Below, piece after piece: positions 1-64,000 of a DNA stretch of 64,000 nucleotides; position 1 is the stretch's first letter, and each line of letters starts with the position of its first letter. The notes under the pieces were generated by a model. The model was not told the DNA's origin. It did not search any database and saw only the letters and a list, made by a program, of their open reading frames with translations. The position numbers and the translations under genes were made by a program. The DNA lies in the NCBI RefSeq assembly GCF_000402035.1, contig NC_021287.1, positions 868,001 through 932,000 of the forward strand, in the 5' to 3' direction. The stretch comes from Caballeronia insecticola. GTDB lineage: Bacteria; Pseudomonadota; Gammaproteobacteria; Burkholderiales; Burkholderiaceae.

Positions 1-1868
1 GACCGCGGCTTCTCGCCGATATCGGCGGCACGAACGCGCGCTTCGCGCTGGAGACCGCGCCCGGCGAGATCGGGCAGATTCGCGTGTATCCGGGCGCCGA
101 CTACCCCGGCATCGCGGAAGTGATGCAGCAGTATCTGAAGGACACCAAGGTCGGCCGCGTGAATCATGCGGCAATCGCGATCGCGAATCCGGTCGACGGC
201 GATCACGTGAAGATGACCAATCACGACTGGAGCTTCTCGATCGAGGCGACGCGCCGCGCGCTCGGCTTCGACACGCTCCTGGTCGTCAACGACTTCACCG
301 CGCTGGCGATGGCGCTGCCCGGTCTGACCGACGCACAGCGCGTGCAGGTCGGCGGCGGCGCGCGGCGGCAGAACAGCGTGATCGGCTTGCTCGGGCCGGG
401 CACGGGACTGGGCGTCTCGGGCCTGATTCCGGCGGACGACCGCTGGATCGCGCTCGGCAGCGAAGGCGGCCACGCAACGTTCTCGCCGTTCGACGAACGC
501 GAAGACGTCGTCATGCGCTATGCGCGCCGCAAGTTTCCGCACGTCTCGTTCGAGCGCGTGTGCGCGGGACAAGGGCTCGAACTGATCTATCGCGCGCTGG
601 CGGAGCGGGACAACATCACGGTCGCCGAAACCTTCACGGCCGCGGACGTCACGAACCGCGCCCAGCAAGGCGAAGCGCTCGCGCTCGAAGTGGTGAACTG
701 CTTCTGCGCGATCCTCGGCACGTTCTCCGGCAATATCGCGGTGACGCTGGGCGCGCTGGGCGGCATCTATATCGGCGGCGGCATCGTGCTCAAGCTGGGC
801 GAACTGTTCCACAAGTCGCCGTTTCGCGAGCGCTTCGAGGCAAAAGGGCGCTTCCAGCAATATCTGGCGGGCATTCCAACCTACATCATCACCGCCGAAT
901 ATCCGGCGTTTCTCGGCGTGTCGGCGATTCTCTCGGAGCAGTTGTCGAACCGCGCGAACAGCGGTTCGTCGGCGGTGTTCGAACGCATCCGGCAGATGCG
1001 CGACGCGTTGACGCCCGCCGAGCGGCGCGTCGCCGATCTCGCGCTGAATCATCCGCGCTCGATCATCAACGATCCGATCATCGACATCGCGCGCAAGGCC
1101 GACGTGAGCCAGCCGACCGTGATCCGCTTCTGCCGCTCGCTTGGCTGTCAGGGTCTGTCCGACTTCAAGCTCAAGCTCGCGACAGGTCTGACCGGCACGA
1201 TTCCGGTGAGCCACAGCCAGGTGCATCTCGGCGACACCGCCACCGACTTCGGCGCGAAGGTGCTCGACAACACCGTGTCCGCGATCCTGCAATTGCGCGA
1301 GCATCTGAACTTCGAGAACGTCGAGCGCGCGATCGACATTCTCAACGGTGCGCGGCGTATCGAGTTTTACGGGCTCGGCAATTCGAACATCGTCGCGCAG
1401 GACGCGCATTACAAGTTCTTCCGCTTCGGCATTCCGACCATCGCTTACGGCGACCTGTACATGCAGGCGGCGTCTGCCGCGCTGCTCGGCAAGGGCGACG
1501 TGATCGTGGCCGTGTCGAAATCGGGCAGGGCGCCGGAGTTGCTGCGCGTGCTCGAAGTGGCGATGCAGCAGGGCGCGACGGTCGTCGCGATCACGTCGAG
1601 CAACACGCCGCTCGCCAAGCGCGCGACGGTGGCGCTGGAGACCGATCACATCGAAATTCGCGAATCGCAGTTGTCGATGATCTCGCGCATTTTGCATCTG
1701 CTGATCATCGATATCCTGGCGGTGGGCGTCGCGATTCGTCGTGCCGCGCCGAAGCCGGGCGCGAAGCTCACGGAGACGGTCGCGAAGGCGCGTCAGGCGG
1801 GCGACGATGGCGCCGCCGCGGTGCTCGACTGGCTGAGTCACGGTGCGTCGGGCATGGTGCGGGATTAA
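1..1868 (+). CDS. glk: Glucokinase fused to RpiR-family regulator (5' end missing)
   Basis: The open frame is already running at base 3 and encodes [11 protein letters not shown], the phosphate-binding motif of bacterial glucokinases, so the true start lies just outside the window. The first ~315 residues are a ROK-independent (Glk-type) glucokinase that phosphorylates glucose with ATP. Residues ~316-396 are an RpiR-type helix-turn-helix ([13 protein letters not shown]), and ~440-580 a SIS sugar-phosphate-binding domain ([24 protein letters not shown]). This kinase-regulator fusion is known in Burkholderia, where the regulator half is HexR-like and controls Entner-Doudoroff genes. What the SIS domain binds here is inferred, not shown. 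A strong terminator follows, so it is the last gene of its transcription unit. Confidence 0.93.
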
Positions 1869-1892
1869 GCGCGCTGCGGGTCCGAAACGCAA

Positions 1893-1924
1893 AACAGGCC
1901 GCCGATGCAAATCGGCGGCCTGTT
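1893..1924 (+). terminator. Rho-independent terminator after glucokinase fusion
   Basis: A 14-bp perfect stem (AACAGGCCGCCGAT) closes on a GCAA loop and is followed by CGTTTG. It starts 25 nt after the stop codon of the fusion gene. Confidence 0.85.
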
Positions 1925-1970
1925 CGTTTGTGCGCGTCGGTGCGCGTTTCGGTTGCGCAGTTCTGCGCGA

Positions 1971-2015
1971 GCAAAATAACGGCGCGGTGCCCGTCTTGTA
2001 ACCGGGCACCGCGCC
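1971..2015 (-). terminator. Terminator of porin gene 1
   Basis: On the minus strand a 13-bp stem (GGCGCGGTGCCCG, arms at 2003-2015 and 1981-1993) is followed by GTTATTTT, about 40 nt downstream of the porin stop. Confidence 0.85.
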
Positions 2016-2056
2016 GCTCGCAGCCGCGTGAAAACGCGCCGGAGCGGACTTGCCGT

Positions 2057-3196
2057 TTAGAACGAGTGCTGGATGCCGGCGTACACGCCCTTCTGGCTGT
2101 GGCCGGGAAGCGGATTGTCCGTTCCCGCCGACGTGCCGAAGCTGTTGGCATTCAGGCCGTAATTCGCGGTATTGCTGTTCTTCACGGTGGCGATCTGCAG
2201 ATCGACCAGGGTGCGCTTGGACAGGTTGTACGAGCCGCCGACCGAGTAGATAGTCGCGTTACCCGCGCCGTTGTTGCCGTTCACGTGATAGACCGCCGCG
2301 ATCAGCGCCGCAGCCGGCGTCGCCTGCCATGTCACGCCGCCCCATTCGTGATCGAGCGTGGTCGGCTGGCCGGGCAACTGGCCCGTCATGCCGGAGGTGC
2401 GGATCGCCTGATACGCGCCCTGAACCTTGAACTGGCCGAGGAACAGGTTGACCATGGCCGTGTATTCGCGCGAGTACCCGTAGACGCCGCTGCCGCCGTT
2501 GGCATAAGAGCCGCCGAGCATGCCGTTCGCCGGATTGCGGATTTCGTCATAGAGACCGCGAACCTGGAACAGCGGCGCGGTGTAGGTGATCTGCGCGCCG
2601 GCTTCGCGGCCTTGCGGCGTCGTGCCGTTGCCGTTCCAGTTGGTTGCGTTCGAGAGCGCGTACTGGCCGTAGAAGTCGAAGCCCGCGACCTTCGGCGACT
2701 GATACGAAATGTTGTTGCTCGATTGCGGCCAGTTCCGGCCACGCACCAACGATGCCGACGACCAGTTCGACTGGCCGAACGGATCGAAGTCCCACACGCC
2801 GTTCGAGATGAACAGCTCGCGACCCAGCAGCAGGGTGCCGTACTGGTTGTTGGACATCCCGACCGTTGCCCAGCGGTTGAAGAGACCGCCGCCGCCCGGA
2901 CCCTGGCCGTTCATCGTGTTGAAGCTGCCTTCCAGCTGGAACACGGCGCGATTCCCGCCGCCCAGATCCTCGGCGCCCTTCATGCCCCACAAGCTCGTGC
3001 CCCAGTCGCCGCTTTCCGCGCGGAAGCGATGCGTGCTGCCGGTGGCCGCGCCATTTGCCCCGACGCCCGTCGGCACGCCGCTCATGTATTCGAGTCCGGC
3101 ATCCAGACGGCCGTACAGCGTCACGCTGCTCTGGGCCTGCGCCACCGCGCTGAAAGTCAGGAGCGCTGCCGCCGCGAGTAAAGCCTTTTTCATCAT
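2057..3196 (-). CDS. Gram-negative porin, paralogue 1
   Basis: This is an outer-membrane general diffusion porin of the Burkholderia type. The N-terminus MMKKALLAAAALLTFSAVAQA is a signal peptide, followed by SSVTLYGRLDAGLEY, the usual first beta strand, and the protein ends in a C-terminal phenylalanine (GIQHSF) as recognised by the BAM machinery. The length of ~379 residues fits 16-strand trimeric porins. The start is placed at the ATGATG after a GGAGGAG ribosome site. An ATG nine bases further upstream would place that site inside the coding region and is rejected. It is nearly identical over long stretches to the next gene, so the two are a tandem duplication. It has its own terminator and an AT-rich upstream region, so it is probably transcribed on its own. 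The substrate cannot be told. Confidence 0.92.
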   Translation of the reverse strand: MMKKALLAAAALLTFSAVAQAQSSVTLYGRLDAGLEYMSGVPTGVGANGAATGSTHRFRAESGDWGTSLWGMKGAEDLGGGNRAVFQLEGSFNTMNGQGPGGGGLFNRWATVGMSNNQYGTLLLGRELFISNGVWDFDPFGQSNWSSASLVRGRNWPQSSNNISYQSPKVAGFDFYGQYALSNATNWNGNGTTPQGREAGAQITYTAPLFQVRGLYDEIRNPANGMLGGSYANGGSGVYGYSREYTAMVNLFLGQFKVQGAYQAIRTSGMTGQLPGQPTTLDHEWGGVTWQATPAAALIAAVYHVNGNNGAGNATIYSVGGSYNLSKRTLVDLQIATVKNSNTANYGLNANSFGTSAGTDNPLPGHSQKGVYAGIQHSF

Positions 3197-3430
3197 CTCC
3201 TCCATACCCCGTAAAGGTTGAACACTCGATATTCGTAATTTGGTTCGTCTCGAGCGCCCGCGTTCTGATTCGTAGGCGGGCTTCGATTCGAATTCGAAAT
3301 TTTGTAGGAAAACTAATTATTACGAGCCGTTAATCTGTAGTTTTGTTTGGCGGCTTGAAAAATATATTCGGAGTGCGATGGTTCGCTTGCCGCGGTCGCC
3401 GGACCCTTGCCGAAAAGCAGCGCGCCCAAT
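3197..3430 (-). promoter_or_regulatory. AT-rich upstream region of porin gene 1
   Basis: About 230 bases without a gene separate the terminator of porin 2 from porin 1. Bases 3290-3370 are clearly AT-rich against a GC-rich background, as expected for a strong porin promoter on the minus strand. I cannot fix a -35/-10 pair with confidence. Confidence 0.4.
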
Positions 3431-3465
3431 AAAAAAAGGTGCGATACCCTTTCGGGCACCGCACC
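3431..3465 (-). terminator. Terminator of porin gene 2
   Basis: The minus strand forms GGTGCGGTGCCC-GAAA-GGGTATCGCACC, with two mismatches, followed by seven T residues. The hairpin occupies 3438-3465 and the T-tract 3431-3437. Confidence 0.9.
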
Positions 3466-3528
3466 GATACGCGCCTCTCGCAGCAGCGTGAAAACTCTAT
3501 AAAGCTCTTTTCTGTTCAGCCCCGCCGA

Positions 3529-4680
3529 TTAGAACGAGTGCTGGATACCAGCGTACACGCCCGTCTGGCTGTGGCCGGGGAACGGGTTGTCCGTCGAGGC
3601 CGCCGAGCCATAGTTGTTGGCGTTCAGACCGTAGTTCGCGGTCTTGCTGTTCTGCACCGTGGCAACCTGCAGGTCGAGCAGGGTGCGCTTGGACAGGTTG
3701 TACGAGCCGCCGACCGTGTAGATGGTCGCGTTACCCGCGCCGTTGTTGCCGTTCACGTGGTAGACCGCCGCGATCAGTGCCGCTGCCGGCGTTGCCTGCC
3801 ACGTCACGCCGCCCCATTCGTGGTCGAGCGTGGTCGGCTGGCCGGGCAACTGACCCGTCATGCCGGAGGTGCGGATCGCCTGGTACGCGCCCTGAACCTT
3901 GAACTGGCCGAGGAACACGTTGAACATCGCCGTGTACTCACGCGAGTAGCCGTAAGCGCCGTTGCCGCCCGAACCGCCGTCGATCGGGTTGTAGACGCCG
4001 CCGAGCGTACCGTTGGCCGGGTTGCGGATTTCGTCGTACATACCGCGGATCTGGAACAGCGGCGAGGTGTACGTGACGTACGCGCCAGCTTCGCGGCCTT
4101 GCGGCGTGGTGCCGTTACCGTTCCAGTTCGTTGCGTTCGACAGCGAGTACTGGCCGTAGAAGTCGAAGCCCGCGACCTTCGGCGACTGGTACGAAATGTT
4201 GTTGCTCGATTGCGGCCAGTTGCGGCCACGCACCAGCGATGCCGACGACCAGTTCGACTGGCCGAACGGATCGAAGTCCCACACGCCGTTGGCGATGAAG
4301 AGCTCGCGACCCAGCAACAGGGTACCGAACTGGTTGTTCGCCATACCGACCGTTGCCCAGCGATTGAAGAGACCGCCGCCGCCCGGGCCCTGACCCGTCA
4401 TGGTGTTGAAGCTGCCTTCCAACTGGAACACGGCGCGATAGCCGCCGCCCAGATCTTCGACGCCCTTCATCCCCCACAAGCTCGTGCCCCAGTCGCCGCT
4501 TTCCGCCTTGAAGCGGTGCGAAGAACCGGTGGCAGGGGCGCCGGCCGGACCGGTCGGCACACCGTTCATATATTCGAGCCCCGCGTCCAGGCGGCCGTAC
4601 AGCGTCACGCTACTCTGAGCGTGCGCCACCGCGCTGAACGTCAGCAGTGCTGCCGACGCGAGCAAAGCTTTCTTCATCAT
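3529..4680 (-). CDS. Gram-negative porin, paralogue 2
   Basis: This outer-membrane porin of 383 residues is closely similar to its downstream neighbour. It shares the signal peptide (MMKKALLASAALLTFSAVAHA), the first strand SSVTLYGRLDAGLEY, the loop TGQGPGGGGLFNRWATVG and the GIQHSF end. Differences cluster in short stretches such as the GGVYNPIDGGSGGNGAYG insertion, which probably lies in a surface loop. The start is the ATGATG preceded by GGAGGAG. A longer reading frame to 4806 has no ribosome site and would bury the signal peptide. A terminator separates it from porin 1, so the pair is probably expressed independently, perhaps under different conditions. Confidence 0.93.
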   Translation of the reverse strand: MMKKALLASAALLTFSAVAHAQSSVTLYGRLDAGLEYMNGVPTGPAGAPATGSSHRFKAESGDWGTSLWGMKGVEDLGGGYRAVFQLEGSFNTMTGQGPGGGGLFNRWATVGMANNQFGTLLLGRELFIANGVWDFDPFGQSNWSSASLVRGRNWPQSSNNISYQSPKVAGFDFYGQYSLSNATNWNGNGTTPQGREAGAYVTYTSPLFQIRGMYDEIRNPANGTLGGVYNPIDGGSGGNGAYGYSREYTAMFNVFLGQFKVQGAYQAIRTSGMTGQLPGQPTTLDHEWGGVTWQATPAAALIAAVYHVNGNNGAGNATIYTVGGSYNLSKRTLLDLQVATVQNSKTANYGLNANNYGSAASTDNPFPGHSQTGVYAGIQHSF

Positions 4681-5168
4681 CTCCTCCAACCCTGTCAAGA
4701 AATAGAACCCAAGTGCTGCTGTATGGTTCGATGCGAGCGCACCCAACCGAAAGTCGTTTTCAGAGGAAGGACACGCGCGGGCTGTGGTGCTTCTTGCGAT
4801 TCGCACGTCGTGGGCGCGAATCTGACGCCGACTCGTCGATCGGTGTCGTTCCTCAGTTTCTTTTGGACTTTTGAAGTAAAACTACTTTTTGCGTACTTCG
4901 TTTTGGTACTTTCATTACCAATTTAACAAATTACGATATAACCGCCAAAGAAAAATGACGATCGGCGCTGGTTTGTGTCAAAAATGCAATGCCCATGTGG
5001 TAACCATGCGACCCACAGGATGGGAAACATCGCGCAAAGCCTTATGGGGCCGAGGCTTCAGCGCAATGTAAGTTTCAGGGTCAGGTATCTCGCCTATTGA
5101 CGCGGACGTAGCATGGCGCTAGCTCAGCGCGTCGTGCGAGTCAGGCATGATCGGCCGCGTGCGGACGC
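4681..5168 (-). promoter_or_regulatory. Upstream region of porin 2 with phased TACTT repeats
   Basis: No gene is supported here. Bases 4857-4950 are AT-rich and contain three copies of TACTT on the plus strand at 4883, 4894 and 4907, spaced 11 and 13 bp apart. Approximately helical spacing of short direct repeats is typical of OmpR-family binding sites, but these were found by eye and are short. The rest (4960-5160) holds nothing I recognise. Confidence 0.3.
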
Positions 5169-5191
5169 AAAAAAAGCGCCTCGCGGGCGCT
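5169..5191 (-). terminator. Terminator of hisQMP
   Basis: On the minus strand the stem AGCGCC-CGCGA-GGCGCT is followed by a run of seven T residues (plus-strand A at 5169-5175), about 45 nt after the hisP stop. Confidence 0.88.
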
Positions 5192-5233
5192 TTCTCTGGA
5201 GTGGAACGTTGCTTCAGGCAATAACCGCGAGGG

Positions 5234-6013
5234 CTACTTCAGGCTGCCCGACAGGAATTGCTTCAGGCGCTCGCTCTTCGTGTTACCGAAGACGGCTTCG
5301 GGATGACCTTCTTCCTCGATGCGCCCCTGATGCAGAAACACTACGTGGTTCGACACATTGCGCGCGAACGCCATCTCGTGCGTGACGACGATCATCGTGC
5401 GGCCTTCCTCGGCGAGCGTCTGCATCACTTTCAGCACTTCGCCCACGAGCTCCGGATCGAGCGCGGAAGTCGGTTCGTCGAACAGCATGACGTCGGGATG
5501 CATCGCGAGCGCGCGCGCAATCGCCACGCGCTGCTGCTGTCCGCCCGACAGATGCGACGGATACTGCTTCTCCAGACGCGGCGCGAGGCCCACCTTCTCG
5601 AGATAAGTGCGCGCGCGTTCCTCGGCTTCCTTCTTCGACAGCCCGAGCACGTTCACGGGCGCCTCGGTCACGTTCTCCAGCACGTTCATGTGCGACCACA
5701 GGTTGAAGTGCTGGAAGACCATCGAGAGCTTCGAGCGCATTTGCCGCAGCTGTTTGGGATCGGCGACCTTGAGCGCGCCGCTCTTGTCCTTCATCGTGCG
5801 CACTTCGTTGCCGTCGACGAAGATGCGCCCCTGGTTCGGCTGCTCCAGAAAGTTGATACAGCGCAGCATCGTGCTCTTGCCCGAGCCCGACGAGCCGATG
5901 ATGCTGATCACGTCGCCGGCTTTTGCCTTGAGCGAAACGCCCTTCAGAACTTCGTTGCTGCCGTACTGCTTGTGAATGTCGTCGACGAAAAGCTTGTGCA
6001 TCTGGGAATTCAT
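5234..6013 (-). CDS. hisP: Histidine/basic amino-acid ABC transporter ATPase HisP
   Basis: This is the cytoplasmic ATPase of a polar amino-acid importer. Walker A is GSSGSGKST (residues 40-48), the signature LSGGQ is at 155-159, and Walker [13 protein letters not shown] begins near 175. The length of 259 residues and the motif [16 protein letters not shown] fit the HisP/ArgT subfamily. An AAGGA ribosome site precedes the chosen ATG, so the second ATG four codons in is not needed. It is the last gene of the hisQ-hisM-hisP unit, with 36 nt to hisM. No periplasmic binding protein gene is present on either side, so the receptor must be encoded elsewhere. Substrate assignment (histidine, lysine, arginine, ornithine) is by family only. 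Confidence 0.9.
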
Positions 6014-6049
6014 GAACGGTCCTTGAGCCTGCGATGGACTTATTTGCGC

Positions 6050-6763
6050 TTATTTGCCTTGCGGCCGCAAGAACGCCAGCCAACGATGCTCGGCGCGGCG
6101 GAACAGCCACACGAGCGCGAACGAAATGCAGAGATAGAGCAGGGCGGCGATGCCGAACGCCTCGAACGACTGATACGTCGCCGAATTGACGTCGCGCGCG
6201 ATCTTGAGGATGTCCGGCACGGTCGCCGTGAACGCGACGGTGGTCGCGTGCAGCATCAGGATCACTTCGTTGCTGTAGTACGGCAACGCGCGGCGCAGCG
6301 CCGACGGCAAGATCACCCGCCGATACAGCGTGAAGCCCGACATGCCGTACGCGCGCGCGGCTTCGATCTCGCCGTAGGGCGTCGCCTTGATCGCGCCGGC
6401 GAAGATTTCGGTGGTGTACGCACAAGTGTTCAGCGTGAACGCGAGCAGTGTGCAGTTCATGCCGTTGCGGAAGAATTCATTCAGCAACATGTGATCGCGC
6501 ACGACCTGCAAGCTGTACAGACCCGTATAGCAGAGCAGCAGCTGGACGTAGAGCGGCGTGCCGCGAAAGATATACGTATAGAGCCAGACCCCGCGCGAGA
6601 GCAGCTTGTTTTTCGACACGCGCGCCACGGCGAGCGGTATCGAAAGACAAAAGCCCAGGCCGATGGAGATGACCAGCAGCCACATCGTGATGGCAAGCCC
6701 GGTGATGCGGTAGCCGTCAGTAAAGAGGTAGTTCTTCCAGTATTCCTGGATGATTTCGATCAT
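6050..6763 (-). CDS. hisM: Amino-acid ABC transporter permease HisM
   Basis: This inner-membrane permease of 237 residues has about five hydrophobic segments and the conserved cytoplasmic EAA-type loop near TPYGEIEAARAYGMSGFTLYRRVILPSA. The sequence resembles HisM of the histidine/lysine-arginine-ornithine importer, including the N-terminal TGYRITGLAITMWLL-like pattern. It lies 15 nt downstream of hisQ and 36 nt upstream of hisP, so the three are cotranscribed. It should form a HisQ-HisM heterodimer clamped to two HisP subunits. Confidence 0.9.
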   Translation of the reverse strand: MIEIIQEYWKNYLFTDGYRITGLAITMWLLVISIGLGFCLSIPLAVARVSKNKLLSRGVWLYTYIFRGTPLYVQLLLCYTGLYSLQVVRDHMLLNEFFRNGMNCTLLAFTLNTCAYTTEIFAGAIKATPYGEIEAARAYGMSGFTLYRRVILPSALRRALPYYSNEVILMLHATTVAFTATVPDILKIARDVNSATYQSFEAFGIAALLYLCISFALVWLFRRAEHRWLAFLRPQGK

Positions 6764-6778
6764 GGGATCCGCCGCTCG

Positions 6779-7465
6779 TTATAGGTCAGCCTTGCGCACG
6801 CCGATGGAATAGCGCCGCTCCAGCCAGATCAGCACCAGATTCGAGATCGTGGTGATCGCGAGATAGATCGCGCCTGCGAGAAGCGTGAAGAAGAAGAAAC
6901 GCAGCGTGCCCTTGCCCGCATCCTGCGAGGCCTTGACCACGTCCGCGAGCCCGATGATCGAGACGAGCGCCGTCGCCTTGACCATCACCTGCCAGTTGTT
7001 GCCGATGCCGGGCAGCGCGAAACGCATCATCTGCGGGAACATGATGCGTGTGAAGGTCTGCCACAGCGTCATGCCATAGGCCGCGCCCGCTTCGAGCTGG
7101 CCGCGCGGCACCGAAAGAAACGCGCCGCGGAAGGTTTCGGTGAAATACGCGCCGTAGATGAAGCCGAGCACGAGAATGCCGGCGAGGAACGGATCGATAT
7201 CGATCTGATCCCAGTTGAACAGGTCGGTCAGCTGGTTCAGCCAGATTTGTATGCTGTAAAAGAGCAGCAGCATCAGGACCAGATCAGGAACGCCGCGAAT
7301 CAACGTCGTGTAGACCGTGCCGACGGTAGACGCCACGCGATTTTTCGAGAGCTTCGCCGCAGCGCCGATCAGGCCGATCACGAAGGCGAACGCGAGCGAC
7401 AGCACCGCCAGCTTGACGGTCTGCCAGGTGCCCGCGAGGATCAGCGGACCGTAGCCTTGCAACAT
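6779..7465 (-). CDS. hisQ: Amino-acid ABC transporter permease HisQ
   Basis: First gene of the hisQMP unit. The 228-residue membrane protein carries hydrophobic segments near residues 10-35, 55-75 and 90-110 and the EAA loop SVPRGQLEAGAAYGMTLWQTFTRIMFPQM. An AAGGA ribosome site stands 8 nt before the ATG. Burkholderia and enteric relatives usually carry a periplasmic binding protein gene (HisJ/ArgT type) just upstream. Here the preceding 490 bases contain none, so this transporter probably shares a receptor encoded elsewhere. Confidence 0.9.
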   Translation of the reverse strand: MLQGYGPLILAGTWQTVKLAVLSLAFAFVIGLIGAAAKLSKNRVASTVGTVYTTLIRGVPDLVLMLLLFYSIQIWLNQLTDLFNWDQIDIDPFLAGILVLGFIYGAYFTETFRGAFLSVPRGQLEAGAAYGMTLWQTFTRIMFPQMMRFALPGIGNNWQVMVKATALVSIIGLADVVKASQDAGKGTLRFFFFTLLAGAIYLAITTISNLVLIWLERRYSIGVRKADL

Positions 7466-7511
7466 GGTGAATCCTTGGTAAGGTGCCTAAGGTGCAGACG
7501 CACGATGAACG

Positions 7512-7595
7512 CTACGCGCGGCGGTCGTTCGCGCGGTGCGTCCGGACGGCCGTGCCTGTGGATGAAGGCGCGGCGCGCAATGCGAACGTACTCAT
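7512..7595 (-). CDS. Possible 27-residue leader ORF upstream of hisQ
   Basis: A short minus-strand frame starts at an ATG six bases after GAGGAG, a good ribosome site, and encodes 27 residues beginning MSTFALRAAPSS. It ends 46 nt before the hisQ start. It contains one histidine near the end (VRTHRAND), not a histidine run, so it is not an obvious attenuator peptide. It could be a leader peptide, the relic of a lost gene, or chance. The rest of the 7466-7955 gap holds nothing I recognise. Confidence 0.25.
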   Translation of the reverse strand: MSTFALRAAPSSTGTAVRTHRANDRRA

Positions 7596-7955
7596 CTTTT
7601 TCTCCTCAGCCGGCGGCGCATTCGCGCGCGATCGGCTGTCCTGCTCCAGCCGTTCCGGCGTCGGGGCCAGCGGTCGGTATTCTAGGTGGCCAAAATTGCG
7701 CGCTGCCGTCTTTGCCGGCGCCGTTGCGACCTTCGTTGCTGCCCTGTCGCCCCGCCGCCGCGCGATTCCCGCGCCGCCATCCTGAAAAGCGCGGTATTTT
7801 ACCCGAACCCGGTCCGCGCGCGGTCGGCGATGCGCACGCGCGCGATTACATGCATCAGCAGAACGATGTAGTGCCGCCGTGCGCGTTGTTCTGAAGGGGC
7901 CGCGCCCTTACATTCTGTTCATCGCAAAACAACGCCTTGGGCGGGAGCAAACATC

Positions 7956-8654
7956 ATGATCGAGATTCGCCGCAGCAACGAACGGGGTCACGCCAACCAC
8001 GGCTGGCTCGACTCGTATCACAGCTTCTCCTTCGCCGATTACTACGATCCGGAGCACATGCACTTCGGCGCGCTGCGGGTCATCAACGAAGACCGCGTCG
8101 CAGGCGGGCAGGGCTTCGGCACGCACGGCCACCGCGACATGGAAATCGTGAGCTACGTGCTCGAAGGCGCGCTCGCGCACCGCGACAGCATGGGCAACGG
8201 CTCGACCATCCGTCCCGGCGACGTGCAGCGCATGAGCGCCGGCACGGGCGTGCGCCATAGCGAGTTCAACGGTTCGCCGACGGAAACCGCGCATTTCCTG
8301 CAGATCTGGATCATTCCGGATGCGCCGGGCGGTGCGCCGGGCTACGAGGAAAAGCGCTTCGGCAACGAGGAAAAGCGCGGCCGGCTGCGCGTGATCGCGT
8401 CGCCTGAAGGCATCGACGGTTCGGTGAAGATCGGCGCGAACGCACGAATCCACGCAGGCCTCTTCGACGGCGACGAACGCGCGGACTTCGACGTGCCCGC
8501 GGGCCGCCGCGTGTATGTGCACGTGGCGCGCGGTTCGGTGACGGTCAACGGCGAGGCGCTCGGCGCCGGCGACGCCGCGATGATGGAGGATCTGTCGAAG
8601 GTCACGCTGGAAAAGGGCGACGACGCGGAAGTGCTGCTGTTCGATCTCGCGTAA
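7956..8654 (+). CDS. Pirin family protein (YhhW-like quercetinase type)
   Basis: This bicupin protein of 232 residues resembles E. coli YhhW, which can cleave quercetin. All four predicted metal ligands are present: H57 and H59 in GTHGHRDME, H101 and E103 in RHSEFN. The second cupin (residues ~140-230) lacks an obvious metal site, as usual. A GGGAG ribosome site precedes the ATG. The gene stands alone between a minus-strand transporter operon and a convergent gene, with a shared terminator after it. The physiological substrate is unknown. Roles in redox sensing or flavonoid breakdown are inferred from the family. Confidence 0.88.
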   Translation: MIEIRRSNERGHANHGWLDSYHSFSFADYYDPEHMHFGALRVINEDRVAGGQGFGTHGHRDMEIVSYVLEGALAHRDSMGNGSTIRPGDVQRMSAGTGVRHSEFNGSPTETAHFLQIWIIPDAPGGAPGYEEKRFGNEEKRGRLRVIASPEGIDGSVKIGANARIHAGLFDGDERADFDVPAGRRVYVHVARGSVTVNGEALGAGDAAMMEDLSKVTLEKGDDAEVLLFDLA

Positions 8655-8697
8655 AGCCGCTGTCAGCGGGACAAATCGCTGGACGAGCGATGTGAAA

Positions 8698-8728
8698 AAG
8701 GCCGCGGAGCGTGATGCTCCGCGGCCTT
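8698..8728. terminator. Bidirectional terminator between pirin and Spy-like genes
   Basis: A 13-bp stem (AAGGCCGCGGAGC) closes on GTGAT, with A-rich and T-containing flanks. It lies 44 nt after the pirin stop and 6 nt beyond the stop of the convergent gene, so it can serve both. Confidence 0.75.
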
Positions 8729-8733
8729 CGCAT

Positions 8734-9315
8734 TTACGGCTTGGCCGTGGCCGATGCCCCAGCCGCCGCGCCCGGCGCGCCGTGTTGCTTGCCCCAGCGC
8801 TCGTGCATCTTCTGCTCGTGCTCATGCATCTTCGCGAAATGCTTCTTGAGCGCGGTGCTGACGGTCGTCTTTTGCTGATCGTTCAGCCCGTTGTAGAAGT
8901 TCAGCCACGCGGTCGCGGTCTGCTCGCGCAACTGCGTGTTCTGCTCGTCGAGCTTCTGGTGCGCCGCGTGCATCGCGTTCAGATCGAGGATCGGCTGGTT
9001 TTCCATCGACTTGAACTGATCGCGCATCTGCTTGTGGCTCTCGCGCATCGCCTGATGGTTCTGCTTCATCGTGGTGAGTGCCGTCTGCCAGAGCTTTTCC
9101 TGATCCGCGTTGAGCTTGAGCTGGCCGTGCAGTTCGTCCAGTTGCTTCTGCATGCGCATTTCCATGCGATGTCCGCCCGGGCCGCCAGGGCCGCCCATCA
9201 TGGCCTGGCCACCGGGAGGCGGAGGCGGCGCGTCGTTCGTGGCGGCGTGTGCGGCGCCGAAGCTCAGCGCGATTGCGGCAGCGGCGGCAGTAAGAATGCG
9301 GTATTGCTTGCCCAT
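8734..9315 (-). CDS. Spy/CpxP-like periplasmic LTXXQ-type protein
   Basis: This secreted protein of 193 residues has a signal peptide ending near AHA (residues 22-24), a Pro/Gly-rich stretch (PPPPPGG, GGPGGPGG) and a long helical, Met-, Gln- and Lys-rich region. Two LTXXQ-like motifs are visible, LNADQEKLW and LNDQQKTTV. The family includes Spy and CpxP, periplasmic chaperones or sensors of envelope and metal stress, which in enteric bacteria are under CpxAR control. The gene is divergent from a two-component system of the OmpR type, and the region between them holds GTAAC repeats. I infer that it is a target or feedback partner of that system. Confidence 0.75.
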   Translation of the reverse strand: MGKQYRILTAAAAAIALSFGAAHAATNDAPPPPPGGQAMMGGPGGPGGHRMEMRMQKQLDELHGQLKLNADQEKLWQTALTTMKQNHQAMRESHKQMRDQFKSMENQPILDLNAMHAAHQKLDEQNTQLREQTATAWLNFYNGLNDQQKTTVSTALKKHFAKMHEHEQKMHERWGKQHGAPGAAAGASATAKP

Positions 9316-9449
9316 TGTGATACTCCCTTGATTGTTGTCGATGCCGAAGCGGCGAGGCCCATTACAACGTTTCGCGACGTGTCCGGAAGTGCGTCGAGGT
9401 CTTGCCCTTGTCGGTGAGACACAGCGTAGGGCCTGGCAACGGCGCGCGT

Positions 9450-9514
9450 GTTACGGCAAGGTTCAGGGTTGTTACGCCGGTTTACGTGCTGCTTTCGTCG
9501 TAACACCCCGTAAC
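9450..9514. promoter_or_regulatory. Four GTAAC/GTTAC boxes between Spy-like gene and response regulator
   Basis: GTTAC occurs at 9450 and 9471 (21 bp apart, two helical turns), and GTAAC at 9500 and 9510 in the form GTAACACCCCGTAAC (10-bp phase). The E. coli CpxR box is GTAAA-N5-GTAAA, so the second pair is one base per half-site away from it. The boxes lie between a Spy/CpxP-like gene and an OmpR-family regulator gene, exactly where an autoregulated Cpx-like circuit would place them. Confidence 0.55.
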
Positions 9515-9570
9515 CCTTCTCGCACGGTCGTCATCAAATGCGGCCGGAATCACGCGCTAAACTTCGTTCC

Positions 9571-10293
9571 ATGACTACGCAAATACTTGTCGTCGACGAC
9601 GACGCCGAACTGCGCGACCTTCTGCGCGACTATCTGGTCCGGCAGGGCATCGAGGTATCGGTGCTGCATGACGCCGGCGGCCTCGAACGTCGCATCGAAC
9701 GCGAGCGTCCCGATCTGATCGTGCTCGATCTGATGATGCCGGGCGTTGACGGACTGACCGCGCTCAAGCAACTGCGCGCGTCCGGCGACGACATCCCCGT
9801 CATCATGCTGACCGCGCGCGCGGACGACGTGGATCGCATCGTCGGTCTGGAACTCGGCGCGGACGACTACCTGGGCAAGCCGTTCAACCCGCGTGAACTG
9901 CTCGCGCGCGTGCAGGCCGTGCTGCGCCGCCGCCGCACGATTCCGTCCGCCGCGCCCGAGCAGCGCGAGCCGTATTCGTTCGGCCGTTTCCGGCTGGATT
10001 TCCAGTCGCGCACGCTGCAACACGACGACAAGCCGATCACGCTGTCCGGCAGCGAATTCGCGCTGCTCAAGATCTTCGTGAACAATCCCATGCGCACGCT
10101 GACCCGCGAGCGTCTGCTGGAACTGCTGCACGGCCCGGAATACGACGGCACCGACCGCGGCATCGACGTTCAGGTGTGGCGTCTGCGGCGCATTCTGGAG
10201 ACCGATCCGTCGGCGCCGCGCTTCATCCAGACGGTGCGTGGGCGCGGCTATGTATTCGTGCCGGACGGCGAGCAAAATGCGCCGGGCAATTGA
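9571..10293 (+). CDS. OmpR-family response regulator
   Basis: The 240-residue protein has a receiver domain (residues 1-118; acidic pocket DDD at 9-11, phosphoacceptor D53 in VLDLMMPG, conserved K near KPFNPREL) and a C-terminal winged helix (residues ~140-235, ending TVRGRGYVFVP). The start chosen gives the family-typical N-terminus MTTQILVVDDD. An ATG 33 bases upstream has no ribosome site. The downstream kinase gene overlaps its end by 17 nt, so the two are translated together. The kinase is EnvZ-like, so OmpR is the best family guess. The neighbouring Spy-like gene and GTAAC boxes would also fit a CpxR-like role. Confidence 0.88.
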   Translation: MTTQILVVDDDAELRDLLRDYLVRQGIEVSVLHDAGGLERRIERERPDLIVLDLMMPGVDGLTALKQLRASGDDIPVIMLTARADDVDRIVGLELGADDYLGKPFNPRELLARVQAVLRRRRTIPSAAPEQREPYSFGRFRLDFQSRTLQHDDKPITLSGSEFALLKIFVNNPMRTLTRERLLELLHGPEYDGTDRGIDVQVWRLRRILETDPSAPRFIQTVRGRGYVFVPDGEQNAPGN

Positions 10294-11617
10294 TACGCTG
10301 TTCGGGCGGCTTGTCGTAATCGTCATCGGCATGCTGGTGCTGTCGCATGTCGCGTGGTTCGCCATCATCCGCTTCGAGCGCGACAACGTGCAGACGCGCT
10401 TCGCCGTCGAGGAGGCCGCGTTTCTCGTCGAGGCAGTGCGCCAGCACATCACCAACACGCCGGATCAGCCGCTGCCGCCGCGCGTGCGCGTGGTCGCGCT
10501 CAATAGCGCCGAAGTGCCGAAAGCGCTCGACGAGGACACGCCTCCGCCGCTGCAGCGCTTTGTCGAAGATCTGAAGGATCGCCTGCCCGACGGCACCGAC
10601 GTACGCCTGAACGAGCCGGGCGGGCCGCCCAGCGTGTGGGTGCACGGCGCGAAGGACGCGGGCTGGATCGTGGTTCCGGTACAGCCGCTGCGGCCGCCGC
10701 GCTCGCGCGACCGGATGGTCGTCTGGCTCGCCGTCATTTTCACGGCGGCGGTGCTCGCGGCTCTATTCGGCGCGTGGCAGCTGCAATATCCGCTGCGCGC
10801 GCTGGCGCAGGCGGTGCAGCGTTTCGGACGCGGCCAGCCGACGCCCGTCGTGCCCGAACGCGGCCCGCGCGAACTGCGGCAGCTCACGCACGGCTTCAAC
10901 CAGATGGTGCAAGAAGTGTCGCAGACCGATAACGACCGCGCCGTGATGCTCGCGGGCGTCGCGCACGACCTGAAGACGCCGCTCGCCCGCCTGCGTCTGC
11001 GGGCCGAAATGATGGACGACGAAAAAATGCGCGACGGCGTCGTGCGAGACGTCGATTCCATGGCGCATATCGTCGATCAGTTCCTCGTATTCGCACACGA
11101 TCGTCCGGACGGCAGCGAGCCGGTCGCGGTGGATCACCAGTGCGAGCGCATCGCACGGGCGTATCGGGCGGTGTCGCCCGGTGGCGAGCCAATACGCCTG
11201 AGCCTGGACGCCGGTCCGAGCTTCGCGCTGCCCGCGGCAACGCTCGATCGCATTCTGTCGAACCTGCTCGACAACGCGCATGCCTACGGCGCGCCGCCGA
11301 TCGTCATTGAGACGCAGCGCGGCGCCCATGGCTGGGTGTTGCGGGTGTCGGATCACGGCAAGGGCATTGCGCCGGACGATCTCATCAAGGCGAGCCGGCC
11401 GTTCGTGCGGCTCGATCCGGCGCGCGGCGGCAGCGGCCATAGCGGGTTGGGGCTTGCGATCGTGGAGCGGCTCGCGCGGCGCGCGGGCGGCGAGTGCGAA
11501 GTCGGCAATCGCGCCGACGGCGGCCTGCAGATCGAGATGACTTTTCCGTTCGATGTCGCCACGCGGCCGGTGGCCGAGCGCCGCCCCGGCTCGCAGCAGG
11601 AAGAGCGCGCGCTGTAA
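10277..11617 (+). CDS. EnvZ-type sensor histidine kinase
   Basis: This inner-membrane kinase of 446 residues begins MRRAIDTLFGRL. A first membrane segment (~9-31) is followed by a periplasmic part of ~115 residues, a second membrane segment (~150-170), a HAMP linker, a phosphoacceptor box VAHDLKTPLARLRL with H230, and an ATPase domain (N box LLDNAHAYGAP, G1 DHGKGI, G2 GLGLAIVERL). The H box and following EMMDDEKM stretch are close to EnvZ. The start lies inside the 3' end of the response-regulator gene, giving translational coupling. The signal sensed is unknown. Confidence 0.88.
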   Translation: MRRAIDTLFGRLVVIVIGMLVLSHVAWFAIIRFERDNVQTRFAVEEAAFLVEAVRQHITNTPDQPLPPRVRVVALNSAEVPKALDEDTPPPLQRFVEDLKDRLPDGTDVRLNEPGGPPSVWVHGAKDAGWIVVPVQPLRPPRSRDRMVVWLAVIFTAAVLAALFGAWQLQYPLRALAQAVQRFGRGQPTPVVPERGPRELRQLTHGFNQMVQEVSQTDNDRAVMLAGVAHDLKTPLARLRLRAEMMDDEKMRDGVVRDVDSMAHIVDQFLVFAHDRPDGSEPVAVDHQCERIARAYRAVSPGGEPIRLSLDAGPSFALPAATLDRILSNLLDNAHAYGAPPIVIETQRGAHGWVLRVSDHGKGIAPDDLIKASRPFVRLDPARGGSGHSGLGLAIVERLARRAGGECEVGNRADGGLQIEMTFPFDVATRPVAERRPGSQQEERAL

Positions 11618-11630
11618 CGGCGCGCTTTTT
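11604..11630 (+). terminator. Terminator overlapping the kinase stop codon
   Basis: The stem AGCGCGC/GCGCGCT encloses a 9-nt loop that contains the TAA stop of the kinase gene, followed by TTTTT. It is compact but well formed. Confidence 0.65.
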
Positions 11631-11650
11631 CAGGCAGAAAACGCCGGCGC

Positions 11651-11914
11651 TCAGTCGAACAGTGTTTCGAGCGCCGACGCCGCTTCGCTGTCCACCGTGT
11701 TGTACGTGACCGTCGACGCCTCGAAGATGTAATGCGTCGTGTATTTGCCGAGTCGCGAGAGGATCTCGTCCTGAATCACTTCCGGCGCGAGATCGATCTT
11801 AAGGAACCACGTCGTCGACGAAAGCCGCGTCTGGAACGAGCCGTACTCCGCCAGCAAATGGTCGAACGTTTCAGCGTCCTGATCGCGACACACGATGACC
11901 AGATTTCCCTTCAT
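11651..11914 (-). CDS. Small protein of unknown function, possibly ferredoxin-like fold
   Basis: An 87-residue protein is preceded by a GGAGA ribosome site six bases before its ATG. It begins MKGNLVIVCRDQDAETFDHL and contains SSTTWFLKIDL and YIFEASTVTYNT. The alternation of short strands and helices, with an aromatic strand in the middle, recalls small Cas2/SinR-like ferredoxin folds, but I cannot establish homology by eye. It is acidic, with no signal peptide or membrane segment. A longer upstream frame lacks support. It stands alone between two convergent or terminated units. I do not assign a function. Confidence 0.6.
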   Translation of the reverse strand: MKGNLVIVCRDQDAETFDHLLAEYGSFQTRLSSTTWFLKIDLAPEVIQDEILSRLGKYTTHYIFEASTVTYNTVDSEAASALETLFD

Positions 11915-12021
11915 GCAATTCTCCCGATAGGCCCAGCGGCATTCGATTGCGAATGTCGATGATACCTGCCGGATGCGCCTGCGTCGCCAAGTGCGCATGA
12001 ACGCGCGGTGATGTGACGCGC

Positions 12022-13707
12022 TCATTTCCCCGCGAGCGAGTCTTCCGTGTGGCGCGCGGGCGGCGTCGGGTCGGCGGGGCGCACTTCGCTGCGGTCGCGT
12101 CCGCGCGATTTCGCCTCGTAGAGCGCCAGATCGGCGCGCGAAAGGATCCACTCGAGCGCGTCGTCGGGCGCGAGTTCCGTGATGCCGATGCTTACCGACA
12201 GCGCCGCGTCCTCCGGCAAATGCGCGCAGTGTTCGTGGTGAAAGCGCTTGCGCAGCCGCTCCAGCACCGCTTGCGCGTCGGCGAGCGAGGTTTGCGGCAG
12301 CAGAATGCCGAATTCCTCGCCGCCGAGCCGGCCGATCGCATCGCTCGGACGAAGCTGCGCGCGGCAGACCTCGACGAAATGTTCGAGCGCCCGGTCGCCG
12401 GACGCGTGGCCGAAGCGGTCGTTGATCTGCTTGAAGTGATCCAGATCGGCGATCGCCACCGAAAGCGGCGTGCCGACCGAGCGCGCCAGTTCCACTTCGT
12501 GACGGAGCGTATCGAGGAAATAGCGCCGCGAGAGGGCGCCCGTCAGCGCGTCGTGGCGTGCTTCGGCCGACAGCAACGTATTGGCCGACTGCAATTGCTC
12601 GGCGAGATCGCGCGTGGCGCGGTGCAGACGCCGTTCGCGCGAATACGAAGTCGCGATCACGATAGCCAGCGTCACGATACCCAGCATCGTCAAAAACACG
12701 AGAAAGCGGTCGCGGCTGTGGTTGCGGCTGATTTCCGGCCAGCTCGTCAGCGGATGGACGATATGCGCCGACAGCCCCGAATTCAGGCCCGTGCGCTCGT
12801 CGTAGAGCGACGGCGTGTTGCTGCCGTTGGCCGCGTAAAAGCTTTGCGCGAGCGCGGGCGCGAGCCACTGCTCGGAGGCGCGCATCTGCTCGCCGATGTG
12901 CGACACGCGCAGCTCCGGAAACGACTCGCGCCGGTAATGCTCGACGCGTTCGCGCTCGGTCATGCGGGCGACGGGCGCATCGGGCATGGCTTCGTATTCG
13001 AGCCTGCCGTCGTGCGCCATCACGACGACGCCGTTTTCGTCGGTCACGAAGGTGCCGGCGCGCGACACCCAGTGCCGCAGCCGGTCGATGCTCACCTTGG
13101 CGATCACCGCGCCCACGAGAATGCCGTCCTCATAGGCCGGCGCCGCGATGAAAATGCCGGGCTCGCCCGACAGCCGTCCGACGCCGTACATTTCGACGAA
13201 TCCGCCGAGCAGCGCGCGAGAGACGTAGGCGCGCGCGCTCATGTCGTAGCCGATGAAGCTGTCGTCGTCGGCCGCATTGCTGGACGCAATGCAATAGCCG
13301 CGGTCGTTGACGAGCCAGATCGAATCGAGACCGGAAAAGCCCTGCGCCTCGTGCAGGAAGTGATTCACCTTGGCGAGCGCGGGGTGGGCGGTCCAGTCGC
13401 TGCGTCGTTCGAGTTCCGTCTCGCCCGGGTTCGAGGCATAATTCCGCGACTCCGCCAGGGCGCGCTGCGTGAGGTCCATCTGGGCGAGCGTGGCGGGAAT
13501 GGCGCGCGACATTGCCAGATCGCTCGCGATGATCTGCGCCATGTTGTCGACGATCGACGCCGCCATCTGGCGCTCGGTGCGCACCGTCGCCGTCATCTCC
13601 TGTTGTACCATTCGGTCCGACAGCAAGCCGGCGGCTATCCAGCACGCAAATGCCAGCACCGCGAGGCCAAGCGTCGCGATCACACGGTGCAGGATGAGCT
13701 TTTTCAT
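12022..13707 (-). CDS. Membrane diguanylate cyclase with periplasmic Cache-like sensor
   Basis: The 561-residue protein has a membrane segment at ~8-30, a large periplasmic sensor (~31-335) with dCache features (IWLVNDRGYCIASSNAA, AYEDGILVGAVIAKVSID), a second membrane segment near 340-360, and a GGDEF domain. The active-site motif is GGEEF (462-466), a functional variant. An RxxD inhibitory site (R453-D456) sits five residues upstream, so it should make cyclic di-GMP from GTP with product inhibition. It is the first of three cyclic di-GMP proteins in this window. It is transcribed alone and the signal is unknown. Confidence 0.9.
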   Translation of the reverse strand: MKKLILHRVIATLGLAVLAFACWIAAGLLSDRMVQQEMTATVRTERQMAASIVDNMAQIIASDLAMSRAIPATLAQMDLTQRALAESRNYASNPGETELERRSDWTAHPALAKVNHFLHEAQGFSGLDSIWLVNDRGYCIASSNAADDDSFIGYDMSARAYVSRALLGGFVEMYGVGRLSGEPGIFIAAPAYEDGILVGAVIAKVSIDRLRHWVSRAGTFVTDENGVVVMAHDGRLEYEAMPDAPVARMTERERVEHYRRESFPELRVSHIGEQMRASEQWLAPALAQSFYAANGSNTPSLYDERTGLNSGLSAHIVHPLTSWPEISRNHSRDRFLVFLTMLGIVTLAIVIATSYSRERRLHRATRDLAEQLQSANTLLSAEARHDALTGALSRRYFLDTLRHEVELARSVGTPLSVAIADLDHFKQINDRFGHASGDRALEHFVEVCRAQLRPSDAIGRLGGEEFGILLPQTSLADAQAVLERLRKRFHHEHCAHLPEDAALSVSIGITELAPDDALEWILSRADLALYEAKSRGRDRSEVRPADPTPPARHTEDSLAGK

Positions 13708-14439
13708 CGGTCTCGTGCAGGGTTATAGGTCACGCCGTGCGCGAGCGGCATGCTGCACGCCGCGCGTCACGCCGTGGCTCACGCCGATCATGCAGGTCCG
13801 CCTGTCTGGCGATGCGGGCCGGGCGCGCGGATTGCAGCGGCGGCAGGCCCGCCGTTGCGCGGCCCGCGCACGCAGCGGGGCAGCGAACGTGGCACAGGCG
13901 GTCTTTCGGCTCGGATCTGGCGTCTCGCATCGCATCGGCGCTCAATTATTGTTCGTGACAAGCCAAGATTGGACGATGTTTTTTGCCGCCTATCAAGCGC
14001 CTTGTTGCGGCGCGCGACGTGCGTCCACCACAGGGAACGCGCGACGCTGAACGTATTGCCCGCTTCGCCGCCTGGCGCGGGTGAATTGCAGCCAAACTGA
14101 AAGGAAGCGAAAGCGCGCGGACATTGATCTTATTCGATTGCAGTCCGCCCCTTCATTTTGCCTCCGCCGTGCCGAAGAGCAACAGAAACATCGCACGAAT
14201 GGCGCGCGCGGGCACCTTGAGGTTGTGCCTGTCACGTCGCTTGGTGTAGTGTCCCTCGGTTCGGCGCGGGCAATGCGTGAGGGCGCCGGACGTGTCGTCG
14301 AAATGACTGCCGCGTGCGTTGAACAGGGCAGCATGGGGCCGGGCAGAGGCTGCTGGTCTGCCGGACGGTTCGAGTGCCGTCTCAAAGCAATATGCCGCGC
14401 TCGCGCGGTCGGAACAAAGCCTTACGGGGAGGGCCTTGC
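13708..14439. other. 732-base intergenic region without recognised features
   Basis: The region separates two divergent genes, a diguanylate cyclase and an ABC permease. Short frames exist on both strands but none has a ribosome site together with protein-like composition. The only clear signal is GGGGAGGG at 14427-14434, the ribosome site of the permease. Bases 13940-13975 are locally AT-richer and may contain the cyclase promoter. Confidence 0.5.
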
Positions 14440-16203
14440 ATGGAATTTGGTTTCAATCTGAAGCGCACGGCGAATGCGTCGGCCTGGCGGCTCCTGCCCA
14501 ACCGCTGGGACTTCGTCGCATTCCCAATGATCATTTGCGTGATCGCGCTTGCCGCCGTCGGTTTCCATGAAACCCTGGCGCCGATCTCGACGCTGCAAAC
14601 GCAGGCGATTTCGCTCGACCCCGCGAATCTCCCCGAATACGCCTTGCGCACGACGCTGCGCATGCTCGCCGCGATGGTCGCCTCGCTTATCTTCACGCTC
14701 GTCTACGGCACGCTCGCGGCGAAGAGCCGGCGCGCGTCGCTCGTGCTCGTGCCGATTCTCGACATCCTCCAGTCGGTGCCGGTGCTGGGCTACATCTCGT
14801 TTACCGTCACGTTCTTTCTCGCGCTGTTTCCCGGCCGCGTGATCGGCGCGGAGTGCGCCGCGATCTTCGCGATCTTCACGAGCCAGGCGTGGAACATGAC
14901 GTTCAGCTTCTACCAGTCGCTGCGCACGGTGCCGCGCGATCTGGACGAAGTCTCGCGCGGCTTTCATCTCACCAATTGGCAGCGCTTCTGGAAGCTCGAA
15001 GTGCCGTTCTCGATGCCTGGCCTCGTCTGGAACATGATGATGTCGATGTCGGGCGGCTGGTTCTTCGTCGTCGCCTCCGAGGCAATCACGGTCGGCAACC
15101 GCACGATCGTGCTGCCGGGCATCGGCGCGTATCTGGCCGCGGCGATCGGCGAGCGCAACCTGGGCGCGATCGGCTGGGTGATTCTCGCGATGATCGTCGT
15201 CATCCTCGCGTACGACCAGCTGATGTTCCGTCCGCTCGTCGCGTGGGCGGACAAGTTCCGCATGGAAAACACCAGTTCCGGCGACGAACCCAGTTCGTGG
15301 CTGCTCGACCTGATCCGCCGCACGCGCCTGATTCACCGTCTGCTCGTGCCGGCGGGCTGGATTCTTGCGAAGGTGGCGCGCGTGCCGATCCGGCTGCCGT
15401 CGCTGCAGGGGGCGTTCGAGAATGTCGGGCTGCCGCTGCGCGCGAAGGCGCCGTCCACGCGCACCGGCGATATCGCCTGGGCCGCGGCCGTGCTGCTGAT
15501 CACGGTGTTCGTCGTATGGAAGGTCGCCGCGTTCGTGTCGACGGGCGTGACGTGGGGCGAAGTCGGTCATGTCTTCGTGCTCGGCTTCATCACGCTGCTG
15601 CGCGTGGTCGTGCTGATCGCCATCGCCTCGGTGATCTGGGTGCCTGCCGGCGTGCTGATCGGTCTGCGCCCGGCGCTTGCCGAGAAAATTCAGCCGGTCG
15701 CGCAGTTCCTCGCCGCGTTCCCGGCGAACCTGCTGTTTCCGGTGTTCGTCGTGGCGATCGTGCGCTGGAATCTGAACCCGGATATCTGGCTGTCGCCGCT
15801 CATCGTGCTCGGCACGCAGTGGTATATCCTCTTCAACGTGATCGCGGGCGCGTCCTCCTATCCGAACGATTATCGCGAGGCGGCGACCAACTTTCAGATC
15901 CGTGGCTGGCAGTGGTGGAAGAAGTGCATGCTGCCAGGCATCTTCCCTTATTACATCACGGGCGCCATCACCGCGTCGGGCGGCGCGTGGAACGCGAGCA
16001 TCGTCGCGGAAGCGGTCTCGTGGGGCAAGACGGAGGTCGTCGCGCACGGCCTCGGCGCCTACATTGCCCAGACCACGGCTGCGGGCGATTACCCGAAAAT
16101 CATTCTCGGCATCGCCGTGATGTCGCTGTTCGTCACGCTGTTCAACCGACTGTTGTGGCGCCCGCTATACGCCTATGCCGAAGCAAGACTCCGGCTGGAT
16201 TGA
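14440..16203 (+). CDS. Double ABC permease, nitrate/sulfonate/taurate type
   Basis: The 587-residue protein consists of two fused permease units, each with about six membrane segments and an EAA-type loop (first YQSLRTVPRDLDEVSRGF, second YREAATNFQIRGWQWWKKCMLPG). Fused permeases of this kind belong to the NitT/TauT (SsuC-like) importer class. The start ATG follows GGGGAGGG. Longer frames upstream lack such a site. It is followed 12 nt later by its ATPase, so the pair forms an operon. No periplasmic binding protein is encoded nearby, which is usual for this uncharacterised fused subtype. The substrate cannot be stated. Confidence 0.88.
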   Translation: MEFGFNLKRTANASAWRLLPNRWDFVAFPMIICVIALAAVGFHETLAPISTLQTQAISLDPANLPEYALRTTLRMLAAMVASLIFTLVYGTLAAKSRRASLVLVPILDILQSVPVLGYISFTVTFFLALFPGRVIGAECAAIFAIFTSQAWNMTFSFYQSLRTVPRDLDEVSRGFHLTNWQRFWKLEVPFSMPGLVWNMMMSMSGGWFFVVASEAITVGNRTIVLPGIGAYLAAAIGERNLGAIGWVILAMIVVILAYDQLMFRPLVAWADKFRMENTSSGDEPSSWLLDLIRRTRLIHRLLVPAGWILAKVARVPIRLPSLQGAFENVGLPLRAKAPSTRTGDIAWAAAVLLITVFVVWKVAAFVSTGVTWGEVGHVFVLGFITLLRVVVLIAIASVIWVPAGVLIGLRPALAEKIQPVAQFLAAFPANLLFPVFVVAIVRWNLNPDIWLSPLIVLGTQWYILFNVIAGASSYPNDYREAATNFQIRGWQWWKKCMLPGIFPYYITGAITASGGAWNASIVAEAVSWGKTEVVAHGLGAYIAQTTAAGDYPKIILGIAVMSLFVTLFNRLLWRPLYAYAEARLRLD

Positions 16204-16215
16204 GGACGAGTTTCG

Positions 16216-17571
16216 ATGCAGAACCTGAAAAATACGCAGACGTCCGCGGCGACGGGCTTCCAGCGCCCGGCCGGCACGCCGCCGCGTCTCGGCGCGGAAA
16301 TCCTGCGCGTGCAGAACGTGAGCCGCGGTTTCAACAAGACGCAGGGCGAACTGCTCGTGCTCGACGACGCCAATCTCGCGCTGCGCGAAGGGGAAATCGT
16401 CGGGCTGCTCGGGCGCTCGGGCTCCGGCAAATCGACGCTGTTGCGCATCATCGCCGGCCTGATCGAGCCGACGGGCGGCGAAGTCACTTATCTGAGCGAG
16501 CCTTTGCGCGGTCCGGCGAAGGGCGTCGCGATGGTGTTCCAGACCTTCGCGCTGTTTCCGTGGCTGACCGTGATGCAGAACGTGGAAGCCGGTCTGGAAG
16601 CGCAGGGCGTGGGCGCGCGCGAGCGGCGCGAGCGCGCGCTTGCCGCCATCGACCTGATCGGTCTCGACGGCTTCGAGAACGCCTATCCGCGCGAGTTGTC
16701 GGGCGGCATGCGTCAGCGTGTGGGCTTCGCGCGCGCGCTGGTCGTCGATCCGACGCTGCTGCTCATGGACGAGCCGTTTTCCGCGCTCGACGTGCTCACC
16801 GCCGAAAACCTGCGCACTGATTTACTCGACCTGTGGACGCAAGGGCGCATGCCGATCAAGTCGGTGCTGATCGTCACGCACAACATCGAGGAAGCGGTGT
16901 TCATGTGCGACCGCATTCTGGTGCTGTCGTCCAATCCGGGCCGCGTGATGGCCGAGATCAAGGTGCCGTTCAAGCATCCGCGCAATCGTCTCGATCCGGC
17001 ATTCCGCCGTCTCGTCGACGATATCTACGCGAAAATGACCGCGCGCCAGCTCGACGAATCGAAGAAGAAGGGTCTCGAACTCGGCAGCTGGCTGCCGTCG
17101 GTGTCGACCAACCTGATGGCGGGTCTCATCGAAACGCTGGCCACCGAGCCGTATCACGGCCGCGCGGACATGCCGGAAATCGCCCGCACGCTGCATCTGG
17201 AGGTGGACGAGCTGTTTCCGATCGCCGAAGTGCTGCAGCATCTCGGTTTCGCGGACGTGCGCGAGGGCGATATTTTTCTGACGCCGCAGGCGCGCGTCTT
17301 CGCTGAATTCGGCACGCAGGAACGCAAGATGATGTTCGCCGAGCACTTGCTGCGGCATGTGCCGCTGGCCGCGCGGATCAAGAAGGTGTTGAACGAACGG
17401 CCGGGACATCGTGCGCCGCGCGTGCGTTTCGAGCAGGAACTGGAAGACTTCCTCTCCGACAAGGCCGCGCAGGAGACGCTCGATGCGGTCATCGACTGGG
17501 GTCGCTACGGCGAAATTTTCTCGTACAACGATCAGACGGAAATGCTGAGTCTGGAGGATGTCGAGGGCTGA
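16216..17571 (+). CDS. NitT/TauT-family ABC ATPase with C-terminal AAA-associated domain
   Basis: The 451-residue protein has a normal ATPase core: Walker A GRSGSGKST (66-74), LSGGMRQR (from 161), Walker B LLLMDEP (from 181) and switch histidine in VTHNIEEAV. About 150 residues are added after ~300, containing MAGLIETLATEPYHGRADM, which matches the AAA-associated C-terminal domain found on some ABC ATPases of this class. That domain may regulate transport or contact the fused permease. It is transcribed with the permease (12-nt gap) and ended by a strong terminator. No substrate-binding component is adjacent. Confidence 0.88.
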   Translation: MQNLKNTQTSAATGFQRPAGTPPRLGAEILRVQNVSRGFNKTQGELLVLDDANLALREGEIVGLLGRSGSGKSTLLRIIAGLIEPTGGEVTYLSEPLRGPAKGVAMVFQTFALFPWLTVMQNVEAGLEAQGVGARERRERALAAIDLIGLDGFENAYPRELSGGMRQRVGFARALVVDPTLLLMDEPFSALDVLTAENLRTDLLDLWTQGRMPIKSVLIVTHNIEEAVFMCDRILVLSSNPGRVMAEIKVPFKHPRNRLDPAFRRLVDDIYAKMTARQLDESKKKGLELGSWLPSVSTNLMAGLIETLATEPYHGRADMPEIARTLHLEVDELFPIAEVLQHLGFADVREGDIFLTPQARVFAEFGTQERKMMFAEHLLRHVPLAARIKKVLNERPGHRAPRVRFEQELEDFLSDKAAQETLDAVIDWGRYGEIFSYNDQTEMLSLEDVEG

Positions 17572-17637
17572 CGCCTTCCGCGTGCATCGGGCGAAGCGCA
17601 TGCGGCGTTCGCCCCGAGCACGAACGCTTCGAGCACA

Positions 17638-17675
17638 AAAAAGCGCGGTCCGCCCCAGGCGAAACCGCGCTTTTT
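17638..17675. terminator. Bidirectional terminator
   Basis: The stem AAAGCGCGGT/ACCGCGCTTT is flanked by A and T runs, between the plus-strand ABC ATPase and the convergent lipoprotein gene. Confidence 0.85.
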
Positions 17676-17695
17676 CACGTTCGTACGACGCCGCT

Positions 17696-18220
17696 TTACT
17701 GCAGATTGCCCCATCGTTCGACGGCAGGTTCCGCCGACGCCCACTTCCATCCGCTCGGCTGCTGGCAGGCAGTTGCGACAAACCAGTCGGCGGGTGCTTT
17801 GGCGTCGTCGCCATCGACGACGGAGAACGCGAACTCCTTGCAGCTCGCAAGCGCGCTGTTGAACTCGCGCAGCACGCGCACTTCGCCGTGGCCGTTCTCG
17901 ACCGGCAGCGTGTGCTTCACCATCCACGGCCGCGTCTCGCCGACCTGCGCCATGCCCGCCGTCACCGCGATCATCACCTGCTGATCCTGATGCAGCGACT
18001 TCATCGTGCGTTTCACGACTTCGTCGGTTGCGGCCTGCACCGCGATACCCACGCCGAGGCCGATGGCCGGATTCGTCGTGATCGCGCCCGTTGCCACGCC
18101 TGCGACCGCGCCCGTCGCCGCGCCGATCGATGCGCAACCGCTCATCGACACGCAAAGCGCTGCGCCCGCCGCGATCGCACCGAGCCGCAGCGCCGGCAAT
18201 ACATCGATTCGCAGCGTCAT
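17696..18220 (-). CDS. Lipoprotein, tandem paralogue B
   Basis: The 174-residue protein has a lipoprotein signal (VSMSGC, lipidated C29), then a Gly/Ala-rich zipper-like stretch (GAATGAVAGVATGAITTNPAIG), and a globular C-terminal half with two cysteines and the ending WKWASAEPAVERWGNLQ. That ending and the preceding arrangement are shared with the upstream gene, so the pair is a tandem duplication. The start ATG overlaps the stop of the upstream gene in ATGA, which implies coupled translation. Glycine-zipper lipoproteins often insert into or span the outer membrane. The function is unknown. Confidence 0.8.
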   Translation of the reverse strand: MTLRIDVLPALRLGAIAAGAALCVSMSGCASIGAATGAVAGVATGAITTNPAIGLGVGIAVQAATDEVVKRTMKSLHQDQQVMIAVTAGMAQVGETRPWMVKHTLPVENGHGEVRVLREFNSALASCKEFAFSVVDGDDAKAPADWFVATACQQPSGWKWASAEPAVERWGNLQ

Positions 18221-18771
18221 TGCAACGAGCCCCAGCGCGGCGTTGCGGGTTCGGCCGATGCCCACTTCCACTTGTTGCCGTCGCGGCAGACCGATGCCAC
18301 GTAGAAGGCGCTGGCGGCGGCGCGGTCCTGGGTCGCGTCGTGGTCGACGGAGAACACGATCTCCTTGCACTCGAGCACGCCGCTGCTGATCGTGCGGCTT
18401 ACCGTCACGCGGCCTTTTTCGTCGTCTTCGATCGGCACCGAATGCACGATTTTCCACGGCGCCACTGCGCCGACCGCAAGCGGTCCCGCAACGGAAGCGA
18501 TCTGATCCTGCGTGTTGGTGTGAACGACGCGCTGCGTGTATTGCACGCCGGTCTTGGCCGCCGCGACCGCGCCGAGGCCGATGCCCGTGGCCACCGCCGC
18601 ATTGCTGGTGACGGCGCCGGCAATGGCCGCGCCGCCGATACCGGCGCCTGCTACCGCGCCTTCGCTATAGAGGGAGTTGCATCCCGAGAGGCTCGCGCAG
18701 GCGATGACGCCCGTAATGAGCGCGGCGAGCGCAGCGGTGCGCGGGCCACGTGCCTGAACCCAGATCTGCAT
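18217..18771 (-). CDS. Lipoprotein, tandem paralogue A
   Basis: The 184-residue lipoprotein has lipobox ASLSGC (C31), a Gly/Ala-rich segment (AVAGAGIGGAAIAGAVTSNAAVATG) and a C-terminal domain ending WKWASAEPATPRWGSLQ, nearly the same as the end of its neighbour. An AAGGA ribosome site stands 8 nt before the ATG. The two genes overlap by four bases and form a two-gene operon ending at the bidirectional terminator. The paralogues differ mainly in the middle, so they may form a heteromer. I do not recognise a named family. Confidence 0.8.
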   Translation of the reverse strand: MQIWVQARGPRTAALAALITGVIACASLSGCNSLYSEGAVAGAGIGGAAIAGAVTSNAAVATGIGLGAVAAAKTGVQYTQRVVHTNTQDQIASVAGPLAVGAVAPWKIVHSVPIEDDEKGRVTVSRTISSGVLECKEIVFSVDHDATQDRAAASAFYVASVCRDGNKWKWASAEPATPRWGSLQ

Positions 18772-19009
18772 GTTGCTGTTCCTTCGTCTACCGGTTCCCG
18801 ATGCTTGTCATCGGATTCTTGAATCTGCCTAAGGTTTGGCCAACAGGTGCTTGCTCGGCAGCGCGAAGAAGGCGCGCGAACTCGACCGTTGTGCGCCTGT
18901 TTCACGGGCTTCGCGCATTTTGAAGCATGCATCTAATTACCGGGCTGTGAAAATTGCAAGAAATTGCAAGCGGGCGGAACAGGTTGACAAGTGCGCTTAG
19001 ATCGGACGC

Positions 19010-19042
19010 AAAAAAAAGCGAGCCGGCGTGTGCTGGCTCGCT
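19010..19042 (-). terminator. Terminator of the receiver-less sigma-54 activator gene
   Basis: On the minus strand the stem AGCGAGCC-AGC-ACAC-GCC-GGCTCGCT (one internal mismatch) is followed by eight T residues. Confidence 0.9.
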
Positions 19043-19077
19043 TCGATCATCGTCGGGAAAAATCAGATTATGCCGAG

Positions 19078-20145
19078 TCAGTTCTCGCTGCTCGGCGACG
19101 GATTGCCTGCGTCGGCTTCCTCGTTCTCATAAGCGCCGAGGCGGTTGTACAGGGTCTTCAGGCTCACGCCGAGCGCCTTGGCCGCGCGCCGCTTGTCGCC
19201 GCCGCAATGCTTGAGGGTGCCGAGAATGATCTGCTTTTGCGCATCGGCGAGCGGCGTGCCGACCCAGACGTTCATCGCATCGCCCTGAGTCACCGGCTTC
19301 TTCACCCGAGACGCGAGATGCGGATGCGGAATCTCCACCGACTTCTCCGCGAGAATGAACGCGCGGTAGATCGTGTTCTTGAGTTCGCGCACGTTGCCGG
19401 GCCACGAATACGTGCGCAGCACGTCGAGCGCGCGCTTGCTAAAAACCTTGCTCGTGCCTTCCTGCGCGTTCATTTCGGCGAGGAAATGCTGCGCGAGCAG
19501 TTCGCGATCCGCGTCGCGTTCGCGCAAGGGCGGCGCGCGCAGCGGAAACACGGCGAGGCGGTACATCAGGTCTTCGCGCAGGCCGTTTTCCTTCACGGCC
19601 GTCACCGGATCGCGATTGGTCGCGGCGATCACACGCACGTCCGAACTGATGAGATCGTTGCCGCCGACGCGAAAGAACGTGCCCGTCTCCAGCGCCCGCA
19701 GCAGCTTGACCTGCCGCACGGGCGACATCTCGGTCACTTCGTCGAGAAACAGCGTGCCGCCGTTCGCGTGCTCGAAGTAGCCGATGCGCCCCTGCACCGC
19801 GCCGGTGAAGCTGCCTTTCTCGTGGCCGAACAACTCGGCCTCGATGAGATTGTCGGGAATCGCGCCGCAGTTCACGGCGATAAACGGCGCATCCTTGCGC
19901 GCGCTCTGGTCGTGGATGGTCCGGGCGACGAGCTCCTTGCCCGTACCCGATTCGCCGATGATGAGCGCCGTTGCGTCGGTGCCGGCGACGCGCTCGATCT
20001 GCGAGTACAACTCCTGCATCACGGGCGACGAGCCGTATAGCAGCCCGTACGATTTCAAGCCCGGCACTTCCCCCGCGTGGCGCTTTTTCTGCGCCGGCGT
20101 ATTGCCGGCTGCAACGGGCGGCGGATCCAGATCGGTTGACGCCAT
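19078..20145 (-). CDS. Sigma-54 activator without receiver domain
   Basis: The 355-residue enhancer-binding protein consists of a short N-terminus (~35 residues), an AAA+ domain with Walker A GESGTGKE, the sigma-54 contact loop GSFTGA (an A-to-S variant of GAFTGA), Walker B GTLFLDE, and a C-terminal Fis-type helix-turn-helix ([16 protein letters not shown]). Like PspF it has no N-terminal regulatory domain, so it must be controlled by abundance or a separate inhibitor. The ATG follows CAGGA. It is divergent from a gene preceded by a good sigma-54 promoter at 20654, and its closest in-window relative is the activator at 22224. I infer that it controls the nearby sigma-54 promoters. Confidence 0.88.
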
Positions 20146-20653
20146 GTGTCCTGATGTGTCCTGAGTGCTTGCGAATGTGATGGTCGGGCGACGGCCTCTG
20201 GCGCGTCGACGGGACCCGGTGGCGCAGGTTCGGGCGCGGTATCTGACTCTGGCGCGTGCGAGCGGCGCGCGGGTGGATGAACGCCCGCATCGGTATTTGA
20301 CAGGGCGCGTGCGCGCTTGTCTGCCCAATGTGCCCACGATGCGGCGGGCCGCGCTTCCTTCGCCGTGCGTCGGTTCAGGTCGTCTGCCCGGCGCGGCCGG
20401 AAAGCTGGCGACGAACCTGTCTCATAAACGCTATTTAACCATTCGCAACGACTTTGCGGCAATGCGCGCCATGTGTAGCGCGCCAATTTGTCTGACTCGG
20501 GCGGGGTGCGATGGACGCTACCGGAAAGGTTCGCCGCATGCGCCGAGAAATTACAACGCGATGCTGCAAATGTTACCCGTCGGCTGGCCGCCTTAAGCGC
20601 GCGGCAGTGCGTATTGTCCGGCCTGAACATTCCGCGACTGCGACGGAATCGTC
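20146..20653. other. Upstream region shared by sigma-54 activator and membrane-protein operon
   Basis: About 500 bases without a gene. It should hold the promoter of the minus-strand activator and any enhancer sites for the sigma-54 promoter at 20654. I see no convincing activator palindrome and no sigma-54 site directed towards the activator gene. Confidence 0.4.
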
Positions 20654-20670
20654 TTGGCACGGAAACTGCA
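20654..20670 (+). promoter_or_regulatory. Sigma-54 promoter of the 20759 operon
   Basis: TTGGCACGGAAACTGCA matches the -24/-12 consensus YTGGCACG-N4-TTGCW at all but one position (C for the first T of TTGC) with exact GG-N10-GC spacing. The expected start lies near 20681, 78 nt before the coding region. Confidence 0.75.
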
Positions 20671-20758
20671 TGGTGTAGGCAAATCTTATTCGAAAGTGCC
20701 GTCATCGAGACGATATCGACGACGCCAACACGAGGACGGTCGAGAGAGGCAACGCATC

Positions 20759-21106
20759 ATGGAAGACTTTTTCAATTTCGAAGCCGTGGCGTACGAACGC
20801 GCAAAACCCGCGCGACAGGTGCGTGCATCGTCGACACGCGGATCGCGGGGCGACCGGCCGGAACTCGCGACGGGCGAGCCGATCGACATCTATCACTGGG
20901 CCGCCGTCGCGCTCGTGACCGCGCTCATGTGCGCGGTGCTAGGCTATGCGGCAGGCACGCCCGCGCTGTCCCGCGCCGCGAACGTGACGAGTTTCGTGTT
21001 CGGTGCAATGGGCATGGCGTTGATGGCGAGCGGCGTCGTACGCAGCCTGCGCACGCGCATCGCGACGGGCGAGCGGCTCGTCGTGCCCGTCGTCAAGACG
21101 CATTGA
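20759..21106 (+). CDS. Small two-segment membrane protein, unknown
   Basis: The 115-residue protein begins MEDFFNFEAVAYERA, with a charged N-terminal tail (1-43), two membrane segments (about 46-66 and 74-96) and a short basic C-terminus. The ATG follows AGAGAGG. It lies downstream of a strong sigma-54 promoter and 93 nt before a DUF883 gene, so it is likely the first gene of a sigma-54-dependent operon with the next two genes. I do not recognise a family. Its partners suggest an envelope-stress setting. Confidence 0.75.
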   Translation: MEDFFNFEAVAYERAKPARQVRASSTRGSRGDRPELATGEPIDIYHWAAVALVTALMCAVLGYAAGTPALSRAANVTSFVFGAMGMALMASGVVRSLRTRIATGERLVVPVVKTH

Positions 21107-21199
21107 GGTCGCCTGCGCGCGTGACGGCCGATCATGGCGCGCGTGCATCGTCCCACTCATCCGTCCATTCATCCACCCACAAGGCGAGGACTCCACTAA

Positions 21200-21517
21200 A
21201 TGACTCAGACGACTGTCCAGCTTGCGTTGGGCAAGCAAAAGATCATCGAAGACATCAAGGTGCTGCTGAACGATTCGGAAGAATTGCTGCGGCTCTCCGC
21301 GACGCTGCCGGGCGAGGGCGTCGAAGCATTGCGCTCGAAGCTTCGCGATCATGTCGAATCGGCGCGCGGTGCGCTGGAAGACGCGCAGGCGAGTGCGCAG
21401 ACCCGTTATCGCGCGGGCGTCGATTGCACGGAAAAGTACGTGAAGGACAATCCGTGGCAATCGCTCGGCATTGCGGCGGGCGTCGGCTTTCTCTTTGGGC
21501 TGATCGTGTCCCGCTGA
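21200..21517 (+). CDS. DUF883 (ElaB/YqjD-type) membrane-anchored protein
   Basis: The 105-residue protein has a long amphipathic helical N-terminal part (residues 10-75) and a single C-terminal membrane segment preceded by the family signature DNPWQSLGIAAGVGFLFGL. E. coli relatives ElaB and YqjD are tail-anchored inner-membrane proteins. YqjD binds ribosomes in stationary phase, and ElaB protects against oxidative and other stress under RpoS control. Here the gene sits in a putative sigma-54 operon instead. The ribosome site GCGAGGA lies about 9 nt before the start. Confidence 0.87.
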   Translation: MTQTTVQLALGKQKIIEDIKVLLNDSEELLRLSATLPGEGVEALRSKLRDHVESARGALEDAQASAQTRYRAGVDCTEKYVKDNPWQSLGIAAGVGFLFGLIVSR

Positions 21518-21643
21518 TTTTATTTGGCTTAGAAGCAAAGCCTTAGAAGCAACGCCTTTGACGCAGCGCATTTGACGCGGCAAATGGCGACGGCCGCCGT
21601 CACGGGCGGCATCGAATTTTCATGATGATGGGAGAGAACACAA

Positions 21644-21877
21644 ATGGCACGTCCTTCGATTGGAATTTTCGGCGCGTTGTTCGCAGTCGGCAGCGTGCTT
21701 GCATGGAAATGGGTGCAGTCGCAGGATGCCGGGCGGCGCACGGCGCGCGATCTGAATCGCTGGGAAGACGAAGGCGGCAAAGTGCTGACGCCCGCCAGCG
21801 GCGCGAGCGCGCGCGTCGTCAATGGCCATGGCACGGTAGGCGGCACCGCCGACGCGTGGCACTTCCCGCGTAGTTGA
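21644..21877 (+). CDS. Small N-terminally anchored protein, unknown
   Basis: The 77-residue protein starts MARPSIGIFGALFAVGSVLAWKW, one membrane segment or uncleaved signal, followed by a polar tail ending ADAWHFPRS. A GGGAGAG ribosome site precedes it. It lies 126 nt after the DUF883 gene and before a terminator, so it is probably the last gene of the same transcript. The function is unknown. Confidence 0.7.
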   Translation: MARPSIGIFGALFAVGSVLAWKWVQSQDAGRRTARDLNRWEDEGGKVLTPASGASARVVNGHGTVGGTADAWHFPRS

Positions 21878-21949
21878 GGACGAGTTAGCGGCGGCCGTAG
21901 AACCTCGCCGCGTCGTTTCAACAGACCCGGTCAATTCGCCCATTCGAGG

Positions 21950-21979
21950 AAACGCACGCCTTGCCGGCGTGCGTTTCTA
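21950..21979 (+). terminator. Terminator of the 20759-21877 operon
   Basis: An 11-bp perfect stem (AAACGCACGCC) on a TTGCC loop is followed by TTCTATCTT. Confidence 0.8.
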
Positions 21980-22223
21980 TCTTGATAAACGCTTATAATC
22001 ACCGAAATTCCGCCATAAGTTGCCTAAATGGAAAAACTTACGGTGAGCTCAGGGTAAGTGCGCATGATCGGAAATAATTATATTTTCACGGATTAGACAA
22101 GCGGCCGATAATCGAATTGGCGCGCCGTGAATCCACCGGCCCGCGCGGCACCGGCCGCACGGAGAAGACCACGCCGTTCCCCGGCGTGTGACCCTGAAAT
22201 GTTTTGCAAGAATTCGAGACGCG

Positions 22224-23627
22224 ATGCCACACGTATTGATTGTCGATGACGATCCCAGTACCCGCGAGGCGCTAGCCGCGATCATCGGCGAAGACGGACT
22301 GACGACAGCCACAGCCGGCGACTTGCGCGAAGCGCGCATTCAGCTTGTGCGTCAGACGCCTGACGTCGTGTTCACCGACCTGAAGCTGCCGGACGGCTCG
22401 GGCGTCGATCTGTTCGAAGACCTCGATCCGCGCTCGGGCGTCGAGTTCATCGTCATTACCGGTCACGCGACCGTGGAATCCGCGGTCAGCGCGCTCAAGA
22501 TGGGCGCCGCCGACTATCTGGTCAAGCCGATCAACATGCAGCGCGTGAAGGCGATTCTTTCGCGCCTGCCGCGCGCCGGCGACCTGAAGGCGGAGATCGG
22601 CACCTTGCGCGGCGAATTGCGCCGCATGGGCCGCTTCGGCCTCATGCTTGGCAATTCCCCGGCAATGCAGACGGTCTACGATCAGATCGGCCGCGTGGCG
22701 CCGACTGCGGCGTCGGTGCTGCTGATCGGCGAATCCGGCACCGGCAAGGAAGTCGCCGCTCAGACGCTGCACGAGCTGAGCCTGCGTCGCAAGCACTCGT
22801 TCATCGCGGTGAACTGCGGCGCGATTTCGCCGAATTTGATTGAATCGGAGATGTTCGGCCATGAACGCGGCTCGTTCACGGGCGCGGACCGGCAGCACAA
22901 AGGCTATTTCGAGCGCGCGAACGGCGGCACGCTGTTCCTCGACGAAATCACCGAAATGCCGATCGAACTTCAGGTGAAGCTTTTGCGCGTGCTGGAGACG
23001 GGCATGTTCATGCGCGTCGGCACGACGAAGGAACTCGAAACGGACGTGCGTCTGATCGCCGCGACCAATCGCGATCCGGAGCAGGCGGTGCTCGAAGGCA
23101 AACTGCGCCTCGATCTCTATCACCGGCTGAACGTGTTCCCGATCAACCTGCCGCCGCTGCACGAGCGCGGCAAGGACGTCGAACTGCTCGCGCAAGCGTT
23201 CCTCGATGAACTGAACAGCCGCTACAACACGAAAAAGGGCTTCCCGCAGGCCGTGCGCGAGATGCTCGGATCGTACAACTGGCCCGGCAACGTACGCGAA
23301 CTGAAGAACTATGTGCAGCGCGCGTACATCATGTCGTCGTCCGATTCGGACAGCACGGCAACCGTGCCGCTGCAGATCTCGCTGTCGAAGCCCTCGGCGG
23401 GTACGGCCGTGACGATTCCGTTCGGCACGTCGCTAGCACAGGCCGACCGCCAACTCATCCTCGCAACGCTCGACCAGTGCGGCGGCGTGAAGACGCGCGC
23501 GGCAGAGATCCTCGGCATCAGCCTGAAAACGCTCTATAACCGGCTTGTCGAATACGGTGAGGATGCGAGCAAGGCAGCGGTCGGCGAGGGCGGGGAAGTC
23601 AGCGAGTCTGACCACGAAAATCCCTGA
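22224..23627 (+). CDS. NtrC-family sigma-54 response regulator (orphan)
   Basis: The 467-residue protein has a receiver (1-120, phosphoacceptor D52 in VFTDLKLPDG, conserved K in LVKPIN), an AAA+ domain (Walker A GESGTGKE, sigma-54 loop GSFTGA, Walker B GTLFLDE) and a Fis-type helix-turn-helix ([16 protein letters not shown]). The start is set by the family N-terminus MPHVLIVDDD. The extra upstream codons of the open frame look unrelated. No histidine kinase gene is near, so it is an orphan regulator. Its loop variant and recognition helix resemble those of the receiver-less activator at 19078, which suggests common ancestry and perhaps overlapping sites. Confidence 0.9.
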   Translation: MPHVLIVDDDPSTREALAAIIGEDGLTTATAGDLREARIQLVRQTPDVVFTDLKLPDGSGVDLFEDLDPRSGVEFIVITGHATVESAVSALKMGAADYLVKPINMQRVKAILSRLPRAGDLKAEIGTLRGELRRMGRFGLMLGNSPAMQTVYDQIGRVAPTAASVLLIGESGTGKEVAAQTLHELSLRRKHSFIAVNCGAISPNLIESEMFGHERGSFTGADRQHKGYFERANGGTLFLDEITEMPIELQVKLLRVLETGMFMRVGTTKELETDVRLIAATNRDPEQAVLEGKLRLDLYHRLNVFPINLPPLHERGKDVELLAQAFLDELNSRYNTKKGFPQAVREMLGSYNWPGNVRELKNYVQRAYIMSSSDSDSTATVPLQISLSKPSAGTAVTIPFGTSLAQADRQLILATLDQCGGVKTRAAEILGISLKTLYNRLVEYGEDASKAAVGEGGEVSESDHENP

Positions 23628-23653
23628 ACATCGCTTATCTTTAGACGAAAACG

Positions 23654-23686
23654 ACGCCTGCAGCTTTTAAAAGCGCAGGCGTTTTT
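23654..23686 (+). terminator. Terminator of the NtrC-family gene
   Basis: The stem ACGCCTGC/GCAGGCGT encloses a second palindrome (GCTTTTAAAAGC), followed by TTTTT. Confidence 0.88.
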
Positions 23687-23758
23687 CATTGGCAGGCGCG
23701 TTTTTCACGCCGATAATGTGACAGGAGGAAACGAACCGGAAGCGCGGGTGCGAGCCGA

Positions 23759-23775
23759 GGGGCATGCCCCTTGCG
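23759..23775 (+). promoter_or_regulatory. Candidate sigma-54 promoter of the proline-rich gene
   Basis: GGGGCATGCCCCTTGCG has GG-N10-GC spacing and an intact TTGC. The -24 half differs from TGGCACG at two positions. The coding region begins about 98 nt downstream. Confidence 0.5.
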
Positions 23776-23871
23776 AGGGTCAAGGTGACACTCCGGGCGC
23801 GACACGACTTTCGTGAGAAGCAGGCGCCGGAGTGCGGGAAAGTACGATCACAAGACCGCAAGGAGCCCGTC

Positions 23872-24078
23872 ATGCCCGATTCCGCCTCCACACGTGCACG
23901 TATCGAAGCGCAGACCCCGCAGCCGCCGGATCCGCCGGTGACGCCGCCCGATCAGCCGCCGCCCGTTCCGATTCCGCCCGACACGAATCCGGACCCGACG
24001 CGCGAGCCGCCGGTGCCGCCGTCTCAGCCGATCGGCGATCCGCCGCCGGGACCGAACGAGACGCCGCACGTTTATTGA
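23872..24078 (+). CDS. Small proline-rich protein
   Basis: The 68-residue protein is about one third proline (PPDPPVTPPDQPPPVP and similar), acidic, without a signal peptide or membrane segment, and so probably disordered. An AAGGAG ribosome site lies 7 nt before the ATG, and the codon choice is like that of its neighbours, so I regard it as real. A candidate sigma-54 promoter precedes it and a strong terminator follows. The function is unknown. Confidence 0.7.
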   Translation: MPDSASTRARIEAQTPQPPDPPVTPPDQPPPVPIPPDTNPDPTREPPVPPSQPIGDPPPGPNETPHVY

Positions 24079-24185
24079 GATTTGCAGATGCTGGCCCGCA
24101 GGCGTTAGACGATGCCCAGAATTCGTGCAAGGTTTGAATAACTTTCCATCCCGTACGTAGGGATTACAACGGATGACGCAATAAT

Positions 24186-24218
24186 GACCGGCGACACGCT
24201 CTGTCGCCGGTCGTTTTT
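24186..24218 (+). terminator. Terminator after the proline-rich gene
   Basis: The 11-bp perfect stem GACCGGCGACA on a CGCTC loop is followed by GTTTTTTC. Confidence 0.9.
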
Positions 24219-24298
24219 TCTGAAGCTGCGCTCCTGAGGCGCAACGGGTCCGACGCCGCCGACGTCACAATCGCGACGGCCTTCTTTCTGGAGGCATC

Positions 24299-24535
24299 AT
24301 GAGGCATCCCGCACTCCGACGCTCCGCGCGTCATTCTTCCAAGCGCGAAGCGCGTGCCGAAGCCGCCAAGGCTGCCGGCGCGCAGGCAGCGTCCGCACCG
24401 CCGGCGGACCACGATCCCGCCGGTCAGAACCGCCCTGCGCCTGACGCGCCGCCGGACGGCGAGCACAACCAGGGCGGCGTGCGGCGCGAAGGAATCGACT
24501 ATCAGCGCGACCTGGGTTCAGAGCAGGACTCGTGA
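24299..24535 (+). CDS. Small hydrophilic protein, unknown
   Basis: The 78-residue protein has a basic N-terminal third (MRHPALRRSARHSSKREAR), an Ala/Pro-rich middle and an acidic end (YQRDLGSEQDS). CTGGAGG stands 5 nt before the ATG, a good ribosome site. There is no signal peptide or membrane segment. It follows a terminator and therefore has its own promoter, for which I see no sigma-54 site. The function is unknown. Confidence 0.6.
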   Translation: MRHPALRRSARHSSKREARAEAAKAAGAQAASAPPADHDPAGQNRPAPDAPPDGEHNQGGVRREGIDYQRDLGSEQDS

Positions 24536-24656
24536 TTTCGGCCGGCTTACCATCCGGCGAAAAAGAACAAAAATTTCTACGCGGTGAGCGATCGCCGCGT
24601 GTTTTCGTTCGTCCGTAACATCTTCATACAAATTTTAATTCACGCCGGATCACAAA

Positions 24657-24673
24657 AAGGCACAGCTTTTGCA
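24657..24673 (+). promoter_or_regulatory. Sigma-54 promoter of otsA
   Basis: AAGGCACAGCTTTTGCA has exact GG-N10-GC spacing, GGCA in the -24 half and a perfect TTGCA in the -12 half. The coding region of otsA begins 55 nt downstream. Confidence 0.65.
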
Positions 24674-24727
24674 TACCCTTGATCGCCAATTCGAGCATGC
24701 AACGACAACTGATGAGGTGATGCTGTA

Positions 24728-26179
24728 ATGAGCAGATTGATCGTGGTATCGAATCGCGTCGCACCGATCCAGGAAGGCAAGCCCAGCGCGGGCGGTCTTG
24801 CGATCGGCGTTCTGGACGCGCTCAAGGAGACTGGGGGCGTGTGGTTCGGGTGGAGCGGCGAGATCGTCGGCGAGGCGGGCGCGCCTGTCCTGGAAAAGGC
24901 CGGGAATGTGACCTATGCAACCGTCGGGCTCACGCGCCGGGATTACGACCAGTATTACCGCGGCTTCTCGAACGCGACGCTGTGGCCGACCTTCCACTAC
25001 CGCAATGACCTGTCGCGCTTCGATCGCGAAGAATACGCGGGCTACATGCGCGTCAACGCGAGCCTTGCCGCGAAGCTGAAGCTGCTTCTCAAGCCCGATG
25101 ACATCATCTGGGTGCACGACTACCACATGCTCCCGTTTGCGCAGGAGCTAAGAAAGCTGGGCGTCGAGAATCCGATCGGCTTCTTCCTGCATATTCCGTT
25201 TCCGGTGCCGGAAATGATGCGCACCGTGCCGCCGCACGAGGAATTGATCGCCGCGATGTGCCAGTACGATGTCGTCGGCTTCCAGACGCAAAGCGACCAG
25301 CAGTCGTTCACCGATTACGTGGAGCGCACCGGACGCGGCCATTTCAGCGACGACGGCATGCTCCAGGCCTTCGGCCGCATGCTCAAAGTGGGCGCGTATC
25401 CGATCGGCATCTATCCGGATGCGATCGCCAAGGCCGCCGAGCAGTTCTCCAATCGCAAGCCGGTCCGCAGCCTGCGCGACAGCATGCATGGGCGCAAGCT
25501 CATCATGAGCGTGGATCGTCTCGATTACTCGAAGGGTCTCGTCGAGCGTTTTCAGGCGTTCGAGCGCTTTTTGCTGAACGCGCCGGGCTGGCACGGCCGC
25601 GTATCGCTCGTGCAGATCGCGCCGCCGACGCGCGCCGACGTGCAGACGTATCAGCGCATTCGTCAGAATCTGGAGGGCGAGGCGGGGCGCATCAACGGGC
25701 GCTTTGCGCAGCTCGACTGGACGCCGATCCAGTATCTCAACCGCAAGTACGAGCGCAATCTGCTGATGGCGCTGTTCCGTCTCTCGCAGGTCGGCTATGT
25801 GACGCCGCTGCGCGACGGCATGAATCTGGTGGCGAAGGAATACGTCGCGTCGCAGGATCCGGCCGATCCGGGCGCGCTTGTGCTGTCGCAGTTCGCGGGC
25901 GCGGCGGATCAGTTGCCGGGCGCGCTCGTCGTCAATCCGTTCGATCTGTCGCAGATGTCCGAAGCGCTGGAGCGCGCGCTGTCGATGCCGCTCGCCGAGC
26001 GCCAGGCGCGTCACACCGACATGATGGCGCCGCTGCGCGAGAACAACCTCTCGGTCTGGCGCGATTCCTTCCTCTCCGACCTGCGCAGCGTCGCGACGGC
26101 GACCTCGGTCACGGAGAAGACCGTGAAGACGGTGAAGCAGGGCGCAAGCGAGGCACGCCGTCCGTCGGCGAAAGCCTGA
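24728..26179 (+). CDS. otsA: Trehalose-6-phosphate synthase
   Basis: This GT20 glycosyltransferase of 483 residues makes trehalose 6-phosphate from UDP-glucose and glucose 6-phosphate. Visible family features are MSRLIVVSNRVAP, the donor loop SAGGLAIG, HDYHMLPFAQELR, HIPFPVPE, the phosphate-binding RLDYSKGL (Arg and Lys of the active site) and DGMNLVAKEYVASQ. The length is normal. It is monocistronic, with its own terminator. The phosphatase gene otsB, usually adjacent, is missing from the window. A sigma-54 promoter lies directly upstream, unlike the RpoS control known from E. coli. Confidence 0.95.
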   Translation: MSRLIVVSNRVAPIQEGKPSAGGLAIGVLDALKETGGVWFGWSGEIVGEAGAPVLEKAGNVTYATVGLTRRDYDQYYRGFSNATLWPTFHYRNDLSRFDREEYAGYMRVNASLAAKLKLLLKPDDIIWVHDYHMLPFAQELRKLGVENPIGFFLHIPFPVPEMMRTVPPHEELIAAMCQYDVVGFQTQSDQQSFTDYVERTGRGHFSDDGMLQAFGRMLKVGAYPIGIYPDAIAKAAEQFSNRKPVRSLRDSMHGRKLIMSVDRLDYSKGLVERFQAFERFLLNAPGWHGRVSLVQIAPPTRADVQTYQRIRQNLEGEAGRINGRFAQLDWTPIQYLNRKYERNLLMALFRLSQVGYVTPLRDGMNLVAKEYVASQDPADPGALVLSQFAGAADQLPGALVVNPFDLSQMSEALERALSMPLAERQARHTDMMAPLRENNLSVWRDSFLSDLRSVATATSVTEKTVKTVKQGASEARRPSAKA

Positions 26180-26215
26180 GCGACGCGCAAGCCTTACCCG
26201 CTTCCCCAAAGCACG

Positions 26216-26246
26216 GCCCGCGTTTCGCGAGAACGCGGGCTTTTTT
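26216..26246 (+). terminator. Terminator of otsA
   Basis: The stem GCCCGCGTT/AACGCGGGC on a TCGCGAG loop is followed by six T residues. Confidence 0.92.
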
Positions 26247-26276
26247 ATGCCGATTTTCACGTCGATGCCGGCGGCT

Positions 26277-26293
26277 GCGGAACGAGATTTGCG
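26277..26293 (+). promoter_or_regulatory. Candidate sigma-54 promoter of the acidic-protein gene
   Basis: GCGGAACGAGATTTGCG has GG-N10-GC spacing and an intact TTGC, with one change (A for C) inside GGCACG. It begins 50 nt before the coding region at 26327. Confidence 0.55.
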
Positions 26294-26326
26294 GACTCGT
26301 CATGGACACGAACCCAGGAGGTCATG

Positions 26327-26671
26327 ATGAGCGGAAGCACCCTGAACCCGCCGGAAGACGACGGCGCAGAATACGGCAAGGGACACGGCACGGGCGCGCT
26401 GGGCCCGAGCGATTCATCCGACAGCGGCTCGGACGTGCAAGGGGAAAAGCGCTATCCGGGCGAGATCGAGAGCGAACTCGACGCGCATGCGCTCGGCCAG
26501 TCCGAAGCCGAACTCAATAGCGACACCGACCGTTACGGCACGGGCGAAGCCGCATCCGCCGACGGCGACAATCATCTCCAGCCGGACGGCGATATCCTCC
26601 CCGACGAGATCGAGGACGAAACGCGCAACATCGAAGACGAGGACAGAGACGAAGACGCCGACCTGTCCTGA
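26327..26671 (+). CDS. Small strongly acidic protein, unknown
   Basis: The 114-residue protein is very rich in Asp, Glu, Ser and Gly, without hydrophobic segments, ending in an acidic run (IEDETRNIEDEDRDEDAD). It is likely disordered. Two ATGs stand in tandem after AGGAGG. The second (26327) has the better spacing and is chosen. It has its own sigma-54-like promoter and a strong terminator. No named family is recognised. Confidence 0.7.
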   Translation: MSGSTLNPPEDDGAEYGKGHGTGALGPSDSSDSGSDVQGEKRYPGEIESELDAHALGQSEAELNSDTDRYGTGEAASADGDNHLQPDGDILPDEIEDETRNIEDEDRDEDADLS

Positions 26672-26687
26672 AGCACCCGCAGTCCGA

Positions 26688-26725
26688 AAGCCGCGCGCTC
26701 CACACCCGGAGCGCGCGGCTTTTTT
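26688..26725 (+). terminator. Terminator of the acidic-protein gene
   Basis: The 14-bp perfect stem AAGCCGCGCGCTCC on an ACACCC loop is followed by six T residues. Confidence 0.93.
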
Positions 26726-26794
26726 ACACGTACTTTTTGTCGCCGGGCTAACATGATCGGTCGATGACTACCCGCCGCATTCACGCTTCCGCCG

Positions 26795-27706
26795 ATGGAC
26801 CAGGACGTTCCCGCCACTCAACCCGCACCGATCGCCTCCGGCCGCACGACGCGCTTCGGCTGGCTTTCGTGGATCGTCGATCCGGTCACGCAATGGACAC
26901 AGGACCATTGCCTGATGTTCTCCGCGTCGATCTCGTTCTTCGCCGCGTTTTCGCTCGCGCCGACGCTCGTCATCGTGATTTCGGTGGCGAGCGTGTTCTT
27001 CGGCGCGGATGCCGTGCAGGGCCGTCTCTTCGACGAAATCAGCGGCGTCGTGGGCGCGGATGCGGCGCATGCGCTGGAAGCGATCGTCGCGAACGCGTGG
27101 CACGCGGATATCGCGCGCAGTACCGCGATCCTCTCGCTCGCGGGCGTGCTGATCGGCGCGTCGGCGACGTTTTCGTCGCTGCACAGCGCGCTCAATGTGA
27201 TCTGGCCGACGCCCGCCGTGAGCGCGCGCGAGAGCATCGTCACCTTGCTGCGCGTGCGGTTGATGTCGTTCGGTCTGGTGGTGGGCGCGGGCTTGCTGGT
27301 GGCCGCGCTGCTCGTGCTCGATGCGCTCGTCGAGATCCTCGGGCATTGGGTGCTCGGCGACGGCAGCCCGTTTATCGTGCTGTCGGATTTGTCGCGGCGG
27401 GCGCTCTCGCTGGCCGTGCTGATGCTCGCCTTCACGGTGCTGCTCAAGTTTTTACCGACGACGCGCATGCTCTGGCGCGACGCGGCGCTCGGCGCAGCGG
27501 CGGCAGCGATGCTCTTCGAAGGCGGCAAGCGGCTTTTTGCGTTCTATCTCGCGCATGCGGGCACGGCCAACATGTTCGGCGCGGCGGGATCGCTCGCGAT
27601 CATCCTCATGTGGCTCTATTACTCGGCTGCCGTGTTTCTGCTCGGCGCGGAGCTTTCCGCGACCGCGGCGAGAAAGCGCACGCACCGCGCATCGGGCTGG
27701 CGCTGA
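26795..27706 (+). CDS. YihY/BrkB-family inner-membrane protein
   Basis: The 303-residue protein has about six hydrophobic segments and family landmarks FSASISFFAAFSLAPTL near the N-terminus, LHSALNVIW, and the C-terminal AGSLAIILMWLYYSAAVFLLGAELSA. The family was once annotated as ribonuclease BN or as the serum-resistance factor BrkB. Neither activity is established for most members, and a transport or envelope role is likely. The gene is alone and convergent with rpoN. Confidence 0.85.
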   Translation: MDQDVPATQPAPIASGRTTRFGWLSWIVDPVTQWTQDHCLMFSASISFFAAFSLAPTLVIVISVASVFFGADAVQGRLFDEISGVVGADAAHALEAIVANAWHADIARSTAILSLAGVLIGASATFSSLHSALNVIWPTPAVSARESIVTLLRVRLMSFGLVVGAGLLVAALLVLDALVEILGHWVLGDGSPFIVLSDLSRRALSLAVLMLAFTVLLKFLPTTRMLWRDAALGAAAAAMLFEGGKRLFAFYLAHAGTANMFGAAGSLAIILMWLYYSAAVFLLGAELSATAARKRTHRASGWR

Positions 27707-27724
27707 TCTTTCGATCGATAGCGC

Positions 27725-27754
27725 AAAAAAAGGCCGTCCGCGAACGGACGGCCT
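27725..27754 (-). terminator. Terminator of rpoN
   Basis: The stem AGGCCGTCCG on loop TTCG is followed on the minus strand by seven T residues (A at 27725-27731). It lies about 95 nt beyond the rpoN stop. Confidence 0.85.
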
Positions 27755-27847
27755 GTCGGCTACGCTTCATGTGGCTCAGGCGCCTCGCTTGACCGGGTCG
27801 TCGCCGAGAGCGTTCGGAAGCGTGATTAAACGCTGCGTGCCTGCGCC

Positions 27848-29374
27848 TCAGCTCGCCTGACGGCGCAACTCGGCGGGCGGCACCTTCATCAGATGCCGAT
27901 ACTTCGCCACCGTGCGGCGCGCGACGATCACGCCCTGATCCGCGAGCATCTTCGCGAGGCTCACGTCGGACAGCGGATCGCGCGTGTTTTCCTTCGAGAT
28001 CATTTCCTTCAGCAGCGCACGCACCGCAGCGGCCGAGCAGGTGCCGCCGCTCTCCGTCGAGAGTTCGCGGGGGAAGAAGTGCTTGAACTCGAAGATGCCA
28101 CGCGGCGTCGCCATGTACTTGTTGCCCGTCGCGCGCGAGATGGTCGATTCGTGCAGGCCGAGTTCATCGGCGACATCGCGCAGCACGAGCGGCTTGAGTG
28201 CAATTTCGCCGTAGTCGAAAAACGCCTTCTGATGCGAGACGATGCATTCGGCCACGCGCTGAATCGTGGTGAAACGCTGCTGCGCGTTGCGGATCAGCCA
28301 ACGCGCTTCCTGCAATTGCTGCGCGAGCGGCGAGCGGCTCGCGCCGGCCGACTGCGCGAACAACTCCGCGTACATGCGATGGATGCGCGCGCGCGGCAGC
28401 ACAGCCGGGTTGATCGTGACGATCCACTGCTTCTTCATCGGACGCACGATGACGTCCGGCACCACGTAGTTGTCCTCGCTCGCGCCGTAGTTCTCGCCCG
28501 GCTTGGGATCGAGACGGCGGATCAGCGCACAGGCGATGCGCAGGTCGTCCGCGCTGCAGCCGATCTTCTTTTGCAACTCGGCCTGTTCGCGACGCGCGAG
28601 CCGTTCCAGATGATGCGCGACGATCTCCAGCGCGACTTCGCGTCCCGGCGTGTCTTCTTCCATCGCCTCGAGTTGCAGCGACAAACATTCGGAGAGATTG
28701 CGCGCGCCGACGCCCGGCTTGTCGAGCGACTGCACGAGCTTGAGCGCAATGTTGAGTTCGTCCTCGCTGAGCGCCGGTTCGATATCGACGACGTTCGCAA
28801 GCTCGCTGAGTTCCTGGCGCAGATAACCGTCGTCGTCCAGTGCTTCGATGATGAGCTGTGCGATCGCGCGATCGCGCTCGTTCAGTTGATAGAGCCGCAG
28901 GCCCTCGTGCAGCGTGTCGTGCAGCGACGGCTCAATGCGCACCCAGTCTGCGGGATCGGAGCCTTCGCCGTCGCCGCTGTTGCGCGAGGCGCTGCGGCCG
29001 AACGGATCGGACGAGTACTCGCTCGAATATTCGTTCGAGTATTCGTTCATTGAATCTTCGCGCGAGACGTTGTCGGTGCTTTGCTCGCTGTCCATGCTCG
29101 ACATGCTCGATTCGGACGCAAGCGGCGCTTCAGCCGACGATTCCGACGACGCGCCGGACAAGGATGTTTCGCTCATCGAATTGCCGTTGTCGGCGCCGAG
29201 CGCGTTGTCTTCGGTTTGCGACTCGTCGTATTCGAGGAACGGATTGGTGTCGAGCGCGTTGCGCAGTTCTTGCTGGAATTCGAGCGACGAAAGCTGCAGA
29301 AGACGGACCGACTGCTGCAGGCGCGGCGTGAGCGCGAGACTTTGCTTTGCGCGGAGTTCGAGTGTAGGCGGCAT
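27848..29374 (-). CDS. rpoN: RNA polymerase sigma-54 factor, probably the second rpoN copy
   Basis: The 508-residue sigma-54 begins with region I (LELRAKQSLALTPRLQQSVRLLQLSSLEFQQEL), continues with an acidic, serine-rich region II (about 60-125, including NEYSNEYSSEYSSDPFG), then the core-binding domain, and ends with the DNA-binding part and the RpoN box ARRTVAKYR (485-493). All domains are intact. The usual partners lptB, hpf and ptsN are absent, so this is probably the additional rpoN copy known in several Burkholderiaceae. A near-perfect sigma-54 promoter lies 56 nt upstream, which suggests autoregulation. It lies between sigma-54 activator genes and many sigma-54-like promoters. Confidence 0.95.
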   Translation of the reverse strand: MPPTLELRAKQSLALTPRLQQSVRLLQLSSLEFQQELRNALDTNPFLEYDESQTEDNALGADNGNSMSETSLSGASSESSAEAPLASESSMSSMDSEQSTDNVSREDSMNEYSNEYSSEYSSDPFGRSASRNSGDGEGSDPADWVRIEPSLHDTLHEGLRLYQLNERDRAIAQLIIEALDDDGYLRQELSELANVVDIEPALSEDELNIALKLVQSLDKPGVGARNLSECLSLQLEAMEEDTPGREVALEIVAHHLERLARREQAELQKKIGCSADDLRIACALIRRLDPKPGENYGASEDNYVVPDVIVRPMKKQWIVTINPAVLPRARIHRMYAELFAQSAGASRSPLAQQLQEARWLIRNAQQRFTTIQRVAECIVSHQKAFFDYGEIALKPLVLRDVADELGLHESTISRATGNKYMATPRGIFEFKHFFPRELSTESGGTCSAAAVRALLKEMISKENTRDPLSDVSLAKMLADQGVIVARRTVAKYRHLMKVPPAELRRQAS

Positions 29375-29429
29375 TGCTTGCTAATCCTCGATTGTTCTGA
29401 ACTGGATGGACTGATTTGCCGACTACTAA

Positions 29430-29446
29430 AGCAACGGCTGTGCCAG
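29430..29446 (-). promoter_or_regulatory. Sigma-54 promoter of rpoN
   Basis: The minus strand reads CTGGCACAGCCGTTGCT, which differs from YTGGCACG-N4-TTGCW only at the last base of the -24 half, with exact GG-N10-GC spacing. It points at rpoN, 56 nt from its start codon. This is the best match in the window. Confidence 0.8.
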
Positions 29447-29696
29447 CCTTAGTTAAGCTCGCGCTGTGACTACGTTTTTTGCTATCGCGCCGAGGATGCG
29501 GACGCTCTGCACCGACCCATTTCACGCAGTTTTTACACGCGCTCAGACAAAAGCACTGCGCATGCCGTATCCGTTCGAATGCTGGTTTAACACGGTACTT
29601 TGCGACGTCGAAGATTTGTTCGGGTGCGCGCGAACCCCTTGATCCGACAGTGTTTTATCGCCCGCGCGTGCTTGAGCCAAATGTATGACGATGCCC
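29447..29696. other. Region between divergent sigma-54 promoters of rpoN and the BON gene
   Basis: About 250 bases without a gene separate two outward-facing sigma-54 sites. This is where shared enhancer sites for a sigma-54 activator would be expected. I see no unambiguous palindrome in it. Confidence 0.4.
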
Positions 29697-29713
29697 TCGG
29701 CACGCAAGTTGCG
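29697..29713 (+). promoter_or_regulatory. Sigma-54 promoter of the BON gene
   Basis: TCGGCACGCAAGTTGCG keeps GGCACG and TTGC intact with exact spacing. Only the T before GG and the base after TTGC depart from consensus. It begins 145 nt before the coding region. Confidence 0.7.
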
Positions 29714-29841
29714 GTAACGGTTCTGCGTTCGCGTGCTACGGTGCGTTGCGCGATCGAAGAGCCGCCTCTCGCATTTATGTCGCGAAGCGACCTGGCGAAC
29801 GGGGCGCGCCAGACCAAAATCGAAAAAATGGGAGTATTGCC

Positions 29842-30180
29842 ATGAAGACGACTCAAATCCTGAAGGCAGCCGGTGGTATCGCGTGTGTGGTGTTTGCGCT
29901 GAATGTGAGTGCTCAAACCAACTCGGCATCGTCGACCAGTTCGGACACGACGGTCGGCCAGAAGGTCGATGACAGCGCGATCACGACGAAGGTCAAGGCC
30001 GAATTGCTCGGCGCGAAGAACGTCAAGTCCACGCATATCCACGTGAAGACGCACTCCGGCGTGGTGTCGCTGACCGGCACGGTGCCGTCGGCGGAAGACA
30101 AGACGGCTGCGGAAGACGTCGTTTCGAAGGTCTCCGGTGTTGCTTCCGTGAAGAACCATCTTAAAATTGCGGCGAAGTAA
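29842..30180 (+). CDS. Periplasmic BON-domain protein (OsmY-like)
   Basis: The 112-residue protein has a signal peptide (MKTTQILKAAGGIACVVFALNVSAQ, cut near residue 24) and a single BON domain from about 40 to 110 (SAITTKVKAELLGAKNVKS, the turn SGVVSLTGTV, VASVKNHL). BON proteins bind phospholipid and support envelope integrity under osmotic stress. OsmY has two such domains, this protein one. A GGGAG ribosome site precedes the ATG. Longer upstream frames would destroy the signal peptide. It is preceded by a good sigma-54 promoter and is divergent from rpoN. Confidence 0.9.
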   Translation: MKTTQILKAAGGIACVVFALNVSAQTNSASSTSSDTTVGQKVDDSAITTKVKAELLGAKNVKSTHIHVKTHSGVVSLTGTVPSAEDKTAAEDVVSKVSGVASVKNHLKIAAK

Positions 30181-30506
30181 TGGCATAGTTCGTATGCCCG
30201 GCTCGCCACGGCGGGCCGCGGTCGACTGCCGGCAGACCCAAACCCGCGCGGGGTTCGACGATTCGCCATCACACGGCGATGAATCGGACGATGCGCGGGT
30301 TTGCGCATGAGGGCGTCGTGGTTCGTGTCGCTCGAACCTGTTTCCTGTTTTTCGTAGCAGCTTCAGCTTGATGCTTCACGTAGTGCGCAAGACCTCGCAG
30401 CACTTCGAAACCTAAAACGAAGTACGGCCGTTCAAAACGGTACTTACACAGGTGGCTTACGAACAGGCTCCGCGCCGTTCAAAGGCCCCGACAAAAGGAG
30501 CTCTTC

Positions 30507-30740
30507 ATGAAGACGAAAAAGATGGCATTGATCGGCGCTCTGGCGCTGGCGTTCTCCTCGGCTGCATTCGCGCAGGCGGCGTCGGATGCCGCAGCAACGG
30601 GCGCGAACGCGGGCACTCATGCGAAAAAGAGCAAGGGCACCTACCTGCATCAGCAAGACAAGGCGCACAAGCTGAAGGGCGCATCGGCTGCGGCAGCGGC
30701 TTCGGCGCTCGGCACCAATGACAAGGGCGCACCGCAGTAA
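30507..30740 (+). CDS. Small secreted protein, unknown
   Basis: The 77-residue protein has a signal peptide (MKTKKMALIGALALAFSSAAFAQ, cut near AFA), leaving a mature basic, Ala-rich peptide of ~54 residues (KKSKGTYLHQQDKAHKLKGASAAAAA). An AAGGAG ribosome site lies upstream and a terminator follows. The 326-base region before it, after the BON gene, contains no recognisable sigma-54 site. The function is unknown. Confidence 0.72.
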   Translation: MKTKKMALIGALALAFSSAAFAQAASDAAATGANAGTHAKKSKGTYLHQQDKAHKLKGASAAAAASALGTNDKGAPQ

Positions 30741-30766
30741 GTCGCGCGCTTCAAACCCGCACGTAC

Positions 30767-30805
30767 AAACGGCCGCTCAGTGTGAACTGAGCGGCCGTTT
30801 GTTTT
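30767..30805 (+). terminator. Terminator of the small secreted protein gene
   Basis: The 14-bp perfect stem AAACGGCCGCTCAG on a TGTGAA loop is followed by GTTTTA. Confidence 0.92.
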
Positions 30806-30843
30806 ATCGCGCGACATCAAGCAGTTGCGCGAATGGAAATGCC

Positions 30844-31296
30844 TCAGGACTTCGCGGCGGCGTACTGATCACGCAGATCGCGAATGCGGTCGTGATTTTG
30901 CAGCACACCTTGGTATTGGCGCTCCACCACCGCGCGGACATCGGCGGGCAGGTCCTTGTCCAGCGCCTCGCGATAATTCTTCTTCGCCGCATCTTCGCCG
31001 CGCTCGCACTCGGCGAGAATCGCATGATCGCTATGGCCGCTCACGGCCGACTTCACATCGACCCAGCCGCGATGCAGCGCGCCCGCCATGGAGCCGCCCG
31101 TTTCGGGCTTGCCGCCCAGTCGCTGAACGATGTCCTGTAGCTCGCGTGCACCTTGCGCGCAGTCTTCGGCGCGATTCTGGAACAGCAGCTTGAGGCTAGG
31201 ATCACGCGTGTCCTCGGCTGCCTTCAGGAAGCCCTTCTGCCCGTCATTCGAGATTTCGACGAGATCATTGAGTACCGATACGACGTTCGTGCTCAT
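30844..31296 (-). CDS. PA2169-family four-helix-bundle protein
   Basis: The 150-residue protein is all-helical and soluble, with family features LNDLVEISNDGQKGFLKAAED, the central GGSMAGALHRGWVDVKSAVSG and the C-terminal ERQYQGVLQNHDRIRDLRDQY. The ferritin-like fold (DUF2383) may bind metal, but no function is established. An AGGAGG ribosome site precedes the ATG. The gene is divergent from the 79-residue gene, and both have candidate sigma-54 sites in the shared upstream region. Confidence 0.88.
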   Translation of the reverse strand: MSTNVVSVLNDLVEISNDGQKGFLKAAEDTRDPSLKLLFQNRAEDCAQGARELQDIVQRLGGKPETGGSMAGALHRGWVDVKSAVSGHSDHAILAECERGEDAAKKNYREALDKDLPADVRAVVERQYQGVLQNHDRIRDLRDQYAAAKS

Positions 31297-31380
31297 GTAA
31301 TACCTCCTGTAGCGTTCAACGTTGCGACTTGCCTGCCTTTTGCTGTTGTGTCTTGCTGAAGGCGGCTCGTGTGTACATTG

Positions 31381-31397
31381 CGCACGCGGCGTGCCCG
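31381..31397 (-). promoter_or_regulatory. Candidate sigma-54 promoter of the PA2169-family gene
   Basis: The minus strand reads CGGGCACGCCGCGTGCG, with GGCACG intact and exact GG-N10-GC spacing. The -12 half has G for the first T of TTGC. It lies about 85 nt before the start codon. Confidence 0.5.
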
Positions 31398-31441
31398 CTT
31401 CTCCGAGCGATGAGAGGCTCAGGCAGGTTAAGCAGATTCGG

Positions 31442-31458
31442 CAGGAACATGTTTTGCA
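31442..31458 (+). promoter_or_regulatory. Candidate sigma-54 promoter of the 79-residue gene
   Basis: CAGGAACATGTTTTGCA has a perfect TTGCA and exact spacing, but the -24 half is degenerate (GGAACA). It begins 83 nt before the coding region and faces away from the site at 31381. Confidence 0.45.
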
Positions 31459-31524
31459 CTTCGATCGCCACTACAGCGCGCGTATCTACGGAACGCGCGC
31501 ACGACCCGGCAATAGGAGAGTGCA

Positions 31525-31764
31525 ATGAAGTATTTCAACCGGCTCGCCAATCGCGAGTTTTTAATCCTTGTGGCGCTCGTCGCTTCGGCTATGACGATGC
31601 ATGTAAAGCAGCACATCACCGAGAAGCAAGCGCAGCCCGTACAGTCGTCCCAGCGTATGTGCGAGCCGTCGGTCGCCAGTCTGAATAAGGCGCGTGCAAT
31701 GCCCGCGGATTGCGGTATGCGGGCGAAGGTGAGGTCGGTGCGTTCGACCGTGAGTTGGGTCTGA
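31525..31764 (+). CDS. Small membrane-anchored protein, unknown
   Basis: The 79-residue protein has a hydrophobic segment at about 11-26 (EFLILVALVASAMTMHV) and a polar tail with two cysteines (RMCEPSV, ADCGMRAK), which could form a disulphide in the periplasm. AGGAGAG lies before the ATG. It shares a divergent upstream region with the PA2169-family gene. The function is unknown. Confidence 0.68.
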   Translation: MKYFNRLANREFLILVALVASAMTMHVKQHITEKQAQPVQSSQRMCEPSVASLNKARAMPADCGMRAKVRSVRSTVSWV

Positions 31765-31796
31765 TGGCCAGCGTCTGATTCATACACACATCAAGC

Positions 31797-31823
31797 AAAA
31801 ACGCCCGCAGCAGCGGGCGTTTT
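31797..31823. terminator. Bidirectional terminator
   Basis: The perfect stem AAAACGCCCGC on an AGCA loop is flanked by A and T runs, between two convergent genes. Confidence 0.9.
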
Positions 31824-31856
31824 GTCTTGCATCAGTCGAGTCACTCGAGCACGCAC

Positions 31857-32441
31857 TCAAGCGCGCGTATGCGCATACTCGCCCGTCGGTTCGTTGACAG
31901 GATGCGGCGGCTGCAGCGGATCGAAATCGCTCCAGCGGCCTTGCCGCCAGCGGCCCGATGCGCGTTCGAGATCCATGCCGCCCGCTTCGCGCAGAATCGT
32001 CGTGGCTTGGTCCTGCATCTCGGGCGATACGTGCACCGCGAGGAGCACGCCCGCGTGACGCGTGGGCGCTTCGGCATGAGTCGCGAGCTTGGGCTTTTTG
32101 GTATGCGACATCGCGCCGGCGAGCGACCCGATATACGCGCCGACCCCGGCCGCGATCGCCGATACGAACAGCGGCGCCTGAAACACGGCAAATACCGCCG
32201 CGCCCACCACCGCGCCGACGACCGCACCGATCGTCACGCCCTTGCCGGCGCCCTTGGGCGAATCACTTGCGCCGGCATCGGTGCCGACGTCGCCGCCAAT
32301 CGGATGGCGCGCGTGCTGGCCGCTCGGATTGACGAAGAAAAGCGTCACGTCTTCTTCCACGAAGCCGCGCGCAAACAGACGCTGGGCCGCCGATTCGGCC
32401 GCGGGAAAGGTCTGGAATCGGCCCGCAATGATCAGGGACAT
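31857..32441 (-). CDS. Glycine-zipper membrane protein of general-stress type
   Basis: The 194-residue protein has a cytoplasmic N-terminal domain (MSLIIAGRFQTFPAAESAAQRLFARGFVEEDVTLF), which resembles the general stress protein 17M-type fold, then a glycine-rich double membrane segment (about 70-110, GAVVGAVVGAAVFAVFQAPLFVSAIAAGVGAYIG) and a polar tail. AGGAGGG precedes the ATG. A small conserved protein of this build is common in stress clusters. The exact role is unknown. Confidence 0.72.
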   Translation of the reverse strand: MSLIIAGRFQTFPAAESAAQRLFARGFVEEDVTLFFVNPSGQHARHPIGGDVGTDAGASDSPKGAGKGVTIGAVVGAVVGAAVFAVFQAPLFVSAIAAGVGAYIGSLAGAMSHTKKPKLATHAEAPTRHAGVLLAVHVSPEMQDQATTILREAGGMDLERASGRWRQGRWSDFDPLQPPHPVNEPTGEYAHTRA

Positions 32442-32517
32442 GTTCCCTCCTTGAAGACTAAAAGTTGCGTTCGGTTGCTGCAGTGTCATCAGGAAACGCG
32501 CTTGTCGTTCCTCGGCT

Positions 32518-32805
32518 TCACTCCGGTTCGAGTCCGGCGACGCGAAACAAACCGCTTCTCAGCACGACCGGCTTGCCGCCGTTTTCGTCGAGCGCTTCGG
32601 CGCACACGGCGCGAATGCGCGCGATGCCGCCGGCGAAGGCATCGAGCAAATCTTCCTCGCGCGGCGATGGCGCGCCGAAGTGGTCTTCGAGCGCCTCGGC
32701 GCTGATCGAGCACACGACCGGCTCGCCATCGACGAGTGCCGCGAAGTGAATCGCGAGATCGTCGCCGTCGTAAGTCGGGGCTTCTTCTGCAAACGTGATG
32801 TGCAT
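32518..32805 (-). CDS. DUF1488-family protein
   Basis: The 95-residue cytoplasmic protein contains the family core VDGEPVVCSISAEALEDHFGA. A GAGGA ribosome site precedes the ATG. It is 65 nt downstream of the DUF4142 gene in the same direction, so it may be the third gene of the PfpI-DUF4142-DUF1488 unit. The function is unknown. Confidence 0.78.
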   Translation of the reverse strand: MHITFAEEAPTYDGDDLAIHFAALVDGEPVVCSISAEALEDHFGAPSPREEDLLDAFAGGIARIRAVCAEALDENGGKPVVLRSGLFRVAGLEPE

Positions 32806-32870
32806 GGTCGAGTCCTCATAAGCGGGACGAAAACGAAAAGAGGCGACGCGCCCGGCGACGTTCGCGGTAC

Positions 32871-33434
32871 TCATGACGCGGCCTTTGCGCGGGCAAGTTG
32901 CTGGGCCATCGCATAGTGATGGCTGATGACCGGCAGCGCCTTGGTCGCGGCCGCCTTGAGCGCCGTGTCATTGCCGCTTTCGCTTTCCTTCTTGAAGAGC
33001 GCCACGGCCTTCTGATGGCCGTCGACCGCCACCTTTTCAATATAGGCCTTGTCGAACTCCGCGCCCTGGAGATTTTCCAGACTGCCGATCACGGCCGAAT
33101 CTGCCGTGGGTGCCGCCGTGATGCCGTGGCGTTTCGCGATTACGTCGAGATTGCGGGCGAGTTTCGTATGGTCCGCGACCATGCGCTGCGCAAACTCCTT
33201 CACCTGTCGGCCGCTTGCATGCGTGAGCGCGAGTTTGCTCGCCGCGATTTCGGTCGCGCCCGCCTGGCCCGCGTCCTGGAGGAATTGCTGATCGGCGGCG
33301 GACAGCTTCTGCGCATTTGCCGCGCTCGGCGTTGCGCTGGCGCTTTCCTGTGCGTGAGCGTGGGCAAACGGTAGCAGCGCGGCGAGCACGAAGGCACCCG
33401 CACGCAGGTTCGATGGGAAGGTTCGCGAGGGCAT
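32871..33434 (-). CDS. Periplasmic DUF4142 protein
   Basis: The 187-residue protein has a signal peptide ending near AHAQ (residues 26-29) and a helical DUF4142 domain (FLQDAGQAGATEIAASKLAL, FAQRMVADHTKLARNL, YIEKVAVDGHQKAVALF), a ferritin-like fold often found in stress-induced exported proteins. The chosen ATG gives a clean signal peptide and has GGAG upstream. An alternative GTG at 33482 overlaps the stop of the PfpI gene as GTGA, which would couple translation. Either way it is cotranscribed with the PfpI gene. Confidence 0.85.
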   Translation of the reverse strand: MPSRTFPSNLRAGAFVLAALLPFAHAHAQESASATPSAANAQKLSAADQQFLQDAGQAGATEIAASKLALTHASGRQVKEFAQRMVADHTKLARNLDVIAKRHGITAAPTADSAVIGSLENLQGAEFDKAYIEKVAVDGHQKAVALFKKESESGNDTALKAAATKALPVISHHYAMAQQLARAKAAS

Positions 33435-33478
33435 CGGCGTCGGCTCCGGTTGCGGTCGTGCGGATCGTGTGAAAGCGC

Positions 33479-34030
33479 TCACGCCGCACGCGTCTTGGAA
33501 AGGGCCTCGATCAATGCACGATTGAACGCGGGCAGATCGTCGGGCTTGCGGCTCGTGATGAGATTGCCGTCGATCTGCACTTCCTGATCGACCCAGGTGC
33601 CGCCGGCGTTGCGCACGTCGTCCTGCAGGCTCGGCCAGCTCGTCATCGTGCGGCCCGCGACGATACCCGCCGAAATCGGCAGCCAGCCGCCATGGCAGAT
33701 CACGGCGATCGGCTTCTGCGCCTTGTCCGCTTCCTTGACAAAGCGTTGTGCTTTCGCATCGAGCCGGATCGCATCGCCATTAACGACGCCGCCGGGAAGC
33801 ACGAGCGCGTCGTAATCCGCGGCGCTGGCGGCGTCGAAAGTCACGTCGACATCGACCTTATCGCCCTTGTCGACGTGCTTGAACCCCTGAATCTGGCCCG
33901 CTTGCTGCGACACGACATCGACCTGCGCGCCGGCTTCTTTCAGCGCGCGCTGCGGCTCGACGAGTTCAGCCTGTTCGAAGCCATCCAGCGCGAGAATCGC
34001 GACCTTGCAGCCGCTTAAGGAAACAGCCAT
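33479..34030 (-). CDS. DJ-1/PfpI-family protein
   Basis: The 183-residue protein has the nucleophile elbow VICHGGW with C112, the acidic residue in the early DGFEQAEL motif, and LVLPGGVV, matching the YhbO/PfpI branch of the DJ-1 superfamily. E. coli YhbO protects against oxidative, thermal and glycation stress. AAGGAG precedes the ATG. It is the first gene of a unit with DUF4142 and perhaps DUF1488, under a sigma-54-like promoter at 34094. Confidence 0.9.
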   Translation of the reverse strand: MAVSLSGCKVAILALDGFEQAELVEPQRALKEAGAQVDVVSQQAGQIQGFKHVDKGDKVDVDVTFDAASAADYDALVLPGGVVNGDAIRLDAKAQRFVKEADKAQKPIAVICHGGWLPISAGIVAGRTMTSWPSLQDDVRNAGGTWVDQEVQIDGNLITSRKPDDLPAFNRALIEALSKTRAA

Positions 34031-34093
34031 GAACACACTCCTTGTTGCTGATTTCGAACGTTCCGCATTGGCGGAATCCATGTTCGAGAGTTC

Positions 34094-34110
34094 AGCAAGG
34101 GGTGTGCCCA
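34094..34110 (-). promoter_or_regulatory. Sigma-54 promoter of the PfpI-DUF4142 unit
   Basis: The minus strand reads TGGGCACACCCCTTGCT, with GGCAC and TTGCT intact and exact spacing. It ends 64 nt before the PfpI start codon. Confidence 0.65.
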
Positions 34111-34137
34111 GCGCGTGATTCGAGGATGAAGGCTCGG

Positions 34138-34177
34138 GCAGCCCTCAGGCAGCCCTCAGGCAGCCCTCAGGCAGCCC
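34138..34177. repeat. 11-bp tandem repeat, 3.6 copies
   Basis: The unit GCAGCCCTCAG is repeated three times without change at 34138, 34149 and 34160, with a seven-base fourth copy. It lies between the stop of the transporter gene and the sigma-54 site at 34094, about 30-70 bp upstream of that promoter. The period is one helical turn. Confidence 0.85.
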
Positions 34178-34179
34178 GC

Positions 34180-35547
34180 TCAGGCAGGCTCGACGCTGCG
34201 CTTCCCCGTCAGACGCAACATGCTGACGACGGCGGCCACCGCCGCGAATACCGCCGCGACTGCGATCGCGATCGTCGCGCCTTCCTTGGGCGCGATGCCG
34301 AAGATCAGCGCAACGATCGCGGCGCCCAGCGTCTGTCCGGTGAGGCGCGCGGTGCCGAGCATGCCGCTTGCGCCGCCGCTGCGATGACGCGGTGCGGAAG
34401 ACAGCATCTGACGATTGTTCGGCGACTGGAACAGGCCGAAACCGAGCCCGCACACGGCCATACGCCACGCGATGTCGAATGCGCCCGGATGCGCGCCGAC
34501 GGTCGCGAGCAGCACGAGCCCGATCGTCAGAATCGCAAGCCCGATGCCGCCGAGCAGACCGGCCGAATAGCGGTCCGCGAGCACGCCCGAGAGCGGCGCC
34601 ACGAACACGATGACGAGCGGCCACGGCGTCATCAGAAAGCCGGTTTCAACCTGGCTCATGCCGAAGCTGTCCTGCAGCAGAAACGGCAGCGACACGAACG
34701 CGAGCATCTGCGCGCAGAACGAGCACACCGAAGTGCCGACCGAGAGCGCAAACACGGGAATGCGCATCAGGTCGATCGGCAGGAGCGGCGCACTCTGTGT
34801 GAGCTGGCGCTTGACGAAGAAATAGCCGATCACCACGGTGGCCGCGAACTCGGCAATGAGCCACGGCCGATGCTCGCCGTGCCCGATGCCGTCCACCGCC
34901 ACGATCGCGATGCCGAAGAACAGCGCGTTCATGATCGCGCTGATGTAGTCGTAGGGCTGACGGTGTCCCGGCGTGCGCGGCAGCGACGTCCAGCCGATCG
35001 CGAAGGCGGCGAGACCGATCGGCACGTTGATCGCGAAGAGCCACGGCCACGGCGCGATGGCGAGCACACCGGAGGCGATCGTCGGGCCGATCACGGACGA
35101 AATGGCGACGACCGTCGCGTTGATGGAGACGCCGCGTCCGAGTTGATCGTGCGGATAGATGATGCGCACGAGCGCCGTGTTGACGCTCATGATTCCGGCC
35201 GCGCCGAAGCCCTGCACGACGCGCGCGACGGTGAGCGCGACGAGCGAGCCGGACAGCGCACACGCAAACGACGACACCGTGAAGAGCGCGAGCCCGGCCA
35301 TGTACACGCGCCGGTAGCCGATGCGGTCGCCGAGCGAGGCGAGCGGCAGCAGCGAAATGGTGATCGCCAGTTGATACGCGTTGACGATCCAGATGGAATC
35401 GGCCGGTGAGGCGTCGAGATTGCGCGCGATGGTCGGCAGCGCGACGTTGGCGATAGCGCCGTCGAGCACCGCGAGCGTGATGCCGAGCGCGACGACGGCA
35501 ATGGCCCAGTATCGCTGGGGCAGCGGCAAACCTTGTTCGGAATCCAT
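34180..35547 (-). CDS. MFS transporter, DHA2 (14-segment) drug-efflux type
   Basis: The 455-residue membrane protein has about 14 hydrophobic segments. Family motifs are LDGAIANVALPTIARNL (segment 1), the MFS loop GDRIGYRRVYMAG after segment 2, and VQGFGAAGIMSVNTALV (segment 4). Such proteins export drugs or other amphiphiles with proton antiport. It is transcribed alone, from its own promoter, with no adjacent membrane-fusion or outer-membrane partner. The substrate is unknown. Confidence 0.88.
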   Translation of the reverse strand: MDSEQGLPLPQRYWAIAVVALGITLAVLDGAIANVALPTIARNLDASPADSIWIVNAYQLAITISLLPLASLGDRIGYRRVYMAGLALFTVSSFACALSGSLVALTVARVVQGFGAAGIMSVNTALVRIIYPHDQLGRGVSINATVVAISSVIGPTIASGVLAIAPWPWLFAINVPIGLAAFAIGWTSLPRTPGHRQPYDYISAIMNALFFGIAIVAVDGIGHGEHRPWLIAEFAATVVIGYFFVKRQLTQSAPLLPIDLMRIPVFALSVGTSVCSFCAQMLAFVSLPFLLQDSFGMSQVETGFLMTPWPLVIVFVAPLSGVLADRYSAGLLGGIGLAILTIGLVLLATVGAHPGAFDIAWRMAVCGLGFGLFQSPNNRQMLSSAPRHRSGGASGMLGTARLTGQTLGAAIVALIFGIAPKEGATIAIAVAAVFAAVAAVVSMLRLTGKRSVEPA

Positions 35548-35656
35548 CGATGGGCGGGAAGTGGCAGCGGCGCATTGTAGGCCGCGCCGATTTCAAATTG
35601 CTTGTGAGCGGCGCGGGGTTGGACGGCGTGCCGGGCGCCGCGCCGTCCAATCGCGT

Positions 35657-36160
35657 TTATTTCAGTTCGTACAGGCCGGTGTAAGTGGCCGAATCGATTT
35701 CGTTCAGATGCGTCATGAAGCGCGCCACCGCGTTGGTGGTGTTCACATCGAGCGGCAGGCTTTCCGCGGAAAGCGCGTGAATGCGGAAGATATAGCGATG
35801 CGGCTTGTCGCCACGCGGCGGCGCGGCGCCGCCGAACCCGACGGTGCCGTAGTCGTTGCGAAGCTGCAGCGCGCCTTGCGGCAGAAGACTGCCGTCGGCC
35901 TTGCCGGCGTTGCGCGGCAGCGAGCGCGCGTCAGGCGGAATATTGACCACGATCCAGTGCCAGAAGCCGCTGCCCGTGGGCGCGTCGGGATCGTAGACGG
36001 TCAGCGCCAGACTGCGCGTGTCGGCGGGCGGGGCGTCCCATTGCAGCGCCGGGGAGATGTTCTCGCCCGAGACGCCGAAGGCTTGCTGGTCGAATTCCTG
36101 CGCGCGCGTCATAAAGCCGTTCGCTGGAAATTCGTCGGACCAGATACGGAAATCAGCCAT
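35657..36160 (-). CDS. YbhB/YbcL family PEBP-like protein
   Basis: The 167-residue protein has the phosphatidylethanolamine-binding protein core: SPALQWDAPPADTRSLALTVYDPDAP, the HWIVVNIPP strand and GFGGAAPPRGDKPHRYIFRIHAL. E. coli YbhB is cytoplasmic, and no signal peptide is seen here. AGGAGG lies 10 nt before the chosen ATG. The frame extends 48 codons further upstream without family similarity. A candidate sigma-54 promoter lies about 85 nt upstream. Confidence 0.9.
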   Translation of the reverse strand: MADFRIWSDEFPANGFMTRAQEFDQQAFGVSGENISPALQWDAPPADTRSLALTVYDPDAPTGSGFWHWIVVNIPPDARSLPRNAGKADGSLLPQGALQLRNDYGTVGFGGAAPPRGDKPHRYIFRIHALSAESLPLDVNTTNAVARFMTHLNEIDSATYTGLYELK

Positions 36161-36242
36161 GAGAGTCGTGCCTCCTTGTTGCAGTGAATATGAATGCGGG
36201 CCGTGGCGGCTCGTGCGCGCGGCGGCCGGCTTGTGAATCGGG

Positions 36243-36259
36243 TGCAGCAAACGTGCCCG
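36243..36259 (-). promoter_or_regulatory. Sigma-54 promoter of the PEBP-like gene
   Basis: The minus strand reads CGGGCACGTTTGCTGCA, with GGCACG intact, exact spacing, and CTGCA for TTGCA. It faces the gene starting at 36160. Confidence 0.6.
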
Positions 36260-36445
36260 AGCGGCGTCCGACACGGCAGGTATATGCGTCGTCGAGTTTA
36301 GCATCTGCCCCCGATAGATCGAGCGCGCAACCCGCGCCTGAGCATTTCCATCGAACGGCGATTCGGCCCCTCAAATATGTCGCGCTACAATAATGAGATG
36401 AATCCAGGGGTGAACCGTGAGCCGGCGCGAGCCGAAAGGATGACC

Positions 36446-37957
36446 ATGCCAAACGACCCGCGCCGCGCCGCCGGGCAATTCACGCCGGCGGGCCTTCCGG
36501 CGGACGATGCCGACATGTTCGACCTCGCGCCCGTATCGCTGTGGCTTGAAGATTTCAGCGCCGTTCGCGAGCAGTTCGAACGCTGGCGCGCGGCGGGCGT
36601 CACCGATCTGCGCGCGTTTCTCGCCGAGAATCCGGCGCGCGTGGCCGAATGCTCGACGCGCATTCGCGTCGTGAAGGTCAATCGGCGCACGCTGTCGCTG
36701 TTCAACGCGAAGGACGTCGATCATCTCGTGCAGAACCTGGATCGCGTGTTTCGCGACGACATGCTCACGACTCACGTCGACGAACTCGAACAGCTCTGGT
36801 CCGGCAAGCCGAGTTTCGTGAGCCAGACGGTCAACTACACGCTCGACGGCAAGCGCCTCGACGTGCTGCTCAAGGCGGTCATCCTGCCGGGGCATGAAGA
36901 CACGTGGAGCCGCGTGCTCGTCACGATCGAGGACATCACCGAACTCGAAGCGGTGCGGCGCACGGCCGCCGCGAGCGAACTTTACGCGCGCGGGCTGTTC
37001 GAGCATTCGCCGGTGTCGCTGTGGGTCGAGGACTTCAGTTCGGTCAAGGCGCTGCTCGACGACGTGCGCGAGCGCGGCATCGTCGACTTTCGCACGTTCA
37101 CGAACGTGCATCCGGAATTTGTCGAACGCTGCATGCAGGAGATTCACGTGCTCGACGTGAATCAGCACACCCTGCGCATGTTCGCGGCGCCCGACAAGGC
37201 GATGCTGCTCTCGCGCCTGCCCGACATTTTCCGCGACGACATGCAGCAGCACTTTCAGGAACAGTTGATCGACCTGTGGGAAGGCAAGCTGTTTCATCAG
37301 CGCGAGGTGCTCAACTATTCGCTCGAAGGCAGCGAGGTGCACGTGCATCTGCAGTTCTCGGTGTTTCCGGGACACGAGGCGCGCTGGGATCTCGTGCTCG
37401 TCGCGCTGACGGACATCACCGCGCGCAAGAAGGCCGAGGCGTATCTGGAGTTCCTCGGCAAGCATGATGTGCTCACGAAGCTCAAGAACCGCTCGTTCTA
37501 TATCGACGAAATCAACCGCCTCGAACGCAAGGGCCCGTTCCCGGTGACGGCGATCGCGGTCGACGTGAACGGTCTGAAAGCGGTGAACGATCAGCTCGGC
37601 CACGCCGCCGGCGATGCGCTTTTGCGGCGCGCGGGCGAAGTGCTTGGCAAGGCGGTGGAAAAGCCGTTTCAGGTGGCGCGTATCGGTGGCGATGAGTTCA
37701 TGGTGATGTTGCCCGGCACCGACGAGCGCGGCGGCGAAACGGTCATGGACAGCATTCGCCAGTTGCTCGAAGTGAACAACCAGTTCTACTCGGGCATGCC
37801 GCTATCTTTCGCGATGGGCGCGGCCACCGCGCACGACGGCGAACGGCTCGAAGCGATGCTCCAACGCGCCGATGCCGTGATGTACGCCGAAAAGCGCGCG
37901 CATTACGAGGAAAGCCAGCGCGAGGGCCAGCGTGAAGGCCAGCGCAAGGACGGCTAG
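36446..37957 (+). CDS. Diguanylate cyclase with duplicated PAS-like sensor domain
   Basis: The 503-residue soluble protein has two consecutive homologous PAS-like domains, each opening with PVSLW-x-EDFS (about residues 29 and 192) and ending before TDITA/EDITE, then a C-terminal GGDEF domain with GGDEF at 414-418. The duplicated signature and spacing are clear by eye. No RxxD inhibitory site stands five residues before GGDEF, so product inhibition is not expected. Four in-frame ATGs are possible. 36446 is chosen because AAGGA lies five bases upstream. The C-terminus carries a short repeat (REGQREGQ). The stop overlaps that of the convergent gene. Confidence 0.87.
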   Translation: MPNDPRRAAGQFTPAGLPADDADMFDLAPVSLWLEDFSAVREQFERWRAAGVTDLRAFLAENPARVAECSTRIRVVKVNRRTLSLFNAKDVDHLVQNLDRVFRDDMLTTHVDELEQLWSGKPSFVSQTVNYTLDGKRLDVLLKAVILPGHEDTWSRVLVTIEDITELEAVRRTAAASELYARGLFEHSPVSLWVEDFSSVKALLDDVRERGIVDFRTFTNVHPEFVERCMQEIHVLDVNQHTLRMFAAPDKAMLLSRLPDIFRDDMQQHFQEQLIDLWEGKLFHQREVLNYSLEGSEVHVHLQFSVFPGHEARWDLVLVALTDITARKKAEAYLEFLGKHDVLTKLKNRSFYIDEINRLERKGPFPVTAIAVDVNGLKAVNDQLGHAAGDALLRRAGEVLGKAVEKPFQVARIGGDEFMVMLPGTDERGGETVMDSIRQLLEVNNQFYSGMPLSFAMGAATAHDGERLEAMLQRADAVMYAEKRAHYEESQREGQREGQRKDG

Positions 37958-38355
37958 TTCTGCGGCGCCGTGACTTCGTCGATGCCGCGATCGAGCGCCG
38001 GACACGCCTCGCTGATCTGCTTCTTGTACTCCGCGGGATTGCTCGTTTTGAGCTTCTCGAAGCGATCGACGCTCGGCTGCGCCTGAGCCAGTCCGAGCTT
38101 CCATTCGCCGTCGAAATCGGGTGCATCGGGGAAATTGGCGCGGACCGCGTCCTTGAAGCGCGCGATCTTCGCGGCATCGAGATGACATACGTCTGCGGCG
38201 CCGCGCGCGATGTTGGCGCTCGTCATCACGCCTTCCGCGGCCATGCCTTGTTTCGTGGGCGGATGACCCGGCGGCAGCGCGGTTTGCGCCGCGGTGCTCA
38301 GGCACCATGCGAGCAGAACGGCGAAAACGGGCAGGTTCGAACGCGTTGTGCGCAT
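37954..38355 (-). CDS. Secreted protein with conserved cysteines, unknown
   Basis: The 133-residue protein has a signal peptide (FAVLLAWCLSTAAQT, cut near 23-25), leaving ~108 residues with two cysteines (ADVCHLD and SEACPALD) probably joined in the periplasm. The sequence is helical and rich in Lys, Ala and Pro. Its TAG stop shares the four-base palindrome CTAG with the stop of the convergent cyclase gene, so the two genes overlap tail to tail. I do not recognise a family. Confidence 0.72.
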   Translation of the reverse strand: MRTTRSNLPVFAVLLAWCLSTAAQTALPPGHPPTKQGMAAEGVMTSANIARGAADVCHLDAAKIARFKDAVRANFPDAPDFDGEWKLGLAQAQPSVDRFEKLKTSNPAEYKKQISEACPALDRGIDEVTAPQN

Positions 38356-38462
38356 GGTTTCGTATTGTTATGCGGGGAGAAAAAATTATAGGCGAACGCG
38401 CGTGAATTGAATGCCTGACGCGGGAAAGTTGGGTATTTGGCGCGTGCTAGAATCGATTTTCA

Positions 38463-39164
38463 ATGCCGTTCTCAGACAGAAAAATGAAAAAAGGAAGCAA
38501 GGCCGCTAGTACTGCGCCCTCGTCGACCACAACGGAAGGGCGGCGCAAGTACGATCCGGAGGAGACCAAGCGGAACATTCTCGACATCGCCACGCAGGAG
38601 TTCTCGGCGATGGGACTCGCAGGCGCACGCGTCGATGCCATCGCGGAGCGCACCAACACCACCAAGCGCATGCTGTACTACTACTTCGGCAGCAAGGAAG
38701 GGTTGTACGAGGCGGTGCTGGAACAGGTCTACAGCGACATTCGCGCGCTCGAGCAGGAACTGCAACTCGCCGAAATGGAGCCGGAAGAAGCGCTGCGCGA
38801 ATTCGTCGGCTTCACGTTCGATTATCACGACAAGCACCGCGATTTCGTGCGCCTCGTGACCATCGAAAACATTCACGCGGCAAAGTACATCGAGCTCTCT
38901 AAGACCTTCAAGTCGCGCAATTCGACGGTCGTGAAGACCATCGAGGATCTCATCGCGCGCGGCGTGGCGGCGGGCAAGTTTCGCGAAGACGTCGATCCCA
39001 TCGACCTGCATCTGATGATCAGCTCGTTCTGCTTTCATCGCGTGGCGAACCGGCACACATGGGGCGCGGCGTTCGGGCGCGATCCGTCGGGTCCGCGCTT
39101 GCGGGCGCGGCATCGCGAGATGATCGTCGATGCCGTGTTGCGGTTCATGCGGCGCGAAGGCTGA
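38463..39164 (+). CDS. TetR-family regulator next to shikimate/quinate genes
   Basis: The 233-residue protein has an N-terminal helix-turn-helix (residues ~30-80: ILDIATQEFSAMGLAGARVDAIAE, TTKRMLYYYFGSKEGLYEAVL) and a larger C-terminal ligand domain. The open frame starts at 38463. A second ATG at residue 8 (MKKGSK) is possible, and neither has a strong ribosome site. It is convergent with the AroE-like gene and two genes from quiC, so it is the likely regulator of the quinate/shikimate locus, with a hydroaromatic or protocatechuate ligand inferred from context only. Confidence 0.85.
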   Translation: MPFSDRKMKKGSKAASTAPSSTTTEGRRKYDPEETKRNILDIATQEFSAMGLAGARVDAIAERTNTTKRMLYYYFGSKEGLYEAVLEQVYSDIRALEQELQLAEMEPEEALREFVGFTFDYHDKHRDFVRLVTIENIHAAKYIELSKTFKSRNSTVVKTIEDLIARGVAAGKFREDVDPIDLHLMISSFCFHRVANRHTWGAAFGRDPSGPRLRARHREMIVDAVLRFMRREG

Positions 39165-39197
39165 ACGGCGCGCGAGCGACAACGCACCGGGCAAACG

Positions 39198-39234
39198 ACA
39201 AAACGGCGGCGCTCTTTCGAGGCCGCCGTTTTGT
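39198..39234. terminator. Bidirectional terminator
   Basis: The 13-bp perfect stem ACAAAACGGCGGC lies between the TetR gene and the convergent dehydrogenase gene. Confidence 0.9.
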
Positions 39235-39249
39235 ATTGCGCTCGCCGTA

Positions 39250-40107
39250 TCAGCGTTCGAGCAGCGTTTGGAAATGCGCGAACATGCGCTCGGCATCCGG
39301 CTCGCGGCCGGTGAAGATGCGCAATGCGTCGACGGCCTGACACACGGCCATGCCGCCGCCGCTGACGGTGCGGCAGCCGATCGCCTTCGCCGCTTTCAGC
39401 AGCGCCGTTTCGAGCGGGAAATAAACGATTTCCGCGACCCACAGTTCAGGGTGCAGATACTCCGCCGGGAGCGGCAGACCGGGCAGCTTCGCCATGCCGG
39501 TCGGCGTGGCGTGGATCAGGCCGCTCGCCGCCTGCAAGGTCGCGCGCAAATCGCCGCCGCTTTTCACGACGCGATCCGGAAAGCGCGCCGCGAGTTCGGC
39601 GGCAAGCGACGCCGCGCGGGCATCGTCGGAATCGAATAGCGTGAGTTCGCGCGCGCCCATCGTGAGGGCCGCATGCGCGACGGCCGCGCCCGCGCCGCCC
39701 GCGCCGAGCTGCACGACGCGCGCAAGCGGCGCGCCCGGCAGACCGCGCTCGAACGCGCGCGCGAAGCCCGACCAGTCCGTGTTGTAGCCGATACGCCGGC
39801 CGTCCTTCAGCACCACCGTATTGACCGCGCCGAGCGCGCGCGCGTCGGGATCGAGCTCGTCGAGCAGCGGAATCACGCTTTGTTTGCACGGATAGGTGAT
39901 ATTCAGGCCGTCGTAGCCCATGCGCTCGGCCGCGACGAGCAGATCGGGCAGGGCCGCGGGTTCGAGTTGCAGCGCCTGCAGGTCAATGCGGCGATACACG
40001 TAATTGAGCCCGAGAACGCGGCCCTCCTGTTCGTGCATGGCGGGCGTCAGCGACCCGCCGATACCCGAGCCGATCAGGCCGATGAGATACGAAGTCTTGT
40101 TGGTCAT
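39250..40107 (-). CDS. Quinate/shikimate dehydrogenase (AroE family)
   Basis: The 285-residue protein contains the catalytic pair K75 (NITYPCKQ) and D111 (YNTDWSGF) and the nucleotide loop GAGGAG (135-140). The second strand of the nucleotide domain ends in FDSDD instead of the Asn-Arg-Thr of NADP-dependent AroE, which points to NAD use and a catabolic role. It would oxidise quinate or shikimate to 3-dehydroquinate or 3-dehydroshikimate, feeding the divergent QuiC dehydratase. It is transcribed away from quiC across an intergenic region that contains an inverted-repeat element. Confidence 0.88.
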   Translation of the reverse strand: MTNKTSYLIGLIGSGIGGSLTPAMHEQEGRVLGLNYVYRRIDLQALQLEPAALPDLLVAAERMGYDGLNITYPCKQSVIPLLDELDPDARALGAVNTVVLKDGRRIGYNTDWSGFARAFERGLPGAPLARVVQLGAGGAGAAVAHAALTMGARELTLFDSDDARAASLAAELAARFPDRVVKSGGDLRATLQAASGLIHATPTGMAKLPGLPLPAEYLHPELWVAEIVYFPLETALLKAAKAIGCRTVSGGGMAVCQAVDALRIFTGREPDAERMFAHFQTLLER

Positions 40108-40128
40108 GCGAGCGCTCCGGCGAGGATT

Positions 40129-40376
40129 AGGGTCTGTTCATATACAAAACGCGCATGTGAACGTCCGAAATCGGCTAGGTGCAAAGAGCGCGTCGGGGCC
40201 GTTTGGCCACTCCGAACAAGCGATGCGTGACGCCGCAATGCGGCCGATTTCGGACGTTCCCAAAGGTAAGTTCACAGTCAGGGGTTGCCCCGTAAAGGGC
40301 CGCTCGCGGCGTCATGCTCCTTGCGAGCGGCCCTTTGCGTGGCAACGCATGCGCGTTTTGTATGTGAACAGACCCT
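40129..40376. mobile_element. 248-bp MITE-like element with 29-bp terminal inverted repeats
   Basis: The ends 40129-40157 and 40348-40376 are 29-bp inverted repeats with a single mismatch, starting AGGGTCTGTTCA. Inside are two further perfect inverted repeats: a 17-bp pair beginning GAACGTCCGAAATCGGC (40159-40175 and 40243-40259) and a 14-bp pair AAAGGGCCGCTCGC (40294-40307 and 40323-40336). No transposase is encoded. The size and termini fit a miniature inverted-repeat element. No convincing target-site duplication is visible (TT before, GA after). Confidence 0.7.
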
Positions 40377-40460
40377 GACACCGCGATGCCGCAGTGCGAT
40401 ATTGAGTACGTCGCAGTGTGACCGTGCGCGCGAGCCTTGTCGGTTCGTGTTTTCACTAAT

Positions 40461-40488
40461 TTGTACGGTCTAGTTAGTTTGTTATTAT
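40461..40488 (+). promoter_or_regulatory. Sigma-70-type promoter of quiC
   Basis: TTGTAC and TATTAT are separated by 16 bp in an AT-rich island. The coding region begins 110 nt after the -10 box. ACTAA at 40455 and TTAGT at 40474 form a short inverted repeat over the -35 box that could be a TetR-type operator. Confidence 0.45.
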
Positions 40489-40598
40489 CTCGCAGAATGA
40501 GATGGATTGCGTGTGTTCTCCATCCGTCCCCGGCGCGGACGTCCTACACTGACAGCAACCGCACCCGATCCATCCGCATCTGCAATCAGGAGGCAGCG

Positions 40599-42506
40599 AT
40601 GCTGCGTTCAATCCGGACATCCATCGCGACGGTATCCATCAGCGGCACGCTTCCCGAGAAGCTGCAGGCCATCAAGGCGGCCGGTTTCGATGGCGTGGAG
40701 ATCTTCGAGAACGACTTGCTGTACTTCGACGGCACGCCCGGCGACGTGCGCCGCATGTGCGCGGATCTCGGCCTCGAGATCTATCTGTTCCAGCCATTCC
40801 GCGATTTCGAAGGCGTGAGCGCCGAGCGGCTCGCGAAGAACGTCGAGCGGGCGAAGCGCAAGTTCGAGCTGATGCACGAACTCGGCACGGACCGCATCCT
40901 CGCGTGCAGCAACGTGTCGCCGGACACGATCCGCGACGATGCCCTGATCGCCGATCAACTCGGCGTGCTCGCGAAGACCGCGAAGGAGGCGGGCGTGATC
41001 GTCGCGTACGAGGCGCTCGCGTGGGGCCGCTACGTGAACTCGTACAAGCACGCATGGAAGCTCGTCGATGCGGTGAATCATCCGAGCCTGGGACTTGCGC
41101 TCGATACCTTCCATACGCTGTCGATCCGCGATTCCGTCGATGAAATCGCGTCGATTCCGGGCGAGCGCATCGCGTTCGTGCAGATCGCCGATGCGCCCGT
41201 GCTCGCAATGGACGTGCTCGAATGGAGCCGTCACTATCGCTGCTTTCCGGGGCAGGGCGCGTTCGATGTCGCCGGCTTCACGGCGCGCGTGCTCGAAGCG
41301 GGCTACAAGGGCCCGCTGTCGCTGGAAATTTTCAACGACGGTTTCCGCGCCGCGCCGACCGCGATCACCGCCGCCGACGGCTATCGCTCGCTGCGGTTTC
41401 TGGAGGAGCAGACGCGCGAACGGATGGGAGACAAGGCGCCGCCGGAGCTGTTCAATCCGCCCGCGCCGCCGGAGCATATCGGCTTCCAGTTCCTCGAATT
41501 CGCCGTCGACGACGCCACGCGCGAACACGTCGCGCAATGGCTCGGCAGGCTCGGTTTTCGGCTCGCGGGCAAACATCGCTCGAAAGATGTGCGGCTGTAC
41601 CGGCACGGCGCGGGCTCGATCGTGCTCAACGCCGAAGCCGATTCGTTCGCGAGCGCGTTCTTCCAGCAGCATGGTTTGTCGCTGTGCGCGTCGGCGTTTC
41701 ATGTCGATGACGCGAAGCTCGCCTTCGAGCGCGCCGCCGCTTACGGGTCGAAGCCGTTTTCGGGCAGCGTCGGCCCGAACGAGCGCGTGGTGCCGGGCGT
41801 GCAGTCGCCTGATGGCAGCCTCGACTATTTCGTCGATGAAGCGCCCGGCGGCCCGACGCTGTGGGAGTCCGACTTCGTTCTGACCGATATCGACGGCCCT
41901 TACGAAGTCGGGCCGCTCGCGCGCATCGATCACGTGTGTCTGTCGCTGCCCGCCGATGCGCTCGATACGTGGGTGCTGTTCTTCCGCAGCGCATTCGGCT
42001 TCGAGACCGAGGCCGCCGTGCTCGTGCCGGACCCGTACGGACTCGTGCGCAGCCGTGCCGTGCGCAGCCGCGACGGCTCGGTGCGCATCGCGCTGAACGC
42101 GTCGGTGGATCGCTACACGGCGGTGTCGGAGTCGCTCTCGATGTATCGCGGCTCGGGGCTGAACCACGTCGCGTTCAGCACGCCGGATATCTTCGATGCG
42201 ATTCCGCGCCTGGAGACCGACGGCGTCAAGTTCCTGCGCATTCCGGGCAATTACTACGACGATCTCGTCGCGCGATTCGGCCTGCCCGACGAGCAGATCG
42301 ACCAGATGCGCGAGCACAACATCCTCTACGATCGCGACGAGCGCGGCGGCGAGTTTTTCCATGCGTACACGGAACAGCTCGATCAGCGCTTCTTCCTCGA
42401 AGTGATCGAGCGGCGCGGCGGTTACGACGGCTACGGCGCGGCGAACGCGGCGGTGCGGCTCGCGGCGCACGCGCAACAGCAGCAGCGGGCGCGCCGGGCG
42501 AAGTGA
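40599..42506 (+). CDS. quiC: 3-Dehydroshikimate dehydratase fused to HPPD-like domain (QuiC)
   Basis: The 635-residue protein has an N-terminal TIM-barrel sugar-isomerase-like domain (1-~280: SISGTLPEKLQAIKAAGFDGVEIFEND, metal ligands in YEALAWG, LALDTFHTLS, SLEIFNDGF) that converts 3-dehydroshikimate to protocatechuate. The C-terminal ~340 residues are two vicinal-oxygen-chelate modules like 4-hydroxyphenylpyruvate dioxygenase (IDHVCLSL, GLNHVAFST, GGEFFHAYTE). This architecture is known from Pseudomonas QuiC1. The role of the second half is unsettled. The start follows AGGAGG by five bases. Longer upstream frames are rejected. It is divergent from the shikimate dehydrogenase gene. Confidence 0.93.
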   Translation: MLRSIRTSIATVSISGTLPEKLQAIKAAGFDGVEIFENDLLYFDGTPGDVRRMCADLGLEIYLFQPFRDFEGVSAERLAKNVERAKRKFELMHELGTDRILACSNVSPDTIRDDALIADQLGVLAKTAKEAGVIVAYEALAWGRYVNSYKHAWKLVDAVNHPSLGLALDTFHTLSIRDSVDEIASIPGERIAFVQIADAPVLAMDVLEWSRHYRCFPGQGAFDVAGFTARVLEAGYKGPLSLEIFNDGFRAAPTAITAADGYRSLRFLEEQTRERMGDKAPPELFNPPAPPEHIGFQFLEFAVDDATREHVAQWLGRLGFRLAGKHRSKDVRLYRHGAGSIVLNAEADSFASAFFQQHGLSLCASAFHVDDAKLAFERAAAYGSKPFSGSVGPNERVVPGVQSPDGSLDYFVDEAPGGPTLWESDFVLTDIDGPYEVGPLARIDHVCLSLPADALDTWVLFFRSAFGFETEAAVLVPDPYGLVRSRAVRSRDGSVRIALNASVDRYTAVSESLSMYRGSGLNHVAFSTPDIFDAIPRLETDGVKFLRIPGNYYDDLVARFGLPDEQIDQMREHNILYDRDERGGEFFHAYTEQLDQRFFLEVIERRGGYDGYGAANAAVRLAAHAQQQQRARRAK

Positions 42507-42566
42507 AGTCGCGCGGGGCGTGACCTATGATTGAAGCGTGGCGGCATCGTGAAACGGGAGGGCGCC

Positions 42567-42731
42567 ATGTTCGACATCTCGAGTATGCTCGTCGGCCTGG
42601 CGGGGCTGGCGGCCATCGGCATCGTGCTGCTCGCGCACGACTGGCGCGACGAACATCGCGCGCGCATGGCGGCACGCGAGCGCGCGCATCGGCATCCGTT
42701 GCGCGAATGGTGGCTGCGGCATCGTCATTGA
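42567..42731 (+). CDS. 54-residue single-segment membrane protein
   Basis: A short gene has GGGAGG five bases before its ATG. The peptide has one membrane segment (SSMLVGLAGLAAIGIVLLAHDW, about residues 5-26) and a strongly basic, His/Arg-rich tail ending WWLRHRH. It follows quiC by 60 nt and may be cotranscribed with it. The function is unknown. Confidence 0.6.
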   Translation: MFDISSMLVGLAGLAAIGIVLLAHDWRDEHRARMAARERAHRHPLREWWLRHRH

Positions 42732-42759
42732 AGCGCGTGGTTTAAGCGAAGCACGTGGT

Positions 42760-43074
42760 TCAAGCGCCCTGCGTCTTCGGCACCGGGACGCGCTCGCGTT
42801 CCTCTTTGAGTTCGTCGTCCCGCTTGCGCGCGGTGGCTTCGAACGCGTCGATATGCAGATACAGCCGGTGCACGGTCTGAATCTGCGTATGCGAAAGATG
42901 CGACCGGCGCGTGATGGATGCGAGCCGCTCGCGCCAGTACGAGGGCGGCAGCAACGGACCGCCGAGATCGCACGACAATGAACGACGCAGCACCAGTTCG
43001 AGGTGCGTCAAGTCTTGGTCTGCCAGCAACGCCGAAAACGCGCCCTGCGGCTTGGTATCGGGGAAATGGTCCAT
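42760..43074 (-). CDS. Small soluble protein, unknown
   Basis: The 104-residue protein begins MDHFPDTKPQGAFSALLADQDLTHLELVLRRSL and has a helical C-terminal half (IQTVHRLYLHIDAFEATARKRDDELKEERER). GGAG stands just before the ATG. A TTG nine codons upstream is a weaker alternative. There is no signal peptide. It ends 29 nt beyond the convergent small membrane-protein gene. I do not recognise the family. Confidence 0.65.
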   Translation of the reverse strand: MDHFPDTKPQGAFSALLADQDLTHLELVLRRSLSCDLGGPLLPPSYWRERLASITRRSHLSHTQIQTVHRLYLHIDAFEATARKRDDELKEERERVPVPKTQGA

Positions 43075-43246
43075 TACTCCGATGGCGGCACGCTTTTGCA
43101 AAACTTGATAGGTGAAAACCCGGAATCGTCAGTTTTTTGGACGCATCGGGCAAGCGGGTTTTTCTTCTCGACGAATCCCGATGCCGCGAGGCGCGTTTGC
43201 TATACTCTGCGCTCGTTTCGCCGACGCATCGGCGAGCCGCGGTCCG

Positions 43247-43321
43247 CTCCCCGTAGTTCAATGGATAGAACGAGTGCCTCCTAAGCGCTAGATGCAGGTT
43301 CGATTCCTGCCGGGGGGACCA
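43247..43321 (+). tRNA. tRNA-Arg (anticodon CCT)
   Basis: A full cloverleaf can be drawn: acceptor CTCCCCG/CGGGGGG, D arm GTTC-AATGGATA-GAAC, anticodon arm AGTGC-CTCCTAA-GCGCT with anticodon CCT (reads AGG), T arm GCAGG-TTCGATT-CCTGC, discriminator A and encoded CCA. It is not followed by an integrase gene or a repeat of its 3' end. Confidence 0.95.
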
Positions 43322-43331
43322 CGATCCCCGC

Positions 43332-43353
43332 GCCGCAGTCCGCGGCCTTTTTT
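43332..43353 (+). terminator. Terminator of the tRNA gene
   Basis: A short stem GCCGC-AGTCC-GCGGC is followed by CTTTTTT, 11 nt after the tRNA. Confidence 0.6.
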
Positions 43354-43445
43354 CTCTTCGCCCCCTCCCGTCCCGCATTGAACCGTAAGCGGTTTCCCGC
43401 CGATAATGCGACCACTCCGGTCACGCCATCACGGCTCGCGCGCTC

Positions 43446-44246
43446 ATGACGGAAATCGAATCCGCAGTGGTCGTTTTCATTCTCCTGCTGGCCAGTACCG
43501 GCATCGGCGCGATCGTCCGGCCGCTCTTGCCCGAGGAACACAAGGCGCGGGAAACGGTGCAACTGGTCCAGTTGCTCGTCGGCATGCTCGTGACTTTCGC
43601 GGCGCTCGTGCTCGGTCTTCTGACCGCATCGGCAAAAACCATCTTCGACACCACCAATAACGACGTGCGCAGCTACGCGACGTCGATCATCGAACTCGAC
43701 CGCGCCATGCGCGACTACGGCGCCGATACCGCGCAGCCGCGCGCGCTGTTGCGCTCGTACACCGCTGCGGCGATCGCGAGCACGTGGCCGAACGAACCGC
43801 GTCCGCCCGGCGACTACTATCCGGCGATCGAGCCGTCGAAAAAGGGCGACGATCTCGCGAGCAGCGCACTCGGCGCGCTCCTGAGCCGCGCGCAGCAAGA
43901 CGTGCGCATGCTCGCACCGACCGACGCCTATCATCGACAACTCGCGACCGAGGCCGCCGCGCGCTTCGAGCAACTGATCGCGCTGCGCTGGAAGCTGATC
44001 GAAGAAGCGCACGGTTCCATCTCTTATCCGTTCGACCGGATTCTCGTCGGCTGGCTGCTCATCATTTTTCTGTGCTTCGGGCTGATCGCGCCGCGCAATG
44101 CGCTCTCGCTCGTGACGATCATGCTCGGCGCGCTTTCAATCGCCTCCGCCGTGCTGGTGATCCTCGATCTCGATACGCCGTTTACCGGCCCGATCATGAT
44201 CGGCAGCCAGCCGATGCGCGATGCCCTCTACTATCAAAGCCGCTGA
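43446..44246 (+). CDS. DUF4239 (bestrophin-like) membrane protein
   Basis: The 266-residue protein has four hydrophobic segments (about 8-25, 44-62, 197-215, 222-243) with a large soluble part between the second and third. The stretches ETVQLVQLLVGMLVTFAALVLGLLTASAK and MIGSQPMRDAL fit the DUF4239 family, distantly related to bestrophin channels. The stop overlaps the start of the methyltransferase gene (TGATG), so the two are coupled. The function is unproven. Confidence 0.82.
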   Translation: MTEIESAVVVFILLLASTGIGAIVRPLLPEEHKARETVQLVQLLVGMLVTFAALVLGLLTASAKTIFDTTNNDVRSYATSIIELDRAMRDYGADTAQPRALLRSYTAAAIASTWPNEPRPPGDYYPAIEPSKKGDDLASSALGALLSRAQQDVRMLAPTDAYHRQLATEAAARFEQLIALRWKLIEEAHGSISYPFDRILVGWLLIIFLCFGLIAPRNALSLVTIMLGALSIASAVLVILDLDTPFTGPIMIGSQPMRDALYYQSR

Positions 44247-44998
44247 TGTCCTATCACGATCCGCGCCTGGTCGCGCTCTACGACACGCTCAATCCATTCG
44301 CCGCCGACACGGCGTTCTATCTCGCGCTGACCGATGGGGCCGGGCATGTCGTCGATCTCGGCTGCGGCACGGGTTTGCTCGCATGCGAACTGGCGCAACG
44401 GGGACAGCGCGTGACGGGCATCGATCCGTCGCCGGAGATGCTGCGCATTGCGCGGGCGCGTCCGGCGGGCGACAAGGTGACGTGGATCGAAGGCGATGCG
44501 GGCGCGCTGCCGTTCGTCGGCGCGGCGGACTGGCTCCTGATGACGGGCCACGTCGCGCAAGTATTTCTCGACGACGAAGCGCTCCTCTCGACGCTCGTGG
44601 CCGCGCGCCGCGCCGTGCGCCCGGGCGGGCGGATCGCGTTCGAGAGCCGCAATCCGGCGGCGCGGGCGTGGGACGCCTGGACGCCGGAACAGTCGATGAA
44701 ACGCATCGAAGCGCCGGACGGGTGCGTGGTCGAAGTGTGGCAGGAACGGCACGCGCAGCCCGACCCGGCGACAACGGGGCGCGTCGCGTTCACGACGCAC
44801 TATCGCTTCATGCCGAAGCCCGGCGCGCGCGCCGTCGAAGAGACGCTGTCGGCCACGAGCGAACTGCGCTTTCGCACGCTCGACGAACTGACGCGTCTGC
44901 TGAACCGCGCGGGATTCGCGCAAATCGACTGGTATGGAGACTGGGGCCGCGCACCCGTGGATGAAACGAGCCGCGAACTGATCGCGGTGGCGCAGTGA
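44246..44998 (+). CDS. Class I SAM-dependent methyltransferase
   Basis: The 250-residue protein has motif I VVDLGCGTG (35-43), the acidic end of the second strand (VTGIDPSPEML) and motif II/III features (EGDAGALPF, RAVRPGGRIAFESRNP), typical of small-molecule methyltransferases. The ATG overlaps the preceding stop by one base. Longer upstream frames are rejected. The substrate is unknown. Confidence 0.85.
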   Translation: MSYHDPRLVALYDTLNPFAADTAFYLALTDGAGHVVDLGCGTGLLACELAQRGQRVTGIDPSPEMLRIARARPAGDKVTWIEGDAGALPFVGAADWLLMTGHVAQVFLDDEALLSTLVAARRAVRPGGRIAFESRNPAARAWDAWTPEQSMKRIEAPDGCVVEVWQERHAQPDPATTGRVAFTTHYRFMPKPGARAVEETLSATSELRFRTLDELTRLLNRAGFAQIDWYGDWGRAPVDETSRELIAVAQ

Positions 44999-45023
44999 GC
45001 GCCGCAAAAGTGCGCCGGCCGGA

Positions 45024-45206
45024 TCAGAATTCGACGACGACGAAATCCGCCTTGCCCACGTCGCACAGCGGACAGCGCCAGTCATCGGGGATCTCGCCGA
45101 AACGGGTGCCGGCTGCGATGCCGTCTTCCGGCAGGCCGTCTTCCTCGTTGTAGATCCAGCCGCAAATCAGGCAGACCCAGCTTTTGTATTCGATCACTTC
45201 GCTCAC
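45024..45206 (-). CDS. Rubredoxin
   Basis: The 60-residue protein has the two iron-binding pairs C12-LI-C15-GWIY and C45-PL-C48-DVGKADF. It is a one-iron electron carrier of the cytoplasm. The chosen start is a GTG (MSEVIEYKSW) with a weak AAGAG site. A GTG three codons later is also possible. It stands alone here, with no adjacent hydroxylase or rubredoxin reductase. Confidence 0.92.
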   Translation of the reverse strand: MSEVIEYKSWVCLICGWIYNEEDGLPEDGIAAGTRFGEIPDDWRCPLCDVGKADFVVVEF

Positions 45207-45447
45207 GACAGACTCTTGATTCGAAAAGGATAAACGGATTGCGTGCGCGCGCTGGACACGCGCGGCGCGGCGACCCGGCATCTTACAGGAACGGGCGAAA
45301 ACGGACCGGAATGACCCGGCAAGCGACGCATCGCACGAGCCGCAGGATGGTCCCGATACGTGTATCAGAACGCCCGGTGTATGCTTTTTCGAGTTTCCGG
45401 CGCTGATTTTCGCGCCATCGACCGGTTTCCCTCACATGGAGAAGACG

Positions 45448-45858
45448 ATGCTGAAAAAAACACTCTTGGGTGCGACGCTGTCGGGTGCGGTCCTGCTTTC
45501 CTACGGCGGCGCGGCGCATGCGCAGGCGCGCGTCTATTTCGTCCAGCCGAAGGACGGCGCGACCGTGACGAGCCCCGTCCACGTGAAATTCGGCGTCGAC
45601 GGCATGTCGATCGCACCGGCCGGCACGATGACCGACGGCACGGGGCATCATCATCTTCTGATCGACGGCAAGGCGCTCCCGAAGGGTACGGTGATTCCGG
45701 CCAACGACACGTCGCTGCACTTCGGCAAGGGCCAGACCGAAGCCGATGTGCCGCTGCCGCCCGGCGATCACACGCTGACGATGCAGTTCGGCGACGGTGC
45801 GCATCGTTCGTATGGCCCGGAAATGAGCCAGACGATCAAGGTGCACGTGAAGCAGTGA
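45448..45858 (+). CDS. Periplasmic DUF4399 protein
   Basis: The 136-residue protein has a signal peptide (MLKKTLLGATLSGAVLLSYGGAAHAQ) and a DUF4399 domain (VYFVQPKDGATVTSPVHVKFGVDGM, GTGHHHLLIDGK, PPGDHTLTMQFGDG). The His-rich GHHH motif may bind metal. The second ATG is chosen because GGAG lies inside the four-codon extension, six bases before it. The gene stands alone, and a 13-base piece of its 3' end (GTGAAGCAGTGAT) is repeated directly after the stop. Confidence 0.87.
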   Translation: MLKKTLLGATLSGAVLLSYGGAAHAQARVYFVQPKDGATVTSPVHVKFGVDGMSIAPAGTMTDGTGHHHLLIDGKALPKGTVIPANDTSLHFGKGQTEADVPLPPGDHTLTMQFGDGAHRSYGPEMSQTIKVHVKQ

Positions 45859-46019
45859 TGTGAAGCAGTGCCGCCGCGCGTGCGTCATGTGTCATGCGTC
45901 ATGTGCGCGGCGGCCTATGCCATCCGGCCGATGCACGGTACCGCGCCCTCGACCGGTAGAATGGCAGCTTCCGTAGGTGTCACGTCAGTGCCACCGGTCG
46001 CCATTCATCCGGTTCTCCC

Positions 46020-47954
46020 ATGTCGCTCTATTCCATTTCGGACGCGCAGCTCGCGTTCGGCCACGTCGCATTGCTCGACCACGCCGATTTCTCGCTCGAA
46101 GCGGGTGAACGCGTCGGACTGATCGGCCGCAACGGCGCGGGCAAGTCGTCGCTGCTGAAGATCGTCGCGGGTCTCGCCGCGCCCGACGACGGCCTCGTCA
46201 CGCGTCAGGCCGAACTCACGACCGTGTACGTGCCGCAGGAGCCCGAGTTCGATCTCGACGCTTCCGTGTTCGATGTCGTCGCCTCCGGTCTCACCGAAGC
46301 GCGCGCGCTGCTCGACGAGTACGACGCCGTCGCGCACGCGCTCGCGGACACGCCCGAGGGCGCGCAGCACGACGAATTGCTCGCGCGCATGAACGCGCTG
46401 CAATCTTCGCTCGACATGCACGACGCCTGGAACTGGCGCACGCGCGTCGCAACCACGCTCGCGCAGATCGGCCTCGACGGCGACGCGCGCACGGGCGCCC
46501 TGTCCGGCGGCATGAAAAAGCGCGTTGCGCTGGCGCGCGCGCTCGTTGTTCAGCCGGACGTGCTGTTGCTCGACGAACCGACCAACCATCTCGATTTCGA
46601 AGGCATTCGCTGGCTGGAAGACCTGCTCGTCACGTTGCGAACCGGCCTGCTGTTCATCACGCACGATCGCGCGTTTCTGGATCGCGTGGCGACACGCATC
46701 GTCGAACTGGATCGCGGGCGGTTGCTGTCGTATCCCGGCAATTTCAGCGCCTATCAGACGCGCAAGGCGCAGCAGCTCGAAGTCGAACAGGTTGAACAAG
46801 CCAAGTTCGACAAGCTGCTCGCGCAGGAAGAAGTGTGGATTCGCAAAGGCGTCGAGGCGCGGCGCACGCGCAGCGTCGGGCGCATTGCGCGGCTCGTCGA
46901 AATGCGCAACGAACGCGCCGAGCGCCGCAACGTGCAGGGCAACGTCAAGCTCGACGTCGGGCAGGGCGAGAAGTCCGGCAAGATCGTCGCCGAACTGACC
47001 GATGTCACCAAGCGCTTCGGCGAACGCACGATCGTCGACCGCTTTACGGCCACGGTCATGCGCGGCGACAAGATCGGTCTCGTCGGCCCGAACGGCGCGG
47101 GCAAGACCACGCTCCTGAAACTCATTCTCGGCGAACTGCAGCCCGACGAAGGCCGCGTGCGCACCGGCACCAACATCCAGGCCGCGTATTTCGATCAGAT
47201 GCGCGCGCAGCTCGATCTCGACAAGTCGCTCGCCGACACCATCAGTCCCGGCAGCGAGTGGGTCGAAGTCAACGGCGTGAAGAAGCACGTGATGAGTTAT
47301 CTCGGCGACTTCCTGTTCGCGCCCGAACGTGCGCGCTCGCCCGTGCAGTCGCTGTCGGGCGGCGAGCGCAACCGGCTGCTGCTCGCGCGTCTGTTCGCGC
47401 GCCCGGCGAACGTGCTCGTGCTGGACGAACCGACCAACGATCTCGACATTCCCACGCTCGAACTGCTCGAAGAACTGCTTGCGGATTACGACGGCACCGT
47501 GTTGCTCGTGAGCCACGACCGCGCGTTTCTCGATAACGTCGTGACCTCGGTGTTCGCGGCGGAGGGCGGCGGCAAGTGGCGCGAGTATGTCGGCGGCTTC
47601 TCCGACTGGCAGATTCAGCGCGAACGTTCGGAGCGCATCGCGGAAGAAGCGGTGCGTCAGAGCGCGAAGGAAGCCCCGAAGGACGATCTCCCCAAGGACA
47701 GCGCGGCCGGCCGCAACGCACAGCGCACCGTCAAGCTCTCGTTCAAGGAGCAGCGCGAACTGGAGGCGCTGCCGGCGCGCATCGCCGAACTGGAAGAAGA
47801 GCAGAAGACCATCGGCGCGCAACTCGAAGACGGCTCGATCTTCGCGAAGGACGCCAAGGAAGGCGCGCGGCTTTCGGAGCGTCACGCGGCGATCGAAGAG
47901 GAATTGCTCGTCGCGCTGGAGCGTTGGGAAGAACTGGAAGCGAAGCGCAAATAA
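46020..47954 (+). CDS. uup: ABC-F family ATPase Uup
   Basis: The 644-residue protein has two ABC domains (Walker A GRNGAGKSS at 36-44 and GPNGAGKTT near 356; signatures ALSGGMKKR and SLSGGERNR) joined by an inter-domain linker, and a C-terminal coiled-coil extension (LSFKEQRELEALPARIAELEEEQK) typical of Uup. ABC-F proteins act in the cytoplasm on ribosomes or DNA and are not transporters. In E. coli Uup affects excision of transposons and ribosome assembly. It lies 195 nt before parE, probably with its own promoter. Confidence 0.9.
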   Translation: MSLYSISDAQLAFGHVALLDHADFSLEAGERVGLIGRNGAGKSSLLKIVAGLAAPDDGLVTRQAELTTVYVPQEPEFDLDASVFDVVASGLTEARALLDEYDAVAHALADTPEGAQHDELLARMNALQSSLDMHDAWNWRTRVATTLAQIGLDGDARTGALSGGMKKRVALARALVVQPDVLLLDEPTNHLDFEGIRWLEDLLVTLRTGLLFITHDRAFLDRVATRIVELDRGRLLSYPGNFSAYQTRKAQQLEVEQVEQAKFDKLLAQEEVWIRKGVEARRTRSVGRIARLVEMRNERAERRNVQGNVKLDVGQGEKSGKIVAELTDVTKRFGERTIVDRFTATVMRGDKIGLVGPNGAGKTTLLKLILGELQPDEGRVRTGTNIQAAYFDQMRAQLDLDKSLADTISPGSEWVEVNGVKKHVMSYLGDFLFAPERARSPVQSLSGGERNRLLLARLFARPANVLVLDEPTNDLDIPTLELLEELLADYDGTVLLVSHDRAFLDNVVTSVFAAEGGGKWREYVGGFSDWQIQRERSERIAEEAVRQSAKEAPKDDLPKDSAAGRNAQRTVKLSFKEQRELEALPARIAELEEEQKTIGAQLEDGSIFAKDAKEGARLSERHAAIEEELLVALERWEELEAKRK

Positions 47955-48149
47955 GCGCCCGAGGTGGGCGCGGCGCGCGAAAACCGCTATTCTCTCAGCG
48001 CGGCCGAGGGCGGCGGTCGAGGCGAACGCCTTGCCCGACGCGCCTTCGGCCACGCACATCAAGCAGAATTCAGGCATTCGACGGCGCTCGGGTGTTACGC
48101 CGTAGCATTTTTCCGCGAGACGCACCCGACGCCGGATCAACGTTCAACT

Positions 48150-50189
48150 ATGTCCACGAAAAAATCCAGCGCATTGGCCACAGGCACGCAACGACGCACG
48201 CGCACGGTCATGAACGCCAAGGCCGCCGGCTACAGCGAAGCGTCGATCAAGGTGCTGAAGGGCCTCGAGCCCGTCAAGCAGCGGCCCGGCATGTACACGC
48301 GCACGGAGAATCCGCTGCACATCATCCAGGAAGTCATCGACAACGCTTCGGACGAAGCGCTCGGCGGCTTCGGCAAGCAGATCGTCGTGACGCTGCATAC
48401 GGATAACTCCGTGTCCGTCGAGGACGACGGGCGCGGCATTCCTTTCGGCATGCATCCGGAAGAAGGCGTGCCGGTCGTCGAGATCGTGTTCACGCGGCTG
48501 CACGCGGGCGGCAAGTTCGACAAGGCCGCCGGCGGCGCCTATACGTTTTCGGGCGGGCTGCACGGCGTCGGCGTTTCGGTGACGAACGCGCTTGCCACGC
48601 GCCTCGAAGTGACCGTCTGGCGCGACAACAAGATCGCGCAACTCGCATTCGCAAACGGCGATGTCGTCGAACAACTCACGACGCGCGCGGGCGAACGCGG
48701 CGCCAAGAAAAGCGGCACGCGCGTGCGTGCGTGGCCGAATCCGAAGTACTTCGATTCCGCCAATCTGCCGCTCGGCGAATTGCAGCGCCTGCTGCGCTCG
48801 AAAGCCGTGCTGCTGCCGGGCGTCGAAGTGGCACTCGTCATCGAGAAAACTGGCGAGCGTCAGACCTGGAAATACGAAGACGGTCTGCGCGGCTATTTGC
48901 TCGAAGGCATGGGCGGCAGCGACCTGCTGATTCCGCTTTTCGAGGGCGAACGCTACGCGGAAAGCTCGCGCAATACCGAGGAAACCTTCGCGGAAGGCGA
49001 GGGCGCGTCGTGGGTCGTCGCGTGGAGCGAGGAAGGGCCGCTCTTGCGCGAATCGTATGTGAACCTCATCCCGACGCCCGCGGGCGGCACGCACGAATCC
49101 GGCTTGCGCGACGGCCTGTTTCAGGCGGTCAAGAATTTCGTCGAGATACACAACTTGCAGCCGAAGGGCGTGAAACTGCTCGCGGAAGACGTGTTCGCGC
49201 GCGTGTCCTTCGTGCTTTCGGCGAAGGTGCTCGATCCGCAGTTCCAGGGGCAGATCAAGGAGCGTCTCAACAGCCGCGACGCGGTGAAGCTCGTATCGTC
49301 GTTCACGCGGCCGGCGCTGGAGCTGTGGCTGAATCAGCACGTCGAATACGGAAAGAAGCTCGCTGAACTCGTGATCCGTCAGGCGCAGGCGCGCACGCGC
49401 GCCGGCCAGAAAGTCGAGAAGAAGAAGAGTTCGGGCGTGGCCGTGCTGCCGGGCAAGCTGACCGATTGCGAATCCACTGACATTGCCCGCAACGAACTGT
49501 TTCTCGTTGAGGGCGACTCGGCGGGCGGCTCCGCGAAAATGGGCCGCGACAAGGAATTCCAGGCCATCCTGCCGTTGCGCGGCAAGGTGCTGAACACGTG
49601 GGAAACCGAGCGCGACCGGCTCTTTGCGAACAACGAAGTGCACGACATCGCGGTGGCGATCGGCGTCGATCCGCATAGCCCCGACGATCAGATCGATCTC
49701 TCGAATCTGCGCTACGGCAAGATCTGCATTTTGTCGGACGCGGATGTCGACGGCGCGCACATTCAGGTTCTGCTGCTCACGCTCTTCTTCAAGCATTTTC
49801 CGCAACTGATCGAGCGCGGCCACGTGTGCGTCGCGCGTCCGCCGCTGTTTCGCGTCGATGCGCCCGCGCGCGGCAAAAAGCCCGCGCAAAAGCTCTACGC
49901 GCTCGACGAAGGCGAGCTCGAAGCGATCCTCGACAAATTGCGCAAGGACGGCGTGCGCGAAACGGCCTGGACCATCAGCCGCTTCAAGGGCCTGGGCGAA
50001 ATGAGCGCGGAACAGCTCTGGGACACGACGATGAACCCCGACACGCGCCGCCTGCTGCCTATCGGTCTCGGCGATCTCGGTTTCGATCTCACCGTCTCGC
50101 GCATGACGATGCTCATGGGCAAGGGCGAAGCCGCATCGCGCCGCAGCTGGCTCGAAGAGAAGGGCAACGAAGTCGAAGCGGACATCTGA
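48150..50189 (+). CDS. parE: DNA topoisomerase IV subunit B
   Basis: The 679-residue ATPase subunit shows the GHKL site (EVIDNASDEALGG, VEDDGRGIPFGMHPEEGVP, GGLHGVGVSVTNAL) and the TOPRIM motifs EGDSAGGSAKMGRDKEFQAI and SDADVDGAHI. ParE rather than GyrB is indicated by the length, the sequence around LPLRGKVLNTWET, and the following parC. The start at MSTKKSSALATG fits family length. An in-frame GTG 62 codons upstream lacks support. ParE and ParC together unlink replicated chromosomes. Confidence 0.94.
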   Translation: MSTKKSSALATGTQRRTRTVMNAKAAGYSEASIKVLKGLEPVKQRPGMYTRTENPLHIIQEVIDNASDEALGGFGKQIVVTLHTDNSVSVEDDGRGIPFGMHPEEGVPVVEIVFTRLHAGGKFDKAAGGAYTFSGGLHGVGVSVTNALATRLEVTVWRDNKIAQLAFANGDVVEQLTTRAGERGAKKSGTRVRAWPNPKYFDSANLPLGELQRLLRSKAVLLPGVEVALVIEKTGERQTWKYEDGLRGYLLEGMGGSDLLIPLFEGERYAESSRNTEETFAEGEGASWVVAWSEEGPLLRESYVNLIPTPAGGTHESGLRDGLFQAVKNFVEIHNLQPKGVKLLAEDVFARVSFVLSAKVLDPQFQGQIKERLNSRDAVKLVSSFTRPALELWLNQHVEYGKKLAELVIRQAQARTRAGQKVEKKKSSGVAVLPGKLTDCESTDIARNELFLVEGDSAGGSAKMGRDKEFQAILPLRGKVLNTWETERDRLFANNEVHDIAVAIGVDPHSPDDQIDLSNLRYGKICILSDADVDGAHIQVLLLTLFFKHFPQLIERGHVCVARPPLFRVDAPARGKKPAQKLYALDEGELEAILDKLRKDGVRETAWTISRFKGLGEMSAEQLWDTTMNPDTRRLLPIGLGDLGFDLTVSRMTMLMGKGEAASRRSWLEEKGNEVEADI

Positions 50190-50227
50190 GCTCGACTTAA
50201 GCAACGCACAACGGATATCGACATTCG

Positions 50228-52546
50228 ATGGGAATCACAGACGATCTCTTCGCCGAGCAGACCGCACCTGACGGCGAACAACTGACGCTCGGCGATTACG
50301 CCGAACGCGCTTATCTCGACTACGCGGTGAGCGTGGTCAAGGGCCGCGCGCTGCCCGATGTCTGCGACGGGCAGAAGCCCGTGCAGCGCCGCATTCTTTA
50401 CGCGATGAGCGAGATGGGTCTCGCCAGCAACGCGAAGCCGGTGAAGTCGGCGCGCGTGGTGGGCGACGTGCTCGGCAAATATCACCCGCACGGCGATCAA
50501 TCCGCGTACGACGCGCTCGTGCGTCTCGCGCAGGACTTTTCGATGCGCTATCCGCTCATCGACGGTCAGGGCAACTTCGGCTCGCGCGATGGCGACGGCG
50601 CCGCGGCCATGCGTTACACGGAGGCGCGCCTCACACCGATCGCGCGCCTGCTGCTCGATGAAATCGATCAGGGCACGGTCGATTTCATGCCGAACTACGA
50701 CGGCTCGTTCGAAGAGCCGAAGCTACTGCCCGCGCGCCTGCCGTTCCTGTTGCTGAACGGCGCATCGGGTATTGCGGTGGGGCTTGCGACCGAGATTCCG
50801 TCGCACAATCTGCGCGAAGTCGCGCATGCGGCCGTCGCGATGATCCGCGATCCGAAGATCGGTCACGCGGGCCTGATGGAAAAGCTGCCCGGACCGGACT
50901 TCCCGGGCGGTGGCCAGATCATCTCGTCGCAGGCGGAAATTTCGGCGGCGTACGAGACGGGACGCGGCAGCCTGAAAGTGCGCGCGCGCTGGAAGATCGA
51001 AGATCTCGCGCGCGGGCAATGGCAACTCGTCATCACCGAATTGCCGCCGAGCACGTCGGGCCAGAAGGTGCTGGAGGAGATCGAGGAACTCACCAACCCG
51101 AAGATCAAGCTCGGCAAGAAGACGCTCACGCCCGAGCAGATCCAGACCAAGCAATCGATGCTCGCGCTGCTCGACGCCGTGCGCGACGAATCCGGCCGGG
51201 ATTCGCCGGTACGTCTCGTGTTCGAGCCGAAGTCGAGCCGCATCGACCAGACCGAGTTCGTCAATTCGCTGCTCGCGCATACGAGCCTCGAATCGAACGC
51301 GGCGATCAATCTCGTGATGATCGGCGCGGATGGACGTCCGCGTCAGAAAGGCATCGTCGATATCCTGCACGAGTGGATCGGCTTTCGCTTCGTCACGGTG
51401 ACGCGGCGCACGCAGCATCGTCTCGGCAAGGTCAACGACCGCATCCATATTCTCGAAGGGCGGATGATCGTCTTTCTGAATATCGATGAAGTCATCCGCA
51501 TCATTCGCGAAGCCGACGACCCGAAACAGGCGCTGATCGCGCGATTCAATCTCTCCGACCGGCAGGCGGAAGACATCCTCGAAATCCGGCTGCGCCAACT
51601 CGCGCGCCTGGAAGCGATCAAGATCGAGCAGGAGCTGTCCGACCTGCGCGACGAGAAGACCAAACTCGAAGAGCTGCTCAACAGCGACGCCGCGATGAAG
51701 CGCGTGCTCATCAAGGAAATCGAAGGGGACGCGAAGCAGTTCGGCGACGATCGCCGCACGCTCATCCAGCAGGAGAAGCGCGCGACGTTCGAGGCGCGGG
51801 TTGTGGATGAGCCGGTGACGGTCGTCGTGTCGCAGAAGGGCTGGGTGCGCGCGTTGAAGGGCCACGGGCTCGACCCGGCCAGCTTCACGTTCAAACAGGG
51901 CGACGGGCTCTATGCCGCGTTCCTGGCGCGCACGCCGGATTCACTGATCGCGTGGGGCAGCAAGGGGCGCGTGTATTCGGTGCCGGTGGCGGCGTTGCCG
52001 GGCGGGCGCGGCGACGGCGTGCCGGTGACATCGCTCATCGAACTCGAATCGGGCACGCATCTGCTGCATTACTTCGCGGCGAATGCAGAGCAGCAGTTGC
52101 TGCTGGCGTCGAGCAACGGCTTCGGCTTCATCGCGAAGCTGGGCGATCTGGTGAGCCGCCAGAAGGCGGGCAAGGCGTTCATGACCATCGACGAAGGCGC
52201 CGTGCCGCTCGCGCCGATGCCCGTGGTGCCGGGCGCCACGTATGTCGCGTGTCTGTCGAGCGCGGGGCGTCTGCTTGTCTTCGGCATGGACGAGATGAAG
52301 ACGCTGTCGGGCGGCGGCCGCGGCGTCATCCTGATGGGCCTCGATCCGAAGGAAACCTTGCGGCAGGCGCTCGCCATCGATGCGCGCGGCGTCGTGATGA
52401 TCGGCACCGGGCGCGGCGGCAAGGTGCGCGACGAAAAGCTCTCGGGCTCGCAGTTGCAATTGCATCTGGGCAAGCGGTCCAGGAAGGGCCGCGCGCCGGA
52501 TTCGTCGTTGAAGGTGACGGATTTGCGGCCGGTTTTCTCGGAGTGA
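50228..52546 (+). CDS. parC: DNA topoisomerase IV subunit A
   Basis: The 772-residue breakage-reunion subunit has catalytic Tyr130 in [10 protein letters not shown] and a five- to six-blade C-terminal domain (repeated blades such as GWVRALKG and GRVYSVPV). The quinolone region reads [17 protein letters not shown], so the position of E. coli Ser80 is Gln91 here and Glu84 is Asp95. It lies 38 nt after parE in the same operon and is followed by a terminator. Confidence 0.94.
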
Positions 52547-52609
52547 GCCTCAACCGGCCGTGACGCGCTGCCGATATTACGGTAGCGCGTAGACGAAACG
52601 AGCGGGAAG

Positions 52610-52649
52610 AACGCCTCGTCGCGAACATGCGGCGAGGCGTTTGTTTTTG
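52610..52649 (+). terminator. Terminator of parEC
   Basis: A stem of 13 bp with one mismatch (AACGCCTCGTCGC) is followed by TTGTTTTT. Confidence 0.85.
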
Positions 52650-52735
52650 CGCTCGTCGCAAGCGGTCGGAACTGATGGGCAATGCTTCAGTCGAACGCGC
52701 AACCTTTTAGTCAACGAAGTCAGCCCGGGAACACA

Positions 52736-53194
52736 ATGAACAAAGCCATCGAAGCGGCGCTCTTTCTGCATTTGCTCGGCGTAGCCGTATGGATCGGCGG
52801 GATGGTCTTTGCGCATTTCTGCCTGCGCCCGGCACTCGGCGATCTCGCGCCGCAATTGCGTCTGCCGCTGTGGGAGTCGGTCTTTGCGCGGTTCTTCAAC
52901 TGGGTCGCGGCGTCGGTGCTCGTAATTCTGCTCACCGGCGGCTTTCTGCTGATGCAGTTCGGCGGCGGTCACGCGGCCTGGCCGCTGCATGCAATGGCCG
53001 GTCTCGGCATCGTGATGATGCTGATCTTCGGGCATATCCGCTTCGGGGTGTTTCCGCGCATTCGCCGCGCGGTGCAGGCGCAGAACTGGCCCGACGGCGC
53101 GCGCGCAGTGGGCACGGTGCGCCGGCTCGTGGTGATCAATCTGGTGCTCGGTGTCGTGACGATCGGCACGGCGGTGTTGTCGCGCGGATTCTGA
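52736..53194 (+). CDS. CopD-like four-segment membrane protein
   Basis: The 152-residue protein has four membrane segments and conserved histidines in LHLLGVAVWIGGMVFAHF and IFGHIRFGVFP, matching the CopD family, whose members take part in copper handling or are uncharacterised haem-like membrane proteins. CGGGA precedes the ATG by six bases. No copC or other copper gene is adjacent. Its TGA stop abuts the TCA of the convergent stop, forming TGATCA. Confidence 0.82.
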   Translation: MNKAIEAALFLHLLGVAVWIGGMVFAHFCLRPALGDLAPQLRLPLWESVFARFFNWVAASVLVILLTGGFLLMQFGGGHAAWPLHAMAGLGIVMMLIFGHIRFGVFPRIRRAVQAQNWPDGARAVGTVRRLVVINLVLGVVTIGTAVLSRGF

Positions 53195-55624
53195 TCAGCC
53201 GCCGCGTTCGTCGCTGAGCGCGGTACTCGACTCCCGCCCCGCGTCCTTGTGCGTGCGCGGCAGTTGTCCGCGCGGCCAGCCGCATACGCCGAAGCGATCG
53301 AGCAGCGTCTGCACGCCGTCCGCCGGAACGGGACGCGAAAACAGGAAGCCTTGCGCTTCCACCGGCCCGAGCGCCGCAAGCCACGCGATCTGCTCCTCGC
53401 GCTCGGTGCCTTCCACGACGACCGTCAGCCCCAGCGAGCGCGCCAGATTGACGATCGCCGACACCATCACGCAGACGCTCCGATCTTCCGGAATGGCCTG
53501 GATGAACGAGCGATCGACCTTCAGCGTATCGACCGAGAAGCGGTTCAGATACGACAGCGACGAATAGCCCGTGCCGAAATCGTCCAGCGCGATGCGCACG
53601 CCCAGCCGCTTCAACGCGACGATCTTCTCCTGCACCAGTTCCGGATATTCGACCATCACGGTTTCGGTGATTTCGAGTTCGAGCTTGTCGGACGGAATGC
53701 CGCTCGCTTCGATCGCCCGTGCGACCGTCTCCAGCAAATCGCCGCGCCAGAACTGCACGGCCGAGATGTTCACGGCGAGCGACAAGCCCGTGTAACCGTC
53801 GCGCTGCCATTGCGCGAGCTGCATGCAAGCGGTGTGAATGACGAAATCGCCGACGGCCACGATGAGCCCCGTCGACTCCGCCACCGGAATGAACTCGTTG
53901 GCCGGAATGAGCCCGTGCTGCGGATGATTCCAGCGCACGAGCGCCTCGAAACCGGTGATGCAGCGGCGCGTCAGGTCGATCTTCGGCTGATAGACGAGGA
54001 ACAGTTGTTCCTCCGTCAGCGCGACGCGCAGTTGCTGCTCCCACTTCATCAAATGATCCGCGCGATGCGACAACTGCGGCGAATAGAACTGATAGCAGTT
54101 GCGGCCCGCGTCCTTCGCGCTGTACATCGCGAGATCGGCCTTCTTGAGCAGATCGATCTCGCTTTCGTTCGACACCGAAAACAGCGCGATGCCGATGCTC
54201 GCATGCAGCACGAACGCGCTGCCGCGCACGTCGAAGGGCGTGGCGAACATCGTGGCGATATCGTCGGCGAGCGTGACGGCGCGTTGCTCGACATCGTCGC
54301 CCTTGACGACGACCACGAACTCGTCGCCGCCGATGCGCGACAGCGTGCCGCTGTGGCCGACGGTTTCCGCGAGCCGCGAGGCCGTCATCTGCAGCACGAT
54401 GTCGCCCGCGTTGTGGCCGAGCGTGTCGTTGACGGTCTTGAAATTGTCGAGGTCGATGAACAGCAGCGCGAGTCTCCCGATGTTCTCCGGCTGCGCCACG
54501 TCCTGCCGCAACGCGCGCAGCGTGGAATAGCGGTTGCGCAAGCCCGTGAGCAGATCGTATTCGACGAGATGCGTCATCTCGCGCTCGCGTCCGAGCAGCT
54601 TGCCGATGAGGCCCGTGGCGACCGCGAAGAAGCCGAGCATCGCGAGCGAGATGAAGCTCGCCATCAGCAGATAGACGTTGCGCGTGTGGTTGTAGTCGGT
54701 CATCTCCTCGCGCTCGGAGAGGCCGACGAGCACGCCGAGCGGATAACCGTCGATATGCCGGTAGGAGACGATGCGCTTCACGTGATCGATCGGATCGACA
54801 TAGATGCCCGACGCGTGCTCGGACGTCGGATAGATGCCGCTCGCGCTGAATTCTCCGTGCACGCGATCGGGCGCGCCGTTGCGCGTGCCGCCTCGCGCAA
54901 CGCCGTTGGCCGCGCCATTTTCGGACAGTCCGCCGCCGGTGCTGCGCGCGAGCACCGAGCCGTTATCCGACACGACGGCGATCACGCCCTCGCGGCCAAT
55001 CGACGCGACGTTATAGAAGTCGCTCGTGAAATACACCGGGTCTTCGGACACCACCACGACGCCTGCGAACGAGCCGTCCGCGTGATTGAGCCGGCGCGTG
55101 ATCTGCAAGGTCCACAGGCCCGACACGCGCCCGCGAACCGGACGGCTGATGTAGAGGAGATCGTCGTTGGAATGTGCGTGCACTTTGAAGTGCTCGCGGT
55201 CGGAGAGATCGATCGGTTTCGGATGCGGATCCGACGTATTGGCGACGAGCGTGCCGTATTCGTCGATCAGCGACACCTGCACGAGCGTGTCGCTCTGCAC
55301 GACGCCTTTCTCGACGGTCGCGATCAGGTCGAAATTGTCCGGCGATTTCTCGTACTCGTATTTGACGAAGCGCGTGATCTGGTCGACCTGATGGATCGCC
55401 TTGATGGTGTGCTGTTCGAGCGCCGAGGACAGAATGGCGGCGGATGCCATGGACTCGTGCGTGGTCGCCTCGCGTTCCACCGACAGCCGCGCGAAGATCA
55501 CCGCCCACAGCAGCACCAGCACGAACGAACCGAGCACCGGAATGGCCAGCAGCGCGCGCCGGCGCCGCACGGTTGGCGCGCCAAACAGTGTGCCGCTGAC
55601 GCCGTGCGGGCGCATGCGCTTCAT
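53195..55624 (-). CDS. GGDEF-EAL protein with periplasmic Cache domain
   Basis: The 809-residue membrane protein has segments near 27-45 and 340-365 with a Cache sensor between (SLIDEYGTLVANTSDPHP, SGLWTLQITRRL). A GGDEF domain (432-436) lacks an RxxD site. The EAL domain has E560 in FEALVRW, plus NISAVQF, ETVMVEY, DDFGTGYSS, KVDRSFI and QGFLFSRP, all catalytic positions being intact (with EGTE in place of EGVE). It may therefore synthesise or degrade cyclic di-GMP. The balance cannot be read from sequence. The start ATG follows AGGA. Confidence 0.9.
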   Translation of the reverse strand: MKRMRPHGVSGTLFGAPTVRRRRALLAIPVLGSFVLVLLWAVIFARLSVEREATTHESMASAAILSSALEQHTIKAIHQVDQITRFVKYEYEKSPDNFDLIATVEKGVVQSDTLVQVSLIDEYGTLVANTSDPHPKPIDLSDREHFKVHAHSNDDLLYISRPVRGRVSGLWTLQITRRLNHADGSFAGVVVVSEDPVYFTSDFYNVASIGREGVIAVVSDNGSVLARSTGGGLSENGAANGVARGGTRNGAPDRVHGEFSASGIYPTSEHASGIYVDPIDHVKRIVSYRHIDGYPLGVLVGLSEREEMTDYNHTRNVYLLMASFISLAMLGFFAVATGLIGKLLGREREMTHLVEYDLLTGLRNRYSTLRALRQDVAQPENIGRLALLFIDLDNFKTVNDTLGHNAGDIVLQMTASRLAETVGHSGTLSRIGGDEFVVVVKGDDVEQRAVTLADDIATMFATPFDVRGSAFVLHASIGIALFSVSNESEIDLLKKADLAMYSAKDAGRNCYQFYSPQLSHRADHLMKWEQQLRVALTEEQLFLVYQPKIDLTRRCITGFEALVRWNHPQHGLIPANEFIPVAESTGLIVAVGDFVIHTACMQLAQWQRDGYTGLSLAVNISAVQFWRGDLLETVARAIEASGIPSDKLELEITETVMVEYPELVQEKIVALKRLGVRIALDDFGTGYSSLSYLNRFSVDTLKVDRSFIQAIPEDRSVCVMVSAIVNLARSLGLTVVVEGTEREEQIAWLAALGPVEAQGFLFSRPVPADGVQTLLDRFGVCGWPRGQLPRTHKDAGRESSTALSDERGG

Positions 55625-56074
55625 GGCGCGTCCTGCAATGCGCAATCGCGTAGCGCCGGGCGTGCTGCGAACTGCGCGAGGTGAGTGAAGCGATGCATGT
55701 TCTGAGGCGTTCCGCCGAAACAAGTGACTATACCGCGCGCGGCGCACAGTGGTTGACCGCCGAACAGGCCGTACGGACCGGGTTCCGCGGCGCGGTCTGC
55801 ATCGACGCGCGCCTCGACGGCCGTTCGGCGAGCCGTGTCGTACGAGCAGCACAGTGGCCCGCCGTGCATGCAGGCGCGGGCGTTCGATTGATTAGGCTGC
55901 ATACGTTTGCGCCGCGGCGCAGGCGGCTCGTTCGCACGATCGAGCGCCGCCGTTGTGAACCACGGCATATTTCTGTTCCCCGATTGTTCAGATATTAGCG
56001 AAGGCTCGGGGTTTAAGAAAGGGGCGGAACTTGGGGGTATACGCGCGGGCCTCGGCCGCGCGCAGGTCATTGTT
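55625..56074. other. 450-base region without a recognised gene
   Basis: Open frames exist on both strands but none has a ribosome site and credible protein composition. The region must contain the promoter of the GGDEF-EAL gene. An AT-richer part at 55960-56015 is noticeable. No terminator for the phzF-like gene is obvious. Confidence 0.45.
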
Positions 56075-56965
56075 TCAGATGCGGAAAGTGCCGTCGATCA
56101 CAGTTACCGAATGGCCTCCGATCCACACCGGCGCGCCGTCCGCGAGATCGTCGTAGGCGATGCTCACGCGGCCGTCGCGACCGAGCGCAGTCCCTTGCCG
56201 CACGGTGTATGACGCACCCGGGCGCCGGCCTTGCGCGCTCAGCAAAGTCGCGAGCGCGGCGTTCGCGCTGCCCGTAACCGGATCTTCCATATTCTCAGCG
56301 CCCAGCAGGATCACGCGCAGCTCGAAGGTCGCAGGGCCGCCCGGCGCGTGCGGCCCGTACACGGCGATGCCATGCATGCCCGTTTCCGCGACCAGCGTTG
56401 CAATCGATGCGCGCGCCTCGCCTCGCAGCGACATCGCGAGACATTGCGACGCGTCCTGCACGCGCACGACAAGCCACGGCGCGCCGTTGTTCACGGCCGC
56501 AGGCGGTGCGCTGAAATCGATTACGGCGGGTGCGAGCGATGCGGCAAGACGCGCGTTCTGCGCATCGGTCAGCGGCACGATGGTCGCGGGCGGGGCGGCG
56601 AACGCCCACTCGCCATCGGCGCGCTCGGCAAGCGACACGAGCCCGACGCCGCATTCCTGCACGAGCCGGCCGGGCGTCTTCGGCGTGTAGCCGCTGTCGA
56701 TCAGCGCGTGCGCGCTGCCGAGCGTCGGATGGCCCGCGAACGGCAATTCGACTGCCGTCGTAAAGATGCGCACGCGATAGTCGGCGCGCGGATCGGTCGG
56801 CGGCGACAGAAACGCCGTCTCGGAGAGATTGGTCCAGCGCGCGATTTCCTGCATGCGCGCGCTCGACAGACCTTCGGCGTCGAAGATCACGGCGAGCGGA
56901 TTGCCCTTGAACGGAACCGACGTGAAGACGTCGACCTGCTTGAACTGGACAGTGCGTGAAGACAT
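56075..56965 (-). CDS. PhzF-family isomerase-like protein
   Basis: The 296-residue protein has the two-fold PhzF fold with the catalytic Glu in NLSETAFL (E49), LPFAGHPTLGSAHAL and the second-half signature ENMEDPVTGSANAAL. PhzF itself isomerises a phenazine precursor. Members outside phenazine clusters such as this one are of unknown substrate. An ATG at 56992 would lie inside the terminator of the upstream gene, so the second ATG is chosen. It therefore needs read-through or its own promoter. Confidence 0.87.
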   Translation of the reverse strand: MSSRTVQFKQVDVFTSVPFKGNPLAVIFDAEGLSSARMQEIARWTNLSETAFLSPPTDPRADYRVRIFTTAVELPFAGHPTLGSAHALIDSGYTPKTPGRLVQECGVGLVSLAERADGEWAFAAPPATIVPLTDAQNARLAASLAPAVIDFSAPPAAVNNGAPWLVVRVQDASQCLAMSLRGEARASIATLVAETGMHGIAVYGPHAPGGPATFELRVILLGAENMEDPVTGSANAALATLLSAQGRRPGASYTVRQGTALGRDGRVSIAYDDLADGAPVWIGGHSVTVIDGTFRI

Positions 56966-56992
56966 GAAATGAGGTCTGTTTTTTTGAGGCAT

Positions 56993-57022
56993 AAAAAAAC
57001 CCGGCGCGGGCGCGTCGGGTTT
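56993..57022 (-). terminator. Terminator between ridA and phzF-like gene
   Basis: On the minus strand a stem AACCCG/CGGGTT with GC-rich inner pairs is followed by seven T residues. Confidence 0.75.
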
Positions 57023-57053
57023 CGTGTGCGGGCGAAAGACGCGCTTGCGTAAA

Positions 57054-57515
57054 TTAAGCGACTTCCGCGATCAGCTCGATTTCGACGCACGCGCCAAGCG
57101 GAATCTGCGCGACGCCGAACGCCGAACGCGCATGCTTGCCGGCATCGCCGAAGACTTCCGCGATGAGTTCCGACGCGCCGTTGGTTACGATGTGCTGCTC
57201 GGTGAAATCGAACGTCGAGTTCACGAGGCTCATCACCTTGACGATGCGCGTCACGCGGTTCAGATCGCCGACGTGCGCATGCAGCGTCGCGATCAGGTCG
57301 ATCGCCACGTTGCGCGCGGCGGCCTTGCCTTCTTCGGTCGTGAGGCTGTCGCCGAGCTTGCCGGTGTGAACCTTGCCGTCCTTCTTCGCGATATGCCCCG
57401 ACAGATACACGGTGTTGCCGCTCTGCGCGCTCATCACGTAGGCGGCGGCGGGCGCGCCGGCGACCGGCAGCTCGATGCCGAGTGCCTTCAGCTTGTCGTA
57501 CACATTGGATGCCAT
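57054..57515 (-). CDS. ridA: RidA/YjgF/YER057c-family protein
   Basis: The 153-residue protein belongs to the longer RidA-like branch, with VYLSGHIAKKDG, RVTRIVKVMSLVNST and the conserved Arg in HARSAFGVAQIPLGACVEIE. RidA proteins hydrolyse reactive enamine/imine intermediates released by PLP enzymes. Here an aminotransferase gene lies 64 nt upstream, a functional match. GAGGAG precedes the ATG. Confidence 0.9.
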   Translation of the reverse strand: MASNVYDKLKALGIELPVAGAPAAAYVMSAQSGNTVYLSGHIAKKDGKVHTGKLGDSLTTEEGKAAARNVAIDLIATLHAHVGDLNRVTRIVKVMSLVNSTFDFTEQHIVTNGASELIAEVFGDAGKHARSAFGVAQIPLGACVEIELIAEVA

Positions 57516-57579
57516 CGGTTGCTCCTCATGACTGAATGGGATGAAGGGGCGCCCGAGTTCGGGCGGGCGCCCCGAAGAA

Positions 57580-58776
57580 TCAGATGCTCGCGCGAATCAG
57601 CGCGCCGAGCTTGCTCACGCCTTCCTCGATCTTCGCCGGCGGAACCGTCACGAAGGACAGGCGCAGCGTGTTGTGCTCGGCGTCGTTGGCGTAGAACGGA
57701 CCGCCCGGCACGAAGGCCACATTCTGCGCGATGGATTGTTCGAGCAGCTTCATCGTATTGACGTGCTTCGGCAGCGTCAGCCACACGAACATGCCGCCTT
57801 CCGGCCGGTTCCATTCGACGCCGGCGGGCATGTGGCGGTCCAGCGCGTCGAGCATCGCCTGACACTGATCGCGATAGAGCGCGCGGATGGTCGGCACGTG
57901 CTGATCGAGGAAGCCGTCCTTGACGACTTCGTACACGATGCGCTGCGTGAGGCTCGGCGTGTGCAGATCGGTTGCCTGCTTGGCCTGCACGAGCTTGAAG
58001 TGCAGTTCCTCGGGCGCGATGATGTAGCCCACGCGCAGGCCCGGCGCCAGCACCTTCGAGAACGAGCCGAGATGCACGATGTGATCGGGCGCCATGGAGA
58101 GCATCGTCGGCAGCGGGGCGCCTGCGTAGTCGAGCGCGCCGTAGGGATCGTCCTCGATCACAGGAAACGACGCCTTCTGCGCGAACGCGGCAAGCGCCTG
58201 GCGGCGCGCGAGCGGCAGGCGGCGGCCGGTCGGATTCTGGAAGTTCGGCTGTGCGTACAGCAGACGCGCGTTTGCGATGAGCGCGCCGTCGAGCCGCTCG
58301 GGAATCAGGCCGGATTCGTCGGTCGGGACCTGCACGTAGTGCGGCTCGAAGAGTGAGAACGACTGGAGCGCGCCGAGGTAAGTCGGCGTTTCGACGAGCA
58401 CGCGGCTGCCCGGATCGACGAGCGTCTTGCCGAGCAGATCGAGCGCCTGCTGCGAGCCGGTCGTGATGAGCACCTGCGTCGGACGGATCTGCGCGCCGTT
58501 CACCGAATAGCGCGCCGCGACCCATTCGCGCAGCGGCAGATAGCCTTCGGTCGCGCTGTACTGAAGCGCCGCGGCGGGCTGGTCGCGCAGGATGCGCTCC
58601 GAGGCATGGCGCATTTCCTCGACGGGAAACGTCGCGGGCGAGGGCAGACCGCCCGCGAAGGAAATGACCTCGGGCCGCTCCGTGACCTTCAGGATTTCGC
58701 GAATCGCCGAACTGGTGAGCTTGCGTGCGCGTTCGGAGAGTTGCCACGGCGTGGCGCGGAGATCGGCTTGATTCAT
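57580..58776 (-). CDS. PLP-dependent aminotransferase (2-aminoadipate/valine-pyruvate-like)
   Basis: The 398-residue fold-type I aminotransferase has YSATEGYLPLREWVAARY, QPNFQNPTGRRL and the PLP lysine K241 in GSFSKVLAPGLRVGY. It resembles the MocR-like aminotransferase branch that includes LysN and 2-aminoadipate aminotransferase. It lies between an EamA exporter gene (105 nt) and ridA (64 nt) in one direction. A hairpin without T-tract (57545-57573) lies before ridA. The substrate is unknown. Confidence 0.88.
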   Translation of the reverse strand: MNQADLRATPWQLSERARKLTSSAIREILKVTERPEVISFAGGLPSPATFPVEEMRHASERILRDQPAAALQYSATEGYLPLREWVAARYSVNGAQIRPTQVLITTGSQQALDLLGKTLVDPGSRVLVETPTYLGALQSFSLFEPHYVQVPTDESGLIPERLDGALIANARLLYAQPNFQNPTGRRLPLARRQALAAFAQKASFPVIEDDPYGALDYAGAPLPTMLSMAPDHIVHLGSFSKVLAPGLRVGYIIAPEELHFKLVQAKQATDLHTPSLTQRIVYEVVKDGFLDQHVPTIRALYRDQCQAMLDALDRHMPAGVEWNRPEGGMFVWLTLPKHVNTMKLLEQSIAQNVAFVPGGPFYANDAEHNTLRLSFVTVPPAKIEEGVSKLGALIRASI

Positions 58777-58881
58777 GAAATGCCTCGGTTGTCTCTGGGG
58801 TTATGTCTCGCGCGGCGCGGGCCGCGTGTTTTCAAACTGGGCTGACGACGAACTGCAATCCGTGATTATCGCGCGGGCGCG

Positions 58882-59832
58882 TCATCTTGCGTGCGTCGTG
58901 CGGGCGGCGCCCGGTGCAACCACGGCCGGCGTCGGCGCGGGACGCACGGCGGCGCGCCGGCCGAGCACGACGGTCACGATGACGGCGGCCGCATACAGCC
59001 ACGTCGATGCGCTCACGTGCTCGCCGAAGAACAGCGCGGACAACGCCATCGTGAAGAAGATCTGCAGCAACTGAACCTGCCCGACGCGCGCGATGCCGCC
59101 CATCGCGAGTCCCGCGTACCACGCGAAAAAGCCGATGAACTGCGAGAACAGCGTCACGTAGCCGAACGCGAGCCAGGTCTTGAGCGACAGCGCTTCGGGA
59201 TGCGTCGCATGGCTGCCGAACAATTGCGCCCACGCGAGCCAGCCGACCGGCAGCACCAGAAACGGCGCGGAGAGCACGAGCGCCCAGCAGATCACCTGCC
59301 AGCCGCCCATCTGCCGCGCGAGCCGCGCGCCTTCGGCGTAACCGAGCGCGCCGATGCCGACCGCGACGAGCATCAGCAGGTCGCCCGCCTGCAATCCGCC
59401 GCCGCCCGACTGCAGCGCGAACGCGACGACAATCGCGCTGCCCGCAATCGCGCTCGCCCAGAACGCCTTCGACGGCCGCTCGTGCGAGAGCCACGCCGCA
59501 TAAATCGCGACGCACAGTGGCTGCAACCCGTTGACGACGGCGCCGTGCGAGGCGGGCACGGTTTTCATGGCCCACGCCGAAAACACCGGAAACGCGATGA
59601 TGACGCCCAGCGCGACGATCGCCAGGCTCTTGACCTGCGGCCACGTCGGCAGCTTTTCGCGGCGCCAGGCGAGCAGCGCGGCGGCCGGAATCGCGGCGAC
59701 GAGCGCGCGTCCGAGGCCGTTCAGCAGCGGATGCACCTCCGCGACGACGATGCGCGTCATCGGCAGCGTCAGACTGAAAATGACGACGCCGATCAGGCCG
59801 AGCAACATGCCTTCGGTTTCGCGGGACTTCAT
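58882..59832 (-). CDS. EamA/DMT-family exporter
   Basis: The 316-residue protein has ten membrane segments in two repeated EamA halves (SLTLPMTRIVVAEVHPLLNGLGRAL; MGGIARVGQVQLLQIFFTMALSALFFGE). Such proteins export amino acids or metabolites. AGGAG lies before the ATG. The open frame extends upstream without family similarity. It follows the VOC gene by 28 nt and precedes the aminotransferase gene, so an amino-acid-linked substrate is plausible. Confidence 0.87.
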   Translation of the reverse strand: MKSRETEGMLLGLIGVVIFSLTLPMTRIVVAEVHPLLNGLGRALVAAIPAAALLAWRREKLPTWPQVKSLAIVALGVIIAFPVFSAWAMKTVPASHGAVVNGLQPLCVAIYAAWLSHERPSKAFWASAIAGSAIVVAFALQSGGGGLQAGDLLMLVAVGIGALGYAEGARLARQMGGWQVICWALVLSAPFLVLPVGWLAWAQLFGSHATHPEALSLKTWLAFGYVTLFSQFIGFFAWYAGLAMGGIARVGQVQLLQIFFTMALSALFFGEHVSASTWLYAAAVIVTVVLGRRAAVRPAPTPAVVAPGAARTTHAR

Positions 59833-59860
59833 CGTGAGGTGTCTCCTGGTTGGCCTGCGC

Positions 59861-60658
59861 TTACGCGTCGGGCGGGGTATCGGGTGCTTCCTGCGGCTCG
59901 GGCTTTTTCGTCCGGCGGCGTTTGGCCGCCTGCTGCGCGTCTTCTTCGCGCGCCCGCGCCTGTTCCGCCGATTCGCCGAGCGTGAGCACGGAGCCATCCG
60001 GCAGATCGAACTGCGCGACGAGCACGGGCGCGCCCGCCGTCGCCTGAACCTGCATCAGATGCGACGCGCCGAGCCATTCGAGCTGAGCGGCGAGCGCCGC
60101 CGCGTCCGGATGAAAACCCGTCAGCGATTTCAGCGCGATGCCCGTTTGCGGCAGCGTGTCGCTCGGATGGCGCGGCGTGTCCCACTGGATCAGCGACGGC
60201 AGCACACCGTCGCCGGCGCCTTGCCACGCGGGGAACGCGCCGTCGTCCGGCACGGTCAGGCCCCACGAATTGCCGCCGCGCGACATGGCCGCGACGGGCG
60301 CGATGCGTTCGGGATACTGCTCGCGCCAACGCACGAGCGACTTCGGCCGCTCCACGCGCACGGCCCAGTGCACGAGCTGCGGGCCGTTTTCTTCGAGACG
60401 GCGCTGCATCGCCGGATCGTCGAGCGCGAACAGGCGCGGGCGCGGCGAAGCGACGGGCGCCGCGTGCGGATCGATCGCGATCACTTCCAGATACGCGCCG
60501 CCCCACAGATTCAGCAGACGGTTGTGCGTGCGCATCAGCGGATGCGCTCCGCCCGCCGCCATCTCCACGCCGAATTTCGTGGCGACGAAGCGCGCGCCTT
60601 CTTCAAGCGTCAGGGCGTTGATTATGAGGTGATCGAGTTTGAGTCGACGGTCGGTCAT
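59861..60658 (-). CDS. Glyoxalase-like (VOC) domain protein
   Basis: The 265-residue protein starts RRLKLDHLIINALTLEEGARFV and contains THNRLLNLWGGAYLEVIAIDP, as in the glyoxalase-like family Pfam PF13468, with a basic, Pro-rich tail of ~35 residues (RRRTKKPEPQEAP) unlike the family core. It is the first gene of the VOC-EamA-aminotransferase-RidA series and divergent from a MocR regulator. The activity is unknown. Confidence 0.83.
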   Translation of the reverse strand: MTDRRLKLDHLIINALTLEEGARFVATKFGVEMAAGGAHPLMRTHNRLLNLWGGAYLEVIAIDPHAAPVASPRPRLFALDDPAMQRRLEENGPQLVHWAVRVERPKSLVRWREQYPERIAPVAAMSRGGNSWGLTVPDDGAFPAWQGAGDGVLPSLIQWDTPRHPSDTLPQTGIALKSLTGFHPDAAALAAQLEWLGASHLMQVQATAGAPVLVAQFDLPDGSVLTLGESAEQARAREEDAQQAAKRRRTKKPEPQEAPDTPPDA

Positions 60659-60758
60659 GAGAGGGGCAAAGGGGGCGCAAAAAACGGTTCAAAGGCCGAA
60701 AGCATAACGCTTCCCCGCCGCGCTTCTGAAAGCCCGAAAGCAGAATGTAGCCGCTATC

Positions 60759-60780
60759 ACCGTAACAGTAACGGTACAAT
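60759..60780 (+). promoter_or_regulatory. Palindrome and -10 box upstream of the MocR gene
   Basis: ACCGTAACAGTAACGGT (60759-60775) is an imperfect 17-bp palindrome that runs into TACAAT, a good -10 box, at 60775-60780. It lies between the MocR gene and the divergent operon and is a likely operator for autoregulation. Confidence 0.5.
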
Positions 60781-60847
60781 CGGCCCCATACTATTCGATA
60801 CAGTTTCTCCAACGCCGCCGCGCGTTCGCCGAACATCGGAGGTCCGC

Positions 60848-62323
60848 ATGTCCGTCCCGCTCGAACAGATTCCCGCCCCGCACGACGCCCCGCAGCTCAC
60901 GCTCGTCGATCAGCTCGTGCAATGGGGACGCCGCCGTATCGACGAACGCGTGTTCCGTCCCGGCATGCGCATGCCGTCGATCCGCAAGCTGGCGCTCGAC
61001 AAGGGCGTGTCGCGGTTCACGGTGGTCGAGGCGTACGAGCGGCTGGTCGCGCACGGTTATCTCGATTCGCGGCGCGGCTCCGGTTTCTACGTGCGCGAGC
61101 GCAGCGCGCCGGCATTGGTCGCGAAGGGCGAGACATCGGCGATGGCGGCGCTCGCGGCGGAGCGCGAGCCGGTGCGGAACACCATCGACGTGGTCTGGCT
61201 GCTGCGCAACATGCTGCATACGTCCAGCCCGGAAAAAGGGCCGGGTCTCGGTTACCTGCCGGGCCGCTGGCTCGACGGCGAACTCATTACGAACGCGCTG
61301 CGTTCGCTGTCGCGGCAGAGCGGCGCGCAGATGCTCGGCTTCGGCACGCCGCAAGGCTTTTTGCCGTTGCGCCAGCAGTTGCAGACGCGGCTGGAGGAAC
61401 TGGAAATCGGCGCGTCGGCGGCGCGGCAGATCGTGCTCGTGTCGGGCATCACGCAAGCGATCGACCTGATCGCGCGCCTCTACGTCAAACCGGGCGACGC
61501 GGTGATCGTAGGCGATCCGGCGTGGTTCCAGATGTTCGGCCGTTTCGCGTCGCAGGGCGCGCGGCTCCTCGGCATGCCGTACACGCCCGACGGTCCCGAC
61601 CTCGACGCGCTCGAGACGCTCGTCGCGACCTGGCGTCCAAAGATGCTGATCATCAACTCCGTCCTGCAGAACCCGACCGGCACCTCGCTCACCGCCGCGC
61701 AGGCGTTCCGTATCCTGCAACTGGCGCAGGAGTACGACTTCATCGTCGTCGAGGACGATGTGTACGGCGATTTCTGTCCAGCGGGCTTTCCCGCGACGCG
61801 CCTGGCTTCGCTCGATCAGCTAAAGCGCGTGATCTTTCTCGGCAGTTTTTCGAAGACGCTCGCGGCGAATCTGCGCGTCGGCTATATCGCGGCGTCGGCC
61901 GACGTGGCGAAGGCGCTCGCCGACCAGAAGATGCTCGTCGGCATGACGAGCCCGGAACTCAACGAGCGCGTCGTCTACAAGGTGCTGACCGAAGGGCACT
62001 ACCGGCGGCACGTCGAGCGGCTGCGCGCGCGGCTCGACGGCGTGCGCGAAAAGACCGCGCGCATGCTGGAGAAGACCGGCCTCAGGCTTTTCGCGACGCC
62101 CCCCGCGGCAGGCATGTTCCTGTGGGCGGACGCGGGCGTCGACTCCGACGGTCTCGCGGCGGCCGGACACGAAGCGGGCTTTCTGCTCACGCCCGGCAGC
62201 CTGTTTTCCCCGCATCAATCGCCGACAACCTGGATGCGCTTCAACATCGCCAATTGCGGCGATCCGGCGCTGCCCGAACTGCTGTCGAACTGTCTGGAAA
62301 AGGCGTCGCGGCGAAGCGCCTAG
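60848..62323 (+). CDS. MocR-type GntR regulator with aminotransferase domain
   Basis: The 491-residue protein has a GntR winged helix (about 20-90: RPGMRMPSIRKLALDKGVSRFTVVEAYERL, HGYLDSRRGSGFYV) joined to a fold-type I aminotransferase-like domain with PLP lysine K336 in GSFSKTLAANLRVGY. MocR proteins use PLP or an aldimine as effector and often control divergent PLP-related genes. GGAGG precedes the ATG by five bases. It is divergent from the VOC-EamA-aminotransferase-RidA genes. Its stop shares CTAG with that of the convergent gene. Confidence 0.92.
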   Translation: MSVPLEQIPAPHDAPQLTLVDQLVQWGRRRIDERVFRPGMRMPSIRKLALDKGVSRFTVVEAYERLVAHGYLDSRRGSGFYVRERSAPALVAKGETSAMAALAAEREPVRNTIDVVWLLRNMLHTSSPEKGPGLGYLPGRWLDGELITNALRSLSRQSGAQMLGFGTPQGFLPLRQQLQTRLEELEIGASAARQIVLVSGITQAIDLIARLYVKPGDAVIVGDPAWFQMFGRFASQGARLLGMPYTPDGPDLDALETLVATWRPKMLIINSVLQNPTGTSLTAAQAFRILQLAQEYDFIVVEDDVYGDFCPAGFPATRLASLDQLKRVIFLGSFSKTLAANLRVGYIAASADVAKALADQKMLVGMTSPELNERVVYKVLTEGHYRRHVERLRARLDGVREKTARMLEKTGLRLFATPPAAGMFLWADAGVDSDGLAAAGHEAGFLLTPGSLFSPHQSPTTWMRFNIANCGDPALPELLSNCLEKASRRSA

Positions 62324-62892
62324 CGCGCGTTTCCGTGGACGTGCTTGCGTCCGGGCAAATTGCGCCGTTCGGCCGGCGCGCGGATGAAGTCGCTCAGCAC
62401 GGCTTCGAAGAACGCGAGCGCGCCGGGCATTCGCCGGTAGCGATGTTCGTAGAGGCTGCCTTGCGCGTCGCAGAATCTGAGCGCGAAATAGTCCGCGAGC
62501 AGGTTGCCTTGCGCTTCCATGTTGTAATCGCACAGACGCTTGCCGTCTGCGAGCGTGTAGGCATACGGCAGACCGACGCGGATCGCGCCGCGCAGCCTGA
62601 CCGGATAGCCGAGCTGGAATTGCCAGACGTGCGTCATCTCGTGGATGAACCACATGCGGTCGGCGAGGCTACTGCGGGAGAAATCGTCCTGAAAACAGCC
62701 GCGCGGAAAATACAGGTTGCCGTTGGGCGCCATCGCCGTGCGCGACGGCTGCAGGCCGAACGGCAGATAGCCGCAGGCATAGACCGAGACTTTCGCGTAG
62801 TCGATTGCGTCCCGGAACACGAGCCGGGCTATCGCGGCTTCGCCGTCCGTGAGCGGACGCGCGTGGCGCTTTCGATTTGAAAGAAACGGCAT
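62320..62892 (-). CDS. Predicted zinc-binding HExxH protein
   Basis: The 190-residue protein has the metalloprotease motif H84-E-M-T-H88 (WFIHEMTHVWQFQ), preceded by NLYFPRGCFQDDF. Downstream, YNMEAQGNLLADYF could supply the third ligand. Proteins of this kind are annotated as vgr-related or Rhs-associated, but no type VI secretion gene is in the window, and there is no signal peptide. It overlaps the stop codon of the MocR gene tail to tail. The function is uncertain. Confidence 0.75.
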   Translation of the reverse strand: MPFLSNRKRHARPLTDGEAAIARLVFRDAIDYAKVSVYACGYLPFGLQPSRTAMAPNGNLYFPRGCFQDDFSRSSLADRMWFIHEMTHVWQFQLGYPVRLRGAIRVGLPYAYTLADGKRLCDYNMEAQGNLLADYFALRFCDAQGSLYEHRYRRMPGALAFFEAVLSDFIRAPAERRNLPGRKHVHGNAR

Positions 62893-62944
62893 GACGGCTT
62901 CATGAGCGAGGGCGGGGCGATGATCTTAGCCGGGCGCGCTGGCT

Positions 62945-62972
62945 CTTGAAAGATCGAGTGCCGCCCTCATAT
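62945..62972 (+). promoter_or_regulatory. Heat-shock (sigma-32) promoter of htpG
   Basis: CTTGAAA (62945-62951) and CCTCATAT (62965-62972) are separated by 13 bp. The RpoH consensus is CTTGAAA-N13-15-CCCCATNT, so only one base differs. It lies about 95 nt before the htpG start codon. Confidence 0.8.
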
Positions 62973-63067
62973 CCGACGAATTGTCCGCGCGGGCGTGCAC
63001 GCGAAAGCATGCAAAAGCACGCGACGGACCGAACAGACCCACGAATTCAACACCAGAGGACCCGACC

Positions 63068-64000
63068 ATGGCGCAAGAAACCATGAGCTTTCAGGCGGAA
63101 GTGAAGCAGCTTCTGCACCTGATGATCCATTCGCTCTACAGCAACAAGGAAATTTTCCTGCGCGAGCTGATTTCCAACGCATCGGATGCTGCGGACAAAC
63201 TGCGCTTCGAAGCGATCGAAAACAGCGCGCTGTACGAAAACGATCCGGATCTGCGCATCCGCATATCGTTCGATAAAGCCGCGCGCACCGTCACGATCGA
63301 CGACAACGGTATCGGCATGAGCCGCGAAGAAGCCATTTCGCATCTCGGCACCATCGCGCGTTCGGGCACCAAGGAATTCTTCTCGAAGCTCTCCGGCGAT
63401 CAGCAGAAGGATGCGGCGCTTATTGGCCAGTTCGGCGTCGGCTTCTATTCGGGCTTCATCGTCGCGGACAAGATCACCGTGGAAACGCGCCGCGCCGGTT
63501 TGCCGGCAGCGCAAGGCGTGCGCTGGACGAGCGCGGGCGAGGGCGATTTCGAAGTCGAGGACATCGAGCGCGCGCAACGCGGCACGACCATCACGCTGCA
63601 TCTGCGTGCGGACGAGGACGAGCTGCTGTCCACGCACAAACTGAAGTCGATCATCCAGAAGTATTCGGACCACGTCGCGCTGCCGATCCTCATGAAGCAG
63701 GAAGAGTGGGACGCCGAGAAGAGCGAGATGGTCGTGAAGGACGAGGACGAGACCGTCAATCAGGCGAGCGCGTTGTGGACGCGGCCGAAGAGCGACGTGA
63801 GCGACGAGCAGTACAAGCAGTTCTACCAGCACATCTCGCACGATCACGACGAACCGCTCGCGTGGACGCACAACCGTGTCGAGGGCCGCAGCGAATACAC
63901 GCAACTGCTGTATGTGCCGAAGCACGCGCCGTTCGACCTGTGGAACCGCGAGCATCGCGGCGGGCTCAAGCTGTATGTGAAGCGCGTGTTCATCATGGAC
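63068..64000 (+). CDS. htpG: Chaperone HtpG (Hsp90), 3' end outside the window
   Basis: The first 311 codons of an Hsp90 are present. The N-terminal ATPase shows [36 protein letters not shown] and [11 protein letters not shown]. The middle domain begins around [19 protein letters not shown] and runs to the window end at [12 protein letters not shown]. An AGAGGA site precedes the ATG. A sigma-32 promoter upstream fits its heat-shock role. The frame is open to the last base of the window. Confidence 0.96.

Follow-up and report, generated by a model that had tools for sequence, protein, structure and literature searches.

A conserved set of sigma-54 promoters around the second rpoN gene of Caballeronia insecticola

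Genes and promoters of the block

The window analysed is a 64-kb stretch of Caballeronia insecticola DNA, and the block considered here occupies positions 19078..36259 of it (about 17.2 kb). The genome is of the Caballeronia type and has two rpoN genes, of which the copy in the block, at 27848..29374 on the minus strand, encodes RpoN2, a full-length sigma-54 with the activator-interacting (AID), core-binding (CBD) and DNA-binding (DBD) domains that matches solved sigma-54 chains. An earlier note on this DNA had named an rpoN gene, two activators and a list of targets and neighbours, and Pfam searches recovered the activators and the gene families given below. The receiver-less activator (19078..20145, minus strand; Pfam and translation) combines Sigma54_activat and HTH_8 domains without a receiver, and the orphan NtrC-like response regulator (22224..23627, plus strand) has a receiver in addition to these two. 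Both have the features of bEBPs, an AAA+ domain with a GAFTGA-type loop, which here reads GSFTGA, and a Fis-type HTH. The GT20 (otsA), BON, DUF2383, DUF4142, DJ-1/PfpI, PEBP and DUF883 families were likewise found.

The ten -24/-12 sites described in the earlier note are present, at most one base from the positions it gave, and the distance of 50-150 nt to the gene that it claimed comes out at 46-144 nt when counted from the first base of the site to the ATG. Each site has GG-N10-GC with kept spacing upstream of a gene, and relative to TGGCACG-N4-TTGC three sites have 1 mismatch, six have 2 and one has 3. Two of the promoters carry T at position -26: TGGCACGGAAACTGCA (20655..20670, plus strand, 16.5 bits), which precedes a gene for a small protein without a Pfam match (20759-21106, plus strand, with the DUF883 gene next at 21200-21517) and scores at least 9 bits in 37/37 Caballeronia-type loci, and TGGCACAGCCGTTGCT (29430..29445, minus strand, 17.4 bits), the promoter of rpoN2 itself, which does so in 81/81 loci.

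The other eight sites are non-T at -26. On the plus strand, GGGCATGCCCCTTGCG (23760..23775) precedes a proline-rich ORF (23872-24078) and reaches at least 9 bits in 20/20 orthologs; AGGCACAGCTTTTGCA (24658..24673) precedes otsA, the trehalose-6-phosphate synthase gene (24728..26179, plus strand), in 39/39 orthologs; CGGAACGAGATTTGCG (26278..26293) precedes a gene for an acidic protein (26324-26671) in 52/52; CGGCACGCAAGTTGCG (29698..29713) precedes the BON-domain gene (29842..30180, plus strand) in 77/79; and AGGAACATGTTTTGCA (31443..31458) precedes a 79-aa ORF (31525-31764) in 28/30. On the minus strand, GGGCACGCCGCGTGCG (31381..31396), which at 8.0 bits is the weakest of the ten, lies upstream of a gene for a DUF2383 (PA2169-type) protein (30844..31296, minus strand) and scores at least 9 bits in 52/71 orthologs; GGGCACACCCCTTGCT (34094..34109) is kept upstream of PfpI in 57/57; and GGGCACGTTTGCTGCA (36243..36258) precedes the PEBP gene (35657-36160, followed by an MFS transporter gene at 34180-35547, both on the minus strand), with at least 9 bits in 31/39 orthologs and 8.5-8.9 in the remaining eight. 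PfpI stands first in a one-strand series of PfpI, DUF4142, a 118-aa ORF and a glycine-zipper gene (31857..34030, minus strand), which is probably an operon, and sites of at least 9 bits are rare at its downstream members (DUF4142, 13/60 orthologs; 118-aa ORF, 6/70; glycine-zipper gene, 4/64). The sites therefore recur upstream of orthologous genes in related loci, and seldom occur upstream of the non-target genes of the block.

Base -26 and the element upstream of rpoN2

The base at -26 separates the promoter of rpoN2 from those of eight target genes. In a tally restricted to orthologs with an aligned start and at least 9.5 bits (which leaves 4 proline-rich ORFs, compared to 20 in the survey at 9 bits or more), T is found in 98/99 orthologs of the rpoN2 promoter and in 132/133 class-I sites overall, but in only 24 of the 392 orthologous class-II sites, those of eight target promoters. 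The amtB sites in Caballeronia also carry T (12/12 and 6/6), while one amtB site from another family (locus L226) is non-T. Upstream of katE, which is distant from the block, a non-T site is present in 11/11 examined Caballeronia loci (those of long catalases with a fetched locus) and accounts for 6/7 sites in other genomes with rpoN2; the 10 katE sites of genomes with rpoN1 only are divided equally, five with T and five non-T, so RpoN1 may use both bases. Outside Caballeronia, katE lacks a site of at least 11.5 bits in 2/9 loci of genomes with rpoN2 and in 4/14 loci of rpoN1-only genomes. Counted over whole genomes, the two kinds hardly differ: the excess of non-T sites per genome is 9.1 with rpoN2 and 7.0 with rpoN1 alone, with an imperfect control. 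Outside the block, 12 of 19 exact non-T sites were viewed, partly picked for recurrence in relatives, and, of 13 T sites in the genome, 11 in addition to those of rpoN2 and amtB; Pfam was run on 20 downstream proteins of both classes; the T-26 genes found elsewhere in the genome include the stress-like MscL, DUF3309 and glgA. A reading of the -26 base as a code for the acting sigma factor is thus tentative, with the genome-wide count weakly in its favour.

The upstream region of rpoN2 also contains a conserved element, TGTAAAAA (long form TGTCTGAGCGCGTGTAAAAACTGCG; 29525..29549, minus strand), which is a candidate enhancer of rpoN2 and of BON, the gene that it also faces. TGTAAA is present in 95/100 rpoN2 upstream regions (from 101 loci, one of which failed the site filter), here 92 nt from the -26 base, and the genome contains the long form once exactly and once with 2 mismatches. 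The distances from element to promoter fall at 69-72, 78-82, 91-93, 103, 113 and 147, in steps of about 11 bp; only 4/20000 random sets were phased as strongly in a test on unique distances that takes no account of common descent; the out-of-phase gaps considered alongside were picked post hoc and carry no weight. Of the 37 Caballeronia-type loci, 19 also have the element upstream of the 20759 gene, compared to 3/37 for the reversed control. Searches for perfect dyads and shared tetranucleotides upstream of the ten promoters produced no common enhancer, and a matrix derived from the rpoN2 element found nothing convincing at seven of the ten promoters, single loci aside; for otsA the reversed-sequence control gave 10/39 against 0/39 for the real sequence, so that the control is noisy. 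Both the -26 split, with T in the rpoN2 promoter and non-T in eight targets, and the element upstream of rpoN2 with its stepped distances are newly described here.

The split need not reflect a choice between sigma factors, since non-T promoters could simply be weaker or belong to another class of activator. This explanation is a real, if somewhat doubtful, possibility: non-T sites occur in single-rpoN genomes too, and the two T-26 promoters, that of rpoN2 and that of the 20759 gene, coincide with those which bear the TGTAAAAA element, but BON is non-T although the element lies upstream of it as well, and the non-T base is kept without drift in 368/392 orthologous sites.

RpoN2, the two activators and the density of sites

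RpoN1 and RpoN2 are split in the tree with 100/100 support, RpoN2 forming a separate clade, and rpoN2 is present in 78/150 sampled Burkholderiaceae genomes; in a plasmid collection searched for the gene, no Ralstonia was among the 40 matches listed. The RpoN box ARRTVAKYRE keeps ARRTVAKYR in RpoN2, with the final E changed to H here, and the last residue is E in 20/20 RpoN1 proteins but in 0/37 RpoN2 proteins. The arginines equivalent to R455/R456, whose role is taken from PMC7175178, are kept. An ortholog of the response-regulator activator occurs in 78/78 genomes with rpoN2, in 20/37 with rpoN1 only and in 0/35 without rpoN (the orthology cut-offs, E<1e-165 and E<1e-115, were set after viewing the tables, and tallies were made by reading them). 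An upstream site of at least 9 bits was found for just 1/40 orthologs of the receiver-less activator; as neither activator gene is preceded by its own sigma-54 site here, the activators would pre-exist. Synteny holds as well, with the RpoN2 gene among the same neighbours in several genera and islands containing both activators in genera g25, g13, g16, g7, g15, g24 and g17. RpoN2 has both a clade of its own and an association with activators and targets, by gene linkage or joint occurrence, as would be expected of a paralog with a dedicated regulon; the selectivity for promoters, relative to RpoN1, that such a paralog would also show is favoured by the -26 split and by katE, but weakly by the genome-wide counts.

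The earlier note had read the block as a self-contained sigma-54 stress/envelope programme. The conserved programme is borne out by the conservation of the sites, their gene-by-gene specificity, the co-occurrence of the activator and the synteny, but its being self-contained is not borne out. The rpoN2 gene has its own sigma-54 promoter, and in Ralstonia solanacearum its expression was abolished in an rpoN1 mutant (PMC4371752); in Paraburkholderia-type genomes the activators and otsA lie apart from rpoN2, BON, DUF2383 and PfpI; similar sites stand upstream of the distant genes katE, DUF1328 and PLD; and homologous activators with sigma-54 sites nearby are also found in single-rpoN genomes.

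This last observation, like the katE sites of single-rpoN genomes, favours an alternative in which the sites are real promoters driven by RpoN1 alone with the two activators, RpoN2 being redundant or merely amplifying. Published work bears on both sides of this question. RpoN2 enabled an rpoN1 mutant to grow on C4-dicarboxylates again, and in an E. coli rpoN mutant it restored the use of amino acids; the two sigma factors therefore cannot be strictly exclusive. Such partial cross-complementation, and the reported lack of an rpoN2 phenotype, speak for the alternative (PMC4676750, PMC4745423). Against the alternative, expressed RpoN2 did not substitute for RpoN1 in most functions tested (PMC4676750), an rpoN2 mutant of Burkholderia pseudomallei lost katE expression (PMC4745423), and RpoN2 is conserved as a clade apart, carries characteristic residues in its DNA-binding domain and has the same gene neighbours in several genera. 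Sole control by RpoN1 is considered unlikely.

The density of sites was evaluated using an ad hoc sigma-54 matrix and a threshold of at least 12 bits. A matrix check against the genome had been proposed in the earlier note; here, the 17.2-kb block has 8 such sites where 1.04 would be expected from the 27 matches found across 446.8 kb of this genome, a density about 8 times that of the 447 kb; the 8 are seven of the ten sites and one within the response-regulator gene, the other three scoring 10.6, 10.9 and 8.0 (DUF2383). The richest of twenty 20-kb samples of the genome has 4 sites at this threshold, and the Poisson probability of 8 against 1.04 is 1.4e-5, for a region which had been picked for its sites. 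When matches to the pattern with at most 2 mismatches are counted, the block has 18, whereas the genome-wide rate (2836 in 6.96 Mb) predicts 7.0. That the sites are chance matches in GC-rich DNA which happen to fall upstream of genes is scarcely credible: the pattern with at most 3 mismatches shows no excess across the whole 64-kb window (269, shuffle mean 302), but the block is enriched, the sites are kept in up to 81 loci and rare upstream of non-target genes, and fixed placement upstream of orthologous genes counts against chance for all but at most one of the ten.

A probable regulon of RpoN2

The analysis shows conserved -24/-12 promoters upstream of ten genes, a separate clade for RpoN2 and, in all the rpoN2 genomes that were examined, an ortholog of an activator. 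In the reading proposed here, which is regarded as likely, a regulon conserved in the Burkholderiaceae, with a probable role in stress and envelope protection, has its core in the block and is served by RpoN2 and the activator pair, in a cascade from RpoN1 to RpoN2 to the stress genes. The label "stress" rests on family names and published katE data. A signal would reach the orphan response regulator, its receiver-less partner or both; one activator would bind the TGTAAAAA element and loop the DNA to activate the T-26 promoter of rpoN2, where the first sigma factor would be RpoN1; and RpoN2 would then drive mainly the non-T-26 promoters, those of otsA, BON, the acidic protein, PfpI-DUF4142, DUF2383, PEBP, the small proteins and the distant katE. 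It is conceivable, though distinctly more speculative, that RpoN2 serves the Burkholderiaceae as a general-stress sigma-54 and fills part of the role of RpoS, as the second tier of a cascade which would be entered through the phased enhancer and the T-26 promoter of rpoN2 and would lead to the non-T-26 stress promoters, and that the changes in the RpoN box and DNA-binding domain of RpoN2 provide the two sigma-54 factors with a promoter code at -26.

Known systems resemble the locus in part. By description, Ralstonia solanacearum also has a second rpoN with a sigma-54 site upstream, and its RpoN1 and RpoN2 are not interchangeable (PMC4676750), but unlike here its RpoN2 comes without an assigned regulon, activators or promoter classes in the accessible text of two studies, which report no rpoN2 phenotype and of which one calls its role enigmatic (PMC4371752, PMC4676750). 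Burkholderia pseudomallei, likened on the same basis, likewise has a second rpoN on which a stress gene, katE, depends, in parallel to the conserved katE site in Caballeronia; one target was pursued there, and the accessible account mentions neither an island nor an activator nor classes at -26 (PMC4745423). Cereibacter (Rhodobacter) sphaeroides has several sigma-54 paralogs, RpoN1-4, each studied copy with its own activator, but it is alphaproteobacterial and its targets, as the accessible text gives them, are nif, flagellar and xrpA genes, with no stress island (PMC11999139). The accessible open-access literature yielded no description of a sigma-54 stress island around rpoN2.

The locus offers candidate activators and a list of targets for RpoN2, as well as a candidate enhancer and a signature at the promoters, and so suggests a possible function for rpoN2, which has been called enigmatic. 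In enteric bacteria otsA and katE belong to the classical RpoS regulon, whereas here they have -24/-12 sigma-54 sites. If the proposed reading is true, osmoprotection and oxidative-stress genes in the Burkholderiaceae would be under an ATP-dependent sigma-54 switch, beside or instead of RpoS.

Sigma-54 sites and genes of the block

The earlier note had described the block at 19078..36259 as a self-contained sigma-54 regulon with ten -24/-12 promoters. All ten sites were found, at most one base from the positions first stated, and when scored with a weight matrix based on the published consensus, the 17.2-kb block holds eight sites of at least 12 bits (seven of the ten and one inside the response-regulator gene), compared to 1.04 expected from 27 such sites across 446.8 kb of the genome that carries it; twenty 20-kb samples of that genome contain 0-4 sites each. 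With two mismatches allowed, the bare consensus pattern occurs 18 times in the block compared to 7.0 expected. Against an excess speak the three-mismatch pattern, which over the whole window does not rise above shuffled sequences, and the DUF2383 site, which scores just 8.0 bits.

Pfam agrees with the genes named previously: RpoN2 (27848..29374, minus) with all three sigma-54 domains, the receiver-less activator (19078..20145, minus), the receiver-bearing response regulator (22224..23627, plus), and GT20, BON, DUF2383, DUF4142, PfpI, PEBP and DUF883 proteins, with BrkB, MFS and PAS-GGDEF as further neighbours. Both activators have the GSFTGA loop. Because the sole histidine kinase among 30 Pfam-scanned window proteins (10238-11617) is some 10 kb away from the response regulator, calling the latter an orphan is fair within that set. 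The genome (window C1:868001-932000; 6.96 Mb, five contigs) has two rpoN genes, at 250 kb and in the window, and the nearest named relative of the window RpoN in the named-genome scan is that of Caballeronia (Burkholderia) peredens (95% identity). Two adjoining Porin_4 paralogs occupy 2057-3205 and 3529-4806, both minus.

The named-genome scan covered 80 rpoN2-centred loci (44 Caballeronia-type and 36 Paraburkholderia-type, by our grouping) plus the window, and a promoter was counted as conserved if the best site within 300 nt upstream reached 9 bits. Such sites precede every ortholog of rpoN2 (81/81), otsA (39/39), PfpI (57/57), the acidic gene at 26324-26671 (52/52), the 20759-21106 gene (37/37) and the proline-rich ORF (20/20), and most orthologs of BON (77/79), the 79-residue ORF at 31525-31764 (28/30), DUF2383 (52/71) and PEBP (31/39). 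Non-target genes mostly lack them: the response regulator (0/38), GGDEF (0/38), ORF 24299 (0/39), the receiver-less activator (1/40), ORF 30507 (1/42), DUF883 (2/38), BrkB (3/40), MFS (3/42), the glycine-zipper gene (4/64) and ORF 32518 (6/70). The exceptions are the 21644 ORF (11/38) and DUF4142 (13/60), where the hits in at least two loci (L087, L101) resemble the PfpI promoter site.

The two RpoN proteins and the element upstream of rpoN2

In a maximum-likelihood tree, 37 RpoN2 and 20 RpoN1 proteins are parted by one 100/100 branch. The last residue of the RpoN box is E in 20/20 RpoN1 proteins and never E in RpoN2 (H, Q, R, N or G), which keeps both arginines that, according to passages of PMC7175178, are required for -24 binding. 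For R. solanacearum, passages of PMC4371752 report a sigma-54 site at rpoN2 and loss of rpoN2 expression in an rpoN1 mutant in minimal medium, and state that the role of RpoN2 “remains enigmatic”.

The motif TGTAAA, mostly within TGTAAAAA, lies upstream of the -24 box in 95 of 100 rpoN2 upstream regions, at distances of 69-72, 78-82, 91-93, 103, 113 and 147, a period of about 11 bp if the kinship of loci is ignored. The divergent BON promoter has the same element on its upstream side, and among Caballeronia-type loci 19/37 carry it ahead of the 20759 gene (reversed control, 3/37); at the remaining seven promoters it was found only in single loci. We read it as a candidate enhancer, bound by one or other of the two activators. 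In two Ralstonia-like loci (L154, L155) the region upstream of the response-regulator gene has a TGTAAAAA-like element roughly 68 nt away from a sigma-54 site, which suggests that there, in contrast to the window, the activator gene is under sigma-54 control too. Near the acidic-BrkB gap, a second element of the TGTAAAAA type is present in one Caballeronia-type locus (L072:12583, plus) and at similar places in 14 others, and no strong sigma-54 site lies close to it.

The base at position -26

When sites are scored with a matrix that ignores position -26, T occurs there in 98/99 rpoN2 promoters and 34/34 promoters of the 20759 gene, as against only 24/392 sites at the other eight. The amtB genes served as a control: for the two in Caballeronia, T is present at every site (12/12 and 6/6), two more fragments gave no site, and one site from another family is non-T. 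At katE, an outside test, non-T is found in 11/11 examined Caballeronia loci and 6/7 sites of other rpoN2-bearing genomes, compared to five of ten sites in rpoN1-only genomes (one-sided Fisher 0.013, kinship ignored). A B. pseudomallei rpoN2 mutant lost katE expression, according to passages of PMC4745423. In one genome of genus g11 (G049:C2:877611-882121) katE is a close neighbour of rpoN2, about 1 kb away, and lacks its own site of at least 11.5 bits.

Elsewhere in the window's genome, 12 of 19 non-T sites were inspected; several recur in other Caballeronia, and they precede DUF4397, DUF1488, DUF6496, DUF1328, PLD-VTT, AI-2E-transporter, topoisomerase IB and TetR-type genes and several unrecognised small or secreted genes. 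Downstream of the 11 inspected T sites are genes for a Peripla_BP_5 binding protein of the urea-transport type, an MFS protein, an AraC-type regulator, an ABC ATPase, MscL, DUF3309 and glgA, and unrecognised genes. The MscL site, TGGCATAGCCCTTGCT (L297, G000:C1:1298500-1303500), recurs as an identical 16-mer in four further Caballeronia genomes among those compared. A second cluster (L293, G000:C4:1253500-1267500) has sigma-54-like sites at its glgA, topoisomerase IB and DUF3309 genes and is possibly another stress or glycogen island. Across 80 genomes (43 with rpoN2, 37 with rpoN1 only), the excess per genome is 9.1 versus 7.0 for non-T sites and 7.2 versus 8.2 for T sites, weakly in the expected direction; since this difference is weak, a -26 code for sigma choice is offered as a hypothesis, not a result.

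Distribution across the Burkholderiaceae and proposed circuit

Among 20 further loci, rpoN2, the response regulator and overlapping sets of the block's genes occur together in seven genera (g25, g13, g16, g7, g15, g24, g17), with the receiver-less partner present or just past the end of the stretch; both activators are missing nearby in the loci of genus g8, two of g20 and two of the three of g11. In a 150-genome family sample, 78 genomes have rpoN2, 37 rpoN1 alone and 35 no rpoN; the response-regulator ortholog (E<1e-165) is present in 78/78, 20/37 and 0/35, respectively, and the receiver-less partner (E<1e-115) in 66/78 rpoN2-bearing genomes, all 12 exceptions being g11. Two g11 loci have a 50%-identical gene in the same divergent arrangement. 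In Paraburkholderia-type genomes the activators, otsA, MFS and PEBP are separate from rpoN2, BON, DUF2383 and PfpI; given this split and the co-occurrence tallies, the physical self-containment first claimed depends on lineage, while the co-occurrence does not. Because a TGGCCC-type sigma-54 site recurs between the response regulator and the glycine-zipper gene in single-rpoN loci of genus g3 (L214-L217), the sigma-54 programme may be older than rpoN2.

Computation establishes the conserved promoters, the RpoN2 clade, the activator co-occurrence and the spaced element. We infer a circuit in which a signal would place an activator on the TGTAAA element, from which it would act at the rpoN2 promoter on RpoN1 and, at a later stage, perhaps on RpoN2, after which RpoN2 would serve the promoters of stress and envelope genes. 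Passages of PMC11999139 already describe RpoN paralogs of C. sphaeroides that pair each with a cognate activator. As far as literature searches show, what is new is the assignment of a stress regulon and a pair of activators to the RpoN2 of the Burkholderiaceae, together with the spaced element upstream of rpoN2 and the -26 split. As far as functions can be inferred beyond the family names, the predicted targets, namely trehalose synthesis, BON and PEBP proteins, PfpI, DUF2383 and the distant katE, suggest a role in osmotic, oxidative and envelope protection.
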